This document shows, one piece after another, positions 1-64,000 of a DNA stretch of 64,000 nucleotides. The position numbers were made by a program, and so were the translations under genes. Positions within the stretch are counted from its first letter, which is position 1. Each line of letters starts with the position of its first letter. Location of the stretch: positions 46,001 to 110,000 of the forward strand of contig NZ_OW485601.1 in NCBI RefSeq assembly GCF_937425535.1, written 5' to 3'. Source of the DNA: Rhodovastum atsumiense (GTDB lineage Bacteria > Pseudomonadota > Alphaproteobacteria > Acetobacterales > Acetobacteraceae). Below the pieces are notes generated by a model, which worked only from the letters and a program-made list of their open reading frames with translations, was not told the origin of the DNA and searched no databases.

Positions 1-1
1 G

Positions 2-154
2 GCGGTGTTCATGCACATGGCCTGGGAACGGCTCGCCCTGGTCTATGCGATCCTGGTGCCGCCACTGGTCCTGCTGGTGTTCGTGGGCATCATGGCCTTC
101 GAGTCGGACTACACCCGCTTTACCCGGCTGGCGTTCTTCGCGATGGGACAATAG
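2..154 (+). CDS. C-terminal end of an unidentified membrane protein (partial)
   Basis: The frame is open from the window edge and ends at TAG (152-154), giving 50 residues. They contain one strongly hydrophobic stretch (LVYAILVPPLVLLVFVGIMAF) preceded by an HMAWERL segment and followed by a polar tail with aromatic residues, ending AFFAMGQ. This looks like the last transmembrane helix and short cytoplasmic or periplasmic tail of a membrane protein. The family cannot be recognised from this fragment. The gene points toward the minus-strand operon, so the two are convergent and share the hairpin-rich gap that follows. Confidence 0.6.
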   Translation, partial: AVFMHMAWERLALVYAILVPPLVLLVFVGIMAFESDYTRFTRLAFFAMGQ

Positions 155-162
155 GAAAAGAC

Positions 163-293
163 AAGGGCTTTGCCCTTAACCCGGCAGGGGCCACAAGGCC
201 CCCGCGGCCCAAGAATGGGATCCAAGGGCCTATGGCCCTTGGTGGAGGTCCAGGAGGCAAAGCCTCCTGGTAGGGTGCGGGGCAAGGCCCCGC
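163..293. repeat. Cluster of short perfect hairpins with 3-nt loops (intergenic, terminator-like)
   Basis: Four perfect inverted repeats with trinucleotide loops lie in 130 bp between two convergent genes: 163-177 (AAGGGC/GCCCTT around TTT), 222-242 (CCAAGGGCC/GGCCCTTGG around TAT), 250-270 (CCAGGAGGC/GCCTCCTGG around AAA) and 277-293 (GCGGGGC/GCCCCGC around AAG). The same architecture recurs at 14922-14938 and, less perfectly, near 35780. They probably act as bidirectional terminators. The recurrence also suggests a dispersed palindromic repeat family. No T-tract is obvious. Confidence 0.65.
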
Positions 294-295
294 CG

Positions 296-1915
296 TCACG
301 GCCTGAGAGTGATTCCGGTAAACGGCGTGCCTCCCAGCACATGCACCTTGTAGCCGACCACATTGCTGCGCACCGCTGAAAACGCCGGGGTGTCAGCGAA
401 CAGCACGGCGGGAACGTCTTCGGCGAAAACCTCCTGCGCCTGTTGGTACAGCTTCGTCCGCTCGACTGGATCGCTGACCACGTTGGCGCGGGAGACGAGA
501 TCGCTGAAGGCGGCGTTGCACCAGCGGCTCCAGTTGCCGGGCCGGGGCTTGCCGCCGGGGCAGGCCCAGTAGCCGTAGACGAGCTGGCTCGGGTCCGGGT
601 AATCCCAACTGCCGCCCAGCATGCCGACCGGGGCCTCGCTGCTGCGCACCCGGCGCAGGTACTCGCCCCATTCATAGGTCACGATCTCGGCCTGCACGCC
701 GATCTTCGCCCAGTCGGCCTGGATCATTTCCGCGGCCCGGCGTCCGTTGGGCATGTAGGCGCGCGCCACCGGGATGGCCCAGATCTGAGTGCGGAATCCC
801 TCCGGATAGCCGGCCTGCACCAGCTTCGCCTTCGCCGCGGCGGGATCGTACGGGCGCGGCCGCACGCCGGGATTGTGCCCCCACAGCACCGGCGGGATCA
901 GGGCCCCGGTCGGCTCCCCCACCCCCTGGAAGACGCTTGCCACCAGCGATTTCAGGTCGATTGCCATGGCCAGCGCCTCGCGCACCTCCCGCTTGTCGAA
1001 AGGCGGGCGGTCGGAGCGGAAGGCGATATAGCCGATCGAGGCCATCTTCCCGCTCGCGAGCCGCAGTTGCGGATTGGCGCGAATGGCGTCGAAATCGGCC
1101 GGGTTCGGATAGCGGGCGATATGGCATTCGCCAGCCCGCAGCTTGGCCAGCCGCACCGCCGGATCAGGCACGATGGTAAATACGAGGGACTCGACCTGGG
1201 CAACCCGGTCCGGCAGCCTGGCCTGTTTCGCCCAATGCTGCGGGAAGGCGCGGAAGCGCAGATCGGTGTCGCGCTGGTAGCGCACGAAGGAGAACGCGCC
1301 AGTGCCGATCGGCTCGCTGTCCAGCCGCTCCGGCGTGCCCGCCGCCAGCAACTTCTCCGCATATTCGGCCGAGAAGATGGCGAAGGACTGCATCGACAGG
1401 ATGCCGAGCAGGGAGGCTACCGGTTCCTTGAGGTCGAAGCGGACGGTGTGATCATCCACCGCGACCACGGCGTTGACGCGGTCGCGCAGCAGCGAATCCC
1501 ATTCGTCGTAGCTGAGGCCGCCGATACGATGGAACGGATGGTTGGGGTCCAGCATGCGGTTGAAGCTGAACACCACGTCGGTGGCCGTGAGATCGCGTGT
1601 CGGCGTGAATGACTTGTTGGCGTGGAACTTCACGCCGCGGCGCAGATGGAACGTCACCGACAGCCCGTCCGGTGCCGTGCTCCAGGATTCTGCCAGGGCC
1701 GGCTGAATGACCGAGCCGCCGCGCTCGGTCTCGACCAGTTCGTCGTAGATCTGCGCACCGACATCGAAGACGGTGTTGGCGGTCGAAAGCTGCGGGTTCA
1801 GCACCGCCGGACTCGCCTCGGTGCAGACCACCAGCGTGCTGGCGGCCCGGGCGGCGGGCGCTGCCAGCCCGAGCGCGAGACCGGCCGCGGCAGCCAGCGA
1901 AATGCGACGGATCAT
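296..1915 (-). CDS. ABC transporter substrate-binding protein, oligopeptide/DppA type (SBP family 5)
   Basis: 539 residues. The start at 1915 (MIRRISLAAAAG...) is chosen because it begins a clean Sec signal peptide ending ARA-A, and because its ATG overlaps the TGA of the upstream M20 gene by four bases. Family-5 landmarks include the early SPAVLNPQLSTANTVFD segment, LAESWSTAPDGLSVTFHLR with the hydrophobic GVKFH continuation, and PIGTGAF near residue 210. The protein should bind a peptide, opine or similar solute in the periplasm. It is the last gene of the operon and has no dedicated family-5 permeases nearby. It may therefore serve the operon's only permease pair or a distant transporter. 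Confidence 0.88.
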   Translation of the reverse strand: MIRRISLAAAAGLALGLAAPAARAASTLVVCTEASPAVLNPQLSTANTVFDVGAQIYDELVETERGGSVIQPALAESWSTAPDGLSVTFHLRRGVKFHANKSFTPTRDLTATDVVFSFNRMLDPNHPFHRIGGLSYDEWDSLLRDRVNAVVAVDDHTVRFDLKEPVASLLGILSMQSFAIFSAEYAEKLLAAGTPERLDSEPIGTGAFSFVRYQRDTDLRFRAFPQHWAKQARLPDRVAQVESLVFTIVPDPAVRLAKLRAGECHIARYPNPADFDAIRANPQLRLASGKMASIGYIAFRSDRPPFDKREVREALAMAIDLKSLVASVFQGVGEPTGALIPPVLWGHNPGVRPRPYDPAAAKAKLVQAGYPEGFRTQIWAIPVARAYMPNGRRAAEMIQADWAKIGVQAEIVTYEWGEYLRRVRSSEAPVGMLGGSWDYPDPSQLVYGYWACPGGKPRPGNWSRWCNAAFSDLVSRANVVSDPVERTKLYQQAQEVFAEDVPAVLFADTPAFSAVRSNVVGYKVHVLGGTPFTGITLRP

Positions 1916-3330
1916 GCGCCCCCCTCCCCGGCATAGGCGGCGGCGAGTTCCGGCAGCAACAGCGTCCAGGCAGCCATGCCTTCGTCGAAGGAGGACAGCC
2001 GGAAGAACTCGTTGGGCGCGTGCACGCCGGAATCGGAAATGGCGTAGGAGACCATCACCGTTTCCATTCCAAGATGCTCTTTGATCAGCGACGAGATCGG
2101 CAGGGTCCCGCCGACGCCGACATGCAGCGGGCGCTCTCCGTGCAGGGCCAGCATCATGCGCTCGACGGCCAGCAGCGCCGGATGGTCGTCGGGCAGCGCA
2201 TAGGCGCGGGCACCGCCGGCTCCGCGTCGCACGGTCAGACGGGCGTAAGGCGGGCACTGCGCCTGCAGATGCCGCTCCACCGCCGCTGCCACCACCTGCG
2301 GATCCTGGCCGATGCCCAGGCGGCAGGTGATCTTGGCGCTGGCGGTATGCGGCAGCACCGTCTTGGTGCCGGGCCCGCTATAGCCGGAGGTGATGCCGTT
2401 GATCTCCAGCGTCGGGCGCAGCCACATCGCCTCCAGCATATTCACGCCACGTTCCACCGCCCCCGGCAGGGCGCCGATCTCGCCGAGAAACCCCGCCTCG
2501 TCGAAATCGATCGCGGCGATGGCGGCACGGTCCTGCGGCCCTGGCGGACGCAACCCTTCGAAGAAGCCGGCGACGGCAACGCGGCGGTCGGCATCGTGCA
2601 GACTGGCGACCATCTGGCAGAGAACCGTGGCGGCATTGGCCACCGCCCCGCCGTAGCGGCCCGAATGCAGGTCCTCGTTGGCCGTCTCGACGGTGAATTC
2701 CAGCGCGCAGAGACCGCGGCTGTTGGTATTGACGCTGACCAGATCGGGCCGCCAGCGGCTGCCATCGGCCGAGATCAGCACATCGGCACGCAGCAACGCG
2801 GCATGGCGCTGCAGGATGGTGGCGAGCGAACGGCTGCCGACCTCCTCCTCGCCTTCCAGCAGCAGCCGGACATTGACCGGCAGCCGGCCCTCGGTCGCCA
2901 GCACCGCCTCGATGGCGGCGAGCGCGGTCCACAGCGGCCCCTTGTCGTCCGAAGCACCGCGGCAATAGACACGCCCGTCGCGGATGGTTGGCTCGAACGG
3001 CGGCGATCGCCACAAATCCAGCGGGTCGGGCGGCTGCACGTCGTAATGGCCGTAGACCAGGATGGTGGGGGCGCCGGGAGCGCCGAGCCATTCGGCATAG
3101 ACCGCCGGATTGCCGCCTTCCTCGATCAGCCGCGCCCCTTGCAGGCCGATGCGCGTGACATGATCGCGCAGGAAGGCCGCGGCCTCGGCGACCGCCCCCG
3201 CGCAGGCGGGATCAGTGCTGACGCTGGGGATACGCATCAGCGCCAGCATCTGCTGCAGCAGGCGGTCGCGGTGGACCGCCAGCCACGACTGCGCCGCGGC
3301 AGAGGACCGCGGCGCCTGCTGCACGGTCAC
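1912..3330 (-). CDS. M20 family metallopeptidase (dipeptidase / deacylase)
   Basis: 472 residues. The co-catalytic zinc-site motifs are all visible: GHYDVQPPD (His and catalytic Asp), GASDDKGPLW (bridging Asp), EGEEEVGS (general base Glu-Glu) and a C-terminal GVHAPNEFF histidine. Length and motif spacing match the M20 dipeptidase/ArgE/CPG2 group, with a dimerisation domain in the middle. It is translationally coupled at both ends (ATGA overlaps). In this operon it probably hydrolyses an N-acyl or peptide bond of the imported compound before or after oxidation. The true substrate cannot be read from sequence. Confidence 0.9.
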   Translation of the reverse strand: MTVQQAPRSSAAAQSWLAVHRDRLLQQMLALMRIPSVSTDPACAGAVAEAAAFLRDHVTRIGLQGARLIEEGGNPAVYAEWLGAPGAPTILVYGHYDVQPPDPLDLWRSPPFEPTIRDGRVYCRGASDDKGPLWTALAAIEAVLATEGRLPVNVRLLLEGEEEVGSRSLATILQRHAALLRADVLISADGSRWRPDLVSVNTNSRGLCALEFTVETANEDLHSGRYGGAVANAATVLCQMVASLHDADRRVAVAGFFEGLRPPGPQDRAAIAAIDFDEAGFLGEIGALPGAVERGVNMLEAMWLRPTLEINGITSGYSGPGTKTVLPHTASAKITCRLGIGQDPQVVAAAVERHLQAQCPPYARLTVRRGAGGARAYALPDDHPALLAVERMMLALHGERPLHVGVGGTLPISSLIKEHLGMETVMVSYAISDSGVHAPNEFFRLSSFDEGMAAWTLLLPELAAAYAGEGGA

Positions 3331-3671
3331 CGCGCCGCCGTGAACACGACTTCCAGCAGCGTGTCCTTGCTGCCGAGATCGGCGACGCCAATGGTCGCAC
3401 GGGTCGGCAGATGCTCGCCGAAGAAGGCGACCCAGGCCTCGTTCATCTCCTTCTTCAGCCCCAGGTCAGTGACGTAGATGGTGGCCGCCAGCACCTTGTC
3501 GCGGCCGCTGCCGAACGGGGCGAGAATGGCCTCGAGCCGCTGCAGCACCTGCTCGGTCTGCCCCTTCATGCCGACGCTGCGGTCCTCGGCGACCAGCCCG
3601 CCGACATGCAGCACGCCGTTATATTCCACCACGCGGTGCATGATCGGCGTGCGGCCGTGTCGTTCGATCAT
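3327..3671 (-). CDS. RidA family enamine/imine deaminase
   Basis: 114 residues, typical for the YjgF/YER057c/UK114 fold. The conserved arginine used for imine hydrolysis is in PTRATIGV, followed by the ELGSKD-like VADLGSKDTLLEVV strand. RidA proteins hydrolyse reactive enamines and imines to keto compounds and ammonia. Its position beside three FAD oxidoreductases supports a pathway in which amine oxidation yields an imine. The ATG lies just after the upstream flavoprotein's stop, and its own stop overlaps the M20 start by four bases. Confidence 0.9.
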   Translation of the reverse strand: MIERHGRTPIMHRVVEYNGVLHVGGLVAEDRSVGMKGQTEQVLQRLEAILAPFGSGRDKVLAATIYVTDLGLKKEMNEAWVAFFGEHLPTRATIGVADLGSKDTLLEVVFTAAR

Positions 3672-4829
3672 TTACAAAATCTCCTGGTTGGAAGGGGTCA
3701 TGCCGGCCGAATCCCCGAAAGCGGCGAAACGGCGGACCGAAAACGGGGCGATCGGCAGGGAGGCGGTGCCGGTCTCCACCAGCTCGGCCAGCAACTGGCC
3801 GACGATGGGGCCAAGCTGGAAGCCGTGTGCGGAGAAACCGAAGGCGTGGAAGGCACCTTCCTCGGTGCTGCTCGGGCCGATCACCGGCATGTCGTCGGGC
3901 AGGCGCGATTCGATGCCGGACCAACTGCGCACCACCACCGCATCGCGCATCACCGGAAACAGCGAGGCCACGGTCGCAGCGCTCTCGTGCAGCTTGCGGA
4001 AATCGACCGAGGAGGTCTCGCGGTCCAGATAGGGAATGCCGCGATAGCCGCCGCCGATCATCACCGTCCGGTTCGGCATCTGCTTGAAGGACAGCTTGCG
4101 CTCCACGCCGATCACCACCGGCTCGACGAAAGGCGGCAGCGGCGCGGTCACCATCATCATCGGCGCGATCGGTTCCAGCGGCACCGTCTCGCCCAGCGCC
4201 GCCGCCACCTCCGCGCCCCAGGCACCGCCGCAGTTCAGCAGCACCGCGGCTTCCACCGGGCCAGCGGTGCTTGCCACCTGCCACCGCCCGGCCACGCGGC
4301 GGAAGCCGGTGGCGCGCGTGCCTTCCAGCACGGTGGCGCCGGCGCGGATCGCCGCGGCACGGAAGGCCATGGTGGTGTGATAGGGACTGGCGAAACCGTC
4401 CTCGCGCGAGACCAGCCCGCCCAGGCAACCCGGCGCCAGCGCCGGCAACAGCGCGTACAGCTCCTCCGGGCCGATCAGTTCCTCATGCGTGTAGCCATGC
4501 GCCGCCATCTCCGCGGCACGGTCGCGCAGGCGGGCGAGCCCGGCCTCGGTCTCCGCCACCGCGACCTGGCCGCTGACCTGAAAACCACAGTCCTCGCCGA
4601 CCAGATCGGCGATATGGTGCCAGATGCGCATGGAGGCGCAAGAGAGCGGCACCTCCGGCAGCACGCGCAGCAGCCGCCGCACCCCGCCCGCGTTCACGCC
4701 CGAGGCATGGCGGCCGGCGCTTTCCTTCTCCAGCAGGATCACGCGGCGGCCGCGCCGGGCCAGATGCAGGGCGGCGGAGCAGCCGTGCAGGCCGCCCCCC
4801 ACCACCACCGCATCCGCCGTCAGGCTCAC
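3672..4829 (-). CDS. FAD-dependent oxidoreductase, DAO family (beta-like subunit)
   Basis: 385 residues. The start is the GTG at 4829, which overlaps the TGA of the upstream gene. It gives a start directly ahead of the dinucleotide-binding motif GGGLHGCSAALHLARRG and the acidic end of strand 2 (VILLEKE). The fold is the DAO (glycine/sarcosine/D-amino acid oxidase) family, as in the beta subunits of opine oxidase, HcnC and D-hydroxyproline dehydrogenase. It lies downstream of a BFD-containing flavoprotein and a small 2Fe-2S subunit, the usual partners of such dehydrogenase complexes. The predicted role is to oxidise a C-N bond at the membrane or in the cytoplasm. Confidence 0.85.
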   Translation of the reverse strand: MSLTADAVVVGGGLHGCSAALHLARRGRRVILLEKESAGRHASGVNAGGVRRLLRVLPEVPLSCASMRIWHHIADLVGEDCGFQVSGQVAVAETEAGLARLRDRAAEMAAHGYTHEELIGPEELYALLPALAPGCLGGLVSREDGFASPYHTTMAFRAAAIRAGATVLEGTRATGFRRVAGRWQVASTAGPVEAAVLLNCGGAWGAEVAAALGETVPLEPIAPMMMVTAPLPPFVEPVVIGVERKLSFKQMPNRTVMIGGGYRGIPYLDRETSSVDFRKLHESAATVASLFPVMRDAVVVRSWSGIESRLPDDMPVIGPSSTEEGAFHAFGFSAHGFQLGPIVGQLLAELVETGTASLPIAPFSVRRFAAFGDSAGMTPSNQEIL

Positions 4830-6223
4830 CGGGGGATGTCCATGGCGGCCAACTCGCCCACGGTGACCGGCTTGAGTGGCGGGCGGATGCGGAAATACCC
4901 GACCTCGTCCATGCCGATGCCGCGCTCGGCGGCGATCAGCGCCGAGACGGTCAGGCCGCACATGCGCCCCTGGCACGGCCCCATGCCGGCGCGCAGGAAG
5001 CTCTTGGCCTGGTTGGGACCAAGGCAGCCGTGCCGCACCACCTCCCGAACCTGACCGGCGGTGATCTCCTCGCAGCGGCAGACCACCACCTCGTCGGCCG
5101 GGGTCAGGATCTCCGCGCGCGGACGGAATATGCGCTCCAGCAAAGGCCGGATCGCCAGATGCGCCGCCAGTTCCCGCCGGTCCGGGGCGGCCCCGGCGTC
5201 ACGCCGCGCCGCGTCGATGCGGCCAAGCTGGTGCAGCACCTCCCAGGCGGCGATCCGTCCGGCATGCTCGGCCGCGAGCGCGCCGCCGATGCCGCCGCCA
5301 TCGCCCGCGACCAGGAAGCCCGGCACGCTGCTGTTGCCCCAGGAATCCAGCACCGGACGGAAACAGCATTGCGCGTCGTCCCAGACATGCTCGCAGCCGA
5401 GCGAACGGGTGACCTGCGTCATCGGCACCACGCCCTCGTGCAGCGCCACCAGCGTCGCCGCGACGCGCCGCGGACCGCCCGGCGTGCGGAAGCTGACCGC
5501 CTGCGCCTCGGTGTCACCCTCGATGCGGATGTCGCTGACCTCGCGGAAGACCGGGATGCCGGCGCGCCACAGCGCCAGCTTCATCTGCACGCCCTTGAGC
5601 AGGTAGCCGCGCGCCACCCGCCCCAGCGCCGCCGGCAGATGCCGCAGCGCCGCCAGTGCATCCGCCCGCGTCGCCGTCTCCAGGATCGCCGCCGGCTTCA
5701 CCCCGGCGCGCAGGCACTGCATCGCCACCACGGAAAGCAGCGGCCCGGAACCAGCCAGCACCAGCCCTTCGGCGGGCAGTACCTGTGCCGATTTCAGCAG
5801 GATCTGCACCGCACCCGCGGTCATCACCCCGGGCAGGGTCCAACCCGGCACCGGCACCGGACGTTCCATCGCACCGGTCGCCAGCACCACCGCACGGCCT
5901 TGCAGCAGTTCCGAACGGCCGCCGCTGGTCACCCAGACCTCGCGCTCGGCCGTCACCTGCCAGACCTGGGTGCCAGGCCGGTAACTGGCGCCGCTGGCGC
6001 GGAAGCGCGCCGCGAGCGTGCCGCCATGGGCGTATTCCGGGCCGAGGATGCGCAGCAGCCCGGCATTGGCCTGCCCGGCCTCGATGGCGCGGTAGATCTG
6101 CCCGCCCGGCGCCGGCTGCTCGTCCAGCACGACGACCTGCGCGCCCTGCTCGGCGAGCAGGCTCGCGGCGGCAAGCCCGGCCGGGCCGGCGCCGATGACG
6201 ATGGCGTCCCAGACGGTGCTCAT
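4826..6223 (-). CDS. NAD(P)/FAD-dependent oxidoreductase with C-terminal BFD [2Fe-2S] domain (HcnB/OoxA-like)
   Basis: 465 residues, starting at ATG 6223 (MSTVWDAIVIGAG), just before the GAGPAGLAAASLLAEQG FAD site. A second nucleotide-binding site is at LVLAGSGPLLSVVA in the middle. The last 90 residues carry the cysteines of a bacterioferritin-associated-ferredoxin-like domain (CRCEEI, then GPCQGRMCG). This arrangement is seen in the alpha subunits of opine oxidases, HcnB and dye-linked D-amino-acid dehydrogenases. The start overlaps the stop of the 2Fe-2S gene by four bases and the stop overlaps the next flavoprotein, so the three subunits are made in a coupled way. Confidence 0.88.
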   Translation of the reverse strand: MSTVWDAIVIGAGPAGLAAASLLAEQGAQVVVLDEQPAPGGQIYRAIEAGQANAGLLRILGPEYAHGGTLAARFRASGASYRPGTQVWQVTAEREVWVTSGGRSELLQGRAVVLATGAMERPVPVPGWTLPGVMTAGAVQILLKSAQVLPAEGLVLAGSGPLLSVVAMQCLRAGVKPAAILETATRADALAALRHLPAALGRVARGYLLKGVQMKLALWRAGIPVFREVSDIRIEGDTEAQAVSFRTPGGPRRVAATLVALHEGVVPMTQVTRSLGCEHVWDDAQCCFRPVLDSWGNSSVPGFLVAGDGGGIGGALAAEHAGRIAAWEVLHQLGRIDAARRDAGAAPDRRELAAHLAIRPLLERIFRPRAEILTPADEVVVCRCEEITAGQVREVVRHGCLGPNQAKSFLRAGMGPCQGRMCGLTVSALIAAERGIGMDEVGYFRIRPPLKPVTVGELAAMDIPR

Positions 6224-6510
6224 GCCAGGCCTCGCGCGCCGTGCTGGCGCCGCACCTGCATCCCCTCGGCGACCGGGGTCTGGCAGGACTGGCGGTTGGC
6301 CACGCCGTCGATCTCGACGAGGCAGTCGAAGCACACGCCCATCATGCAATGCGGGGCGCGCGGGGCACCGCTCACCGGGGTCTCGCGGAAGACGCCGATC
6401 CCGGCCGCCAGCAGGGCCGCCGCGACGGTCTCCCCGGGCCGGGCGGCGATGCTCTGCCCCTCGAAGGTGAAGCGCAGCGTCGCCTGCGCCGGATCAAGCC
6501 GCTTGAACAT
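6220..6510 (-). CDS. Small (2Fe-2S)-binding subunit (HcnA-like)
   Basis: 96 residues. The cysteine array C-MMGV-C-FD-C-LVEIDG...QS-C is the plant-type [2Fe-2S] pattern found in HcnA and the gamma subunits of opine and D-hydroxyproline dehydrogenases. The N-terminal part resembles the beta-grasp ferredoxin start (LRFTFEGQSIAARPGETVA). The start at 6510 overlaps the end of the upstream FAD gene by 17 bases. It probably transfers electrons between the two larger flavoproteins encoded immediately downstream. Confidence 0.88.
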   Translation of the reverse strand: MFKRLDPAQATLRFTFEGQSIAARPGETVAAALLAAGIGVFRETPVSGAPRAPHCMMGVCFDCLVEIDGVANRQSCQTPVAEGMQVRRQHGARGLA

Positions 6511-7603
6511 GGAATCGCCTGCTGGAGAAAGTCTCGAAACCTTGGGGAAGCGCGCCGGCCAGGATGGCGGGGGCCAGCGCCAGCGCATGCGCGCCGGCCA
6601 GCGTCACGCCGCTGTGGCAGGCCGCCGAAAACGCGCCGGGATGGGTTTCCGACTGGTCGTAGACCGGGAAGCCGTCCGGCGTCATGACACGCAACGCGCC
6701 CCAGACGCGCACAACCGTGGCATCGGCCAGGCAAGGCAGCGCCGCGAGGTTGCGCGCCGCGATCTCGTGCATCGCCGCGGCGGTGGTGCCGGCATTGAAG
6801 CCGACATCCTCGTGGCTGTCGCCGAGCATCACCGAGCCTTCCGCGGTCTGGCGGATGGTGTGGCCGGGATAGTCGAGGAAAGGCCGCATCCGCTCGGTGA
6901 CCAGGATCTGGCCGCGCAACGGCGTCACCGGCATGTCGAGCCCCACCATCGGCGCCAGTCGCGCCGCGCCGAGCCCGGCGGCAATGACGATCTTGCCGCT
7001 GCGCAGCGTGTTCGCCCCGGCCTGCACGGTGAAGCTGCCTTCGGTGGGATCGATGCGATCGACCATGTGGTTGGGCAGATACGTGCCGCCCGCCGCCACC
7101 AGCGCCTGCTGCAACGCCCGCAGTGTGTACAACGGGGATGCGTGGCCGTCGCGCGGACAATAGGCGGCGCCGACCACGCGGTCGCCAATGGCCGGCACCA
7201 TGGCACGCAACTCGTCGCGGTGAATGATGCGGGTGCCGATATCACCGCTTTCATTGTGCATGCGTTGGATGAGAGCCGCACGCTGTTCCAGTTCCGCCTC
7301 GGAGAGACAGAAGATCAACCCGCCTGGCTGGCGCAGTGCCACGTCGAGGCCGGTCTTCGCCGCCATGTCGCCGGCCAGCTCCGGCCAAAGCTCCGACGAG
7401 CGCAGGGTCCAGCGTGCATAGGCCGGCATGTTCGCGCCCTTGCCCTGCACCCAGACCAGGCCGAAATTGCCGCGGGAGGCGCGGAAGGCCGTGTCGCCCT
7501 CGTCCAGTAACCCGACCCGCGCCCCCTGCCGCGCCGCCCCCCAGGCGATCGCGCTGCCGACAAGGCCGCCGCCGACGACCAGCAGATCGAAACTGTCGCT
7601 CAC
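6494..7603 (-). CDS. FAD-dependent oxidoreductase, DAO family (second paralogue)
   Basis: 369 residues beginning MSDSFDLLVVGGGLVGSAIA, a standard Rossmann FAD-binding start. The protein has the DAO-family C-terminal pattern, with an arginine-containing R-x-WGALRVMTPDGFPV segment. It is a second beta-type subunit besides the gene at 3672-4829, so the operon can build two alternative dehydrogenase assemblies or one with two flavin sites. Its stop lies inside the 2Fe-2S gene, and its start overlaps the upstream permease stop by four bases. Confidence 0.85.
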   Translation of the reverse strand: MSDSFDLLVVGGGLVGSAIAWGAARQGARVGLLDEGDTAFRASRGNFGLVWVQGKGANMPAYARWTLRSSELWPELAGDMAAKTGLDVALRQPGGLIFCLSEAELEQRAALIQRMHNESGDIGTRIIHRDELRAMVPAIGDRVVGAAYCPRDGHASPLYTLRALQQALVAAGGTYLPNHMVDRIDPTEGSFTVQAGANTLRSGKIVIAAGLGAARLAPMVGLDMPVTPLRGQILVTERMRPFLDYPGHTIRQTAEGSVMLGDSHEDVGFNAGTTAAAMHEIAARNLAALPCLADATVVRVWGALRVMTPDGFPVYDQSETHPGAFSAACHSGVTLAGAHALALAPAILAGALPQGFETFSSRRFHVQAA

Positions 7604-8397
7604 CGCCGCCCCCCGGAGAACAGTCGGTCAACGCCGTAGAGCCGGTCGAGCAGGATCAGCAGCACGGTGGTCAGGGCCATGATCACCGCCGAAACCGAGG
7701 CAACCAGGGGGTCGGTGGTCTCGGCGATGTGGGAGAACAGCCGCAGCGGCAAGGGCGTCACTTGCGGCGAGGAAATGAAGATCGTCACGGTCAACTCATC
7801 GAAAGAGGAAATGAAGGCGAGGATCCAGCCGCCGGCGATGCCGGAGAGCAGCAGTGGCACGGTGATGCGCCAGAAGGCCCGCCAGGAGGACGCGCCGAGC
7901 GAGACGGCCGCGCGGTTGAGGTTGGGATCAAGCCCGGCCACCGCCGCCAGCACCATGCGCAGCACGTAGGGACCGACGACGATGGCATGGCACAGCACCA
8001 GCCCACCGAAGCTCCCTTGCACCCCGAACAGCGTCAGGAAGCGCAGGAAGCCGACGCCAAGCACCACCGCCGGCACCATCAGCGGCGACATCACGAAGCC
8101 CAGGATCGCCTCGCGGCCGGGGAAGCGGAAACGGCCGATCGCCAGCGCCGCCGGCAGCAGCGCCACCGTCGCCAGCGTCGCGGATGCCAGGCCCAGCCGC
8201 ACCGAGATCCAGAAGCTGTCGATGAAATCGGGATTCTCGCCGATCGCCCGGAACCAGCGCAGCGACGGGCCATCGACCGGCAGCGACAGGTAGCCCTCCG
8301 GGGTGAAGGCAACCAGCGCCACCACCACCAGCGGTGCCAGCATGAAAATGACGAACAGCGCGTGGAAGGCCAGCGCCAGGGGACCGTTGCGTCTCAT
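7600..8397 (-). CDS. ABC transporter permease (PotC/spermidine type)
   Basis: 265 residues starting at ATG 8397 (MRRNGPLALAF), which overlaps the upstream permease stop. About six hydrophobic segments are visible. The EAA loop that docks with the ATPase is in AVSLGASSWRAFWRITVP. The topology matches the second permease of polyamine/iron/thiosulfate-type importers. It pairs with the gene just upstream and with the ATPase at 9262-10326. Confidence 0.9.
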   Translation of the reverse strand: MRRNGPLALAFHALFVIFMLAPLVVVALVAFTPEGYLSLPVDGPSLRWFRAIGENPDFIDSFWISVRLGLASATLATVALLPAALAIGRFRFPGREAILGFVMSPLMVPAVVLGVGFLRFLTLFGVQGSFGGLVLCHAIVVGPYVLRMVLAAVAGLDPNLNRAAVSLGASSWRAFWRITVPLLLSGIAGGWILAFISSFDELTVTIFISSPQVTPLPLRLFSHIAETTDPLVASVSAVIMALTTVLLILLDRLYGVDRLFSGGRR

Positions 8398-9272
8398 GCC
8401 GTGGCTCCCTGGGTGCGACGTTCGACGATGCGGTTCCACAGGAGCATGATCGCCATCACGGATGCGACCAGCAGGCAGGCGATGGCGGCGCCGAGCGGCC
8501 AGTTGAGCGTGGCAAGGAACTCGTCGTAGATCGCCGTCGCCGCCACCTTCAGCCGCCGTCCGCCGATCAGCGCCGGGGTGGCGAAAGCACTGGCCGACAG
8601 CGAGAACACGATCAGGCTGCCCGACAGCACGCCCTGCATCACCTGCGGCAGCACGATGCGGAAGAATACCACAGCATCGGAAGCGCCGAGCGAAATCGCC
8701 GCGTTCTCGCCGGCGGGATCGACGCCCTGCAGCGCGGTCCAGACGGCCAGCACCATGAATGGCACCATCACATGCACCAGGGCGATGATGATGCCGGTTT
8801 CGGTGAACAGCAGCTCGACCGGCGTGCCGCTCAGGTGCAGGGCCTGCAGTCCCTGGTTGATCAGGCCGTTGCGGCCCATCAGGATGGTCCAGCCCAGCGT
8901 GCGCACCACCACCGAGATCAGCAGCGGCCCCAGCACCACCAGCAGGCAGAGGCCCCGCCAGCGCGGGCTCAGCCGGCTGATGATCCAGGCTTCCGGCACG
9001 CCGATCAGGGTGCAGATCACCGTGGTAGCCAGCGCGATCCGCAGCGTGCGCAGGAAGATCGTATGGAAATACCCGTCCGACAGCACCTCGGTGTAGTTGT
9101 GGAGCCCCCAGGTGAGCAGCACGCCTTCGGTGTCGCTGTAGCTGTTGAAGGAGAGCAGCGCGGTCATGGCCAGCGGGGTGGCCAGCATCACCCCGTAGAG
9201 CAGCAGCGCCGGCAGGCAGAGCCAGTACGGCGTCGCCCGGGGCCGGCGCACCGTGGCGGGATCAGTGGCCAA
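8394..9272 (-). CDS. ABC transporter permease (PotB type)
   Basis: 292 residues if the TTG at 9272 is used. A GTG at 9251 would give a 285-residue form, and no clear Shine-Dalgarno decides between them. Both overlap or abut the end of the ATPase gene. Hydrophobic helices begin at YWLCLPALLLYGVMLATPLA, and the EAA loop is AISLGASDAVVFFRIVLPQV. It forms the membrane channel with the following permease for import of a polyamine-like or amino-acid-like solute. Confidence 0.87.
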   Translation of the reverse strand: MATDPATVRRPRATPYWLCLPALLLYGVMLATPLAMTALLSFNSYSDTEGVLLTWGLHNYTEVLSDGYFHTIFLRTLRIALATTVICTLIGVPEAWIISRLSPRWRGLCLLVVLGPLLISVVVRTLGWTILMGRNGLINQGLQALHLSGTPVELLFTETGIIIALVHVMVPFMVLAVWTALQGVDPAGENAAISLGASDAVVFFRIVLPQVMQGVLSGSLIVFSLSASAFATPALIGGRRLKVAATAIYDEFLATLNWPLGAAIACLLVASVMAIMLLWNRIVERRTQGATA

Positions 9273-10326
9273 GGCGGGCGGGCTCCGCGGGCAGCACGCG
9301 CAGGCTGGAGGCATGCCAGTCGAGCCCGACCACATCCCCCTCCGCCGGCGGCACCCGGTTGGTGTTCTGCTGGTAGACCAGCAATTCGCCGAGGTCGCTG
9401 TCGACCTGGAACAGCCAGTGCGTGCCGAGGAACAGGCGGGAGCGGATGGTGGCGCGCAACTGCCCGCTGCCGGGCTCGGTCATCCACAGTTTCTCCGGCC
9501 GCAACGAACACAGCACCTCCCCTTGGGGCGCCGGTGGCCCGCCCGGCGGCAAGGCCAGGGTCAGCCCGCCCGGCAGCGCGATGCTGCGGCCGGTGACGCG
9601 CGCGGGCACGTTGTTGCTCTTGCCGAGGAAGGTGGAGGCGAAATCGTCCGCCGGGTATTCGTAGGCAGCCTCGGGCGTGTCGATCTGCACGATGCGGCCG
9701 GCACGCATCACCGCGATGCGGTCGCTCATCGCCATCGCCTCGTTCTGGTCATGCGTCACCATGATGGTGGTGATGCCCAGGCTGCGCTGCAGGCGGCGCA
9801 ACTCGATCTGCATGTCCTCGCGCAGCTTGGCGTCGAGGTTGGACATCGGCTCGTCGAGCAGCAGCAGCCGCGGCTCGATCACCAGCGCGCGGGCAAGCGC
9901 CACGCGCTGCTGCTGGCCACCGGAAAGCTGGCGCGGATAGCGCCCGGCGAGATGGGCCAGATGCACCAGTTCCAGCGCCCGCCCGACCCGCTCGGTGCGC
10001 TCGGCGCGAGGCACGCGGCGCATCTCCAGCCCGAAGGCGACATTCGCCGCCACCGTCATGTGCGGGAACAGCGCATAGGACTGGAAGACGATGCCGATGC
10101 CGCGCCGGTTGGCCGGGACCCGCGTGAGGTCCCGGCCCTCGATCGTCACCGAGCCGGCAGTGGGCTCGATGAAGCCGGCGATCATCTGCAGCGTGGTGGT
10201 CTTGCCACAGCCGGAAGGACCAAGCAGAGAAACGAATTCGCCCTGCCGCATCGCCAGCGTCACATCGCTCACGGCATGGAAGTCTCCGTAGCGACGTGCC
10301 AGGCCGGTCAGTTCCAGAAAGCTCAT
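9262..10326 (-). CDS. ABC transporter ATP-binding protein (PotA type)
   Basis: 354 residues starting at ATG 10326 (MSFLELTGLARRYGDF). Walker A is GPSGCGKTTT, the signature motif LSGGQQQRVALARAL, Walker B LLLLDEPMSNLD, and the H-loop histidine is in MVTHDQ. The C-terminal third is the TOBE/OB-fold regulatory domain typical of PotA/FbpC/MalK-like importers. It energises the two downstream permeases. Confidence 0.93.
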   Translation of the reverse strand: MSFLELTGLARRYGDFHAVSDVTLAMRQGEFVSLLGPSGCGKTTTLQMIAGFIEPTAGSVTIEGRDLTRVPANRRGIGIVFQSYALFPHMTVAANVAFGLEMRRVPRAERTERVGRALELVHLAHLAGRYPRQLSGGQQQRVALARALVIEPRLLLLDEPMSNLDAKLREDMQIELRRLQRSLGITTIMVTHDQNEAMAMSDRIAVMRAGRIVQIDTPEAAYEYPADDFASTFLGKSNNVPARVTGRSIALPGGLTLALPPGGPPAPQGEVLCSLRPEKLWMTEPGSGQLRATIRSRLFLGTHWLFQVDSDLGELLVYQQNTNRVPPAEGDVVGLDWHASSLRVLPAEPARLGH

Positions 10327-10365
10327 GTCAGCATCCGTCCGCGGAAGCGGTACCACCCTGGCTGA

Positions 10366-11409
10366 TCAGCGCTCGATCTCCCGGTTCCAGCGCTTGGTCC
10401 AGGCGTCACGCTTGGTGTTGATCGCCGGCCAGTCGAAGGTCACCAGCTTGGCGATCTCCGCCGGGCCATAGGGCATGCCCTGCGCCTGTTCCGGCGTCAG
10501 TTCAACCTTCTTGTTCACCGGCCCCGCGCCGGTCTCGGCGAAGGCGACCTGGGCGGGCGGGGCCAGCAGAGTCTCGATGAAGGCCTGCCCGTCCGCCTCG
10601 TTGCGCGCGCCCTTGACCACGCAGGCGGTGGTGAACAGCGCCGGCGAGCCTTCCTTCGGGAACACGAACTTCGCCGGGAAGCCGGTCATCGCCAGCGCCT
10701 TGGTGCGCGAGCTGCCCCACACGGCGGCAACGATCTCGCCGCTCTGGAACAGTTCCGACATGCGACCGGGCGAGGATTCGAAGGCACGCATGTTGGGGGC
10801 GATCTTGCTCTTCATGTAGGCGAAGCCGGGATCGATGTGGTCGATGTCGCCGCCGTTGATGCGGGCGAACATGATCAGTTCCTGCAGGCCGTAGGTGTTG
10901 TCGATGCCCGGGGTCGCGATCTTGCCCTTGAACTTGGGATCGGCGAGATCGGTCCAGCCCTGCGGCACCGCCCAGCCGAGCTTCTGGAAGGCATCGGCGT
11001 TATAGGCGATGCCGACGCCGACCGCGCCGGTCGCCACCGCCTCCGGGCTGATCTTGGCTACGTCATAGAGGTTGGCATAGCTCGGGCCCGGCTTGAGCGG
11101 CGCGCAGAAACCCAGTTGCAGCGCCCGCTGCATCGGCCCGTCATCGACGATGATGACGTCGATGTCAGGCGCGTTCTTCTGCGCCTGCAGCTTGGCCAAT
11201 GTATCGGTGGAGTTGCCGGCGACATAGGCGATGCGCACGTTGCGGGATCGTTCGAAGTCAGGAAAGACCTTCTGGCGCATGATGGTCTCGAACGAGCCGC
11301 CATAGGCCGCGACGTACAGCGTCTTCTGCTGCGCCTGGGCCAACGAAGGGACACAGGCCGTGGCGCCGATCAAGGCAGCGGCAGCAGCAATTGCCCAGTT
11401 TTTGCTCAT
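10366..11409 (-). CDS. ABC transporter substrate-binding protein, polyamine/PotD-like
   Basis: 347 residues starting at ATG 11409 with a signal peptide (MSKNWAIAAAAALIGA ... AQAQ). The mature start LYVAAYGGSFETIMRQ and the VDVIIVDDGPMQ region are characteristic of the extracellular solute-binding family 1/PotD group. It is the first gene of the operon, after a roughly 120-bp divergent promoter region shared with the LysR gene. This suggests that regulator controls it. The ligand is unknown; the downstream oxidases suggest an amine, opine or betaine. Confidence 0.9.
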   Translation of the reverse strand: MSKNWAIAAAAALIGATACVPSLAQAQQKTLYVAAYGGSFETIMRQKVFPDFERSRNVRIAYVAGNSTDTLAKLQAQKNAPDIDVIIVDDGPMQRALQLGFCAPLKPGPSYANLYDVAKISPEAVATGAVGVGIAYNADAFQKLGWAVPQGWTDLADPKFKGKIATPGIDNTYGLQELIMFARINGGDIDHIDPGFAYMKSKIAPNMRAFESSPGRMSELFQSGEIVAAVWGSSRTKALAMTGFPAKFVFPKEGSPALFTTACVVKGARNEADGQAFIETLLAPPAQVAFAETGAGPVNKKVELTPEQAQGMPYGPAEIAKLVTFDWPAINTKRDAWTKRWNREIER

Positions 11410-11533
11410 GTAACCGATCAACCTCCGCGCTACGCCGGGAAAATCAAGTTACTGCACAGGTTGTGTGCAGACGCTCATTCCGTCAAATGCTAATATTTTC
11501 TGGTTTCATGCCTCCAGGTTATCCGATTCGCCC

Positions 11534-12454
11534 ATGACCCCCCAACGCCTGCGCCGGCTCCACGCCTTCCACCTGGTGATGCGCACCGGATCGGTGACCC
11601 AGGCCGCCGAGGCACTGTCGATCTCCCAGCCGGCGGTCAGCAAGCTGCTGCAGGCGCTGGAGGCAGAAACCCATCTGGTGCTGTTCGACCGCTCGCGGCG
11701 CCGGCTGCTGCCCACGCCCCAGGCCACGCGCCTGCACCTGGAAGTGGAGCGCCTGTTCCGCACCGCCACGGGCATCGACCATCTCGCCAACGAATTGCGC
11801 GCCGCCGGGCCGGGCGAGTTGCGCATCGCCGCGCTGCCGTTGCTTGGCGCCCGCACCATGCCGCTCTGGCTCGCCACCTTCGCCCGCCGCCATCCCGGCC
11901 TGCGCACGTCACTGGAAATCCGCTCCTCGCGCCAGATCGCGCGCAGCATCGCCGCCGGCGAGATCGATCTCGGCTTCGCCCTGGCGCTCAGCGGCGCGCT
12001 CGGCGTCGGGCGCCATCCCTTCATGGAAATCCCGGCGGTGATCGTGCTGCCACGCGGCCATCGCCTGGCGTCACGCCCGTCGCTGGTGCCCAGGGACCTG
12101 GAAGGCGAGAGCTTCGTCTCGCTCGGGCGGGAGGACGAGGCCCGTGACCTGGTGGACAGCCTGTTCGAAAGCCACCGGGTGAAGCGGAAGATCAGCATCG
12201 AAACCAATGTTTCCTCGGCCGCCTGCGCGCTGGTCGCGGGCGGCGCCGGAGTCGCGCTGGTGGATGCCCTCACCCCCGCCCTCTACAGCGCCGAGGTGGT
12301 AGCCCTGCCCATCCAGCCGACCGTCCGCTTCAAAATCGAGATGCTGACGATGGTCGGCCGGCCGCCGTCCGCCCTGATCGACAAGTTCACCGCCTTCATC
12401 GCAGAAAGGCTGGCCGTGCCGGGCAGCCCGTGGCTGGTGTCGCCCTCCGGATAA
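11534..12454 (+). CDS. LysR family transcriptional regulator
   Basis: 306 residues starting at ATG 11534 (MTPQRLRRLHAFHLVMRTG), which places the helix-turn-helix at TQAAEALSISQPAVSKLLQA. The rest is a type-2 periplasmic-binding-protein effector domain. It is transcribed divergently from the ABC/oxidoreductase operon, and the 124-bp gap between the two starts is the likely binding region. By family habit it would activate the operon when the substrate is present. The inducer is not known. Confidence 0.92.
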   Translation: MTPQRLRRLHAFHLVMRTGSVTQAAEALSISQPAVSKLLQALEAETHLVLFDRSRRRLLPTPQATRLHLEVERLFRTATGIDHLANELRAAGPGELRIAALPLLGARTMPLWLATFARRHPGLRTSLEIRSSRQIARSIAAGEIDLGFALALSGALGVGRHPFMEIPAVIVLPRGHRLASRPSLVPRDLEGESFVSLGREDEARDLVDSLFESHRVKRKISIETNVSSAACALVAGGAGVALVDALTPALYSAEVVALPIQPTVRFKIEMLTMVGRPPSALIDKFTAFIAERLAVPGSPWLVSPSG

Positions 12455-12463
12455 AGCCCGGGC

Positions 12464-14113
12464 TCAGTCGTCGCGGCGCAGACGGCTCGGCAGCAATTCG
12501 CCGTGGGTCTCCAGCACGGGATAGGCCGCGGCGGCCACCAGATGCGCGTTCACCCGGCGGAGGTCGCGCAGCAGATCGAGGTGCAGCGCGCTGATCTCGG
12601 TCGCCTCGCCGGCGCGCATCGCCGCGAAATGCGCCTCGGCCGCTTCCGCCTCGATGCGCCGGAACTCCGGTTTCTCCTCGGCGAGCAGGCGCGCGAGGCG
12701 TGGATCCTCGGAGAGGAACAGCGCCGCCGCCATCCGCAGATTGGCGCCCACCCGCTGCAGCACCTGGGCAAGCTCGTCCTGCTGCGCCGGCGTGAGCGGC
12801 CGGCCGCGCTTGAGCGCGCGATTGGCCAGGACCAGCAGGTTGCGGTCCACCACGTCGCCGGCATGTTCCATATTGATGACGAAAGTCAGGATCTCGGTGA
12901 CGCGACGGTGATCCGCCTCGCTCATCGCCTCGCCGTCGAGGCCACTGAGATAGCCGCGGATCGCGCCAGTGAGGCGGTCGAGCACGTCATCGAGCCGTCG
13001 CGCCTCGGCAAGCCGGCGGCGATCGGCGCGGGCCAGCCCTTCGGCGAGGCCGGCCAGCATCGCTTCCAGCACGTCGGCCAGACGCAGCGCTTCCCGCGCG
13101 GCGCCGCCGAGCGCCACCACCGGGGTCTCGCGGGCGGCGGCATCAAGATAGAGCGGGCGCGCCGGATCGGCCGGATCGACGCGCGCCGGCAGCAGGCGGC
13201 GGAGCAGCCGCGCATAGGCGGGCAGCAGCGGAAACAGCAACGTCGCCAGCACGAGATTGAACAGGGTGTGGAAATCGGCAACGAGCCGCGCGGCATCGCC
13301 CGGCATCGCCGCCAGCACCGGGGCGAGCCGCGGCAGCACCGCCAGGGTGACGACCACCCCGAGCACGCGGCTGGCGAAATTGCCGAGCGGCACCCGCCGC
13401 GCCACCGGATCCGCGCCGCTGCCTTCCAGCACCGGATTGATCGCGGTGCCAAGGTTGGCACCGAGCACGAGCGCGAAGGCAGCCGCCAGCGGCAGCACGC
13501 CCTTGGCGGCCAACGACATCACCAGCAGCACGATGGCAACGGAGGAATGCGCGGCCCAGGCCAGCACCGCGCCCACCAGCACATCCAGCAGAGGCTCACT
13601 CGCCAGCGCACCGAGCAGCAGGCGCAGGCTTGGGGTATCCTCATACGGCGTCACGATGTCGAGCAACTGGCGCAATGCCAGCAGCATCAGCCCGAGCCCG
13701 ATCAACACCCGCCCGACATCGCGGGTCGCGGCCGCATCGGCACGGCGGAACGCCAGCACCCCGCCCAGCACCAGGGCCGGCGAGAGGAAAGACACGTCGA
13801 AGGACAGCGCCTGCACGATCAGCGTGGTGCCGACATTGGCCCCGAGCATGACCGCCAGCGCCGGCACCAGATCGACCATTCCGCCCGCGGCGAATCCCGT
13901 CACCATCAGGCCGGTGGCGGTGCTGCTCTGCAGCAGCGCGGTGACGCCAAGCCCCGCGGCGAAGGCGGCGAAGCGGTTGCGCAGCGCCTGGCCGAGCACT
14001 GTCCGCAACCGCGCGCCCCAGGCGCGTTGCACGCCCGTCTGCACCATGTGCACGCCCCACAGCAGCAGGGCGACCGAGCCGGCAAGTTCAAGCAGCGTGC
14101 GGGGAAATTCCAT
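12464..14113 (-). CDS. Na+/phosphate cotransporter family protein (NptA/YjbB-like) with PhoU-like tail
   Basis: 549 residues starting at ATG 14113 (MEFPRTLLELAGSV). Two inverted Na/Pi-cotransporter repeats are visible with the QSS signature, GVTALLQSSTATGLMVTGF near the start, and the partner motif AWAAHSSVAIVLLVMSL in the second half. The last 200 residues are helical and charged, resembling PhoU (FVINMEHAGDVVDRNLL). The protein probably moves phosphate across the inner membrane with sodium. It is convergent with the LysR gene, with only 9 bp between stops. Confidence 0.9.
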   Translation of the reverse strand: MEFPRTLLELAGSVALLLWGVHMVQTGVQRAWGARLRTVLGQALRNRFAAFAAGLGVTALLQSSTATGLMVTGFAAGGMVDLVPALAVMLGANVGTTLIVQALSFDVSFLSPALVLGGVLAFRRADAAATRDVGRVLIGLGLMLLALRQLLDIVTPYEDTPSLRLLLGALASEPLLDVLVGAVLAWAAHSSVAIVLLVMSLAAKGVLPLAAAFALVLGANLGTAINPVLEGSGADPVARRVPLGNFASRVLGVVVTLAVLPRLAPVLAAMPGDAARLVADFHTLFNLVLATLLFPLLPAYARLLRRLLPARVDPADPARPLYLDAAARETPVVALGGAAREALRLADVLEAMLAGLAEGLARADRRRLAEARRLDDVLDRLTGAIRGYLSGLDGEAMSEADHRRVTEILTFVINMEHAGDVVDRNLLVLANRALKRGRPLTPAQQDELAQVLQRVGANLRMAAALFLSEDPRLARLLAEEKPEFRRIEAEAAEAHFAAMRAGEATEISALHLDLLRDLRRVNAHLVAAAAYPVLETHGELLPSRLRRDD

Positions 14114-14213
14114 CCGGTTTCCTCCGATGGGCGGCAGAACCCATAAGGATCCACCAATGGCACCCCCGGGGGAAGTCACGCCGTGTCACATGCGTCGCGG
14201 TTGCCGCTCCGTC

Positions 14214-14759
14214 TCAGCGCAGCTTCTGCCCGGGATCCGCCGGATTGAGGCCCAGCGCAGTGACGGTCTGCGGATTCACCCGGCCGGTGACCTGGATGCC
14301 GCTGGATTGCTGGAAACGCTGCAGCGCATCCTGCGTGCCCGCCCCCCAGGCGCCATCGATGCTGCCCCGGTAATAGCCGAGGTCGCGCAGGCGCGATTGC
14401 AGGTTGCGCACTTCCACGCTGCTCAGTGGCCGCGGTGCCTGGGCCGCGTCCTGGTCGGCGGCCGCGGCAGCGAGCAGTTCGGCGGGATTAAGGTTCAGCA
14501 TCGCCGCGGTCGCCTGGTTGAGCTGGCCGGTGGCCTGCAGCCCGTGGCCCTGCTGGAACTGCCGCAGCGCGGCGGCGCTGTCCTCGCCCCAGATCCCGTC
14601 CACCACTCCGGTATAGGCCCCGAGCTGGCGCAGGCGATCCTGGACCGAGCGCACGGCGGCGGGCGCAAGCGGCTGGTCATAGGTCAGTTGCGACTGCGCG
14701 AGCGCCGGGGCAGCGAACAAAGCAAGCGCGCAGGCGGCAACGAACGGACGTGGGATCAT
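14214..14759 (-). CDS. Secreted protein with two peptidoglycan-binding domains
   Basis: 181 residues with a signal peptide (MIPRPFVAACALALFAAPALAQ). Two PG_binding_1 repeats follow: RSVQDRLRQLGAYTGVVDGI/WGEDSAAALRQFQ near residues 37-80 and RNLQSRLRDLGYYRGSIDGA/WGAGTQDALQRFQ near 118-160. No catalytic domain is attached. It probably binds the cell wall in the periplasm as an accessory or anchoring factor. It is preceded by a gap carrying a small hairpin. Confidence 0.87.
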   Translation of the reverse strand: MIPRPFVAACALALFAAPALAQSQLTYDQPLAPAAVRSVQDRLRQLGAYTGVVDGIWGEDSAAALRQFQQGHGLQATGQLNQATAAMLNLNPAELLAAAAADQDAAQAPRPLSSVEVRNLQSRLRDLGYYRGSIDGAWGAGTQDALQRFQQSSGIQVTGRVNPQTVTALGLNPADPGQKLR

Positions 14760-14921
14760 GGCGGCCCTCCTCCTTTTTCTTGCCGCCGCGAACGCGGGCC
14801 GGGCCACCCGGGTTCTTGCCCCAGGTTGGCAGGGTGTTGCCATTCTGTGCCGCGCAGCGCACCTGGGGTGCAGGGGCCTTGTGGCCGTCACGCGTAAGCG
14901 TGCCTGCGCACGACGCTGGGT

Positions 14922-14938
14922 CCAGGGCAAAGCCCTGG
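14922..14938. terminator. Perfect 7-bp hairpin with AAA loop
   Basis: CCAGGGC-AAA-GCCCTGG immediately after the stop of the NTF2-like gene. It has the same architecture as the hairpin cluster at 163-293 and probably ends transcription of the minus-strand operon. The rest of the 14760-14940 gap shows no gene. Confidence 0.55.
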
Positions 14939-14940
14939 CC

Positions 14941-15372
14941 TTACTTGCGCGTTACCTGCGCCAGCCAGTCCTGCAGATTGTAATAATTGGAAATTCGGGC
15001 AACCCGGCCGTCGCGCAGGGTGAAGAACGCGCCGGCCGGCAGCACGTAGCTTTGCCCCTGCGCCTCGGGCAGGCCGGGGTCGGTCTTCAGGTAGGTGCCA
15101 TGGACCGTGAACTCGGCGGCGGCCCGCGTGCCATCGGGCGCGGTGAGGATCACCAGATCGGCGATGCGCTCGCGGTAGCAGGCATTCATGCGCGCGAGGA
15201 AGCGCGCGAAGGCCTCGTGGCCGACCTCCCGCCCACCCTGGTTGATATCGTGCACGACATCCTCGGTGAGCAGGGCGAGGAAGGCGACCTCGTCGCCGGC
15301 ATTGAAGGCGTCGTAATAAGCGCGGATCACGCGCGCCGTATCGGCAGTGGCATTGGGGACGGCGGCGCTCAT
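14941..15372 (-). CDS. NTF2-like / ketosteroid-isomerase-related protein
   Basis: 143 residues with a SnoaL/NTF2 cone-fold pattern: TARVIRAYYDAFNAGDEVAF at the N-terminus, TEDVVHDINQGG, and RISNYYNLQDWLAQV at the end. It matches the steroid-delta-isomerase-related family in length. Its start overlaps the stop of the upstream amidohydrolase, so the two are co-translated. The substrate is not known. Confidence 0.85.
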   Translation of the reverse strand: MSAAVPNATADTARVIRAYYDAFNAGDEVAFLALLTEDVVHDINQGGREVGHEAFARFLARMNACYRERIADLVILTAPDGTRAAAEFTVHGTYLKTDPGLPEAQGQSYVLPAGAFFTLRDGRVARISNYYNLQDWLAQVTRK

Positions 15373-16250
15373 GGCATCTCCCGGGGCGTGAGCAGGGGAC
15401 AGGGGGGCGGCGGCGCCGGCCAGTCGCGGTGATTGCGCACGCCGCCATCAGTGCGAACGGCTTCGAGCCGGGCGGGATCGAGGGTGGCGAACACAAATTG
15501 CCCGGCATCCGGCTCGCCCTCGATGATCACGCCATCCTCGGGGAAGCCGCGATCGACCGGGCCGTAGACGGCGGCGAAGCCGCGGTTGACGTCGAGCGTG
15601 GCCAGGTGCGGCGCCACGCCCACGGTGGGCGCGATGGCGACAAAGCACTGGTTCTCCAGCGCCCGTGCCCGCGCCGAGAGCCGCACCCGGTTGAAGCCGT
15701 GCAACGTGTCGGTGCAGGTCGGCGCCAGGATCAGCCAGGCCCCCGCCTCCACCTGCGCGCGCACCAGCGAGGGAAATTCCAGGTCGTAGCAGATGGCGAT
15801 GCCGATCCGGCCCCAGGGCGTTTCGAACACGGCGGGCGGATCACCTGCCCCGACCCCCCAGGCTTCCGCCTCGAAGCGGGTCATGACGCGCTTGTCCTGG
15901 AAGGCCACGCGCCCGTCCGGCGCGATCAGCGGGGCGCGGTTGCGCACCCGGCCCTGCTCGCGCCAGGGCAGCGAGCCCGGCAGCAGCCAGACCTGATGCC
16001 GCCGCGCCGCCGCGCGCATGACCTGCAGCACGTCGGCCGCGCGGGCACAGACCGCGTCGAGCTCGGCGGCGGGGTCGGTCGGCGCGCCGAGCGGAGCGGC
16101 GACCTCCATGCAGGCATATTCGGGCATGACCAGCAGCTCGGCGCCACGGGCGCCTTCGGCGATCAGCCGGTCGAGCTTGGCGGCGAAGGCCTCGAAGCTG
16201 GCGAGGGGCTCGACGGGATACTGCAGCAGGCCCAGGCGCAGCTCGCTCAC
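15369..16250 (-). CDS. Carbon-nitrogen hydrolase (nitrilase superfamily)
   Basis: 293 residues. The Glu-Lys-Cys triad is visible: Glu in LLVMPEYACMEV, Lys in AFQDKRVMTRFE, and Cys in IGIAICYDLEFPSLV. Such enzymes hydrolyse amides or nitriles through a cysteine thioester. The gene is coupled by ATGA overlaps to a GNAT gene upstream and an NTF2-like gene downstream, a three-gene unit also seen in other proteobacteria. The natural substrate cannot be deduced. Confidence 0.9.
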   Translation of the reverse strand: MSELRLGLLQYPVEPLASFEAFAAKLDRLIAEGARGAELLVMPEYACMEVAAPLGAPTDPAAELDAVCARAADVLQVMRAAARRHQVWLLPGSLPWREQGRVRNRAPLIAPDGRVAFQDKRVMTRFEAEAWGVGAGDPPAVFETPWGRIGIAICYDLEFPSLVRAQVEAGAWLILAPTCTDTLHGFNRVRLSARARALENQCFVAIAPTVGVAPHLATLDVNRGFAAVYGPVDRGFPEDGVIIEGEPDAGQFVFATLDPARLEAVRTDGGVRNHRDWPAPPPPCPLLTPREMP

Positions 16251-16864
16251 GGCAGGTCGGCTCCGCTCAGGGACTTCACCCAGAAGGCCAGGGTCTTCGA
16301 TGTCTCGGCCGGCTCGCCGACTTCCTTCCAGGACATGGTGCAGGCCAGCCCGGGATCAGGCGAGAAGCCGCGCCGGCGCCAGAAAGTGTCGAGCGGCTGC
16401 CAGGAAGCCGGGCGCGCGGGATGGTCGGCCGGGCGACGCACCGCGCAGAACGTGGCGAAGTCGCAGGACGACACGGCACGGGCATGCGCCTCGCGGGCGG
16501 CGAAGAAACCGACGCCAAGCCCCTGGCCGCGATAGGCCGGCAGCAACACGGATTCACCGAAATAGAAGAACCGGGCCGGATCCCAGCCGCGCGCGCGGAA
16601 GGGCGCGGTGACGTTGTCGGTCTCGTCGGCGAGCGGCAGGCAGGTGGCGGCCCCGACCGGCGTGGTCCCGTCGAAGGCCACGATCACCCCCGCCTGCGGG
16701 CTCGCGGCATAGGTCCGCAGGTACTCCGCCTCGTAGCCCTCGTCACCGTCGTAGAGATAGGGATACTCGCGAAACACCGTGATGCGCAGGCGGGCGAGCG
16801 CCGGCAGCAGCGGCAGCAGTTCGGCACCGCCGAGGGTCTTCAGGACGATCGATGAAGTGGCCAT
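16247..16864 (-). CDS. GNAT family N-acetyltransferase
   Basis: 205 residues. The acetyl-CoA loop is in LLPAYRGQGLGVGFFAAREA, a clear motif A (Q/RxxGxG/A), preceded by strand FFYFGESVLL. It is the first gene of the amidohydrolase/NTF2 unit. The acceptor substrate is unknown. Confidence 0.87.
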   Translation of the reverse strand: MATSSIVLKTLGGAELLPLLPALARLRITVFREYPYLYDGDEGYEAEYLRTYAASPQAGVIVAFDGTTPVGAATCLPLADETDNVTAPFRARGWDPARFFYFGESVLLPAYRGQGLGVGFFAAREAHARAVSSCDFATFCAVRRPADHPARPASWQPLDTFWRRRGFSPDPGLACTMSWKEVGEPAETSKTLAFWVKSLSGADLP

Positions 16865-16910
16865 GACCCGGATCTAGGGCCGCGCCAATCGACGATGCAA
16901 GGGCGCGCCG

Positions 16911-17930
16911 TCAACGCGTCGGCAGGAAGCGCGTATCGATGATATCGTTGGCATCGATCCGACCTTTCACCAGCTTCTGCGAGATGAACCAGTCGAGTTG
17001 CCTGACAACATCGATGACGTCGAGCGCCGCCCCCTCGTCGTACCAGCCGGCGCCGTCGCGGATCCGTTCAGCCGCCTTCGGATCACCGGGAAACACATAC
17101 GGCTTGATGGCGGCGATGGCGGCCTCGGTGGCCGGACCATGGACCGGCTTGAAGTCGGACCCGACGCGCAGGAAGGCCTGGCGGTATTCGGCCACGCCCT
17201 TCTGGTAGCCACGACAGAAACGGCGCAGCACATCGGCACGGGCCGGCATGAGCATGGCCCGCCGCGCGAACAGGGCGGTGACCTGGCACGGCACGGCCTC
17301 GCCGACCCAGGCGAGCAGCTTCACCTCCCCCGCCTCGATCAGCGGGCGCGCAACGGAGGCAACCGCCATGATGGAATCGACCTCGCCGCTGCGCACGGCG
17401 GCAAGCATGTTGGAAACGGTCTGCAGCGGGCGCACCGTCACCGAATTGAAGGCGAAGCCACGCGCCTGGGCGAGCCGGCCGAGCATGCAATGAAACGAGC
17501 TGCCGGGCTGGGTCACGCCGAAACTGTGGCCGGGCAGCTTGCGCAGATCGGTGAGGCCGGCGTTGTAGGCCCGGTTGGACACCAGCAGGGCGGTGAGCCC
17601 GAAGCCTTTCTGCTCGTGCAGCCCGCCACCGATCACCTTCAGCGCGCCCCGTCCGGCGAGGGAGAAGAAACCGGCGGTCAGCCCGGTCACGCCCAGGTCG
17701 ATATCGCCGGCCACCGCGGCCTCGGCGATCGGCTGCGCCGCATCGAAGAAACGGAACTCGACCGCAACGCCCTCGGCCGCCCAGGCGCCGTGCGCCTGGG
17801 CGAGATAGAACGGTGCCGGGGACAAGGTGTGCAGCAGCCCCAGCCGCACCGGGCCGACGGCCTGTGCCCGAGGTGCACCGAAGGCTGCGAGGGCTGGCAG
17901 CAGCAGGGCGGCACGGCGGCCGATAGGCAT
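16911..17930 (-). CDS. ABC transporter substrate-binding protein, NMT1/SsuA-like
   Basis: 339 residues starting at ATG 17930 (MPIGRRAALLLPAL) with an export signal ending AQA. Landmarks are LGLLHTLSPAPFYLAQAHGA, then GVAVEFRFFDAA, and IDLGVTGLTAGFFSLA, the usual N-domain of nitrate/taurine/thiamine-precursor binding proteins. No permease or ATPase is adjacent, so this is an orphan binding protein or its partners are elsewhere. Confidence 0.87.
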   Translation of the reverse strand: MPIGRRAALLLPALAAFGAPRAQAVGPVRLGLLHTLSPAPFYLAQAHGAWAAEGVAVEFRFFDAAQPIAEAAVAGDIDLGVTGLTAGFFSLAGRGALKVIGGGLHEQKGFGLTALLVSNRAYNAGLTDLRKLPGHSFGVTQPGSSFHCMLGRLAQARGFAFNSVTVRPLQTVSNMLAAVRSGEVDSIMAVASVARPLIEAGEVKLLAWVGEAVPCQVTALFARRAMLMPARADVLRRFCRGYQKGVAEYRQAFLRVGSDFKPVHGPATEAAIAAIKPYVFPGDPKAAERIRDGAGWYDEGAALDVIDVVRQLDWFISQKLVKGRIDANDIIDTRFLPTR

Positions 17931-18238
17931 GGGTCTGTCTCTCTGGATCCGGGCGGAGCACATGCCACAGTCGCGGCGGTGCGGCCAGCGGGCGCTGACT
18001 CGGCACCGGGGCGCCCGGGCACGAACCGATGGTCACGGTCCGAAAGTGGCCAAAATGCGCATGGGTCATGGCAACACCGTGCATGCCGCCATCGCGCCCG
18101 GCGCGGCGCAATCGCGCCGAGGTGATTGGCAGGACACGGGCCGGCCGCGGTGGCCAGCGGCGCGCGGAGGGGGAACGAGGCGGCGACGCGACCCTGGGCA
18201 AGGCGACGGCGCAGGGGACCCGTGCTAGGAACGCCGCC

Positions 18239-20046
<1,808 letters not shown>

Positions 20047-20050
<4 letters not shown>

Positions 20051-20211
20051 AGGCGATGGCCTGCCTGCTGCTGGTGGCGATCAGCCTGTCCGGCTGCGGC
20101 CTGGCCGCGGCTCCGTGCCGGGTGACCTCCGCCGTGCTGAAAATCGTGCCGGTGGTAGGGCATCCGGTGGCGGCCCCCACGGATGCCTGCGCCGAAGCGA
20201 TCGATCCGTAG
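20047..20211 (+). CDS. Small lipoprotein of unknown function
   Basis: 54 residues starting at ATG 20047, which overlaps the TGA of the ABC-F gene. The N-terminus is a lipoprotein signal peptide with the lipobox LSGC (cysteine at residue 17). The mature part has two further cysteines and a short VLKIVPVVGHPVAAP segment. It is probably anchored in the envelope. The family resembles short acetobacterial lipoproteins of unknown function. Confidence 0.75.
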
Positions 20212-20232
20212 GCGGATTTGCCTCGGGCGGCC

Positions 20233-20272
20233 GGTTCCGCCGGAGCGGGAAACGTCCCGGGCCGGCGGAACC
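20233..20272. terminator. Bidirectional hairpin terminator between convergent genes
   Basis: An 11-bp perfect stem GGTTCCGCCGG / CCGGCGGAACC with an inner CGGGA...TCCCG pairing lies between the lipoprotein stop and the GH16-like gene stop. Convergent gene ends and the stable stem support termination in both directions. Confidence 0.6.
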
Positions 20273-20300
20273 CGATGACTCCCGGACGGCCGGCGTCCGG

Positions 20301-21233
20301 TCAGCCGGAGAAATGAATGGCGCTGGACGGCAACGATGTCACGCCGTGCAGAACCAGTTCGCCGCCGCCGCTCCCGCCGCTGAGGATGGTGTCGCCACCG
20401 CTGACATCCTGCTGCAGAGAGGACTTCATCGACGATGGCAATTGCACCATGTCGCCGCGGTCGACCGAGAACTTGTCGACCTCCCTGCGCCCGGAGCCGC
20501 CGCCATAGGCGACCAGGAACGGCTTCTGCCCATTGGCCGTGACGCGCGACTGCTTGTCGTTGAGCGAGACCCTCTGGAATACCGGCGAGGTTGCGGCGTC
20601 AAGCAGCTTGCCGGTCAGGGAACTCGCCGGCACCTGCGCGTCCCCCCCATCCACCGGCTTGGAAATGCTCATCGACCTGACATGCAGGTTCACCCGGCCG
20701 GAGGCATCGGTGACCTGGGCGCCGAAAATCACCGGTTCGTTGGGGACACGCTCGGTGGTGGAGAACATTTCCTCCCCATCGATGTAGTAGGTCAGGCGTC
20801 CCGGCTGCCAGTTGTAAGCATAGGTGTGCCACTGCGTGGTATCGACCTGCATGGTACGATGGTGAAACGCATCCCTGCCCCCCTTGTCCCAGTGAATGGT
20901 GGTGAACATGCTCTGGCGGGACGGGTCGGCGCTTTCGAGCAGGTCGATCTCATGCCCCGGCCAGGCATTGTCCGCCGGCCACAACACGACACACGCCCCT
21001 TTCCCCTGGCCGGGATCAAGCCGCGCGGTCACCTGGTAAAGCCCATAGGTGTTGGGCGTGGTTCCCAGAAACCCGACCCGTCCGCCTCCACCAGCGGATA
21101 ATGTGACGCCATCGTCGTGAAATTTAGCATCGCCATTCGCTGCCCAAAACAATGGGAAGTTATTGAGCGATTTATCCTCAGCAAAATTGTTACCCTGGAC
21201 AGAGCGAAAGTTTGCAGAGTTGAGATAAGCCAT
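20301..21233 (-). CDS. GH16-like glycoside hydrolase (laminarinase/carrageenase fold)
   Basis: 310 residues starting at ATG 21233, with GGAAGG upstream as ribosome binding site. The family-16 active site ExDxxE is seen as HEIDLLES (about residues 95-100), with flanking WPADNAWPG. Aromatic strands such as WHTYAYNWQPGRLTYYIDG follow, as expected for the beta-jelly-roll that cleaves beta-glucans or related polysaccharides. The last 110 residues form a separate glycine- and serine-rich domain. There is no signal peptide, so export would need a C-terminal route such as type I secretion. It is preceded by an AT-rich region unlike its surroundings. Confidence 0.82.
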   Translation of the reverse strand: MAYLNSANFRSVQGNNFAEDKSLNNFPLFWAANGDAKFHDDGVTLSAGGGGRVGFLGTTPNTYGLYQVTARLDPGQGKGACVVLWPADNAWPGHEIDLLESADPSRQSMFTTIHWDKGGRDAFHHRTMQVDTTQWHTYAYNWQPGRLTYYIDGEEMFSTTERVPNEPVIFGAQVTDASGRVNLHVRSMSISKPVDGGDAQVPASSLTGKLLDAATSPVFQRVSLNDKQSRVTANGQKPFLVAYGGGSGRREVDKFSVDRGDMVQLPSSMKSSLQQDVSGGDTILSGGSGGGELVLHGVTSLPSSAIHFSG

Positions 21234-21861
21234 CCATATTCCTTCCAGATGGTTCAAAATGAGGCAATGCAGTCTCCTAATTACACGGAGGCGTGCATCG
21301 GAACGCCCGCTAGCAGCCCCACCAGAACCTGCAAACCGCAATGTGCCGCTTGGGCGTGAATATTCATTCTTGGGCCATGACATGAGGCATGAATTAGGAA
21401 AACATCCTGAATTTCTATATTTGCGTTAAAATTTTTAACGCTTCATTACGCATAAAGTTATATTATGAAGTCTGATCGATACAACTTCATTAATGCTTAC
21501 ATAGCTAGTTTTCCGGACTTTTCCTCATCTTCCGGCAAAAATAGAACCGGTTTCGTGCAGGCGACGCCCCCGAAACCGTCGGGCCTGCCCCCGGTGGCGG
21601 CCAGAAACCATCAGGCGAGCAGAATATAACGATATTACAAAATATTATGCAGGTATTGCCGACCTGGTGAGCGGTCAGGAACGGTGCAATGCCAGGACAG
21701 AACTCTGCCCCTGACCGCCCACGTCACGCCGGTTCGGTACCGCAGCAGGATGCCTGCGGACCAGGGCAGCAGGGGCGACACGGCCAGAGCGCCGACAGAG
21801 GCGCCCTGCCCGCCCCCCTGGTCGTGCCTGGATCGATGCGATCCCCGCCGCGCGCGCGCCT
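21234..21861. other. AT-rich intergenic region with no gene seen
   Basis: About 630 bp. The 21380-21660 part is strikingly AT-rich for this genome (for example near 21410-21480, runs of A/T with TTTTTAACG). No convincing coding frame is present on either strand. It probably holds the promoter of the GH16-like gene. The drop in GC hints at acquired DNA. Confidence 0.6.
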
Positions 21862-23835
21862 CTACCCGAGGCGGACCAGAGCATCCTCGGCACGCGACAG
21901 CAGCGCCGCCTTGATGCGCGCCTCGATCGCAACGGCCAGGTCGTCGGCGGACCGCGCCGCGAGATCGGCCCGCAACTTGCCGGCCATCTCGTCCACGCCC
22001 GCGCGCAACCGGCTGCTGAGCCGCTCCTCCGACATCACCGCCTTGCGCAGCATGACCGGGATGACCCAGCCACGCACCCGTTCCTTCACCGCTTCCTGTC
22101 CGATGAAAAACAGGATCGCTGCACCGAGGAAGCCAATCACCCAGCCGATCGGCCCGGCAATCAGCAGCGCCTTGCCGCTGCCCCCCATCAGCGTGCCCAC
22201 CACCACCGCGGTGATCAGGTTCACCACGGTGGCGAACCCCTGCACGTGGCTGAAATCGATCGCATCGGCCGTGCGCCCGGCGAACAACTCGCCCGAGACC
22301 TGCGTGGTCGGCTCGATCACCAGCGCGCGGCGGGAAAGCCGGTAGCGGTCGCAGATCGGGTCGGTCAACGCCTCCAGCCGCTGCGCCAGCCCCGGCAGCC
22401 AGGCCTGCGCCACCTCGGCGATCGCCTGGCGGCCATCGGCCGAATCCACCCAGGCCGCCGCCGCCACCTCGGTCTGGCGTTCGAAATCCTGCAAGGTCGC
22501 GATCTGACCCAGCCGCCAGGCACGGCCCCAGGGCAGGATGACCCGCTCGGCGATGCGCTCGGCCAGGACGGGAGCCAGGGCATCGAGCAGGCGCGGCAAC
22601 TCCGCGCGCACCATCTCGCCGATGGCGCTCGACGCCCCTGGCCGGTCGAGCAAGGAGGGCGCGCACAGCGCCTCCACCTCGCGGGTGAAGGCGGCGGCGC
22701 GCAACTTGCTGCGGCCCCACCAGGCCAGCCCCTTGGCGATGGCGAGCTCGGGCGCCTTGCCGCGCAGCACACGGGTACGGGGGAAGATCTCCTGCGCGAT
22801 TCGGGTGACGAACCCCATGCGGGACGCCCCGCCGGTGAACAGCACCAGATCCGGATCGCCCTCGATCACGCCACGGGCCGCGTCCAGCGTGGTGCGATAG
22901 GCGTCGGACCAGCCCAGCCCGTCGAGCAGGGGCTGAGGCGCCGCCAACGCCGCCTCCATCGCCGGGCGATCGATCACGGCGCGCAGCAGCACTTCCTCGC
23001 CGCGACCGAGCTCGTAGTCGAAGATGTTGCGCGCCTTCGGCTCCGGCACGCCGCTCGCCTCAGCGTTGAAATATTCCTCCTTCAACGTGCGCCAGGACAA
23101 TTCGTCGAAGGCGTGGCGGGCCGGATGCTTCTGGTAGAAGGCGCGCAGCTTCGCCGCGTCCTCGTGCCGCGCCACCGCCTGCGCCAGCAGGGTCTGCTCG
23201 ATCAGCCCCGCCCCCAGGGCGTTGTTGCCGAAATCGAGCGGCAGCGGATTGAGGTCCTGCACCAGCGTGAAATCGGCGGTTGACGAGCCAAGGTCGACCA
23301 CCAGGACCCGCCCATAGAGCTGGTCGATCTGCACCTGCAGCTCGCCGGATTCGCGCGCATGCATGAAGGCGGCACGGGATTCCGGCACGAACTCGACCTG
23401 GCCCAGCCCCGCCGCTTCCAGCGCCTCGCGATAGCGGCGCAGCCGGTGGATGCCGTCGCGCGCGGTGGTCCAGCCGGAGGGCACGCCGACGAAGACCCGC
23501 GCTTGCTCCAGTTGCGGCACCTGCCGGCTGTCGACCAGCTCGCGCACCAGCCCGCCGACGAACAAGGTCAGCGCGCGCTCCCCGGGCCAGGGGCCATCCT
23601 CGGGCGGCAGCGACTTGAAGCGGACGAACATCTCGACCAGGCGTTCGCTCTGGCGGATGGCATGGTCACCGATCGCGACCTGCCCGTCGTGATCCACCCC
23701 GACCACGCTGAGCACGGTCGGCCGGTTGTGGATGGCCAGCGCCTCCGGCTCGTTGGCGGATGCCAGCGTGGTATGGGCGAGCGCGGTCTCGCCATGGCCG
23801 AGGTCGAAGCCGATGATCTCGAGATTCTCGGGCAT
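21862..23835 (-). CDS. Membrane-anchored Hsp70-like ATPase (module 1)
   Basis: 657 residues starting at ATG 23835 (MPENLEIIGFDLGHGETA). The actin/Hsp70 nucleotide site is visible as IIGFDLGHGETA (residues 7-18), VVDLGSSTADFT (179-190) and VLFTGGASRMGF. The canonical Hsp70 peptide-binding domain is not recognisable. In its place is a helical region and a hydrophobic hairpin at about residues 535-580, followed by a charged helical tail. It sits four bases after a gene for a membrane protein with a GrpE-like tail. The likely role is an envelope-associated chaperone or ATPase switch; the client is unknown. Confidence 0.8.
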   Translation of the reverse strand: MPENLEIIGFDLGHGETALAHTTLASANEPEALAIHNRPTVLSVVGVDHDGQVAIGDHAIRQSERLVEMFVRFKSLPPEDGPWPGERALTLFVGGLVRELVDSRQVPQLEQARVFVGVPSGWTTARDGIHRLRRYREALEAAGLGQVEFVPESRAAFMHARESGELQVQIDQLYGRVLVVDLGSSTADFTLVQDLNPLPLDFGNNALGAGLIEQTLLAQAVARHEDAAKLRAFYQKHPARHAFDELSWRTLKEEYFNAEASGVPEPKARNIFDYELGRGEEVLLRAVIDRPAMEAALAAPQPLLDGLGWSDAYRTTLDAARGVIEGDPDLVLFTGGASRMGFVTRIAQEIFPRTRVLRGKAPELAIAKGLAWWGRSKLRAAAFTREVEALCAPSLLDRPGASSAIGEMVRAELPRLLDALAPVLAERIAERVILPWGRAWRLGQIATLQDFERQTEVAAAAWVDSADGRQAIAEVAQAWLPGLAQRLEALTDPICDRYRLSRRALVIEPTTQVSGELFAGRTADAIDFSHVQGFATVVNLITAVVVGTLMGGSGKALLIAGPIGWVIGFLGAAILFFIGQEAVKERVRGWVIPVMLRKAVMSEERLSSRLRAGVDEMAGKLRADLAARSADDLAVAIEARIKAALLSRAEDALVRLG

Positions 23836-23839
23836 GCGG

Positions 23840-24727
23840 TCAACCCTCCGGCAGCTCGTAGGCAAGGCCGCGCTTGAGACAGCGCCCACCATGCAGGATG
23901 GCGGGCCGCCGGGTGCGGGCACGGGCGGGGGCGCCGTCGATGTCGAAGTGGGAAGCGGTTTCGGGCGCATAGTCAACCGCCTGCAGGTCGCAGGCTTCCA
24001 GCACCGCGGGCAGGCGGAACTCGGCCTTCGCCAGCGCGAACTCGGCGCGCGAGCGGGTCACCGCCTCCAGCAGGTCCTGCAGGAAATCGAGCGTGGTGTC
24101 GTTCAGCGGCGTCGGTTCGGAGCGGGCGGCGCGCCGGCGTTCGGCGTGCTCGACCAGCGTATCGATCTCGGCCAGCGCACGCCGCACCGCCGCGACCATT
24201 GGTTCGGGATGCAGGCTCCCGCCGCGCGATGGCGGTGGCGGCGGCGGAGGTGGCACCGGCACGGGCTGGCTCGGCCGGGGCGGCTCGGCCTGGAGGCGAT
24301 AGGCGCGGAAGCTGCGCCAGGCCACGACACCGGACGCGACCGCGGCGCCCAGCACCAGCGTGGTACCGAAGAGCCCGCCCTGGAACGGCAGGGCCGCCAG
24401 GGCACAGCCGAGCGGAATGGCCGGCACCAGATCCGGGGTCGCCGCGACCGGCCGGGGCGACAGGGGGGGCGAAGGCGGCGGCTGCCAGACCGGCACCACC
24501 GGCGCGGGGGGCGCCAGCTCGCAGCCCAGCAGCACATCCACGGTGGCGATCAGGGCGGCGGCAGCCTGTTCGACCAGGCGTCGGGCTTCCAGCCCGGGAG
24601 CATTGTAGGCCTTGGCCGCCTGATCGATGGCGGCGGCGGTCAGGGCAGCGGCACGGTCAGGCGTCGGCTCGGCCCGGATGGCCCGACTCAGGCTGTCGGC
24701 ATCGAACAGTTCGGCAAGTGTCGGCAT
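23840..24727 (-). CDS. Membrane protein with GrpE-like C-terminal motif, partner of Hsp70-like module 1
   Basis: 295 residues. A helical N-terminal part is followed by a proline-rich segment, a hydrophobic hairpin (residues about 105-140), a polyproline stretch (PVPVPPPPPPPPSR) and a helical region. The C-terminal tail is ARTRRPAILHGGRCLKRG. This tail pattern (basic RTRRPAI, then G, then a KG/RG end) resembles the final beta-strands of some GrpE-family exchange factors and matches the end of the protein at 28259-29284. It is coupled to the Hsp70-like gene with four bases between them. The nucleotide-exchange role is inferred, not shown. Confidence 0.6.
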   Translation of the reverse strand: MPTLAELFDADSLSRAIRAEPTPDRAAALTAAAIDQAAKAYNAPGLEARRLVEQAAAALIATVDVLLGCELAPPAPVVPVWQPPPSPPLSPRPVAATPDLVPAIPLGCALAALPFQGGLFGTTLVLGAAVASGVVAWRSFRAYRLQAEPPRPSQPVPVPPPPPPPPSRGGSLHPEPMVAAVRRALAEIDTLVEHAERRRAARSEPTPLNDTTLDFLQDLLEAVTRSRAEFALAKAEFRLPAVLEACDLQAVDYAPETASHFDIDGAPARARTRRPAILHGGRCLKRGLAYELPEG

Positions 24728-24858
24728 GAAACACCTCGAACGGCTGCACGGGCCGCAATAGTTTCATCTTTAACCTGTGCCAGGGATCGCGGCAATCTGC
24801 CCCCCTCCCGCGCCCCGGGGAATGGTGGAATTGCACTACGGGCGCCGCAACCTGGAAT

Positions 24859-24904
24859 CGACACGACACCGCCGCACCCGGGATGGCGCGGCGGTGTCGT
24901 GTCG
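24859..24904 (-). terminator. Strong 17-bp hairpin after the chemoreceptor gene
   Basis: A perfect 17-bp stem (CGACACGACACCGCCGC and its complement at 24888-24904) with a 12-nt loop lies just downstream of the methyl-accepting protein stop. It is the only notable element in the 24728-24961 gap. There is no T-run, but the stem is very stable. Confidence 0.6.
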
Positions 24905-24961
24905 GCGAGGTCGCGGCACCGGCTGCGTGCCAGGATGGCACGCAGCCGTTCCCATGCCCGG

Positions 24962-26965
24962 TCAGGCCCGCATGGCCCCCAGGAATTGTCCGACCGAAGC
25001 TTCCAACTGGTCGGAATGGCCATGCAGCGCCTCAGCGGTGGCGACGACGTCGCCGGCACAGCGGTCGGTTTCCTCCGCCGCCGCCAGCAACGGCGCGGTG
25101 CCGGCCGAGACGAGCGCCGCCCCTTGTGCCGCCTGCTGGATGCTGCGGGCGATATCCTCGGTCGCGGTGCCCTGCTGCTCGACCGCCGCGGCGATCGCGC
25201 TGGCGATGTCGCGCATCCGCGTGATGGTGCCGCCGATGTCGCGCATCGCCGCCGCCGTCCTCTGGGTCACCGAGTGGATGGCATTCACCTGCTGGCGGAT
25301 CCCCTCGGTCGCCTTGGCAGTCTGCGCCGCCAGCGCCTTCACCTCGGTGGCGACGACGGCGAAGCCCTTGCCGGCCTCCCCGGCCCGCGCCGCCTCGATG
25401 GTGGCGTTCAGCGCCAGCAGGTTGGTCTGGCCGGCGAGCGCGTCGATCATCGCCACCACCTCGCTGATATGCTGCCCGGCCTGCGCGAGCGTCTCGATCG
25501 TATCGGCCGATTCACCCGCCTGCTGCACGGCCTGGCGGGCGACCTCGGCGGATTCGGTGACCTGGCGGGCGATCTCGCGCACCGAGGCGGCCAGTTCCTC
25601 GGCCGCGGCCGCGACCGATCCGACATGCGCCGAGGTCTGGCCCGCCGCCCCGGCCACCGTCTCGCCCTTGCTCTTCGCCTGCCCGGAGGCGCGGCGCATC
25701 GTCCCGGCACTTTGCTGCAGCCCGGCGACGCCATCCTTCAGGCCCGCCACCAGATCCTGCACGCTGGCACGGAATTCCTGCTCGAGCCGGACCATCAGGT
25801 TGTGCCGCTCCGCCTCGGCGCGCCCGCGGGCCTGCTCCTGCTCCGTCTCCAGCCGCTGCACCGCCAGGGCATGCTCGCGGAACACGCTGACGGCCCGGGC
25901 CATCCGGCCCAGCTCGTCGCCCCGGCCCTCATGCGGAATGACGACGTCGAGCCGTCCATCGGCGAGTTCACCCATGGCCCGGGTCAGGACCAGGATCAGC
26001 CGGGCAATGCTACGGCCGATCGCCCAGGCGAGCAGAACCCCCAGGCCGATCGCCGCCGCCGCGGTGACGAAGCCGGTCTGGCGGCTGGTATCGACCGTTT
26101 CCCGCATCTCGCCGACCGCGCCGTGCAACGCTTCCAGGCTGCGCTCGCGTTCGGTGGCCACCGCCGTCATCACCGCCTTGGTCGCGGTTTCGCGGGCCGC
26201 CGAGGCGGCCCGCAGACGCCCCTCCGTCCCGATCAGCTCGGCAAAGGCATCGGCGTAGCTCTGCAGCGGCGCCGCCAGGGCCGCGGTGAACTTCCTGAGG
26301 CGCCGGTTGCCTTCGGCCAGGCCGGCGAAGCGGGTGATGCGCTCGCGCAGCGTCTGCAGCGTGAGCCCGGCGGCACCGGCATCGGCCGGGTTGCGCGACA
26401 GCAGGAAGCCCTGGACGGCCGAATTGGCTTCCTGGAAACCGAGCGCGACGTCCAGGCCGGCCCGGATCATCTCCGGCTCGCTCTGGCCGGCCATCTGCTC
26501 GGCAATTGCCGAGGTGGTGGTGCCGAGCTCGATCGCCGCCGCCTGCACGCGCTGCGTCGCGTCACGCAGTTCCTGCACGACCTTGAACGTGCCATTGGCG
26601 CTCTGGCGATAAGCAGCGATGAGCCCGCCCAGCCGGGCCGCGTCGGCCTGGCCGCGCCCCGCGAGCGCCTCGTCGAGCCGGGTAATGCTCGCCTCGGCTT
26701 CCTGCTGGTTCAGCACGGTCGGGGACAGGGCGTATTGCGCAAGGCGCGCATGCGCCTCGGCCACGCCCAGCGCGACGGACATCGCCGTCGAGGCATCAGC
26801 GGTGTGCCGGCCGACACGCGTCGCCCCGTCCTCCACCGCCAGGGTGCTGCGCAACTGCACGGCCATCAGGACCAGCAGCAGCGCCAGGATGACGGCAAAG
26901 CCGCCAAAGATCCGGGCCCGCAGCGAAACCGAAGCGGGCCAGGATGCAAACGGGACGAACCGCAT
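24962..26965 (-). CDS. Methyl-accepting chemotaxis protein
   Basis: 667 residues from ATG 26965 (a GTG lies one codon upstream), with AGGAAAGGA as ribosome binding site. The order is an N-terminal transmembrane helix ([19 protein letters not shown]), a long periplasmic helical domain, a second transmembrane helix near residue 310, HAMP, then the cytoplasmic signalling coiled coil with the conserved tip [20 protein letters not shown]. No C-terminal CheR/CheB-docking pentapeptide is seen. It is the downstream neighbour of an orphan TRAP binding protein, 21 bp away, and may sense that protein's ligand-bound form. Confidence 0.92.
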
Positions 26966-26986
26966 CACATGTCCTTTCCTGGGATC

Positions 26987-27976
26987 TCAGGCGACGCGGC
27001 GGATGCGCTCGATCCGGTCACGGCCGAAGCGCTTCTCGAATTCCGGCATCACCGCCGCGAGGGCCCGGCCGAAGGCGGCGCGATCGATCCCGTCCACCAC
27101 CTGCATGCCGGCCTGGCGCAGCGCCGCCACGCCGGAGGCATCCGCGGCCCCGGCAGCCTCACGCGACACACGCGCGCCGGTGCGGGCAGCCTCCGCCAGG
27201 ATCGTGCGGTCCTCGGGCGACAGTTCCTCCAGCGTATCGGGGGACGCGGCCAGCACCGCCGGGTCGTAGACATGGCCGGTCAGGCTGAGGAAACGCTGGA
27301 CCTGGTCGAAGCGCGAGGCCCGGATGACCGCGATCGGATTTTCCTCGCCGTCGAACTTGCCGGTCTTGAGCGCATCGAACAGCAAGGGAAAGGCCAACTG
27401 GCTGGCGGTGGCGCCGAACGCCTCGAAGCCGATCCGCATCACCTCCGACTGCGGCACGCGGATACGCAGCCCCTTGAAGTCGCCCGGCGTGGCAATCGGC
27501 AGGCGGGAATTGGTGACATGGCGCAGGCCGTTCTCGCCCCAGGCCAGCGCCGTGACGCCCTTGGCCGCGAGCAGGCGGCCGAACTCGACCCCGAGCTCGC
27601 CATCGAGCACCGCATGCGCATGCGCCAGGTTGCGGAACAGGAAGGGGATGTGCACGACATCGGTTTCCGGCACGATGCTCGGCAGGCCCACCCCGGTGAT
27701 GAAGGCGAAATCCACCGTGCCGAGCTGCACGGCCTTGACCAGCTCCACGTCACCGCCAAGTACGGCATTGGGAAATTGCTGGATCTGGATCCGTCCGCCG
27801 GTGCGGCGCGCCACTTCCTCGGCGAAGGCCGTCGCCCCCGCGGCGAGATGGGAATCAGCCGCGAAGATATGGCCAAGCCGGAGCGTGCGGGCGGCATGGG
27901 CACGGCGCATGCCGCCAGCCGCCGTCGCCGCCACGCCGGTCGCGGCGGCGGCCAGAAGATGCCTGCGAGAAACCAT
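26987..27976 (-). CDS. TRAP transporter substrate-binding protein (DctP family), orphan
   Basis: 329 residues starting at ATG 27976 with a twin-arginine-like export signal (MVSRRHLLAAAATG). DctP features include LGHIFAADSHLAAGATAFAE, the AVQLGTVDF segment, and the arginine-containing GLRIRVPQSEVM that binds the substrate carboxylate. The small and large membrane subunits (DctQ, DctM) are not in the window. The next gene downstream is a chemoreceptor, so this binding protein may act in sensing and not in transport. Confidence 0.88.
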   Translation of the reverse strand: MVSRRHLLAAAATGVAATAAGGMRRAHAARTLRLGHIFAADSHLAAGATAFAEEVARRTGGRIQIQQFPNAVLGGDVELVKAVQLGTVDFAFITGVGLPSIVPETDVVHIPFLFRNLAHAHAVLDGELGVEFGRLLAAKGVTALAWGENGLRHVTNSRLPIATPGDFKGLRIRVPQSEVMRIGFEAFGATASQLAFPLLFDALKTGKFDGEENPIAVIRASRFDQVQRFLSLTGHVYDPAVLAASPDTLEELSPEDRTILAEAARTGARVSREAAGAADASGVAALRQAGMQVVDGIDRAAFGRALAAVMPEFEKRFGRDRIERIRRVA

Positions 27977-28258
27977 GGGGGTACGTGCTCCATCCGCTGT
28001 TGCGCCACACAGCATCGGGGCAGGATCTGAAGGACCGGATAACGACGCGGGCCACCTCTCGCGGGAATCGTGGCAAATCGCCGCCGTCCCGCCCGGCCCT
28101 GACCGCAGGACCGCCTATCTCACGATTGCGTGATAACGGGCAAGGCCCGCCCGGCCCACCGGCACCCGCGCCGATCGGTGGAACCACGGTCCGCCATGAG
28201 GCCTTAGGGGCTGGGCAGAACGGACCGAGCCGCGGGCCGACACAGCTCAGGGGGGCGA

Positions 28259-29284
28259 ATGGCGAAATTCCACCGATTCGAGGACGCCCTCCCCCCCTGG
28301 CGCGCCCAGGCGCAATCCCTGCTGGCGGCCGGCCAGGAGCCAACCGCCGCCCCGGACGCCGCCTTCGCCCGCCTCGGCCCCGCCTGCCTGAGCTGGATGG
28401 CCGCAGCCGGATGCTGGCCCAACACCGATGCCGACATGGCCCGGGTGGAGGCGGAAATCCTGGCGGCCCTGCATCACCTGACGCTGCCCACGGCGCCGGC
28501 GGAGCGGGTCGAGGTCGCGGGATCGGCCTGGGCGGTTCCGGCCGCCGGCGGCGCCGCCCTGGGCGCGCTGCTGGTCTCGCCGCTGACCTGGATCTGGCTG
28601 GGCAACCGGGCGATCGGGCTGTTCATCGGCGCGACCCTCGGCGCCTACCTGGCGGTCCGGGGGCTGGCGATGCTGCTGGAGCGTCCCGCCCTGGTCGCGG
28701 CCGTGCGCTCCGCGGCCACGCTCTCCGGCGGGGGCATGGTCGTGGGCGGCGTGTGGCGGGCGATCCGGGGCCAGTCCATCGGCCTGTTCCGCTCCGTCAT
28801 GTGGCTGGCGGTCGCCCCGTTGCTGCTGACCCTGCTGCAGAAGCAGATGACGCAGCTCCGCGCCGGCCCATCGCGGCCGGGGGCAGGGTTGCGGCAAGCC
28901 GACCGCACCCATCTGGCCGACCTGGCGCTGGCCGTGTGCTGGGCACACCCGGACCGGTTGTCGCCGCGGCCGCCCGCCGTCCGGAGCGGGACCGAGGCCC
29001 TGACCGGCGCGGTCTGGCTCGCCATTTCCCGCCTGCGCACGGAATGGCAGCGCGGCAAGCCCGACAAAGAGCTCGCCGCCGCCTGCGAGGAGCTGTTCCA
29101 GCGCTTCGAGGAGGACGGCTACGAATGGCGCTTCGTCCCGCGCGGCCAGCCCTACACGGCGGAGCTGGTCGGAACCTTCGACAGCTTCGGAGCCATCGCC
29201 CCCGGACAGCCCGTGCGCACGCGCCGGGCGGCGATCGCGCGCCAGGGGCAGATCATCCAGAAGGGCGAGGTCCGCCGGGCCTGA
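28259..29284 (+). CDS. Membrane protein with GrpE-like C-terminal motif, partner of Hsp70-like module 2
   Basis: 341 residues. Hydrophobic segments lie at about residues 93-140 and 160-190. The C-terminal part is helical and ends GQPVRTRRAAIARQG, then QIIQKGEVRRA. The end has the same RTRR-x-AI...G...KG layout as the protein at 23840-24727, though the two are otherwise dissimilar. It is followed after 71 bp by the second Hsp70-like gene in the same direction. A role as membrane-bound nucleotide exchange or recruitment factor for that ATPase is inference. Confidence 0.6.
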   Translation: MAKFHRFEDALPPWRAQAQSLLAAGQEPTAAPDAAFARLGPACLSWMAAAGCWPNTDADMARVEAEILAALHHLTLPTAPAERVEVAGSAWAVPAAGGAALGALLVSPLTWIWLGNRAIGLFIGATLGAYLAVRGLAMLLERPALVAAVRSAATLSGGGMVVGGVWRAIRGQSIGLFRSVMWLAVAPLLLTLLQKQMTQLRAGPSRPGAGLRQADRTHLADLALAVCWAHPDRLSPRPPAVRSGTEALTGAVWLAISRLRTEWQRGKPDKELAAACEELFQRFEEDGYEWRFVPRGQPYTAELVGTFDSFGAIAPGQPVRTRRAAIARQGQIIQKGEVRRA

Positions 29285-29355
29285 AGCCGACGAGCCTAAC
29301 GCCGCCGCCCCCAAGGCAAACGGGCCGGCATCGCAACGTCAGGACGGAGCCATTC

Positions 29356-31455
29356 ATGCCCACTTATCTCGGCATCGATTTCGGCACCAGCAACTCCCAT
29401 GTCGCCTATTGCCACGACCCGGGCGAAGGCCCGCTGACGGCGCTGCCGATCCGCCTCGGCGGCGCCACCTCGGTCGCGACCTGCGTGCTGTGGCACTGCC
29501 CGCCCGGCGCGCCACCCGCCGTCGTCGCCTTCGGCACCGTCGCCGTCGAAACCTGGAGCCAGTTCGAGCCGCAGGACCGCGCGCAGCACCGCATCGCCTA
29601 CGGCTTCAAGCCGGATATCGGCCGCTCCGCCCGCGCCAGGGCGGATGCCGTCGCCTTCCTCGGCAAGCTGCAGGAAGCCAGCGTCGCCGTGCAGCCCGCC
29701 GCCGTGCGGGACGGGCTGGTCGTGATCGGCGTGCCGGCCGAGATCGACCAGGAGCATCGCGACCAGACGGGCGAAATCGCGCGCGAGGCCGGCTTCGGCA
29801 AGGCCATCTGCGTGGATGAGCCGCTCGGGGCGCTGGCCTACCATCTCAACAACGGCAGCATCAGCCCGGCCGAGGCGCGCGGCGGCGTGGTCGTCGTCGA
29901 TTTCGGCGGCGGCACCATGGATCTCGCCCTGGTCGACGCCGAGCAGGGGCTGCGCGCGCCCTGGGGCGACCCGGTGCTGGGGGGGCGCCTGTTCGACGAC
30001 CTGTTCTATCAATGGATCCAGGACCAGAACGGCGCCTTCGAGGTCGACGAGCGCGAGGCCATGGCGGTCTGGCAGAAGGAATGCCGCGAGCTCAAGGAAA
30101 GCTTCTCCCGGCGCTGGAGCATGCTCGGCGATGGCATGGCCGATTTCCGCTACCGCATCGACGTGGGCGAGAGCCGCAAGACGCTGCGCAACGCCTCGGT
30201 GGCCGAGTTCATCGCCCGGGCACGCGGCTATCGTCCGAGCGCCCTTGCGCTGCGCTACTTCCAGGAATTCGGCCTGCCGGCCCCGCTGGCCTCGGGCCGG
30301 CCGATCGACCTGCTCGACTGGATACGCCGCACGCTGGAACACGAGGGACAGGACGAGGCGGTCCGGGGCGAGACGATGCAGGGCCGGTTCAGCAAGGTCA
30401 TCCTGACCGGCGGCAGTTCCGAATGGCCGTTCATGCGCGACCTCGCCGCCCGCGCCTTCGGCGTCGATCCGCGCAGCGGCATCCTGCGCTCGGACGATCC
30501 CGAGGCCACGGTCGGCGCCGGGCTCGCCCTCTACAACGCGCTGCGGGCGCGCCACCAGGCACGGCGCGCCGGCATCGCCGCCGCCGCCCCCCCTGCGCGC
30601 GAGGAATTCGCCGCCGCGGTCTCGGTGCGGCTGGACCGTTTCGCCGACGACGTGGCGCAGGCCACCGTCGCCGCCATCATGCCGCGCATCGAGGAGGTGT
30701 TCCGCACCTGGTACCACCAGGGCGGCACGCTGACGGCGGTGGAGCAGGAAACCACGCGGATCTGCACCGAATTCGAGCCCGAGGCGGTCCGCCTGGTGGA
30801 GACCACCTGGCGGATGCTCGACACCGACCTGCTGCGCTTCCTGCGCGACCACCTGCTGGATTTCCTGCAGACGCATGAAATCCGCCGTGACGTGGCGCGC
30901 TACATCCCCGATTCGATCACCGCGGTGTCGCTGATCGGCGTCGGCGGCAGCGCCGGCGACCGGATCGCGGCGGAACTGGGCGGCTTCGCGGCGGACATGG
31001 CAACCTTCGCCGCGGGCATCGGCACCTTCATCATCGCCGCGATCCACCTCCACGTGGTCGTGCTGCTCGCGATCGCCCATCCGGTGCTCGCGGTGGTGGC
31101 CGGGCTCGGCACGCTCGCGGCCTGGCTCGGCTTCAGCACCGCGGTCGGCTCGGCCATCGAAAGCACCGTCCGGAACCACGACTTCAACCTGGCCAGCCGC
31201 AGCATCCTGCACATCGCCATGTCCGAGAGCGCCTTCATCCGCAAGCTCGCCGAGGGCCGCGCCGCCGCCCAGCGCGAGCTGAGCCACAAGATCATGGAGG
31301 GGCTCGAAGGCCGCGGCGAGGGCAAGGACGGCATCGTCAAGGCCGCCGCCGCGGCCTTCGACGCGGTGGTGGCGCAGGCGATCGCGGATCTGGGCGTGCT
31401 CGAACAACTGGCGCCGGGCGGGGCGCCGCGCATGGCGGAACTCGCGCCCGGCTAG
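29356..31455 (+). CDS. Membrane-anchored Hsp70-like ATPase (module 2)
   Basis: 699 residues starting at ATG 29356 with AGGACGGAG upstream. Nucleotide-site motifs are YLGIDFGTSNSHVAY (phosphate 1), VVVDFGGGTMDLALV (phosphate 2) and KVILTGGSSEWPF (adenosine). After the ATPase domain comes a long helical stretch, a hydrophobic double segment at about residues 550-600, and an amphipathic tail. It has the same overall layout as the protein at 21862-23835. The stop overlaps the stop of the convergent AraC gene by four bases. Function unknown; probably an envelope chaperone-like ATPase. Confidence 0.82.
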   Translation: MPTYLGIDFGTSNSHVAYCHDPGEGPLTALPIRLGGATSVATCVLWHCPPGAPPAVVAFGTVAVETWSQFEPQDRAQHRIAYGFKPDIGRSARARADAVAFLGKLQEASVAVQPAAVRDGLVVIGVPAEIDQEHRDQTGEIAREAGFGKAICVDEPLGALAYHLNNGSISPAEARGGVVVVDFGGGTMDLALVDAEQGLRAPWGDPVLGGRLFDDLFYQWIQDQNGAFEVDEREAMAVWQKECRELKESFSRRWSMLGDGMADFRYRIDVGESRKTLRNASVAEFIARARGYRPSALALRYFQEFGLPAPLASGRPIDLLDWIRRTLEHEGQDEAVRGETMQGRFSKVILTGGSSEWPFMRDLAARAFGVDPRSGILRSDDPEATVGAGLALYNALRARHQARRAGIAAAAPPAREEFAAAVSVRLDRFADDVAQATVAAIMPRIEEVFRTWYHQGGTLTAVEQETTRICTEFEPEAVRLVETTWRMLDTDLLRFLRDHLLDFLQTHEIRRDVARYIPDSITAVSLIGVGGSAGDRIAAELGGFAADMATFAAGIGTFIIAAIHLHVVVLLAIAHPVLAVVAGLGTLAAWLGFSTAVGSAIESTVRNHDFNLASRSILHIAMSESAFIRKLAEGRAAAQRELSHKIMEGLEGRGEGKDGIVKAAAAAFDAVVAQAIADLGVLEQLAPGGAPRMAELAPG

Positions 31456-32414
31456 ACTGAAGGCGAGCCGGCCACGGCGCCGATGCGCCGAGGCCCGGCC
31501 TTGTATCCGCGTCCATACCGGCGTGGCGAGCACCCCATGACCCGCCTGAACGCCGTGCTGAACGCGCTTTCCGATTCATATCCGAGCGAGACAGCGACCG
31601 CGGACACGGAATCGCCCGTATTCTCCAGCCTCTCGCAGGCAAGCAGCATCCGCCAGCGCGTCACGTACTGCATCGGCGGCTCACCGACGCTTTCCCTGAA
31701 CCGGAGCGCAAATGTCGATCGCGACATGCCGGCGATCCCGGCAAGCGCCTGCAAGGTCCAGCGATGGGCGGGATCGGCATGGATCGCCGTGATCGTGGCA
31801 CCGAGCTGCCTGTCCGCCAGGGCAAAGAACCAGCCGGCGCGTCGGCCCTCGCCCATGTCCAGGTGAACGCGCAGCGCCTGCACCAGCATCAGATGGGCCA
31901 GATGCCGGACCACGAGGGCGTTGCCGGGCCGCCCTTCACGCAGTTCCTTCATCATCTGCTCGACCGACCATAGCAGCGCGGCCTGTTCGGATCGCCCACG
32001 GATGTGCACGATCGGGGGAAGCAGATCCAGCAGCATGTCGACGTGATTGCCGCTGACGCCGAAGCGGCTTCCCACAAGCAACATTCCGCCACCGCCATTG
32101 ATCCTGACCACGCCCCCCCGGCGCGCGGGCGGGAATATCTCATGGGCTTCGATCGCAGGCGCGTCCAGGCTGCTGCCCAGACGGAAGGGACGTCCGCCCG
32201 GCAGTACGAAGCAGTCCCCGGCCTCCAGCCGTACCGGTTCGCCGGCATCCGCCACGGCGAGCCAGCAGCCCCCCGACACGACCGCGTAGCATTTGATGAG
32301 CCGGTGCTGGTCACCGAACCGGACGGCCCAGTCCCCGCCGGCCTCGAAGCCGGACGACACATAGGCATGAGGCCTGAGCAGCGACAGAACGTCGGACAGC
32401 GGATCCATCGGCAT
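31452..32414 (-). CDS. AraC family transcriptional regulator with cupin N-domain
   Basis: 320 residues. The N-terminal half is a cupin_6-type sensor domain (LEAGDCFVLPGGRPF). The C-terminal 100 residues carry two helix-turn-helix motifs (LQALAGIAGMSRSTFALRF and VSAVAVSLGYESESAFSTAF) and end with the SPRRYGRGYK segment. It is divergent from the NmrA-like gene with about 125 bp between, so it probably regulates that gene. Confidence 0.92.
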   Translation of the reverse strand: MPMDPLSDVLSLLRPHAYVSSGFEAGGDWAVRFGDQHRLIKCYAVVSGGCWLAVADAGEPVRLEAGDCFVLPGGRPFRLGSSLDAPAIEAHEIFPPARRGGVVRINGGGGMLLVGSRFGVSGNHVDMLLDLLPPIVHIRGRSEQAALLWSVEQMMKELREGRPGNALVVRHLAHLMLVQALRVHLDMGEGRRAGWFFALADRQLGATITAIHADPAHRWTLQALAGIAGMSRSTFALRFRESVGEPPMQYVTRWRMLLACERLENTGDSVSAVAVSLGYESESAFSTAFRRVMGCSPRRYGRGYKAGPRRIGAVAGSPSV

Positions 32415-32539
32415 TTCGGACGATCGCGAAGGTATTGCGGATCATCTAGCATGGATCGTCCTGGAACGCCCACCTACCCTGCCGCCCGAACACGAACGCC
32501 GACGCCGTCGCGCGCACGGGACGCGCACAGGAGCCCACC

Positions 32540-33433
32540 ATGATCGTCGTGACCGCCCCGACCGGAAACATCGGGCACCAGGTCCTCGAAATCCTGCTCA
32601 GGGCCGGCGCGCCGATCCGCGTCATCGCACGCAATCCAGGGCATCTGCCGGACAAGGTTCGCGACAAGATCGAGGTGGTGGAAGGCTCGCATGGCGAGGC
32701 CGCCGTCGTGGAGAAGGCGTTCAGGGGGGCCGAGGCGCTGTTCTGGCTCGCGCCGCCGGATCCCGCGGCATCCTCCGTGACGGCCGCCTATGTCGACTTC
32801 ACCCGGCCGGCCGCCGCCGCCCTCAAGGCCAGGGGGATCCGCCGCGTCGTCGGGATCACCGCCCTCGGCCGGGGCAGCCCGCTTGCCGACAAGGCCGGCC
32901 ACGTGACGGGCTCACTGGCGATGGACGACCTGATCGCCAGCACCGGCGTCGCCTTCCGGGCACTGGCTATGCCGTCCTTCATGGACAACATCCTCCGCCA
33001 GGCGGCGGCCATCCGGGACCAGGGCAGGTTCTTCTCGCCGATTTCGGGCGATCGCAAGCTGCCGGGCTGCGCCACCCGCGACATCGCCGCGGTCGCGGCG
33101 CGCTGGCTTCTGGACGATGGCTGGAGCGGCCAGGGCGACGTGGCGATCCTTGGCCCGGAAGACATCTCGTTCAACGAGATGGCCGGGATCATGTCGGAGG
33201 TGCTCGGCAGGCCGATCCGTTTCCAGCAGATCGGCTTCGACGCCTACAAGGCCCGCTTCCTGCAGTCCGGCCTGTCCGGCGCCATGGCGCAAGGCATGGC
33301 CGACATGGCCCGGGCCAAGGATCTCGGCATCGACCTGACTGTCCCGAGAACGCCGGAAAATTCCACGCCGACGCGCTTCCGCCAGTGGTGCGAGGACACG
33401 CTCAGGCCCGCCGTGACGGACCCTGCGCCCTGA
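32540..33433 (+). CDS. NmrA-like NAD(P)-binding protein
   Basis: 297 residues beginning MIVVTAPTGNIGHQVLEIL, the atypical short-chain dehydrogenase nucleotide motif (TGNIG) of NmrA/QOR2/azoreductase-like proteins. SDR catalytic Tyr-x-x-x-Lys is absent, as usual in this group. Related proteins sense redox cofactors or reduce quinones. The divergent AraC gene is its likely regulator, a very common pairing. Confidence 0.88.
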   Translation: MIVVTAPTGNIGHQVLEILLRAGAPIRVIARNPGHLPDKVRDKIEVVEGSHGEAAVVEKAFRGAEALFWLAPPDPAASSVTAAYVDFTRPAAAALKARGIRRVVGITALGRGSPLADKAGHVTGSLAMDDLIASTGVAFRALAMPSFMDNILRQAAAIRDQGRFFSPISGDRKLPGCATRDIAAVAARWLLDDGWSGQGDVAILGPEDISFNEMAGIMSEVLGRPIRFQQIGFDAYKARFLQSGLSGAMAQGMADMARAKDLGIDLTVPRTPENSTPTRFRQWCEDTLRPAVTDPAP

Positions 33434-33436
33434 CCG

Positions 33437-34411
33437 CTACCGGAGAGGGAGAAAACTGAACAGCCGGGGAGGTTCCGCCGCCCGCTCGACGGTATCAACG
33501 CGCAGCCCCGCGGTCAGGATGCTCCTGATCCCCGGGATCATGATGCCTTCCTGCTTGCAGGACTTGATCAGCGCCATCGCGCATTCCCGCGTGTAGCGGT
33601 CACGGGTGCGCAGCAACTGCCGCAGCATGCTTTTCGAGGAATCCGGATCCAGGAAATCATCGCGGCTCAGGATGATGTTTTCGCCGTTGTGATGCGCCTC
33701 GAACAGATCCGGATCGAAGGTCAGCGCGCGCAGCGACAGCAGGATCACCAGCATCGAGAAGTGGTCGAGGGTCGCATTGAAATGCCTCGGCTTGCGGGCG
33801 GGATGCTGGAAGTTGACGCCACCCAGCAGGTTCGCCGCCAGCCCCTTCATTTCGGGCAGGAACATCGAATCGTAGTCGATCAGCTTGAGCTTGCTGCCCG
33901 GAACGATGATCACGTTGTCATGCTTCAGGTCGCCATGCGCGACCCCGCGCTCCAGCAGGTCCAGGCACAGCCGCGCCCAGGCCCTGGTCAGGGCCGCCAG
34001 CGCCTGACGGTTTCCCTTGCTGCAGATCGTCCGGATCGCCGCCCCGAGCGACCTTCCCTCCAGCCAGGGCATGGTCACCACCGGGTAGTCGCCGGACGTG
34101 GCCACGGTGGAGGTGACGTAGACCTCCCGCGGCAGGTAGCTCAGGTCGACCATGCAGGCAGGACGGTTGGTGCGGATGTAGCGGGCGATGGCGCGGTAAC
34201 GCCGTTCCAGCTCCGGCATCGCCCGGGTGAAGCACTTGAGCGCCAAAGGGTGGCCCTGCAGGTCACGGACCCTGAACACGCCGGCGAAGTTGCCAGCGAA
34301 GAACAACGGCTGCTGGAACTGGTCGAGCTCGGGGGTTATCTCGAGAGTGGTGAACCGGGTCTTGGCATTGGCCAGCGCCTTCCGATAGTCGGTAATCAAG
34401 GGAAAGCTCAC
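33437..34411 (-). CDS. Protein kinase-like protein (TerY-P triad kinase)
   Basis: 324 residues. Kinase landmarks are LALKCF (Lys59), HGDLKHDN (159-166, the catalytic loop with Asp and Asn) and IDYDSMFLPE (179-188, a DFG-equivalent DYD). A helical C-terminal extension is present, with no membrane segment. It is the last gene of a PP2C-kinase pair, its start overlapping the phosphatase stop, and a von Willebrand A gene lies upstream. Such a trio is the TerY-P arrangement described for tellurite/stress signalling systems. The substrate is unknown. Confidence 0.82.
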   Translation of the reverse strand: MSFPLITDYRKALANAKTRFTTLEITPELDQFQQPLFFAGNFAGVFRVRDLQGHPLALKCFTRAMPELERRYRAIARYIRTNRPACMVDLSYLPREVYVTSTVATSGDYPVVTMPWLEGRSLGAAIRTICSKGNRQALAALTRAWARLCLDLLERGVAHGDLKHDNVIIVPGSKLKLIDYDSMFLPEMKGLAANLLGGVNFQHPARKPRHFNATLDHFSMLVILLSLRALTFDPDLFEAHHNGENIILSRDDFLDPDSSKSMLRQLLRTRDRYTRECAMALIKSCKQEGIMIPGIRSILTAGLRVDTVERAAEPPRLFSFLPLR

Positions 34412-35523
34412 AATCCCTCCCCGGCACCGGATCCGGAAGACGGATCGGACGGCGCGATGTCGATCATAATCAGCGTGGAATCATCATCGGCCAGCACGCC
34501 CTCGCCATGGCGTGCCGCCACCACGGCGGCGAACCCGGCTTCGCTCGCCAGGCTGTCCGCCAGCGTGTCCATTTCCTCGGCGAAGGATGGCACCGAGCGC
34601 GCCAGATGCCGGCCGATCGCAGCCCCGACCCGGCTGCCCGGACTGGTGCGCAGGGAGCGGAACTCGTCAAGCAGCGCCGCGGCCGGTTCGGACAGCGTGG
34701 CCCCGGCCAGGCCACGATCCAGCGCGGCCAGATAGCGCAGGAACAGGAACTGCCCGACGCCGTCGGTGGCCAGCACCACGGTGGCGCGCGCGGGCAGTTG
34801 CAGCGAACCGCTCCTGAGCGCCGCCGCGGTCGGCAGCATCTTCCAGCTCAGCAATGACGGGTCCTGGTCGAAGGCCCGCAGGCTTCCCGGGTGACCCACC
34901 AGCAACGCCCAGCCCGGCCCGGTGCGATCGAACACCAGCATCGGGCTGTCGCCATAGACGGTCCAGCGACAGGACACCCCGTGCTGATCGGATTCTTCCA
35001 GCCAGCAGGCCGTCAACGTCGCGAACGAACCTTCGCGCATGAACTTGCTGTGCTTGCGCGGCTCCGCCTTCGCACGTTCGGAGAAGCTGCGCTGGAACTC
35101 CAGGCAGAACCCTTCCAGCCACTGGTTCAGCGCGGCGATGCCGGTCAGCGGCTGATCCGGCAGCCGGGTGAGCAGCGTCTCGGCCCAGGGGCCGCAGAAC
35201 AACCCGGACCCGCCGGCGCCGTCGGCCACCGCCGCCAGCATCCCGTGCTTGCCGGAGGACAGGCGGAAACGATCTTCGTTCTGCCGCCAGACCGTATTCT
35301 GCCCGTGGGTGAAGCTGTCGTTGCGCGGCTTGACCACGGACTGGCCTCGCACGCGGCGAATTCCGGATCCGGCAAGAGAGCGATCCAAAGCGTTGTCTCC
35401 TTCTCCCCCGAACGTCGCCGGATCGGGGGCTGGCGTCACCGGCGCACCGGCCTGAGCAGTCCCACCGGTCACGACAGGTCCGTTGTCCGGTTCCGGCGAC
35501 ACCGGTTCCTTTGTCACGGCCAT
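34408..35523 (-). CDS. PP2C family serine/threonine phosphatase (TerY-P triad)
   Basis: 371 residues from ATG 35523 (MAVTKEPVSPEPDNG), which has a G-rich ribosome site; an ATG at 35547 is an alternative. A proline- and threonine-rich N-terminal tail of about 80 residues precedes the catalytic domain, in which RQNEDRF, AAVADGAGGSG and LATDGVGQF carry the metal-binding aspartates. It presumably reverses phosphorylation by the kinase encoded immediately downstream. The 35524-35812 gap upstream holds no gene; an imperfect GGGGCAAAGCCCTG hairpin lies near 35780. Confidence 0.82.
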   Translation of the reverse strand: MAVTKEPVSPEPDNGPVVTGGTAQAGAPVTPAPDPATFGGEGDNALDRSLAGSGIRRVRGQSVVKPRNDSFTHGQNTVWRQNEDRFRLSSGKHGMLAAVADGAGGSGLFCGPWAETLLTRLPDQPLTGIAALNQWLEGFCLEFQRSFSERAKAEPRKHSKFMREGSFATLTACWLEESDQHGVSCRWTVYGDSPMLVFDRTGPGWALLVGHPGSLRAFDQDPSLLSWKMLPTAAALRSGSLQLPARATVVLATDGVGQFLFLRYLAALDRGLAGATLSEPAAALLDEFRSLRTSPGSRVGAAIGRHLARSVPSFAEEMDTLADSLASEAGFAAVVAARHGEGVLADDDSTLIMIDIAPSDPSSGSGAGEGL

Positions 35524-35812
35524 TCCCCCCGTGACCGAGGGTGACATGAAGGCATCGGGTCCGGTGCCGGCGATCAGCCCCCGGGCATCATCCGGCCGCA
35601 CCGGATCACGCCGCGCCCGCAGCCGAGGCCGCGCTCGCGCCCCCCCCGGAACAACATGCGATTGCCTTGCCGCGGCAGGCCGACGGGGGCACGCCGGCAT
35701 CCGGGACCCCTTCACCATGCGGCGAAGCGCAATCCGGCCCGGGTGGCGAAGCGAACGACGGGGCCGCCCTTGATCGGTCCGGGGCAAAGCCCTGTCCTGC
35801 CCACGCGGCGCA

Positions 35813-36718
35813 TCAATAGGGGCGTGCCGCCCGCCCCCGTTCCGGCGCCACGAAGGTGAAGGCCTGGCGCGTGCCGATGTCCAGCAGCTTGATCAGCGCC
35901 ACCGCATCGGCATTGAAGGCCATGCCGCGCATCGTCGGCGTCTTCTCGAAATCACGGCCGAAGATCTCGCAGATGATCGCCCGGTGACGATCCGACAGCT
36001 CGCTCGACATCTCGAACAGCAACTTGGCATAGGGGGCCCGGGGCAACTGCATGGGGTTCCAAGGGAACACCACCGGCGCATCGCCGCCGCCGGAGATGTG
36101 GCAGTTGATCAACAGAGCCTGGCCGTCGCTGGTTTTCAGGGCGGTCAGCCGGCGCGTGGTCGCCAGCAATTCCTCCTCGGTGTTGACGTCGTTGGCCATG
36201 CCGTCGGTGATGTTGATCACCACCGGCGGGAAGGAGGTGGGATGTTCGTAGATCCATTCCTCCAGCGTCACCGTCGCCAGGCGAAACGCGGCATTCATCG
36301 GGGTGCTTTCGCCGACGATCGGCTCGACCCATCGGGAAACCGTGATGCGCTCGTTCACCAGTTGCCCGCGCACATCGACCGAGACTTCCTTTTCCACCGC
36401 CTGGGCGCTCTCGGCCACTTCGGAGATCGGCACCAGCCGCTTGCCGGCCAGGCGGCCCTGCCAGCAGAAATCAGGGCGCGTGGTCCGGCCATAGCCGATC
36501 AAACCGATATCGAAATAATCCCGCACACCCTCGTCGCGCATGCAGCGGTTGACCAGTTCCTCCAGCGTGGCGTTCAGGGCATCGGCGACCACGGTGGCCC
36601 GGCTGAGCGCGCCATCGTTGTCGTCATGGCTGAACGTCTGGCCCATCGATTTCGATTGATCAATCAAAAACAAAAAGACGCCGCGACGATCGCGGCTAAT
36701 TTCCTGTGAATATGCCAT
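35813..36718 (-). CDS. von Willebrand factor A domain protein (TerY-like)
   Basis: 301 residues. The metal-ion-dependent adhesion site is intact: LIDQSKSMG (D-x-S-x-S), the threonine in ESTPMNAAF and the aspartate in NITDGMAND. The layout matches TerY-type cytoplasmic VWA proteins, which scaffold phosphorylation modules. It is upstream of, and in the same direction as, the PP2C and kinase genes. It is also the gene nearest to the magnetosome cluster, separated by an AT-rich gap. Confidence 0.83.
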   Translation of the reverse strand: MAYSQEISRDRRGVFLFLIDQSKSMGQTFSHDDNDGALSRATVVADALNATLEELVNRCMRDEGVRDYFDIGLIGYGRTTRPDFCWQGRLAGKRLVPISEVAESAQAVEKEVSVDVRGQLVNERITVSRWVEPIVGESTPMNAAFRLATVTLEEWIYEHPTSFPPVVINITDGMANDVNTEEELLATTRRLTALKTSDGQALLINCHISGGGDAPVVFPWNPMQLPRAPYAKLLFEMSSELSDRHRAIICEIFGRDFEKTPTMRGMAFNADAVALIKLLDIGTRQAFTFVAPERGRAARPY

Positions 36719-37058
36719 ATGTCACCACTTCAACCATACCGGTCCGGGGTCGATTCTCGTTTTCCCGCCGGCAAACTATCATCTGATGCTGACAAAAGAC
36801 AAGAAGTCACCTCACCTCTGATAATGAGATTTGGCTATTTTTTGAGCAATAACCACGGTTCTGGAGCGCCCTTGACCCCAATGATTCCGTTCCTCCTGGC
36901 GCACAACATGTACCTTGACGCAAAAAACCGACGAAAATTTGCTACCGACTCGGTAATCTGTTTATGATGTTTGGTAATTATTTAAGAATCTGGCGCAGCG
37001 CCAGAGAAAGATAGTCCCGGAAGCTGCCCCTGCCGCGTGCCGATACCGCGCGGCGGCA
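36719..37058. other. AT-rich boundary region between TerY-P genes and magnetosome cluster; no gene seen
   Basis: 340 bp with clearly lower GC than either side, especially 36780-36990. The only longer frame (82 codons on the plus strand) has no ribosome site or recognisable features. The region probably contains the promoter of the VWA gene and the 3' end of the magnetosome transcript. It marks the left edge of the magnetosome island. Confidence 0.6.
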
Positions 37059-38390
37059 TCAGTCCTCCAGCACACAGCCTCCGCCGGCCTGCTCACCGCG
37101 GGCGACCTGGTGGACATACGCCATGACCAGGAGATTGCAGGCGCCCATCATGACGAAGGGCGCGAACGGGCCGATCCGGTCGAACAGCACGCCGCCCGCT
37201 TCCAGCAGGACGACCATGCCGAGCCCCCCCACGGCATTGAGCGCCCCCATCACCGCCCCGCGCATGTCCTGCGGCGCCTCGTCGAAGGCGATCACATCCG
37301 GCGCCAGCAGCGCGCCGGCCTGCCCCAGGGCGATCAGGGACATCGGCAGCAGCACCAGCCAGCCGAAGGGATTGACCACCAGCCCCATCGACACGAAGCC
37401 GACCGCCGAGACCGCCATCCCGATGCCGATGGCATTCAGCCGCCCCAGGCGATCGACCACCCGCCCCCAGCCCAGGCTGGTCAGCATCAGCAGCAGACCG
37501 AGCAGGCCGAGCACCAGGCCGGCATGGGCGGCCGCCTGTTCCTGGCTCCTGCCGGCCAGTTCGGCGAAATAGATGGTCCACAACATGGTGAACAAGCCGA
37601 CCATGGCGACGTTGCCGCGTGCCAGCAGGGCCGCGACCAGCGCCACCCGCAGGCGCGGCCGGTGCCGCACCAGATCCCCGAGCGCCTGCCAGGGAATCAG
37701 GTGCCAGCCCCCCCGCCGCGGTGGCGCGGCGCGCCCGTCCGGCCCGGCCGCGATGCCGCCCAGCAGGCCGGCGGCCAGCCATGCACCGGCCAGGGCCAGC
37801 GCGGCGTTGAACAGCATCACCAGGGTGATTCCGGCATGGCGCGGCATCTGCATCACCACGGCGAACACCAGGGTGCTGCCAAAGGCCATCATCGAGGTCG
37901 CATTGGACATGCCCCGCGCCCGGCCCTCCCGATCGGTGAAATCCCCGGCGAGAATGACCAGTTGCGGCCAGATCGCGCAGCCGCCCAGCGCCATCACCAT
38001 GCGCGCGACGAAATAGCAGGCGACACCCCCGAGCCCCAGCGCCGCCCCGAGCGTGGCACTGAACGGCGCCAGCAGCGCACCCGCGGCGCCGACCAGGAAG
38101 CCGCCCACCAGCACCGGCACGCGGCCGCAGCGGTCGGACAGGGCCGCCGCCCCCGCCACCACCAGCAGCGTCAGCACTTCGGCGGCCACGGCGAGGCTGG
38201 CATTGACCATGCCGGCACTGTCGAGGGAAACGCCGAGCACCCGGCGCAGGAACAACGGCTGCATGGCCGTCGCCAGGGTGATGAACATCATCGCGACCGC
38301 GCCGACCAGATAGAGCGCGTTCCACTGCCGCGAGGTCGGCAGCGCCTGCGGATCGGCAGGCATCGTCGCCGGAAGGGAGGGATACGCCAT
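37059..38390 (-). CDS. mamH: MamH-like major facilitator (second copy)
   Basis: 443 residues, about 12 membrane helices. The MFS signature loop is ALSDRCGRVPVLVGG after helix 2. It is clearly paralogous to the protein at 47298-48665: both share W-NALYL, TLATAMQPL, LTMLWTIYFA-type segments and GQAGALLAPD near helix 10. MamH in model magnetotactic bacteria is a magnetosome-membrane transporter involved in iron supply. No ferric reductase domain is attached, so it is not MamZ. It is the last gene of the minus-strand magnetosome operon, 12 bp after mamO. Confidence 0.85.
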   Translation of the reverse strand: MAYPSLPATMPADPQALPTSRQWNALYLVGAVAMMFITLATAMQPLFLRRVLGVSLDSAGMVNASLAVAAEVLTLLVVAGAAALSDRCGRVPVLVGGFLVGAAGALLAPFSATLGAALGLGGVACYFVARMVMALGGCAIWPQLVILAGDFTDREGRARGMSNATSMMAFGSTLVFAVVMQMPRHAGITLVMLFNAALALAGAWLAAGLLGGIAAGPDGRAAPPRRGGWHLIPWQALGDLVRHRPRLRVALVAALLARGNVAMVGLFTMLWTIYFAELAGRSQEQAAAHAGLVLGLLGLLLMLTSLGWGRVVDRLGRLNAIGIGMAVSAVGFVSMGLVVNPFGWLVLLPMSLIALGQAGALLAPDVIAFDEAPQDMRGAVMGALNAVGGLGMVVLLEAGGVLFDRIGPFAPFVMMGACNLLVMAYVHQVARGEQAGGGCVLED

Positions 38391-38402
38391 GTCCTGTCCG
38401 GA

Positions 38403-40418
38403 TCAGTGGCCGCCGATGAACATCCGCACCGCCACCGCCAGCATCAGTGCGGAGAAGATCGCCTTCAACGGCCGGCGCGGCGCCAGCCGGGTCAGATGCG
38501 CGCCGACGATGCCGCCGATGAACGAGGCCGGGATCAGCACCAGCGCCAGGGTCAGCGGTGCCGCCCAGTCGATCAGGCCGGTGCTGACACCGTGGGAGAA
38601 GCCGAGGATGGTGCCGGTCAGCGAGGCGCACAACACCAGCGCCGCGCTGTTGGCGATGGCGTTCTTCAGCGGCACCTTGCTGATGTAATGCTGCAGCGGC
38701 ACCTCCACCACGCCGCCGGTGATGCCGAGGATGCCACTGATCACCCCCATGGGCAGCCCCAGCAGGGCCGAGGGCGCCAGCTCTCCCGCGCCCAGGCCGG
38801 ACAGGCCGGATGTCCGCTCGCGCGGCTCGTCATCCTCCTCGGCACCCGGGCGTGGCGCCGCCGCCTGGGCCGCCCCCTGCCGGGACAGCAGCAGCTCGTC
38901 GGGGGAGTTGGACCATGCCTCATGCGCGCCCTTGATTGCAATCAGGGTCGCGAACATCCCCAGCAGGACCTCGACCAGGCGATCGCCGATGGCATTGCCG
39001 ATGAAGTAGCCCGCCACCACCCCCAGCATCGCCCAGGGCGCCAATGACCGGACCTTGTCCCACATGATCAGGCCATTGCGGTCATGCTTCAGGGTCGAGG
39101 CGCCGTAGACGAAGATGTTGGTGAGGTAGGCCACCGGCCGGATCAGGAACAGGCCGTAGCCGAAGAACATCATCATGCCGGCGACCAGGAACACGCCGCC
39201 GCCCATGGTCATCATCCCGCCGATCACCCCCTTGACGATCGCCAGCAGCATCAGCCCGAGCAGGTCCCGGAGCGCGAACCCGGCGATCCGCGTGCCCAGG
39301 GCATGGGCGCGATCGGGCGAGGGCAGCAGGCCCGGCGCCACCGCCAGGGCACCGCTTCCCGGCGGCCCGTTGCCCGCGGCGATGTTGCCCGCGGCGATGG
39401 GGCCGCCTTCCTTCCCGCCCCCGGCCCGTGCCCGCTCGGCCGCGACCTGATTGGCCGCGCGCAGCCACCAGGCCGCTGCCCCGCCCAGGGCCGGGCGTCC
39501 CGCCGGATCCGGCACGCCCGGTCCCTGGCCCGCCCCGGCCGTCGCGACCGCAACGGCCGGCCCAGGCGTGGCGGAGGCGGCCGGAACCATGCCCGCCGCC
39601 CCGGCCATCCTGAACCTGACGACATCCTGGAAATGCGCGTCGATCACGTCGGCCGGCACGACATAGCCGCGGACCGCGCCGCCGGCCTCCTGGACCGCCA
39701 GCGCGATCCCCAGCAGCGCTCCATCCCGGTTGATGACCGGGCCACCCCCCTGTTCCCAGGACGTGACGGCATCGGTCGGACGCAGATGGGCGATGGTCAC
39801 GCCGTCGATCGAAAGCTCGGTCGGCAGGGCCGACATCGTGCCGATCCGGTACACCGGCGTGCCCTGCTCGCCCTGGCCGAAGACGAAGACCGGCTGGCCG
39901 CCCAGCCCGGTCGTGGTGTTGGCCAGGGACAGATACAGGAAACTGTCGGGCGACCTGATCTTCAGCAGCACCAGGTCGTGGGTGGGCGCGCGCTTGACGA
40001 TCTGCGCCGGCATGCTGTGCAGCCCCGAGGCCGTGCGCACCTGGACATTGATCTCGCGCAGCGCCTCGACGGCGTGGAGCGTGGTCAGCACATAGCCGCT
40101 GGCCCCGATGATCGCCCCGGAAGCGACGGCACCGCCATTGACCCGGCCGCCCTCGATCCCGACCACCGCCGGCGCGATCGCGTCGATCAGCGACATCGAC
40201 CCGGTCAGCGCCACGTTGCGCATCATGAAGTCGGTGACCGAGAGATGGTGTTCGTCACCGAAGCGATCGTCGTCCTGGTAGTTGCCCAGCACCAGCACGC
40301 CGCACAGCACCGTCACCGCCATCAGCGCGACAATCGCGGCACCGAGAATGCGCCAGGGCCGCTGGCAGAACACAATCGGGTTTTCGCCCTCCGCGACCGA
40401 TTCGTGCTGCATCCTCAT
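38403..40418 (-). CDS. mamO: MamO: degenerate trypsin-like domain fused to TauE-like permease domain
   Basis: 671 residues from ATG 40418, which overlaps the mamM stop. An N-terminal anchor (about 25-45) is followed by a trypsin-like domain with His115 (TTLHAVE) and Asp148 (THDLVLLK). The usual catalytic GNSGGP is EQGGGP, so the nucleophilic serine is glycine (224). An alanine/glycine-rich linker follows, then a membrane domain of about eight helices resembling TauE/SafE anion exporters. In model organisms MamO is a pseudo-protease that binds metal and activates MamE, needed for magnetite nucleation. The His147 next to the Asp may be the metal-binding residue. Confidence 0.92.
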   Translation of the reverse strand: MRMQHESVAEGENPIVFCQRPWRILGAAIVALMAVTVLCGVLVLGNYQDDDRFGDEHHLSVTDFMMRNVALTGSMSLIDAIAPAVVGIEGGRVNGGAVASGAIIGASGYVLTTLHAVEALREINVQVRTASGLHSMPAQIVKRAPTHDLVLLKIRSPDSFLYLSLANTTTGLGGQPVFVFGQGEQGTPVYRIGTMSALPTELSIDGVTIAHLRPTDAVTSWEQGGGPVINRDGALLGIALAVQEAGGAVRGYVVPADVIDAHFQDVVRFRMAGAAGMVPAASATPGPAVAVATAGAGQGPGVPDPAGRPALGGAAAWWLRAANQVAAERARAGGGKEGGPIAAGNIAAGNGPPGSGALAVAPGLLPSPDRAHALGTRIAGFALRDLLGLMLLAIVKGVIGGMMTMGGGVFLVAGMMMFFGYGLFLIRPVAYLTNIFVYGASTLKHDRNGLIMWDKVRSLAPWAMLGVVAGYFIGNAIGDRLVEVLLGMFATLIAIKGAHEAWSNSPDELLLSRQGAAQAAAPRPGAEEDDEPRERTSGLSGLGAGELAPSALLGLPMGVISGILGITGGVVEVPLQHYISKVPLKNAIANSAALVLCASLTGTILGFSHGVSTGLIDWAAPLTLALVLIPASFIGGIVGAHLTRLAPRRPLKAIFSALMLAVAVRMFIGGH

Positions 40419-41374
40419 CCCTCGCCGGCGACGGATGGCAACCGGGCAAGGCCGGACCGCCATTGCGAATGGAGCTCGCGATTCTTCCCGATCTCGGCCT
40501 CGCAGATTTCGGCGTCGACGGTCAGCGACCCGATATGGCGCACCCGCTCGGCCACCCGTCGCTTCACCTGTTCGCAGATGCCGTGCGCCTGCTCCACCGT
40601 CATGTCGGCATCGACCCCGATCACGATCTCCGACCAGATCTGGTGCCCCACCAGCCGTGTCCTGAGCGATTTCACCTCACGCACCCCCTCGGTGGCGCCG
40701 ACCACGCCGTGGATCACCGCGCGCATCCCGGGATCGAGGCCCCGATCGAGCAATCCCTTGGAAGAATCCCAGAAGACCTTGAAGCCCAGCAGGCTCAGGT
40801 CGAGCGCCTCGAAGAAAGCCACCACGGTATCGATCCAGGGAAGGCCGAAGAGATGGGCGGCAACGATGCCCAGCCCGGCAACGCCCGCGGTGATGGCGTC
40901 GGAATGGTGGTGGCGGGCCATGATGCGCACCACCGGGCTGTTGCTTTCGATGGCGACGCAGCTCGCGTAGTAGAATCCGTAGACATAGGCGAGGACCGAG
41001 ACGAACGCCGCCCAGACCGCGATCAACCGGGGCGCCACGTGGTGTTCCACCACGAGCAGGGTGTTGACCGCATGATACAGCAGGTACACGGCCAGGAACA
41101 GCAGCACCAGGCCGAACACCAGCGACATGATGAATTCGATCTTGCCGTGTCCATAAGGATGTTCACGGTCGAGCGGCTTGCGGCCAAGCGTGACGCCGAC
41201 CACGACGAAGACCGAGGTCGCCATGTCCTTGAGCGCGTACATCGCCCCGACCACCAGCGCCTGCGACCCTGCCACCAGGCCGACGAGCAGGTTCATCAGG
41301 AACAGGGCGAAGTTGCCCGCCAGACCAAACCAGCCAATGTATTTCGAGCACGTCAGGCAATTCCGGTATCTCAT
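40415..41374 (-). CDS. mamM: MamM: magnetosome cation diffusion facilitator
   Basis: 319 residues. CDF membrane domain with the metal site visible as DMATS in helix 2 (LKDMATSVFVVVG) and HHHSD in helix 5 (ARHHHSDAITAG), plus EHPYGHGKIEF in the loop. The C-terminal cytoplasmic domain of about 95 residues follows (VGHQIWSEIVIGVDADMTVE). MamM moves iron into the magnetosome lumen and stabilises MamB. The close match to magnetospirillum MamM and the location between mamL and mamO fix the identity. Confidence 0.95.
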   Translation of the reverse strand: MRYRNCLTCSKYIGWFGLAGNFALFLMNLLVGLVAGSQALVVGAMYALKDMATSVFVVVGVTLGRKPLDREHPYGHGKIEFIMSLVFGLVLLFLAVYLLYHAVNTLLVVEHHVAPRLIAVWAAFVSVLAYVYGFYYASCVAIESNSPVVRIMARHHHSDAITAGVAGLGIVAAHLFGLPWIDTVVAFFEALDLSLLGFKVFWDSSKGLLDRGLDPGMRAVIHGVVGATEGVREVKSLRTRLVGHQIWSEIVIGVDADMTVEQAHGICEQVKRRVAERVRHIGSLTVDAEICEAEIGKNRELHSQWRSGLARLPSVAGEG

Positions 41375-41389
41375 CGCATCGGTCCGCCG

Positions 41390-41626
41390 TCATGGGCCAA
41401 AATCCACGTCGCCATCCTCGAACGCCGCCTGCCTGCGACGGCGCCTTCTGGCCAGGATGCCAAGCCCGGCCAGGAAGCCCAGGCTGAAGGCGGCAAGGAT
41501 CACCAGGGCCAGCGGAACAGCCACCGGCCGCCCCAGCAGCAGCGATATTTCCACAAAGTTCAGATTTTGCGAGATGAAAAGGAAAATCAGGAAGCCGACG
41601 AGGATCCAGATTACCCGCATCGGCAT
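41390..41626 (-). CDS. mamL: MamL: small magnetosome membrane protein
   Basis: 78 residues from ATG 41626, preceded by GGAAGG. Two transmembrane helices (VIWILVGFLIFLFIS and LALVILAAFSLGFLAGLGIL) are followed by an arginine-rich tail ARRRRRRQAAF. This matches MamL, a LapA-like protein required for bending the inner membrane into magnetosome vesicles. The position between mamK and mamM is the classical one. Confidence 0.9.
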   Translation of the reverse strand: MPMRVIWILVGFLIFLFISQNLNFVEISLLLGRPVAVPLALVILAAFSLGFLAGLGILARRRRRRQAAFEDGDVDFGP

Positions 41627-41752
41627 GCCGCCTTCCGGCCCGCCGCGGGACGGGGGGGCCGATCCGATCCACCCGCGCACGGCATCGGCGCCGGCGTGGC
41701 CGCAACCCGCCACGCGTTCCCGCCACCTTCATGGCGATGCCGCGGCACGGCG

Positions 41753-42850
41753 TCAGTCTTTGCCGACGACATCGCCGAGCTTGTCCCAGAACTGCAGCGG
41801 CAGTTCCTGTCCCATCATCAGCGCCCCCGCCGCACCGTCGAAATCGGCGTCACGCGCGACGGTCACCTTGACATCGCCATAGGCGCGCAGACGGTGAGCG
41901 ATCATTCCGGCAAGCCCGGTGATGCGCGACCCGCCCCCGGCGAGGAGGATGTTCTGCAGAAGCTTCGGCAGATCGTCAGGGGGAAAGCGCCTGATCAGGA
42001 CATCCGCCGCCTCGACGACATCGGGAACGATGGCCTCGCAGGCCTGGCGTATTTCCTCGGTGATGTCGCACTGGACCGGCAGGCCATTGGCGCGCAGTTC
42101 CACCCGGATCGGATCGCGCGGCGTCTCGCCCACGAAGGCATGGGCCTCCTTGATCGTGCGCGCCGTGGTCTGGCTGACCCGCACATCCGGATAGCGCTGG
42201 ATGATCGCCTCGGCCAACAGGGTATCGATGTAGTTGCCGGCCTTGTTGATGGTGGCCTGGTCGTCCGGCGATGGAATCATGCCCTTGAGCACGCAAATGT
42301 CCACCGTCCCGCCTCCGATGTCGATGACCATTGCATTGACCAGTTTGCCATAATGATAGGCCACCAGGAATGGTTGGGAAATCACCACTGCCGCATTGAC
42401 GAGTTCCTTGGCGATCTGCAGGACCGCCGACCGGTTGCCCAGGCTCGCGCGGGCGGGCACGCCGATCACGGCGCGGATCTCCTGGCCCGGCTGGGGGGCG
42501 GTGGCGTCCACGGCAAATTTGAGGATCTGCCGGGCCGCCACGAGATCCTGTGGATTGGCCTCGTTGATCACGCCATCCTTCAGGGGATAGCGCAATTCCA
42601 GAAACGATTGCTTCTCGAGCACATCGTCGCCAACGGCGAAGGGCGCGCCCAGCAGGCGAACGCCGATCACATCCCGCGGATAGCCAACCACGGAGTGGAA
42701 TATTTTGCGTTCACCGCGACTGGAAACAACCGACGTGCGCGAGGTGCCAAGGTCGATGCCGAGGATCAGCCGGCTTGCCTCATCTCCCGTGGCCTTGCCT
42801 GACTCGCCAGCCGCATCCCGGGTGGCAATGTCGGTCTGTTCATCACTCAT
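41753..42850 (-). CDS. mamK: MamK: actin-like filament protein
   Basis: 365 residues. Actin-fold motifs are LILGIDLGTSRTSVV (phosphate 1), AMVIDIGGGTVDICV (phosphate 2) and ILLAGGGSRITGLAG (adenosine). The N-terminal tail of about 25 residues is polar and longer than usual. MamK polymerises into filaments that align the magnetosome chain and interacts with MamJ, encoded just upstream. This is not MreB: the sequence is the MamK-type bacterial actin and sits in mam order. Confidence 0.93.
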   Translation of the reverse strand: MSDEQTDIATRDAAGESGKATGDEASRLILGIDLGTSRTSVVSSRGERKIFHSVVGYPRDVIGVRLLGAPFAVGDDVLEKQSFLELRYPLKDGVINEANPQDLVAARQILKFAVDATAPQPGQEIRAVIGVPARASLGNRSAVLQIAKELVNAAVVISQPFLVAYHYGKLVNAMVIDIGGGTVDICVLKGMIPSPDDQATINKAGNYIDTLLAEAIIQRYPDVRVSQTTARTIKEAHAFVGETPRDPIRVELRANGLPVQCDITEEIRQACEAIVPDVVEAADVLIRRFPPDDLPKLLQNILLAGGGSRITGLAGMIAHRLRAYGDVKVTVARDADFDGAAGALMMGQELPLQFWDKLGDVVGKD

Positions 42851-43230
42851 GGCGACATCCTCCTAAGGTTCCTGTCGGATGCGCGGGGCGGTCGGAATCG
42901 GCTCATCCGAACGAGAGCACCGGCGCAGGCACCCGACGCGCCTTGCGGCGAGGGGCAAGGCAGGACTGCAGGAATGGCGGTCGGGGCGGACCGCCGGCTT
43001 CTCCCGGGCGGGGCCCGGGACGGCAAGGCGCGGTGCGGGCGAACATCAGCGCCGGACGGAATGCGGGGGGCTGACGCAGCGGTCCGGAGGCAGGCCGCGA
43101 CGAAGATGCGGACGACATCTCCGAAACGTCACCGGACGCAGTCAGGCCGAAGCTTGGCGTCTGTTCCTTCTGTCGCATGCTGGATCGTGGTGGGCCGGAC
43201 GGCCCGTCACGCGCCGCCGGGGGGAGCGGC
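42851..43230. other. Intergenic gap between mamJ-like and mamK genes; no gene seen
   Basis: 380 bp of GC-rich sequence with no convincing frame, ribosome site or hairpin. It may hold an internal promoter for mamK onward. Confidence 0.5.
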
Positions 43231-44916
43231 TCATGTCGGCCTCCCAGGCGGCTGCGGCGATGCCGGGCGCTCCCTTGGATGGTGAGAGGACTTCCCGGGC
43301 TTGCCACGCATCTCCCCGCGCCAGCCCTCGCGGCCCGGCTTCTTCCCCGGCGCTTTCGGGGCCCCTGCCCCGGACAGGACCGCCCTGGCGCCTTCGGCGA
43401 TGCTGATGCCGATGCCCCGGATCAGGGCCAAGGCGTTGTGCAGGCCGTGATCGACTGTCATCGCCATGCCCCGGAGCATGCCCTCGACAGGGATCCGACG
43501 CACAGGGAGGGACTTGCGCGTCCCACCCGACGGATACGACGACCGCACCCGGGACGCCGGGGGCCCCTTGCGGGTCGGCTTCACCCCATTGCTCCGCGAC
43601 CGTGCGCGGGAAGCCGGCGCCGCTGGCCGGGCCGCCGTCCCATCTTCCACGGGGCGTACAGCCACCTCCGCTGCCATCGCCACGGCTTTCGCCACCGGCC
43701 CGGCCGTGGGGACCTCCGGTGATGGATGAACCTCTTCCGCCACGTCCTCCGATGCGGACGCCGCCGTCGCCTCGGCTTCAGGCGCCGACCCGGCCGTGGG
43801 GACCTCCGGCGGTGGTTGAACCTCTTCCGCCACTTCCTCCGATGCGGACGCCGCCGTCGCCTCGGCTTCAGGCGCCGCCCCGGCCGTGGAGACCTCCGCC
43901 GTTACCTCTTCCGGAACAGATGCCGCCGTCGCCGTCCCGTCTTCCACGAGCGGTACAGCTTCCTCCGCTGCCACCGCCACGGCTTCCGCCACCGGCCCGG
44001 CCGTGGGGACCTCCGGCGGTGGTTGAACCTCTTCCGCCACTTCCTCCGATGCGGACGCCGCCGTCGCCTCGGCTTCAGGCGCCGACCCGGCCGTGGAGAC
44101 CTCCGCCGTTACCTCTTCCGGGACAGATGCCGCCGTCGCCGTCCCGTCTTCCACGAGCGTTACAGCTTCCTCCGCCGCCACCGCCACGGCTTCGGGCACC
44201 GGTTCGACATCCGGCGTCACCTCTTCCGGTTCAGGCGCCGCTCTTGCCTCGGCCTCAGGCAACGGGACGGGCATGGTGGGCTCCGGTGACACCGCGCCCT
44301 CCGTCACGGCCGCTTCCCCTGGCCCTGACGCCGCCACGGCATTGCCGTCTTCCGGGGATGACGCGGGCCCCTCCGCCGGCTCGGGCGGCATCGCCTCCGC
44401 CTCGACGGCCGGAGATGCCGCCGCATGATCGGTCGCCGTGGCAGGAAGGGGGGCTGGCTCTGTCGGAGGCGGCCCCGCACTCACTGCCGCACGAAGAGGG
44501 GGCAGCGCGCATAAAAGGGCCAGTTCCGCGTCGGACAACGGCGATTGCACGGTCTCGCGCCGGCGCACCGCGGCCTGTTGCGGCGGCCCGGAGGCAGCCC
44601 CGGCCGGATCGTCCTTGTTGCCGGTGTTGCCGCCCCCCTCGTCCGTGGACGCCGACGTGGCGGCCAGCACATCGGCCCAGCTCTGCGCCTGCAATCCGGC
44701 CGCCGGACCAGCTTCCGTGGCGGCGGCAACCGCCTCCTGTGACGCGACAGGCTCCACGGGGCCGGAATCCTGGTCTTCCTCCCGGGACATCGACTCAGCC
44801 CCGGCCTCCGGCTCGCCATCGGTCAACCCGGGCTCCGGTTCCACCTCGGCTCTCCGTTCAGAGGCACCCGAAGCGAGATCGGGAGGCAACATCCTGGCCC
44901 TTTTCCGTTTTGCCAT
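43231..44916 (-). CDS. mamJ: MamJ-like acidic repeat protein
   Basis: 561 residues, no signal peptide and no clear membrane segment. Low-complexity Glu/Ala/Val/Pro-rich central region (about 200-430) made of two alternating repeat units, then a strongly basic stretch (SRARSRSNGVKPTRKG) and a C-terminal region with a hydrophobic Gly/Ala helix (ALALIRGIGISIAEGARAVL). MamJ in Magnetospirillum is an acidic repetitive linker between magnetosomes and MamK filaments. Its repeats evolve fast, so identity here rests on the position between mamE and mamK, acidity, repeats and the C-terminal hydrophobic patch. A different chain-linker protein with convergent composition is possible. Confidence 0.7.
   Translation of the reverse strand: MAKRKRARMLPPDLASGASERRAEVEPEPGLTDGEPEAGAESMSREEDQDSGPVEPVASQEAVAAATEAGPAAGLQAQSWADVLAATSASTDEGGGNTGNKDDPAGAASGPPQQAAVRRRETVQSPLSDAELALLCALPPLRAAVSAGPPPTEPAPLPATATDHAAASPAVEAEAMPPEPAEGPASSPEDGNAVAASGPGEAAVTEGAVSPEPTMPVPLPEAEARAAPEPEEVTPDVEPVPEAVAVAAEEAVTLVEDGTATAASVPEEVTAEVSTAGSAPEAEATAASASEEVAEEVQPPPEVPTAGPVAEAVAVAAEEAVPLVEDGTATAASVPEEVTAEVSTAGAAPEAEATAASASEEVAEEVQPPPEVPTAGSAPEAEATAASASEDVAEEVHPSPEVPTAGPVAKAVAMAAEVAVRPVEDGTAARPAAPASRARSRSNGVKPTRKGPPASRVRSSYPSGGTRKSLPVRRIPVEGMLRGMAMTVDHGLHNALALIRGIGISIAEGARAVLSGAGAPKAPGKKPGREGWRGEMRGKPGKSSHHPRERPASPQPPGRPT
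43640..44200 (-). repeat. Tandem repeats inside the mamJ-like gene
   Basis: Two near-identical units alternate at DNA level. Unit B, about 90 bp (APEAEATAASASEEVAEEV plus a proline-rich link), occurs about three times. Unit A, about 114 bp (EAVAVAAEEAVPLVEDGTA plus VPEEVTAEV), occurs about two full times plus a degenerate copy. The order in the protein is A-B-A-B-B-A'. Near-identity of copies suggests recent unequal recombination. Confidence 0.8.
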
Positions 44917-45001
44917 CGTTATCCTCGTGCCGGATTATAGTCTTTGCTGAAGACAATCCAACTACCAAGATAATACGATAGCTGCATCACGCAGTCGTAT
45001 A

Positions 45002-47002
45002 TTATGGCATTACAACGAAAAACTCCCGATTGTTGCGCGCCATGCGCATCGGTATCTCGACCTTTCCGGTCTGCGCCTGGATGGCCTGGTTGGCCTGGGC
45101 CGCGGACGCAGTCGGCCACCCCCCGATTTCAAGCACGATGTCGCCCGCCTGCAGGCCAATCCGCTGGGCCGGGGAGCCGGCCACCACTTCAGCGATCACG
45201 GCCCCCTGCAACCGGGACCCTGCCGGCGCCCCGGGCGGCAGGAACGGGGCAAAGGTTTCGATTTCCAGGCCCTTCCAACTGAACTCCGTCGGCACCTTCG
45301 GCGCCGGAGCGGCAACCGCAGGGCCGGTTCCGGCAACCGGCATCGACAGGGGCGCCCCCGGCCGGGACATCACCGGCAGGCGCAGCTCCTGACGCGTGCC
45401 CCCCTGCACCACGGACAGACGCAGCCCCTCGCCGGCCCGGCAGCGCTGCACCATGGCCCACAGATCCCGCGGGGCGCGGATGCGCCGGCCATTGACCTTC
45501 TCGATCACCATCCCGGCCTGCAAACCGGCATCGGCCGCTTCCGTCCCCGGCGTCACCTCCGTCACCGCCACCCCCTTGCCTTCGGGTTGCGCCAGCTGCG
45601 GCGCCATCGCCGCGGTGACCGGCAGGATGGCGGCCCCCAGGACACGTATCCCCCCGCCCCCCGCCCCGGCCGGCTCGCCCGCGGCGGGCAGGGACGGCAT
45701 GGCCACGTTCAGGGCCGCGCTGGCCGGAGGCCGGGCAAAGCTGACGCCGCCCCCCGCCACCGGCCTGCCCTGGGCCGCCGCCCCGGGACGGGGAATGATC
45801 TGGTGGCAGATGGCGCAGTCCATGGTCTCGCGCCCATCGCGGTGCAGCGGCGTCACCCCGGCCAGGATCGGCGGCCCGGCCATGCCGACGCCAGGCCGGG
45901 GCGCCGGCCCGGGCAAGGCGGCAGGCACCCCGACCGCCGTGGCCGCGGCCTCAGGCAGCCGGTCCAGCTCATCGAGCAGAAACCGACGGGCCTGGTTGCT
46001 GGGAATGGCAAAGCCAACCCCGGAAAAGGCACCGGTGGGCGTGTAGATGGCGGTGTTGACCCCGATCACCTCGCCGGCGCGGTTGACCAGCGGCCCGCCG
46101 GAATTGCCCTGGTTGATCGCGGCATCGGTCTGCAGCAGGTCCCGATGCGTGGTCCCCTCGATCACCAGCGATTTGCGCCTGGCGGAGACGATGCCGCGGC
46201 TGACCGTCATGTCCAGGCCGAAGGGGCTGCCGATGGCGATCACCTCCTCGGCGATCCTGACCTGGTCGCTGTCGCCGAGCACGACCGGCACCAGCGGCGC
46301 CTGGGGCTGCACCTTGACCAGCGCCAGATCCACCGAGGCATCGAGCTTGATCACCTCGGCCGGATAGCGCACGGCCCCGGTCTCGTCGAACACGGTCACG
46401 ACCATGGCGTTGCCGCCGCGCACGACATGGTAGTTGGTCAGGATGTAGCCGTCGTTGCGCACCACCATGCCGGTGCCGATGCTGTCGAGCATCGCGCCCA
46501 CGGTCGGCGTGGCGAACTGCAACGCACCGTCGGGGGGCGAAGCCGGCACGGCGTCCTTCGCGGCAGGCGCCGGATCCACCGGCACGCCGGCGACCCGCCC
46601 GGCCATGATATCCGGCTGCGCCCGCCCGATCGCGACGATGCTGCCGCGCAACTGCGCCGCGATCGTCGCGAAATCCCCAGGCGTCCCGGCGAAAGCCACC
46701 GGCCTTGCCATCACCTCGGCGCGGCGCCCCTGGCCGGGCTCCGCCAATGGTGCCGGCGGCCCGGCCAGCGGTGCCGGTCCCGCGCCCGCGCCCGCGCCCG
46801 CGGCGGGCCGCGCAACAGGTCCGCCCCGCCCGGCGGCAAAGCCCGGAGGCCCGGGGGTCCGAAGCTGGTACCAGGCCATTCCGACGAGCGTGCAAACCAC
46901 CACGAACGCCATGAGGAACAGGTATTTCCTTAATCCACGGGCACAGTCCTTCGGAGTCTGCTCGTTGTCCTCGATGTCGATATCGGTCTCGTCGGGTGCC
47001 AT
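45002..47002 (-). CDS. mamE: MamE: magnetosome HtrA-like serine protease with magnetochrome
   Basis: 666 residues. Order: a short cytoplasmic acidic tail; a membrane anchor (FLMAFVVVCTLVGMAW); a Pro/Ala/Gly linker; a trypsin-like domain with an intact triad His192 (NYHVV), Asp225 (DASVDLALV) and Ser301 (QGNSGGPLV); one magnetochrome haem site CAICH (396-400) preceded by TPLHRDGRE; and two PDZ domains (about 440-525 and 575-660). MamE sorts magnetosome proteins and cleaves itself, MamO and MamP to trigger crystal growth. Only one CxxCH is present, whereas MamE of model strains has two. Confidence 0.95.
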   Translation of the reverse strand: MAPDETDIDIEDNEQTPKDCARGLRKYLFLMAFVVVCTLVGMAWYQLRTPGPPGFAAGRGGPVARPAAGAGAGAGPAPLAGPPAPLAEPGQGRRAEVMARPVAFAGTPGDFATIAAQLRGSIVAIGRAQPDIMAGRVAGVPVDPAPAAKDAVPASPPDGALQFATPTVGAMLDSIGTGMVVRNDGYILTNYHVVRGGNAMVVTVFDETGAVRYPAEVIKLDASVDLALVKVQPQAPLVPVVLGDSDQVRIAEEVIAIGSPFGLDMTVSRGIVSARRKSLVIEGTTHRDLLQTDAAINQGNSGGPLVNRAGEVIGVNTAIYTPTGAFSGVGFAIPSNQARRFLLDELDRLPEAAATAVGVPAALPGPAPRPGVGMAGPPILAGVTPLHRDGRETMDCAICHQIIPRPGAAAQGRPVAGGGVSFARPPASAALNVAMPSLPAAGEPAGAGGGGIRVLGAAILPVTAAMAPQLAQPEGKGVAVTEVTPGTEAADAGLQAGMVIEKVNGRRIRAPRDLWAMVQRCRAGEGLRLSVVQGGTRQELRLPVMSRPGAPLSMPVAGTGPAVAAPAPKVPTEFSWKGLEIETFAPFLPPGAPAGSRLQGAVIAEVVAGSPAQRIGLQAGDIVLEIGGWPTASAAQANQAIQAQTGKVEIPMRMARNNREFFVVMP

Positions 47003-47103
47003 CTGCGTCTGCCTGACAGCTCCTCATTGGGCCTGGTGCCCGCCCTCACGGGGGCAGCTCACCGGGGCAACCCTCCACGCCGGCCGCCGCGCGCCCGGCA
47101 GGA

Positions 47104-47277
47104 TCAGAGCGATTCGTGGCGCGCCGCCGACAGGCCCGCCGCCAGCGCCAGGACGCCGAATGCCACCAGGAGCAGCGGCAGCACGCCACGGATCAGTTCG
47201 ACCACCGACCACCACCAGGCACTCAGTCCCGCCAGCCCGAGGGCAATCGCGAGCAATCCAATCATGATACTTGGCAT
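47104..47277 (-). CDS. mamI: MamI: small magnetosome membrane protein
   Basis: 57 residues from ATG 47277, with a strong GGGAGGGACAGG ribosome site. Two transmembrane helices flank the hallmark motif SAWWWSVVELIRG. MamI is essential for magnetosome vesicle formation in model strains. The protein is slightly shorter than the about 70-residue Magnetospirillum form, lacking part of the C-terminal tail. It sits between mamH and mamE as usual. Confidence 0.92.
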   Translation of the reverse strand: MPSIMIGLLAIALGLAGLSAWWWSVVELIRGVLPLLLVAFGVLALAAGLSAARHESL

Positions 47278-47297
47278 TCCTGTCCCTCCCTTGACAC

Positions 47298-48665
47298 CTA
47301 GGCCCGACCACCGTTCAGGAAACGGCCGCGCGCATCGACGTCCGGGCCGAATTCCTCCATCCCCTCGTCGCCACCGGCACGGGCGGGACCCTCCACGATG
47401 GCGGCACCGCGATGGCGGTATGAGAGGAACAGCGCATAGGCCACCACCAGCAGATTGCCGCATCCCGCGAACACGAAGGGCGCATAAGGCCCGACCGCAT
47501 CGAAGAGGATGCCGCCGACCTGCAGGATGATCACCAGGCCGATTCCGCCCATCACATTGAGCAGCCCCATCACGGCGCCGCGCAGGTCGTCGGGGGCCAG
47601 ATCGAAAGCCAGGATATCCGGCGCCAGCAACGCCCCGGCCTGGCCCAGCGCCATCACCACCATCGGCACGAAGACGTACCAGCCGAACGGCGTGACCACG
47701 AAGCCCATCGCCACGAAACCAGCGCCGGAGACGGCCAGGGCAACGATGATGGCATTGACCCGGCCGAGGCGCTGGATCAACTGCCCCCACAGCAATGTGG
47801 TCACCATCACCACCAGCCCCACCAGCCCGATCATCCTGCCGGCATGGGCCGCGGCGGCGGCCTGGTCCAGCCCCACCAGATCGGCGAAATAGATCGTCCA
47901 CAACATGAAAAAAAGGCCGATCAATATGATATCGCTGCGCGAGAACAGCGCGGCGGCGAAGGCGATCCGCAATCGCGGCTCCTGCTGCAACAGGAGCCGG
48001 ATGCTGCGCCATGGCAGCGCTTGCCCGTGGCGCCGGGGCGCCACGTCGGCCAGGAACCGGCTGGCCAGCATCGCCCCGATCGCCCCGATCGCGCCGTTCA
48101 GCAGCATGACGGGGACGATCCCGGCATGGCCGGGAAGCTGCATCAGCACCGCGAACACCAGCGTGCTGCCGAATGCCATCATGAAGGCGGCATTGGCCAT
48201 CTGCTGCGGCCGGTTCTGGTATGTGGTGAAGTCACCGGCCAGGGTTGCCAGTTGGGGCCAGACCGCACTGCTGCCGATCGCCATCACGATCCGGGCGAAG
48301 TAGTAGAGCACGAGACCGCCGATACCGATCAGTGCCCCCAGTTCGCGACTGAACGGCGCCAGCACGCCCCCCACGGCCCCGACCAGGAAGCCCACCACCA
48401 CGATCGGCACCCGGCCAAAGCGATCGGACAGGACGCCGAGATAACCGATCACCACCAGGGTCAGGACTTCGGTGACGACCTGGACATTCGCATTGATCAC
48501 GCCGGCGCTGCTGAAGGAAATGCCGAGGACGTTGCGCAAGTACAGCGGCTGCATGGCCGTGGCCAGGGTCATGAACAGCATGGTGATGGCCGCCAGCAGA
48601 TAAAGCGCGTTCCAGCGATGCGGGGCGATCACCATGCCGGAGCCTGCCGTGCGGGATCCGGCCAT
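47298..48665 (-). CDS. mamH: MamH: magnetosome major facilitator protein
   Basis: 455 residues, 12 predicted helices. The MFS loop motif is VLSDRFGRVPIVVVGF. The start HRWNALYLLAAITMLFMTLA matches the MamH family. Gene order mamH-mamI-mamE is the canonical beginning of the mamAB operon. The predicted role is transport connected with iron uptake into the magnetosome. It follows the mamF-like gene by 15 bp and precedes mamI by 20 bp. Confidence 0.92.
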   Translation of the reverse strand: MAGSRTAGSGMVIAPHRWNALYLLAAITMLFMTLATAMQPLYLRNVLGISFSSAGVINANVQVVTEVLTLVVIGYLGVLSDRFGRVPIVVVGFLVGAVGGVLAPFSRELGALIGIGGLVLYYFARIVMAIGSSAVWPQLATLAGDFTTYQNRPQQMANAAFMMAFGSTLVFAVLMQLPGHAGIVPVMLLNGAIGAIGAMLASRFLADVAPRRHGQALPWRSIRLLLQQEPRLRIAFAAALFSRSDIILIGLFFMLWTIYFADLVGLDQAAAAAHAGRMIGLVGLVVMVTTLLWGQLIQRLGRVNAIIVALAVSGAGFVAMGFVVTPFGWYVFVPMVVMALGQAGALLAPDILAFDLAPDDLRGAVMGLLNVMGGIGLVIILQVGGILFDAVGPYAPFVFAGCGNLLVVAYALFLSYRHRGAAIVEGPARAGGDEGMEEFGPDVDARGRFLNGGRA

Positions 48666-48680
48666 CGCGTCATGCGTGGA

Positions 48681-49004
48681 TCACAGCCGCGCCGCGAGAC
48701 CATAGATGAACGGCAGCCGCCAGGCCTTTTCCAGCAGCACCGAGATCAGCCCGATCGCCGAGAGCAGCATGATCACCATGCTCGAAAAACTGAAGAACCA
48801 GCGCCCGATTCCCGGCAGGCTGAGCGCGAAGATCGCCAGCACGCCCCACATCCACAGCACCAGGCCCTGCCGGGCATGAAACTGGACGAATTCGTCGTCA
48901 CGGCTGAACAGCAAGGGCACGAAGCACAGGATTCCAAGATAGCTCAGGGCTGCCAGAAGCCGGGACCGCAAGCCGCCTGACGTCCCGATCGAAGCGGAAT
49001 CCAT
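48681..49004 (-). CDS. MamF/MmsF family magnetosome membrane protein
   Basis: 107 residues with GAGGAG upstream. DUF4870-like membrane protein of three helices with the family core LSYLGILCFVPLL, then FVQFHARQGLVLW and the last helix GLISVLLEKAWRLP. In Magnetospirillum, MamF and MmsF control crystal size and shape. It is a paralogue of the product at 52941-53270. Which copy corresponds to MamF and which to MmsF cannot be settled without a tree. Confidence 0.9.
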   Translation of the reverse strand: MDSASIGTSGGLRSRLLAALSYLGILCFVPLLFSRDDEFVQFHARQGLVLWMWGVLAIFALSLPGIGRWFFSFSSMVIMLLSAIGLISVLLEKAWRLPFIYGLAARL

Positions 49005-49056
49005 GTCTGCTCCTCCTCATGAGGGAATATGCCCAGGCGCCGGCACGCCCTTTGAC

Positions 49057-49338
49057 TCACCCGGCGCCCTCGGGGACATATTCATTATGATTTTCCAACG
49101 ATTTTGCAGCATGACGGCTTTTGCAGAGTGTGTAGGCCGCAGCTGCCCCCAGCCCGACCAGTGCCAGCGGCCCCCAGACACCCAGGCCGATCCCCAGACC
49201 AAGGCAGAGTCCCTTGCCCCCGAGCCATGGGGCCCCGGCCACGACACCCTTGGCAATCGCCCCCTTGGTCATTGCCGCCTTGGCTGTGCCATGCGTCATC
49301 CTACCGGCCGAGGCCAGCGGTCCCGCCATTTCGATCAT
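49057..49338 (-). CDS. Mms6-like magnetosome protein (possibly 5'-truncated)
   Basis: 93 residues from the first ATG (49338), which lacks a good ribosome site. An Ala/Gly/Lys-rich N-terminal part leads to the Mms6/MamD/MamG signature GGKGLCLGLGIGLGVWGPLA, with a Leu-Gly repeat and a transmembrane helix, then a short tail without the acidic cluster of true Mms6. The frame stays open upstream for 55 more codons to a TAA near 49506, and its proximal part has coding-like composition but no standard start. It is the first gene of the minus-strand magnetosome operon, 52 bp ahead of the mamF-like gene. Confidence 0.75.
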   Translation of the reverse strand: MIEMAGPLASAGRMTHGTAKAAMTKGAIAKGVVAGAPWLGGKGLCLGLGIGLGVWGPLALVGLGAAAAYTLCKSRHAAKSLENHNEYVPEGAG

Positions 49339-49877
49339 TGCTGCAACGCCTTCCGACGCACCCTTGCCCGGTGCGAACCCGGCGACGAAAGCCCCTGCCG
49401 GCGTTCCACCCCGGACATCACACTCAATGCAGATCTCGTTGCCAGCCGCATTACCAGATCGGATATTCTGGCAAAACGTATTTCTATTCTATCACCGTCC
49501 AGATTTTATCAAAACGTCTTCAACAAAATCAAGATAGTCACCAAATAATCAAAAATATACTACGCCACATTTAATATAACAGTTGCGGGGCGCTTCGCAA
49601 AATTTCATCACCGCGAAACCAATGAGATAGCAAGGGCTTTATTACGGCGCCGCACTCAACAGAGCTGTATTGCCAAAATATATTTCTATTTCTCCTCATT
49701 ATCATGCATATGCTAGGCGATAATCGCACCAAGATAATAACGCTGATGAAGAATGATTATTTCGTCCGATTAAAATTCTACCGAAAGCATCAAATAGAGA
49801 TCCCGCCAACAAGATGTCACATATATCAAATCTGAACACGCATTACATTGAACCACTCACACCAGCGCGGAACTAAG
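49339..49877. promoter_or_regulatory. AT-rich left half of the divergent magnetosome promoter region
   Basis: From about 49470 to the IS end the sequence becomes very AT-rich. No gene is seen. Together with the similar stretch at 52108-52463 it would form one continuous intergenic region of about 890 bp between the two magnetosome operons if the insertion sequence were removed. Promoters for the minus-strand block are expected here, but no confident -35/-10 pair was fixed. Confidence 0.5.
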
Positions 49878-49894
49878 CTCGACTTTCGCCATTT
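49873..49894. repeat. Left target duplication and terminal inverted repeat of the IS
   Basis: CTAAG (49873-49877), then the left 17-bp inverted repeat. It is matched by the right end at 52091-52112. Confidence 0.85.
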
Positions 49895-49925
49895 TCGGGA
49901 TGCTCGCTGCGGCTGACGGATGGGG

Positions 49926-50567
49926 TCACTTGAAGGCGACGCGATCCAGAAGCCGGTTGTCGAGAGCGTCACGGTAGACCTCGGCGGCGAAGCGGCTTTC
50001 GTCGGCTGCGCCTGCCTGATCCGACCGGCATGAGACCTGCCCGCCGGTGACCAGCTTGTCGATAGTCTGCTGCTGCACCGGCACGATCAAGCCATTGGTC
50101 ATGGCGAAGCAGTCTGGCTGCAAGATCCGGGCGGCGAATACCCAGCCGTTTGCAACGCTCGCCTGCATGCCTTCGTCGATCAGCCACAGCGCGGATCCAT
50201 TCCGAAGATCGCTCACCATGAGGCCGGTGACGTCGTGGCGGCGCTCGACACGCCAAAGCGAGAAGCGGGCCAGACGCAATGCCTCGAGCGTGAGTGCCTC
50301 ATCGGAACCGACCGGCAGCGGGGTGGCACGCGCGTAGCGGTCGATGGCGCGCGAACGACCTGCCCTGGCAGTGTAAAGAGCAAACTCGTAGAGCACCGAG
50401 AGCTCCTTGACGTCGTCGACAACCAGCGATGGCCCGGCCCGCATTCCCAGGCGCCGCGCCTGGTCGAGCATCGTGTCCGCGGCCAGGAACCGCAGCGCGG
50501 CCCTGTGATGGTCGGTAGTGATCGCGCGCAGGCGGCGATACCGATGGAGGATTTCCCGGCGTGTCAT
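49926..50567 (-). CDS. Hypothetical protein carried inside the IS (passenger gene)
   Basis: 213 residues from ATG 50567 (MTRREILHRYRRLRAITTDH). Soluble, mixed alpha/beta, without signal peptide or membrane helices. Features visible include a basic N-terminus, SLVVDDVKELSVLYEFALYT, RFSLWRVERRHDVTGLMV and a C-terminal IVPVQQQTIDKLVTGGQ. I recall similar hypothetical proteins scattered in acetobacterial and related genomes but know no function. It is divergent from the transposase and lies wholly between the inverted repeats, so it moves with the element. Confidence 0.72.
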   Translation of the reverse strand: MTRREILHRYRRLRAITTDHHRAALRFLAADTMLDQARRLGMRAGPSLVVDDVKELSVLYEFALYTARAGRSRAIDRYARATPLPVGSDEALTLEALRLARFSLWRVERRHDVTGLMVSDLRNGSALWLIDEGMQASVANGWVFAARILQPDCFAMTNGLIVPVQQQTIDKLVTGGQVSCRSDQAGAADESRFAAEVYRDALDNRLLDRVAFK

Positions 50568-50714
50568 TCCTGCCTCCCGAGGCGACAAGCTCACGCAACG
50601 CGACCGGCGCGACAGGACGGCGCAACGCCGGTGACCCGATTTTGAGAGACGCCGGGATTCCCCGCCAGCCCGTCTGTGCCGAAGCTTGCCAGCGCGTCGT
50701 ACGGGGAGAACCAG

Positions 50715-52091
50715 ATGTCGGCAACTGACGCCGGGGGGTTCGCAGCAGGCAGGCTGGGAACCTGGATGCAGCCATTCGAGGCGGCGTTCACCGCGCCGAC
50801 CTGGCAGCGCGTGCTGGTCCTGGTGGCGGGCGCGATCCTCGTCCCGGGTCGGCGGACGATCGCGTCCGTGCTGCGCGTCATGGGACTGGGCCAGGTCCGA
50901 CGCTTCAGCAACTACCACCGCGTGCTGAGCCGCAACACATGGTCCGACCGCTGGTTGTCTGGCTGCCTGCTCCGCCTCCTCGTCGACACCTTCGTCCCGA
51001 AGGGCGAGCCGGTCGTGATCGGCCCCGACGACACGATCGAGCGGCGATGGGGGATCAAAATCAAGGCACGTGGCATTTACCGCGATCCGGTACGCTCCTC
51101 ACGCGGCCATTTCGTCAAGGCGAGCGGCCTGCGCTGGCTTTCGTTCATGGTGCTGCCTGAGATCCCGTGGGCCGGGCGCGTCTGGGCGCTGCCATTCCTG
51201 ACCATCTTGGCCCCCTCGCTGCGGTATTGGCAGACGCACAGGCCGGGAGAGCGCCAGTACAAAAAGCTCACCGATTGGGCGCGGCAGGGTCTGATCCAGG
51301 CGGCCCTCTGGCTCCCGGACCGGCGCGTCATCGGCGTCGGCGACGCCAGCTTCGCTGCCATCGAGCTGCTCAACGACGTGCGCCCTTGGGTCACCATGAT
51401 CACCCGCCTGCGGCTCGACGCCGGACTTTACCACCCACCACCGCGGCGAAGGCCCGGCCAGCGCGGGCGCCCGCGCCTCGTCGGCAAGCGCCAACCCACA
51501 TTGAAGCAACGCCTCGCCAACCCGAGAACACGCTGGTGTCCTCTGCAGGTGACCGGATGGTATGGTCGTGGCGAAAGAACCCTCGAGATCGTCTCCGGCA
51601 CCGCCCTATGGCACAAGCCCGGCCACCGCGTTCCGATCCGCTACGTCCTGGTGCGCGACCCGAAGGGCAAACTCGAGCCGCAAGCGTTCCTCTGCACCGA
51701 CCTCCAGGCTGATCCGCTCGACATCCTCCGTTGGTTTGTTCGCCGCTGGTCGGTCGAGGTCACTTTTTCCGAGGTCCGTCGTCACCTCGGCGTCGAAACC
51801 CAACGGCAGTGGTCCGACCTGGCGATCGCCCGTACCACGCCGTTCCTGCTCAGCTTGTTTTCGCTGGTCACGCTGTGGGCCAATAACCTGTACGCCACGC
51901 GCCCACCTGCGGTTCGGCTCGCGAGCTGGTACCGGAAATCACTGCCAACCTTCAGCGACGCCCTTGCCGCCGTGCGGCGGCAGCTATGGACTCATGGCAA
52001 TTTACGAGGGTCCCGGCAGATGTTCGATCCGACAAAAATTCCTGCAGCCACACTCAACACCTTGATAGACTTGGCCTGCTACGCCGCTTGA
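50715..52091 (+). CDS. DDE transposase, IS701-like family
   Basis: 458 residues from ATG 50715, preceded by GGGGAGAA. The DDE catalytic residues are probably in VVIGPDDTIERRWG (first Asp), VIGVGDASFAAIEL (second Asp) and VEVTFSEVRRHLGVE (Glu, with the YREK-like Arg). The N-terminal part has the FSNYHRVLSRNTWSDRWL segment found in IS701/IS4-like transposases of proteobacteria. The frame is intact, so the element may still be active. Confidence 0.88.
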   Translation: MSATDAGGFAAGRLGTWMQPFEAAFTAPTWQRVLVLVAGAILVPGRRTIASVLRVMGLGQVRRFSNYHRVLSRNTWSDRWLSGCLLRLLVDTFVPKGEPVVIGPDDTIERRWGIKIKARGIYRDPVRSSRGHFVKASGLRWLSFMVLPEIPWAGRVWALPFLTILAPSLRYWQTHRPGERQYKKLTDWARQGLIQAALWLPDRRVIGVGDASFAAIELLNDVRPWVTMITRLRLDAGLYHPPPRRRPGQRGRPRLVGKRQPTLKQRLANPRTRWCPLQVTGWYGRGERTLEIVSGTALWHKPGHRVPIRYVLVRDPKGKLEPQAFLCTDLQADPLDILRWFVRRWSVEVTFSEVRRHLGVETQRQWSDLAIARTTPFLLSLFSLVTLWANNLYATRPPAVRLASWYRKSLPTFSDALAAVRRQLWTHGNLRGSRQMFDPTKIPAATLNTLIDLACYAA

Positions 52092-52112
52092 AATGGCGAA
52101 TGTCCAGCTAAG
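52091..52112. repeat. Right terminal inverted repeat and target duplication of the IS
   Basis: The right inverted repeat (52091-52107) begins at the last base of the transposase stop codon and is followed by CTAAG (52108-52112), identical to the left duplication. Confidence 0.85.
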
Positions 52113-52463
52113 GCTACACACCTTTATCGGTGATTCGTCACTCATAGAACGAATGCGCATGCATCAAAAGTTTGTAGAAAATTTGCCACATTAGGTTTTG
52201 ATCACGTTATATTATATTAACTGCATAAATTAGAACCCGACCAACGCTCGAATTGAACAAAGCACATAATTGACCCTCACGCGATATTAACAATTAACTG
52301 GGATAACTTCTGATAGATATTGACTTTCCAATGAAATTGTTCTTCCTTAATTTCCGCTGAACCTACCGGCTCATGATCCGACACGGCTGCGAACGCATGC
52401 AGATCGTGAAATCACCAGTTTTGGGCAACACCCCCCAGACTGAAGCCGAGGAGAACAATAACG
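52108..52463 (+). promoter_or_regulatory. AT-rich right half of the divergent magnetosome promoter region
   Basis: 356 bp, strongly AT-rich, no gene. A tentative promoter is TTGCCA (52183-52188), an 18-bp spacer and TTATAT (52207-52212), about 250 bp upstream of mms6. This is only a pattern match. The leader ends with AGGAG just ahead of the mms6 ATG. Confidence 0.4.
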
Positions 52464-52937
52464 ATGGCCACCCCTCAAACGGCGGCTGCAGCAGCCGTAC
52501 CTCCGGTCGGCGAAGTGGAAAATGAGGTTGCCCGCCAGATGGCGGCCGCAAAAGGAACCGGCGGCGCTAATATCGCGGGTGCAAAAATAGCTGGCACCAA
52601 GACATTGGGGGGGGCCGCCGGCAAAGGCGCCACCATTGTCGCCGGCAAGGGCACCGGGCTGGTCGGCCATGCCGCGGCACCGGGAGGATCGGCGCTGACC
52701 GGCGCCAAGGCCCTGGCCACCGGCGGCACGATCTGGACCGGAAAGGGACTGAGCCTCGGATTGGGGATCGGCCTCGGGGCCATGGGCCCGCTGCTGGTCC
52801 TGGCCGGGGGAGCCGCCATCGTCTATGGCTGCGTCCAATACTACAAGCAGCGCGAACAGCATGCGGAACCGGGCGAGGAAGGCGAAGAGCTGAACGATGC
52901 CTTCTCCGATGACGAACCCACGCTGTCCCGGAGCTGA
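52464..52937 (+). CDS. mms6: Mms6: magnetite crystal-shaping protein
   Basis: 157 residues with AGGAG 10 bp upstream. A long Ala/Gly/Lys-rich N-terminal region leads to the diagnostic segment GGTIWTGKGLSLGLGIGLG, a transmembrane helix, and an acidic C-terminus (EPGEEGEELNDAFSDDE). In Magnetospirillum the mature Mms6 peptide has the same Leu-Gly repeat and iron-binding acidic tail, and controls crystal morphology at the magnetosome membrane. It is first in the plus-strand block and is followed after 3 bp by mmsF. Confidence 0.92.
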   Translation: MATPQTAAAAAVPPVGEVENEVARQMAAAKGTGGANIAGAKIAGTKTLGGAAGKGATIVAGKGTGLVGHAAAPGGSALTGAKALATGGTIWTGKGLSLGLGIGLGAMGPLLVLAGGAAIVYGCVQYYKQREQHAEPGEEGEELNDAFSDDEPTLSRS

Positions 52938-52940
52938 ACC

Positions 52941-53270
52941 ATGATCCCGGGTGAGGAGGATGCCGAACCAACGGCAGCGACCCGGCCCATACTTCTGGCG
53001 ATCATGAGCTATCTGGGCATTCTCTGCTTCATCCCGCTCCTGTTCGGAAACCGCTCTCCCTTCGTTCAGTTCCACGCACGCCAGGGCCTGGTAATCTGGG
53101 CGTGGGGCGTGCTTGCCCTGATGGCTTTGTCGTTGCCCGGATTCGGCGGCTGGTTCTTCCACTTTTCCGCCAACCTGATCCTGATCCTGTCGGTCGCCGG
53201 CGTGATTTCGGTTCTGTTGGGAAAAACCTGGAAGTTTCCCCTGATTTACGATCTGGCTGCGAAGTTGTGA
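52941..53270 (+). CDS. mmsF: MmsF-like magnetosome membrane protein
   Basis: 109 residues, three hydrophobic helices with the family core IMSYLGILCFIPLLFG, FVQFHARQGLVIWAWG and GVISVLLGKTWKFPL. It closely resembles MmsF, the master regulator of magnetite crystal maturation in model strains, where mms6 and mmsF are also neighbours. A paralogue lies at 48681-49004. The following 147-bp gap before feoA holds no gene. Confidence 0.92.
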   Translation: MIPGEEDAEPTAATRPILLAIMSYLGILCFIPLLFGNRSPFVQFHARQGLVIWAWGVLALMALSLPGFGGWFFHFSANLILILSVAGVISVLLGKTWKFPLIYDLAAKL

Positions 53271-53417
53271 CGCTTTCGCGCCGGGCTCACCGGGGTGGTC
53301 GGGAGGTTGTTGCGAATGAAAATTCCTTGCAGGCAGACCTCGATCGAGGCCAGGCGGAATGCCGGATCTTTCCGCCTCGCTCTCTTCCGTCCCGCCGCCC
53401 CGTAAGGACCTTCCACG

Positions 53418-53744
53418 ATGTCATGGTTCAATCGTGATGCCCGGGAATTACCAACATTGTTGCCGCTGCCTTTGACCCTGGCCGACCTCGAGCCGGGTCA
53501 ACACGGCGTCGTACTCGGCATCACCAGGGAAAATGAAACATTGAAGCGCCGGTTGACCGCGCTTGGAATGATCCGCGGCGCCGAGATCGTGCTCGACTGG
53601 GTCGCGCCGATGGGCAATCCCTGCGCCTACAGGTTGCGGGGCTATCGCCTGTCGCTGCGCAACGAAGACGCCCGGAACGTGCTGTTGTCGGCCGCGTGGC
53701 AGCCGGTGCCCCGCCCGCACACGCCCCGCCTGCACAGGCCCTGA
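53418..53744 (+). CDS. feoA: FeoA: ferrous iron transport accessory protein
   Basis: 108 residues. SH3-like FeoA domain with LADLEPGQHGVVLGI, the RRLTALGMIRGAEI segment typical of FeoA, and a C-terminal SLRNEDARNVLL. It supports FeoB in Fe(II) import. Its place between mmsF and feoB inside a magnetosome block suggests the dedicated magnetosome feoAB1 pair and not the housekeeping copy. Confidence 0.92.
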   Translation: MSWFNRDARELPTLLPLPLTLADLEPGQHGVVLGITRENETLKRRLTALGMIRGAEIVLDWVAPMGNPCAYRLRGYRLSLRNEDARNVLLSAAWQPVPRPHTPRLHRP

Positions 53745-53801
53745 CCGCCACGACGATCGGGTACCGCCAGCGCGTTTCCTGCATGCGGTCATGAGGAGTC
53801 C

Positions 53802-55841
53802 ATGGACGGCGGGGCTGCATCCATCACTGTTTCCCTCACCGGCAATCCCAACAGCGGCAAGACCGCGTTGTTCAACCACCTGACCCGCGCGCGCGGGATG
53901 GTGGCCAATTACCCGCGGGTGACGGTGACGCCGCTTGCGAGCAGGCTGCGGCACTGCGGCCTGACGCTGCGCGTGGTCGATCTGCCGGGGCTTTACACCC
54001 TCAATGGCCGCCTGCCGGAAGAGCGCGCCGCCTGCGAGGCCATCGAGCGTGACCGGCCGGATGTGGTGGTCAACGTGCTCGATGCCGCCAATCTGCGGCG
54101 CAGCCTGTTCCTGAGCCTGCAACTGCTGGAAATGGGACGGCCCTGCGTGTTCGCGCTGAACATGTGCGACGAGGCGCGCGGCCGCGGCATCATCATCGAC
54201 ACCGCCGCCCTGGCAGCAGCGCTGGGCGGACCGGTGGTGGAAACCATCGCCGTCATCGGCGCCGGCACGCCGGAAGTGCTCGACGCCGTCATGGCGGTGG
54301 CCGGACAGCCGCCGTCGGCACCGGCCACGCCGGTCCATTATCCCCCTGCCCTCGAAGCCGCCATCGACCGCATCGCCGCCACGGTGGCCGAGCTCCATCC
54401 CACCTCACTGGGGCGGCAGGAAAGCCGCTGGCTGGCGGTCAAGCTGCTGGAAGGCGACAGCGCCCTGCTGGAGCGCGAAGGCGACCATCCCGCGCTGATC
54501 GCCCTGGTGCGCGATCTCTGTGCCGCCATGGAGCGGGAGCAGGGCGAGGAATGCGCCGCGATGATCGCCCATGCCCGCTTCCGCTGGATCGACGAGACGC
54601 TGCAACAGGTCGAGCGCACCACCGCAACACCGCCACCCTTCGCCCACCTGGCCCAGTATCTCGACCGCCTGCTGCTGCACCGGTGGTGGAGCCTGCCGAT
54701 CCTCGCCATGCTGATGTGGATGATGTTCCAGGCGACCTTCACCCTGGGCGCGATCCCGAGCGGCTGGATCAGCGATGCGGTGCAGGGGACGACCGGCCTG
54801 GTGGAAGACGTCCTGCCGCCCGGCCGGCTGCACGACCTGATCTGCAACGGCATCCTCGCCGGAATCGGCGGAACCATCGTGTTCCTGCCCAACATCGTCA
54901 TCCTGTTCTTCTTCATGGCGGTGCTGAGCGAGACCGGCTACCTGGCCCGGATCGCCTTCCTGCTCGACCGGGCCATGCGGGCCTTCGGCCTGCACGGTAA
55001 GGCCATGATCCCCCTGATCATGGGATTCGGCTGCAACGCCACCGCGGTCATGGCGACGCGCACCATCGAGACGCCACGCTCCCGCCTGATCGCCATCCTG
55101 GCCGCCCCCTATGTCAGTTGCTCGGCCCGGCTGCCGGTATTCGTGCTGTTCGCCGGCAGCTTCTTCGATCGCTGGGCGGGAAGCGTGGTGTTCGCGCTCT
55201 ATGGCCTGAGCATGCTGGTCTCGCTGGGGGCCGCGGTGATGTTCGATCGCCTGATCGTGGCAGGCGAAGCGGAGAGCTTCACCATGGAACTGCCCCCGTA
55301 CCGACGCCCGGCCCTGGCGGTGCTGGGCTACCAGGTCTGGGACAGCGCGCTCGATTTCCTGCGCAAGGTCGGGGGCGTGATCGTGATCGGGGCGGTGGCG
55401 ATCTGGTTCCTGCAGCAATATCCGACCGTGCCGGAATCCGTCTCCGGCCAGGCGCGCTTCGCCACGACCTATCTCGGCCGGATCGCCGCGGCGATCTCCC
55501 CGGTGCTCGCACCTCTGGGATTCGGCCAGACCGATACCGTGGCCATCCTCACCGGCCTGGTCGCCAAGGAAACCGTGGTCAGCACCTTCGCCGTGCTGAA
55601 CGCCCAGGAAAAGGGATCGGACGGGCTGCGCCAGGCCATCAGCCACAGCATGTCGCCGGCCACGGCGCTCGCCTTCATGGTCTTCGTGCTGCTCTATACG
55701 CCGTGCCTGACCACGCTCGCGGTGATCCGCCGGGAATCGGGAAGCTGGCGCTGGGCCGGCCTCTCGCTGGCGGCCTCGCTGGTGATCGCCTGGACGCTGG
55801 CCTTCGCCGCCAGCACCATCGGAGGATGGATTTTGCCATGA
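53802..55841 (+). CDS. feoB: FeoB: ferrous iron transporter
   Basis: 679 residues. An N-terminal G-domain carries GNPNSGKT (residues 14-21, G1), DLPGLYTL (G3) and NMCD (G4). A helical guanine-dissociation-inhibitor domain and a polytopic membrane domain with two gate repeats follow; ETGYLARIAFLLDR and GFGCNATAVMATR are conserved FeoB segments. It is shorter than E. coli FeoB at the C-terminus. It imports Fe(II) across the inner membrane, and in magnetotactic bacteria supplies iron for magnetite. The last bases overlap the next small gene. Confidence 0.95.
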   Translation: MDGGAASITVSLTGNPNSGKTALFNHLTRARGMVANYPRVTVTPLASRLRHCGLTLRVVDLPGLYTLNGRLPEERAACEAIERDRPDVVVNVLDAANLRRSLFLSLQLLEMGRPCVFALNMCDEARGRGIIIDTAALAAALGGPVVETIAVIGAGTPEVLDAVMAVAGQPPSAPATPVHYPPALEAAIDRIAATVAELHPTSLGRQESRWLAVKLLEGDSALLEREGDHPALIALVRDLCAAMEREQGEECAAMIAHARFRWIDETLQQVERTTATPPPFAHLAQYLDRLLLHRWWSLPILAMLMWMMFQATFTLGAIPSGWISDAVQGTTGLVEDVLPPGRLHDLICNGILAGIGGTIVFLPNIVILFFFMAVLSETGYLARIAFLLDRAMRAFGLHGKAMIPLIMGFGCNATAVMATRTIETPRSRLIAILAAPYVSCSARLPVFVLFAGSFFDRWAGSVVFALYGLSMLVSLGAAVMFDRLIVAGEAESFTMELPPYRRPALAVLGYQVWDSALDFLRKVGGVIVIGAVAIWFLQQYPTVPESVSGQARFATTYLGRIAAAISPVLAPLGFGQTDTVAILTGLVAKETVVSTFAVLNAQEKGSDGLRQAISHSMSPATALAFMVFVLLYTPCLTTLAVIRRESGSWRWAGLSLAASLVIAWTLAFAASTIGGWILP

Positions 55842-56026
55842 TGTCGCAATCCTGGTGGGACGTGGCCGGGCTGACGGTGATCGGCCTGGGATGCCTGGGC
55901 CTGATCCTGCGCCGGTTGCGGTTGATCTTCCTGACCTCGCGCGCCAATGGCTGCGCCCGCGGTTGCGGCTGCGCGAAAGCCTGCGGCACCGCCAGAACCA
56001 TGCCGGGTCGGCCCGACCAGGCCTGA
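55838..56026 (+). CDS. Small Cys-rich membrane protein linked to FeoB
   Basis: 62 residues. The ATG at 55838 overlaps the feoB TGA (ATGA); a second ATG follows at 55841. One transmembrane helix (VAGLTVIGLGCLGLIL) is followed by a basic stretch and a cysteine cluster, NGCARGCGCAKACG, in the pattern of FeoB-associated Cys-rich proteins (FeoC substitutes). It may bind iron or an iron-sulfur cluster beside FeoB. It was found by hand because the frame is short. Confidence 0.75.
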   Translation: MMSQSWWDVAGLTVIGLGCLGLILRRLRLIFLTSRANGCARGCGCAKACGTARTMPGRPDQA

Positions 56027-56080
56027 CGCCCCGGTGGTGCCAGGACGCCTGGCAAGCACGTCCCTTGGAAAGTCTGCAGC

Positions 56081-56956
56081 GTGAAACAGGAGAAACTGAT
56101 CAGTGTGACAATGCTCGCGGTGGCTACGCTGGTGGTGATCGGCGTCGGGACCCAGGGCTTCGGCTGGTTCCGGCGTGCGACGGACCCATCGGCACAGGGA
56201 ACCGCCTCCGATCTGCTGGGCGGCGGTCTGGGCCTCGAGGGGCTGCGGCGCGCCGTGCCGGTTGCCGCGGTCAACGCCACGCCCCCGGTCATGGCGGCGG
56301 CAGTTCCCGTTCCGGTGGCCCTGCCGCTTGATCCGGACGTCACGCCATCGTCCCAGGTCGCGCCCAACTACCTTCCCGCCACGGTGCAACTGTTCGAAGT
56401 GCACTGGCAGGGACTGGATGGGCGCGAGCTGACCGCCGAGCTGCGCCGGAAGCTGCGTTACCCCCAGGGACTGGAGGGAATCCTGGTGGGTGAAGTGACG
56501 CTCACGGCGGCACGGGCCGGCCTGCTCGGGGGCGATGTCATCATCGCCGTCGCCGGCCAGCCGGTCACCACGCTCGCCGGCTTCCAGGACGCGACCCGTG
56601 CCATTGCCAACCTGAAGCAGACGACAGTGACGTTCCTCCGCAAGACCCGGTCGACAGAGCCGGCGAGCAACCGCTTCACGATGGTCCGGCAGACGCTGAT
56701 GATCGTCGGCGACCGGGAGCTGGGATTCGCCCAGGCGGAAGGGGCCCCGATGATCAAGGCCGGGGATCCCAGGCCCCATGCCAGCCGCGGCCCCTGCACC
56801 CAGTGCCACAACATCGGCACCGGCTTCGAACTGCGCCCCGACCCCGACCTGATCACCTTGCCGCCGCCGCCGATCTCCTCGCGTCTCGCTGCCGGCAGCA
56901 ATCGCCCCCACGAGGATCGCGGCCCCTGCGAGGCCTGCCACGTGATCACCCGGTGA
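56081..56956 (+). CDS. mamP: MamP: magnetosome c-type cytochrome (PDZ + two magnetochromes)
   Basis: 291 residues with a GTG start at 56081. An N-terminal membrane anchor (VTMLAVATLVVIGVG) and a linker precede a PDZ domain (about 128-200). Two magnetochrome haem motifs CTQCH (239-243) and CEACH (283-287) are each preceded by the typical proline/histidine leader (DPRPHASRGP, SNRPHEDRGP). MamP is an iron oxidase that sets the Fe(II)/Fe(III) ratio for magnetite. It begins the second half of the split mamAB operon, directly after feoB and the Cys-rich gene. Confidence 0.95.
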   Translation: MKQEKLISVTMLAVATLVVIGVGTQGFGWFRRATDPSAQGTASDLLGGGLGLEGLRRAVPVAAVNATPPVMAAAVPVPVALPLDPDVTPSSQVAPNYLPATVQLFEVHWQGLDGRELTAELRRKLRYPQGLEGILVGEVTLTAARAGLLGGDVIIAVAGQPVTTLAGFQDATRAIANLKQTTVTFLRKTRSTEPASNRFTMVRQTLMIVGDRELGFAQAEGAPMIKAGDPRPHASRGPCTQCHNIGTGFELRPDPDLITLPPPPISSRLAAGSNRPHEDRGPCEACHVITR

Positions 56957-56982
56957 CGACGCCCGCCCAGACGAGGGAGCCC

Positions 56983-57633
56983 ATGAGCCCAAAGATACCA
57001 TTTCCCGATGCCGTCGGTCTTTATTGGGACTACTCCTCGACGCTGGTGAGCCGGTGGACCAACCACCTGATCGCCGGATTCCAGTCGGCCTTCTCCATCG
57101 ATGACGACACCCGCTTTGCCTATTACCGCCAACGGGGCATCGAGCACGCCAGGGAAGGCAGGTTCGCCCGTGCCTTGCCGCTGCTGGACGTCGTGGCCGG
57201 GATCCAGCCCGAAGATGCGACCATCATGTTGTACCGCGGCCTGTGCCTGCTGCGCCTCGGCAGCAAGGAGGCGGGAATGGCGTTGCTGGAAGAGGCCCGG
57301 ACACGGGCAGGCAGCGATCCCGCCATCGCCAAGATCCTCGGCATTGCCTATGCGCAGATCGAGGAGCACGAGCGCGCTTTGCCGCTGCTGGCGTTGGCTG
57401 CGGAAGTTTTCCCCGACAATTTCAGCGTGCAGTTTCGCCTGGGATCGACCCTGGACAAGCTCGGCCGGTACGCCGAGGCAATCCCCGGCTTCGAGCGCGC
57501 CCTGCAGTTGCGGCCCTATGCGGTGAAGGTGATGCGCCGCCTCGCCTATGCCCATGAGCAGCTCGGAGAACGGGAAAAGGCCATGAGCTATTTCAGTCAG
57601 GCCGACCGGCTTGATGACACCAGGACCGATTGA
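56983..57633 (+). CDS. mamA: MamA: TPR scaffold protein of the magnetosome surface
   Basis: 216 residues from ATG 56983, with GAGGGAG upstream. About five tetratricopeptide repeats are visible, for example ARALPLLDVVAGIQPED, ERALPLLALAAEVFPDN and AEAIPGFERALQLRPYA. Length matches MamA (217 in Magnetospirillum). MamA self-assembles on the outside of magnetosomes and helps activate them. It follows mamP in the standard order. Confidence 0.93.
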   Translation: MSPKIPFPDAVGLYWDYSSTLVSRWTNHLIAGFQSAFSIDDDTRFAYYRQRGIEHAREGRFARALPLLDVVAGIQPEDATIMLYRGLCLLRLGSKEAGMALLEEARTRAGSDPAIAKILGIAYAQIEEHERALPLLALAAEVFPDNFSVQFRLGSTLDKLGRYAEAIPGFERALQLRPYAVKVMRRLAYAHEQLGEREKAMSYFSQADRLDDTRTD

Positions 57634-57677
57634 GAGGCCGCCGTCCCGGCATGCCCGACGCATCTGGAACCTGAACC

Positions 57678-58538
57678 ATGGCAAAACCTCCCCCGGACCC
57701 ATCGAACGACGACACGTTCGGGATCCAGTTGCATCGCCTCCAGCGTTCCGAGCGGCTGCTGTCCGAACTCTATCGCCCCCCCGCCAAGCGGCCGCAGCGC
57801 CCGGTCCGTTGGGTGCGGACGCTGCTGGTCATCTCGCTGATCACCGTCTCCGTCGCGGTGAGCGTCGTGTATTACATGATCAATTCCTTCATCACCCTGC
57901 GGGAGGAAACGCTCTCCCGCTCGGCCAATCTCGATGCGGCCCTGCAGCGGCGCAGCAACCTGCTCGCCAATCTGGTCAAGCTCACGCTCAATCATGCGGC
58001 GCTGGAGCATGCGGTTTTCTCGCACACCGCCGAGATGCGCACGGAACTCGCCAGGAACGGCCAGTTGCCCGAAGCCATCGTCGAAGCGCTCATCCGCGAA
58101 GGCAGCAAATCGACCGCCGTGCCGACAGCCCCTTCCCCCGGCTCTGACAAGCCCGATGATCCGGGTCATGCCAACTGGCCGGACATCCTGAAAACCCTTT
58201 CCGGGGACAAGGGGCTCGAAGGGATGATGGGCCGCCTGCTGGCGATGGCCGAGCAATATCCCAACATCCAGTCTTCGGAAACCTACAAGCAGCTCATGAC
58301 CGCGCTGGTGGAGATGGAGGACCGGATCACCGAACGCCGGATCGAATTCAATAGCGCGCTCCGCCAGTACAACACGGCAGTGACGTCGTTTCCCTGGCGC
58401 TACCTGGCCATGGCGGGCAATTTCCGGCGGATCGAGTACAACCAAGCGACAGCATCCGCGATGACCGCAACGGAGATCACACCCGAGCTGTTCCAGCAAC
58501 TGGTCCCGCTGGTACGCACCATGGGGGATCGCAAATGA
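57678..58538 (+). CDS. mamQ: MamQ: LemA-like magnetosome membrane protein
   Basis: 286 residues. An N-terminal cytoplasmic tail and one transmembrane helix (LLVISLITVSVAVSVVYYM) are followed by a LemA-like helical domain with ALQRRSNLLANLVKLT, the MTALVEMEDRITERRIEFN segment and SALRQYNTAVTSFPW. MamQ is one of the few proteins essential for vesicle formation. Its stop overlaps the start of mamR. Confidence 0.94.
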   Translation: MAKPPPDPSNDDTFGIQLHRLQRSERLLSELYRPPAKRPQRPVRWVRTLLVISLITVSVAVSVVYYMINSFITLREETLSRSANLDAALQRRSNLLANLVKLTLNHAALEHAVFSHTAEMRTELARNGQLPEAIVEALIREGSKSTAVPTAPSPGSDKPDDPGHANWPDILKTLSGDKGLEGMMGRLLAMAEQYPNIQSSETYKQLMTALVEMEDRITERRIEFNSALRQYNTAVTSFPWRYLAMAGNFRRIEYNQATASAMTATEITPELFQQLVPLVRTMGDRK

Positions 58539-58828
58539 TCTGGACAGTCGTTTTACGCAGCGGAGCGGTTGCACCCATGATCTGGACAGCGGTGTTGCGC
58601 GGCGGCGCGGTCGCATCCCTCGCGCTGGCGGTCTTCGAACTTTACGACCAGTTCTATCGCGAGATCCGTCCGAACCGGATCTATTCCGTGGATGAAGCCG
58701 CCCGGCTGCTGCGCCTGGAGCGAAGATCCCTGGTTCGGCTGATCCGGCAAGGGACGATCCCCGGCATGAAGGTCAGCGGCCATTACCGTGTCCTGGGACA
58801 AAGCCTGTTGGATTTCCTCAAGCGATGA
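58535..58828 (+). CDS. mamR: MamR: excisionase-like magnetosome protein with duplicated N-terminus
   Basis: 97 residues from ATG 58535 (overlapping the mamQ stop), or 83 from ATG 58577. The first 14 residues (MIWTVVLRSGAVAP) are repeated as the next 14 (MIWTAVLRGGAVAS), and MamR in other strains begins with just one such motif. The rest is a hydrophobic helix and an excisionase/MerR-like DNA-binding fold (IYSVDEAARLLRLERRSLVR). MamR controls crystal number and size in model strains. Its stop overlaps mamB by four bases. Confidence 0.9.
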   Translation: MIWTVVLRSGAVAPMIWTAVLRGGAVASLALAVFELYDQFYREIRPNRIYSVDEAARLLRLERRSLVRLIRQGTIPGMKVSGHYRVLGQSLLDFLKR

Positions 58829-59745
58829 CAAGCAACCAGTGCAGGGCCTGTGGGGATCGCGTGGTCTGGTGGGGCATGTCCGCGAACGCCACATTGATGG
58901 TGTTCAAGGGCGTGCTGGGCCTGGTCAGCGGCAGTGCCGCGCTGGTCGCCGACGCGATGCATTCCGCGGCCGACGTGGTCGCCGATTGGGTGACCCTGGC
59001 CAGCGTCTGGGTCTCGAAGCGGCAGCCCGGGGAGAACTATCCGTACGGCCTTGGCAACATCCAGTTCATTTCATCGGCCGTGGTGGGCCTGATCCTGTTC
59101 GTCGGCTCGGTGGCATGGATCTACGAATCCTTCGGCAAGATCGTCAGCGGCACGCAGGAGGCGCCGTCACTGCTGGCAGTGGTGGGCGCGCTGGTATCGA
59201 TCGTGACCAACGAGATCATGTATCGTTACGAGGCCTGTGCCGGCCGCAAGAACAACAGCCCGGCCCTGATCGCGGTGGCCTGGGACAATCGTTCCGATGC
59301 CATCTCCTCGGTCGGCGTGCTGATCGGCATTGTCGTCGCGATCCTTGGCTTCCCTATTGCAGATGCCGTCGCCGCGATCTTCGTCGCCCTGATGGTCGCC
59401 AAGATCGGGCTCGACCTGAACGTCTCGGCCGTCAGGGGGCTGATGGACTCCTCGCTGGACCCCCAGACGCTGCGGACGGTTCATCGCCTGACCGCGGCGA
59501 CACCGCATGTGCAGGGCATCCGCTTCATCCGGGGTCGCAACATCGGCCAGGACATCCATCTTGAAATCAATGTCTACCTCGATGCCGAGTGCAGGGTCTT
59601 CGAGTCGGATTTCATTTGTTCGGCCATTCGCGACAAGGTTTTCGCGACTGTCGAGCATGTGCGGGAGGTGCGCGTCGGCGTGACGCCTGCACCGGTACGC
59701 CGGACGACCAGGATCGCGAAGGCCCTGCCGGGGAGCGTGCCATGA
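58825..59745 (+). CDS. mamB: MamB: magnetosome cation diffusion facilitator
   Basis: 306 residues. Starts with the typical CRACGDRVVWWGM (CxxC), then CDF helices with metal sites DAMHSAADVV (helix 2) and AWDNRSDAISS (helix 5), and the loop YPYGLGNIQFISS. A cytoplasmic domain of about 100 residues follows. MamB is both an iron transporter and a seed for vesicle formation, and works with MamM. Sequence and order (Q-R-B-S-T) are as in Magnetospirillum. ATGA overlaps couple it to mamR and mamS. Confidence 0.96.
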   Translation: MTSNQCRACGDRVVWWGMSANATLMVFKGVLGLVSGSAALVADAMHSAADVVADWVTLASVWVSKRQPGENYPYGLGNIQFISSAVVGLILFVGSVAWIYESFGKIVSGTQEAPSLLAVVGALVSIVTNEIMYRYEACAGRKNNSPALIAVAWDNRSDAISSVGVLIGIVVAILGFPIADAVAAIFVALMVAKIGLDLNVSAVRGLMDSSLDPQTLRTVHRLTAATPHVQGIRFIRGRNIGQDIHLEINVYLDAECRVFESDFICSAIRDKVFATVEHVREVRVGVTPAPVRRTTRIAKALPGSVP

Positions 59746-60326
59746 AGGCCGAGAAACTGGTTCTCCTGGTCGGGGCCGCCCTGGGCATCGCCGTGCTGCT
59801 GGCGGCGGTGATCGTCAGCGACGACGTGCTGGACGACGACCCGGACTTCGATCCCTCCGGCCGGCTGATCGCCGAGGCGGTCGGGGCCGGAGCCGGGGTC
59901 GGCACGCCTGGCCTCAATGCGCCCCAGTTGCCCGCCGAGGCGGCCGCCGGCGCGCAGATGCAGACGGTGGCCATGCAGGGCCTGGTGCCGTTCTCCACGG
60001 CCCGCACGGAGCGCTTTTCCGGGCGCGTGGTCGAGGTCAACACGCTGGGGAGCGATATCGGCTGGGGACAGGTCCATGTGCAGATCGTCGACGAGGCCCG
60101 GCGCGACACGTCCCTGGTGTCGCTGGCGCCGACCTGGTTCCTGCTGCACCTTGGCTGCACCGTGGCGCCCAATGACCGCATCTCGGGCCTGGCGTTCCGC
60201 TTCGATGCGGTCGGCCCCGATGTTCCGATCTACGCGCGCAGCGTCAGCGTGAACGGGCGTCCCTGCCAACTGCGTTCGGATGAAGGGATTGCCTTGTGGT
60301 CCAATCGGCTTGGACAGCCTCGGTGA
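59742..60326 (+). CDS. mamS: MamS: magnetosome biomineralisation protein
   Basis: 194 residues from ATG 59742 (overlap with mamB). One N-terminal anchor helix (LVLLVGAALGIAVLLAAVIV) is followed by an extracytoplasmic beta-rich domain with FSGRVVEVNTLGSDIGWGQ and a C-terminal NGRPCQLRSDEG. MamS affects crystal size in model strains; its fold resembles an inactive sortase or NTF-like beta domain. It is couched between mamB and mamT. Confidence 0.88.
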   Translation: MKAEKLVLLVGAALGIAVLLAAVIVSDDVLDDDPDFDPSGRLIAEAVGAGAGVGTPGLNAPQLPAEAAAGAQMQTVAMQGLVPFSTARTERFSGRVVEVNTLGSDIGWGQVHVQIVDEARRDTSLVSLAPTWFLLHLGCTVAPNDRISGLAFRFDAVGPDVPIYARSVSVNGRPCQLRSDEGIALWSNRLGQPR

Positions 60327-60916
60327 TCCCAAGGGAAGGAGTTGGCTGGCTTCGGCTGACGGGCTCGGCTTTCGGCAAGGCAGTCCAGCAGCACTGGCAA
60401 CGACACCAAGGCTGGCTGACGGTTTCGCTCGTTACCGGGCTGATGATCGTGATGGTGGGGCTGTTTTTCTTCACGTTCGGCCGAGCGATCTTCAGCCCGC
60501 CCCGGGACGAGTCATTGCGGGTCATCAGCGGTGGATACCTCGGTACCCTGCCCCACCCGGTCGACCCCGCGCTGTTCGACCCGGTCCTGCGCCTGTTCCA
60601 TCAGGACGCCGATTACAAGCTGATGAGGATTCGTCGCATCCCACCGGTCCAGGCAGGATCCGGAATGCCGCATCCCTATGTTGGCCCCTGCACCAACTGT
60701 CATCTTTATGTCGGAGGGCCAGGTCCGGGATCGCAATACAAGACACCGGTCGGTGCGATCATTGAAGAACTGTCACGGCTGCACAAACTGGGCCCGCCGA
60801 TCTGGCCCGATGCCCGGATGCCTCATCCGCCAGCCGGTCGCTGCATCAAGTGCCACGACATCGTCGTGAAACAACCCATCGATCCGAACGTGAGCCATTT
60901 CATCTGGCAATACTGA
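60323..60916 (+). CDS. mamT: MamT: magnetosome cytochrome with two magnetochromes
   Basis: 197 residues from the GTG at 60323, which overlaps the mamS TGA; an in-frame GTG at 60296 would add nine residues. An N-terminal anchor (LVTGLMIVMVGLFFFTF) is followed by two haem sites CTNCH (123-127) and CIKCH (174-178), each preceded by MPHP-type leaders. MamT joins MamE and MamP in the redox chain that tunes Fe(II)/Fe(III). It is the last magnetosome gene, 62 bp from the tRNA. Confidence 0.93.
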   Translation: MIPREGVGWLRLTGSAFGKAVQQHWQRHQGWLTVSLVTGLMIVMVGLFFFTFGRAIFSPPRDESLRVISGGYLGTLPHPVDPALFDPVLRLFHQDADYKLMRIRRIPPVQAGSGMPHPYVGPCTNCHLYVGGPGPGSQYKTPVGAIIEELSRLHKLGPPIWPDARMPHPPAGRCIKCHDIVVKQPIDPNVSHFIWQY

Positions 60917-60936
60917 CAGGGATGGGCGCAAACGCG

Positions 60937-60970
60937 AACCGCCGCCGACGCGTGTGCGTTGGCGGCGGTT
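60937..60970. terminator. Long hairpin between mamT and the initiator tRNA
   Basis: The stem AACCGCCGCCGACGC pairs with GCGTTGGCGGCGGTT (60937-60951 with 60956-60970; one G.T pair) around a 4-nt loop. It lies at the end of the plus-strand magnetosome block and of the minus-strand rRNA-tRNA operon, so it can end both transcripts. Confidence 0.7.
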
Positions 60971-60977
60971 GGAGTGG

Positions 60978-61054
<77 letters not shown>

Positions 61055-61118
61055 GTGAAGCTGTCGACTGAGGGGTGTATGGGTATTGTTGGTGTGGTGG
61101 GGTCAGGGTGGGTTTGAA

Positions 61119-61236
61119 GACCTGGCGGCGACCTACTCTCCCGCGTCTTAGGACGCAGTACCATGGGCGCTGGGGTATTTCACGGCCGAGTTCGGGATGG
61201 GATCGGGTGGGGGGACCCCGCCAGAGCCACCAGGTC
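61119..61236 (-). rRNA. rrf: 5S ribosomal RNA
   Basis: 118 nt. On the minus strand it begins GACCTGGTGGCTCTGGCGGG, contains CCGAACTCGGCCGTGAAA, and ends with the complementary CGCCGCCAGGTC, as in alphaproteobacterial 5S. Ends are estimated to within a few bases. Confidence 0.94.
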
Positions 61237-61369
61237 GTCAAACCCACCCTGATTGTGTGTGTCAGGGTGTGGGGGCAGGTTCTGGTGTTTGCGTCGGTGT
61301 GTGTGCGTGGTGAGGCCTGAGTGGCGGTTGGTGTGGATGACTGCTGTGCGTGATGGGGGAGATGATCGA

Positions 61370-64000
<2,631 letters not shown>

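Follow-up and report, generated by a model that had tools for sequence, protein, structure and literature searches.

Gene content of the magnetosome island

The window, i.e. the whole stretch of DNA analysed (64,000 nucleotides), contains a magnetosome gene island at 33437-60916 (27.48 kb, mag1-3 trio included) in Rhodovastum atsumiense, a photosynthetic bacterium classed in the Acetobacteraceae. The cluster is the silent island of strain G2-11 already published by Dziuba et al. (2022; PMC9938234), the main text of which gives a size of 27.5 kb. The genome analysed consisted of nine contigs, with a chromosome (C1) of 6,482,810 bp and five 23S matches; a 6.48 Mb chromosome and eight plasmids are given for G2-11 in PMC9938234, and five 16S copies are named in the GdbMTB text (PMC12805115). 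The initial annotation had suggested a silent cluster reported for this species, correctly: gene content, span, transposase and end tRNA agree with the description in PMC9938234. Host placement was taken from that article and from the taxonomy, and the host was not seen inside a known magnetotactic lineage, the outcome that the annotation had named as refuting its reading.

The genes are listed below. The Umea MAG is Umea3_bin-0647, an uncultured Rhodospirillales.

33437..34411, minus: mag3, protein kinase-like (Pkinase 24.5 bits, below cut-off; 59% to Umea MAG, order kept)
34408..35787, minus: mag2, PP2C phosphatase-like (PP2C_2 19.5 bits, below cut-off; 52% to Umea MAG)
35813..36718, minus: mag1, VWA-like (without Pfam match; distant relatives with PF00092; 78% in Umea MAG)
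37059..38390, minus: mamH2 (NF040986, 475 bits, above cut-off 300)
38403..40463, minus: mamO (NF040961, 707.9 bits, cut-off 800)
40415..41374, minus: mamM (NF033615, above cut-off; 76% to Umea MAG)
41390..41626, minus: mamL, 78 aa (placed between mamK and mamM; 54% to the ORF at the corresponding position of the Umea MAG)
41753..42850, minus: mamK (NF040964, above cut-off)
43231..44916, minus: mamJ-like acidic repeat protein, 561 aa (without Pfam match; between mamE and mamK)
45002..47002, minus: mamE (NF040960, 566 bits, cut-off 800; one magnetochrome domain)
47104..47277, minus: mamI, 57 aa (NF040963, 77.9 bits, cut-off 80)
47298..48665, minus: mamH1 (NF040986, 570 bits, above cut-off)
48681..49004, minus: mmsF-like 1 (weak DUF4870; 73% to Umea MAG)
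49057..49338, minus: mms6-like 1 (Mms6 45.6 bits, cut-off 200; MamD 39.8)
52464..52937, plus: mms6-like 2 (Mms6 59.1 bits, cut-off 200; MamD 53.4)
52941..53270, plus: mmsF-like 2 (without NCBIfam match; 65% to Umea MAG, same mms6-mmsF-feoA-feoB order)
53418..53744, plus: feoA (PF04023)
53802..55841, plus: feoB (FeoB_N, Gate, FeoB_C; TIGR00437 above cut-off)
56081..56956, plus: mamP (NF040965, 305.9 bits, above cut-off 300; two magnetochrome domains)
56983..57633, plus: mamA (NF040959, 157 bits, cut-off 200)
57678..58538, plus: mamQ (NF040966, 234.5 bits, cut-off 250; LemA)
58535..58828, plus: mamR (NF040990, 66.8 bits, cut-off 100)
58825..59745, plus: mamB (NF033616, above cut-off; 74% to Umea MAG)
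59742..60326, plus: mamS (NF040991, 150.6 bits, cut-off 200)
60296..60916, plus: mamT frame, putative start codon (NF040992, 195 bits, cut-off 200; two magnetochrome domains)

The best NCBIfam match was the corresponding Mam model for MamH1, MamH2, O, M, K, E, P, Q, B, S, T, A, R and I, above the curated cut-off for MamH1, MamH2, M, K, P and B and below it for the other eight (O, E, Q, S, T, A, R, I). The genes named in the initial annotation were all present as open frames in the order given there, and its Mam calls, for which failure in reciprocal best-hit tests had been named as the refuter, hold by these matches. No magnetosome family match was obtained for MamL in the NCBIfam search. Family matches therefore cover six of the seven genes listed in PMC9938234 as essential in model strains (mamI, L, Q, B, E, M and O), mamL being assigned by position and by its relative. 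Mms6 and MmsF were present as annotated, but as two Mms6-like and two MmsF-like genes instead of single copies. Both Mms6 candidates fell far below the Mms6 cut-off and matched MamD, likewise under its cut-off, almost as well; the two MmsF-like calls were based on the Umea MAG matches and on complementation in PMC9938234.

The cluster had been taken to start at 37059; the part common to magnetotactic bacteria starts at mag3 (33437). From the 27.5 kb span, the mag1-3 trio is presumably the mag123 of PMC9938234. Identity in the Mag1 rows P0098-P0183 was 57-79%. The annotation also went without mag1-3, the inserted IS (49878-52107) and the rRNA operon behind the tRNA.

Function and completeness of the gene set

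According to PMC9938234, MamB, Q, K, J-like and both MmsF-like proteins are functional in M. gryphiswaldense; the MamJ-like protein (563 aa in that article) restored chains in a mamJ mutant. Mutants of that species were not complemented by MamM, O, E and L (in the Discussion also I), so the claim that all essential genes appear intact stands for open frames only. The same article reports that mamX, mamZ and mamD, which it describes as universal in alphaproteobacterial magnetotactic bacteria, are missing in G2-11. A whole-genome search with the magnetochrome domain gave five matches, all in MamE, MamP and MamT (none in 14 control genomes), and no MamX was found by this search.

The failed complementation and the three missing genes would fit an absence of magnetosomes that is independent of transcription and due to functional gaps in the gene set or to hidden point lesions. 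We consider this rather unlikely, though a serious alternative: the frames are open, MamE still has its GNSGG motif together with one CXXCH, and the failed complementation is ascribed to missing partner proteins in PMC9938234. Magnetochrome loss in MamE was rejected as a sign of decay, a single CXXCH being found in 21 of 112 full-length rows, G2-11 MamE included.

Insertion sequence in the divergent control region

The two mms6-mmsF clusters diverge from an AT-rich region, with mms6-like 1 on the minus and mms6-like 2 on the plus strand, and an IS interrupts this region.

49339..49872, no strand: AT-rich control region, mms6-like 1 half (GC 0.446)
49873..49877, no strand: target duplication CTAAG, 5 bp, left copy
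49878..52107, no strand: IS, 2,230 bp (DDE transposase at 50676-52091, plus, DDE_5; passenger ORF ending at 49926, minus)
52108..52112, no strand: target duplication CTAAG, right copy
52113..52463, no strand: AT-rich control region, mms6-like 2 half (GC 0.419)

Its end repeats are imperfect, and two further identical copies were found in the genome, each flanked by its own 5-bp duplication. An insertion at this place is predicted to weaken the main (left) operon. Most genes of the left cluster (mms6-like 1 to mamH2) are transcribed poorly or not at all according to PMC9938234. That the IS lowers this transcription is nevertheless put forward tentatively and is rather doubtful, because 534 bp of AT-rich DNA are left between mms6-like 1 and the IS and the operon's own promoter may be untouched. 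Moreover, in the Umea MAG (contig L092) what we take, by eye, to be a transposase end lies beside the AT-rich region upstream of mms6, so that an insertion at this position does not necessarily cause silencing. A conserved motif in the control region was sought and rejected: comparison with the Umea MAG gave only 12-bp matches, which is chance level.

A host silencer of the MucR/Ros type of alphaproteobacteria might instead act on AT-rich foreign control regions, the IS being a passenger drawn to AT-rich DNA. MucR is able to act like H-NS. Two ROS_MUCR genes above cut-off are present in G2-11 (C1:2616776 and C1:2315078), both halves of the control region are AT-rich, and so is the mms6 upstream region of the Umea MAG (GC 0.38 in a 250-bp window). 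However, host non-ORF stretches (n = 79) have a median GC of 0.645 and about 8% of them are as AT-rich as the control-region halves, so that AT-richness alone is no mark of foreign DNA. In addition, PMC9938234 reports transcription of mms6-like 2-mmsF-like 2, which this region also serves. The silencer is held to be rather unlikely.

rRNA operon facing mamT

The right border is formed by an rRNA operon on the strand opposite to mamT and aimed at it, in the order 23S-5S-tRNA-Met-hairpin-mamT.

60926..60972, minus: conserved hairpin with U-poor tail, predicted terminator (-29.2 kcal/mol, z -4.8)
60978..61054, minus: tRNA-Met, last gene of the rRNA operon
61120..61234, minus: 5S rRNA (Rfam RF00001)
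61362..64000, minus: 23S rRNA, running past the window end (Rfam RF02541)

The 23S-5S-tRNA arrangement was found in three other genomic copies, and the hairpin sequence likewise ends the two other rrn copies examined. The shared rrn unit ends at 60925-60929, i.e. 9-13 nt past the mamT stop codon and about 50 nt past the tRNA. The hairpin was absent from the output of the terminator scan; kept as it is in other rRNA copies, it may stop most transcription. Loss of the rRNA terminator through insertion of the island was rejected, the hairpin being still present.

In PMC9938234, antisense transcription exceeds sense transcription over the right cluster; the antisense RNA is attributed there to tRNA-Met and is thought to help keep the cluster off. 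Read-through of the adjoining rRNA operon would be predicted to yield antisense RNA over mamPAQRBST. Because tRNA-Met closes an rRNA operon that points towards mamT, operon read-through is more likely to be the source than a promoter of the tRNA, and we slightly favour an antisense RNA initiated at the rRNA promoter and extending past the hairpin. Neither this reading nor that of the IS was found among the places listed by term searches of the main text of PMC9938234 or in a literature search.

State of the reading frames and age of silencing

No stop codon was found in the 25 chosen frames (7,543 codons), which limits neutral substitutions to at most about 0.7% (0.63-0.69%) per site, a bound valid only for frames selected as open. 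Because the frames are undecayed, silencing is probably young. The outgroup distance of MamO was counted for the same conclusion, as the outgroup is about equally distant from G2-11 (0.530) and from its sister clade (mean 0.528). Of the three proteins tested, Mag1 (0.354 vs a sister maximum of 0.331) and MamE (0.554 vs 0.548) showed G2-11 as the most diverged of its group; this extra divergence could be due to mild relaxation or to base composition.

Open frames would also be expected if the cluster were conditional rather than dead, i.e. if it were switched on and maintained by selection in paddy soil under untried conditions. Transcription of mag1-3 and other genes is reported in PMC9938234, which keeps this possibility open. 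The same article describes immotile cells and the absence of magnetosomes in several culture media, unchanged growth of G2-11 after removal of the island and rapid loss of a transferred cluster. With mamX, mamZ and mamD missing as well, we regard a conditional cluster as unlikely. Held-down transcription, by the IS and by antisense RNA from rRNA read-through, is the reading that we prefer: it is the probable reason why the 25 open genes, which would encode a magnetite organelle, go without magnetosomes. In a stronger version, G2-11 made magnets until recently: the island would have been under selection in the Rhodovastum lineage or a similar high-GC host, and was shut down only when an IS jumped into the shared mms6-mms6 control region, rRNA read-through keeping the facing operon down. 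This version is judged quite improbable. If it held, native magnetosomes should return upon IS removal and shielding of mamT from the rRNA operon.

Origin of the island

Very recent acquisition from an Azospirillaceae-like magnetotactic bacterium is the reading of PMC9938234. MamP above cut-off was found in none of 396 other Acetobacteraceae genomes, six of them from the same genus (80-100% complete); weak MamP matches occurred in 387 of 397 family genomes, mostly to the PDZ part of the model, and only those above cut-off were used. MamO grouped with 15 relatives, one labelled Azospirillaceae MamO, and the nearest sampled relatives were 57-60% identical. In this quick tree, however, which carries a long-branch warning, G2-11 branched off beneath the whole set of 15, its terminal branch measuring 0.49.

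Composition may also count against a very recent transfer. At matched lengths, the tetranucleotide signal was mostly gone: the host 120-kb and 80-kb pools correlated at 0.973, the island with the 120-kb pool at 0.887, and single 20-kb host segments at 0.843-0.942. The island fell on the low side of the host range, two of 20 host segments being lower. The left and right operons were at the 16th and 7th percentile among host segments. The published tetranucleotide contrast is mostly an effect of fragment length. In codon usage, island genes of at least 200 aa had a median at the 24th host percentile, vs 0-1% for the Umea mam genes; mamJ-like, mms6-like 1 and 2, mmsF-like 2, feoA, mamR and mamT scored in the lowest 3% and the others at 9-62%. 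Codon usage as proof of long residence was rejected: other Acetobacteraceae genes score host-like too, and for this reason a high-GC donor would also explain the host-like codon usage and composition. Very recent acquisition is a substantial possibility, somewhat short of an even chance.

The longest exact match between the two borders (33381-33500 vs 60881-61000) was 8 bp, so that no longer attachment-site repeat, such as a second copy of the tRNA 3' end, was found between them. No integrase was detected among 20 island or IS frames in a Pfam scan, the DDE transposase being the only mobile gene there. An empty site was sought in the genus without success; the HSP70-like gene of the left flank has two relatives in genome G227, on contigs without tRNA or rRNA matches.

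Silent organelle clusters show the fate of complex traits after transfer. If the IS and the neighbouring rRNA operon silence this one, its state would be a simple and recent one that is open to testing, and very recent transfer would have to be argued from gene trees and absence from relatives, not from base composition.

Comparison with known systems

The island itself was known already; what is refined here is the proposed silencing mechanism. Organism, locus, gene content, 27.5 kb size, transposase and terminal tRNA are those of the G2-11 island of PMC9938234, and the sequence is without any difference; the readings differ on the antisense source, the IS as a possible cause and the composition evidence for a recent transfer. 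The closest named relatives are Azospirillaceae of the CCP type (MamO 58%, P0005; MamE 55% and 60%, P0218 and P0221; Mag1 79%, P0098). In CCP-1, more than 20 unrelated genes lie between the clusters according to PMC9938234, whereas those of G2-11 are compact. Umea3_bin-0647 (MamB 74%, MamM 76%, MamK 65% and MamO 58% to G2-11) has the mamPAQRBST, mms6-mmsF-feoA-feoB and mag1-2-3 orders in common with G2-11. Unlike G2-11, it has a GC of about 0.58-0.62, mamV beside mamP, mamH after feoB, mmsF directly before mamI and at least four MmsF-like genes, with parts on separate contigs.

Identity and gene content of the island

The G2-11 genome comprises 7,423,543 bases in 9 contigs, with C1 at 6,482,810, and the magnetosome cluster lies at 33437 to 60916, a span of 27.48 kb. 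According to the published description, R. atsumiense G2-11 has 8 plasmids beside a chromosome of 6.48 Mb, and its island measures 27.5 kb (Dziuba et al., 2022; PMC9938234); GdbMTB, a magnetotactic-bacteria genome resource, gives five 16S copies (PMC12805115). From this match of genome make-up and island length, the cluster is the silent island already in print, as the initial annotation had suggested. NCBI taxonomy files the species in Acetobacteraceae. The cluster being known, the rRNA operon, the insertion sequence (IS) and the compositional control are what merit a note.

In culture, G2-11 has no magnetosomes; most genes from mms6-like1 to mamH2 are transcribed poorly or not at all, and the right cluster is covered by antisense RNA (PMC9938234). 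Complementation succeeded with MamB, Q, K, J-like and both MmsF-like proteins, and failed with MamM, O, E, L and I (PMC9938234).

The best NCBIfam match was the protein's own Mam model for MamH (twice), O, M, K, E, P, Q, B, S, T, A, R and I. Curated cut-offs were passed by MamH1, MamH2, M, K, P and B; MamO, E, Q, S, T, A, R and I fell under them, yet far above any other NCBIfam family. FeoA and FeoB were clearly assigned, and both Mms6-like proteins also matched MamD and MamG. MamL had no magnetosome family match in the NCBIfam search; the putative mamL is called from gene position and a 54% match. The Mam gene set annotated initially agrees with these best matches, part of them under cut-off. 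Its genes stand as claimed, but the island reaches further left, to 33437, through mag1-3.

Within the mamJ-like gene, 43614-44266 holds extended internal repeats, with 207-bp copies that are 95% alike. A 42-bp near-duplicate (58535-58618, 81% alike) opens mamR, so translation may start at the second ATG. ARAGORN placed a tRNA-Ile at 60289-60387 (+), within mamS/mamT; this call is probably false, since Rfam does not list it. A large HSP70-like frame (27985-31455) has two relatives in the same-genus genome G227 (67-69% protein identity).

The mag1-3 genes

Left of mamH2 lie mag1 (VWA-like), mag2 (PP2C-like phosphatase) and mag3 (kinase-like), with Pfam matches under cut-off or absent. Among the matches listed (120 of 490), mag1 relatives P0098-P0183 were 57-79% identical, and those named include Azospirillaceae, Magnetospirillum, Magnetovibrio and Terasakiella, which we take to be magnetotactic. 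At 1e-30, mag1 had matches in only two others of 150 Acetobacteraceae genomes (39-43%): G076 (43%, with one internal TGA) and G050 (39%). G2-11 has a second mag1-like gene (G000:C1:4560016-4560861, 38% identical), and G227 one locus with mag1 (39%) and mag3 (35%) relatives. Close named relatives, against 38-43% mag1 matches in Acetobacteraceae, identify the trio, at sequence level, as the version common to magnetotactic bacteria, with a general version alongside. As a guess, mag1-3 might form a phosphorylation switch.

Right border and antisense RNA

The right border of the island is an rRNA operon:
60978-61054, same strand as 5S and 23S: tRNA-Met, following 5S
61120-61234, same strand as tRNA-Met: 5S, between 23S and tRNA-Met
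61362-64000 and beyond, same strand as 5S and tRNA-Met: 23S, running past the window end

Five 23S matches were found in the genome, one without the tRNA part, and the order 23S-5S-tRNA is repeated in three other rRNA copies. The unit common to these copies stops at 60925-60929, 9-13 nt from the mamT stop codon. It includes a hairpin behind tRNA-Met (-29.2 kcal/mol, U-poor tail), which is absent from the consensus terminator scan listing. The published account traces the antisense RNA to a tRNA-gene promoter (PMC9938234). Transcription of the rRNA operon passing the hairpin would also cover the right cluster in antisense; we lean towards such read-through, from a predicted operon promoter, rather than the tRNA-gene promoter. 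Further rRNA genes upstream are masked in the stretch analysed (L053), so no operon promoter was seen there.

Insertion sequence in the control region

One IS was delimited:
49878-52107, 2,230 bp: IS with imperfect end repeats and CTAAG at each flank

The element recurs, unchanged along its entire length, on C3 and at C1:4907750, and each of these two further copies carries a 5-bp duplication of its own. The IS lies between mms6-like1 (-) and mms6-like2 (+), cutting one non-coding region into halves of GC 0.446 and 0.419; host non-ORF stretches (n=79) have a median of 0.645, with about 8% under 0.45. The silent side is the left cluster, the right pair mms6-like2/mmsF-like2 being transcribed (PMC9938234). 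Insertion in a shared control region might lower left-cluster transcription. That the IS causes the silence is a tentative reading, against which 534 bp are still present on the left side. A MucR-type silencer holding the cluster down is a comparably doubtful explanation, and a real rival because G2-11 has two MucR-type genes.

Base composition and codon usage

Published tetranucleotide correlations are 0.88 for island against flanks and 0.97 between flanks, from pieces of 27.5, 117.7 and 79.5 kb (PMC9938234). Two pools of host DNA, 120 and 80 kb long, correlated with each other at r = 0.973, and the island without IS gave 0.887 against the 120-kb pool. Single 20-kb host segments (n=8) ranged over 0.843-0.942. 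Against a 400-kb host pool, two 20-kb island pieces gave 0.872 and 0.870, with lower values in 2 of 20 host segments, and the flank 13001-33000 gave 0.868. Ranked among host segments, the left operon fell at the 16th percentile and the right operon at the 7th. By these length-matched comparisons, island composition falls within the host range, towards its lower end.

By codon score, 7 of 23 island genes were in the lowest 3%, the others at 9-62%; mam genes of the Umea MAG (Umea3_bin-0647, uncultured Rhodospirillales) scored 0-1%. Because genes from other Acetobacteraceae score like the host, this score does not separate a high-GC donor from slow adaptation.

Age and phylogeny

No early stops occurred in 25 frames (7,543 codons) chosen as open, which limits neutral drift to at most 0.63-0.69% per site for such frames only. 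Outgroup distances against the sister mean were 0.530 vs 0.528 (MamO), 0.354 vs 0.321 (Mag1) and 0.554 vs 0.541 (MamE), G2-11 being farthest in its group for the latter two. In a quick MamO tree, G2-11 was sister to all 15 clade relatives, on an end branch of 0.49 and with a long-branch warning; support was 100 for the clade of 16 rows and 96 for the 15 relatives. No MamO more than 60% identical was found among sampled proteins, scoring being limited to the 7,987 candidates with the most words in common.

Distribution and comparison with the Umea MAG

MamP exceeded its cut-off in 1 of 397 family genomes, that of the window itself, and in none of six other genus genomes (80-100% complete). Whether species or genus gained the island is left undecided in the published account (PMC9938234). 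Since six same-genus genomes lack a MamP over cut-off, its distribution favours arrival in the species, or repeated loss.

A single GTDB scan with MamB recovered the Umea MAG, at 74% identity, along with three distant loci. At the Umea locus L092 (1-200), an apparent transposase gene end, seen by eye, borders the upstream side of the AT-rich stretch that precedes mms6. Like G2-11, the MAG has mag1-3 in order (identities 78, 52 and 59%), and its gene orders are mms6-mmsF-feoA-feoB-mamH, mmsF-mamI and mamE-K-L-M-O, the cluster parts lying on separate contigs. Its mamPAQRBST is accompanied by mamV: a third CDF gene, mamV-like, stands beside mamP (L015, 6082-7029, -), whereas the G2-11 island has none.
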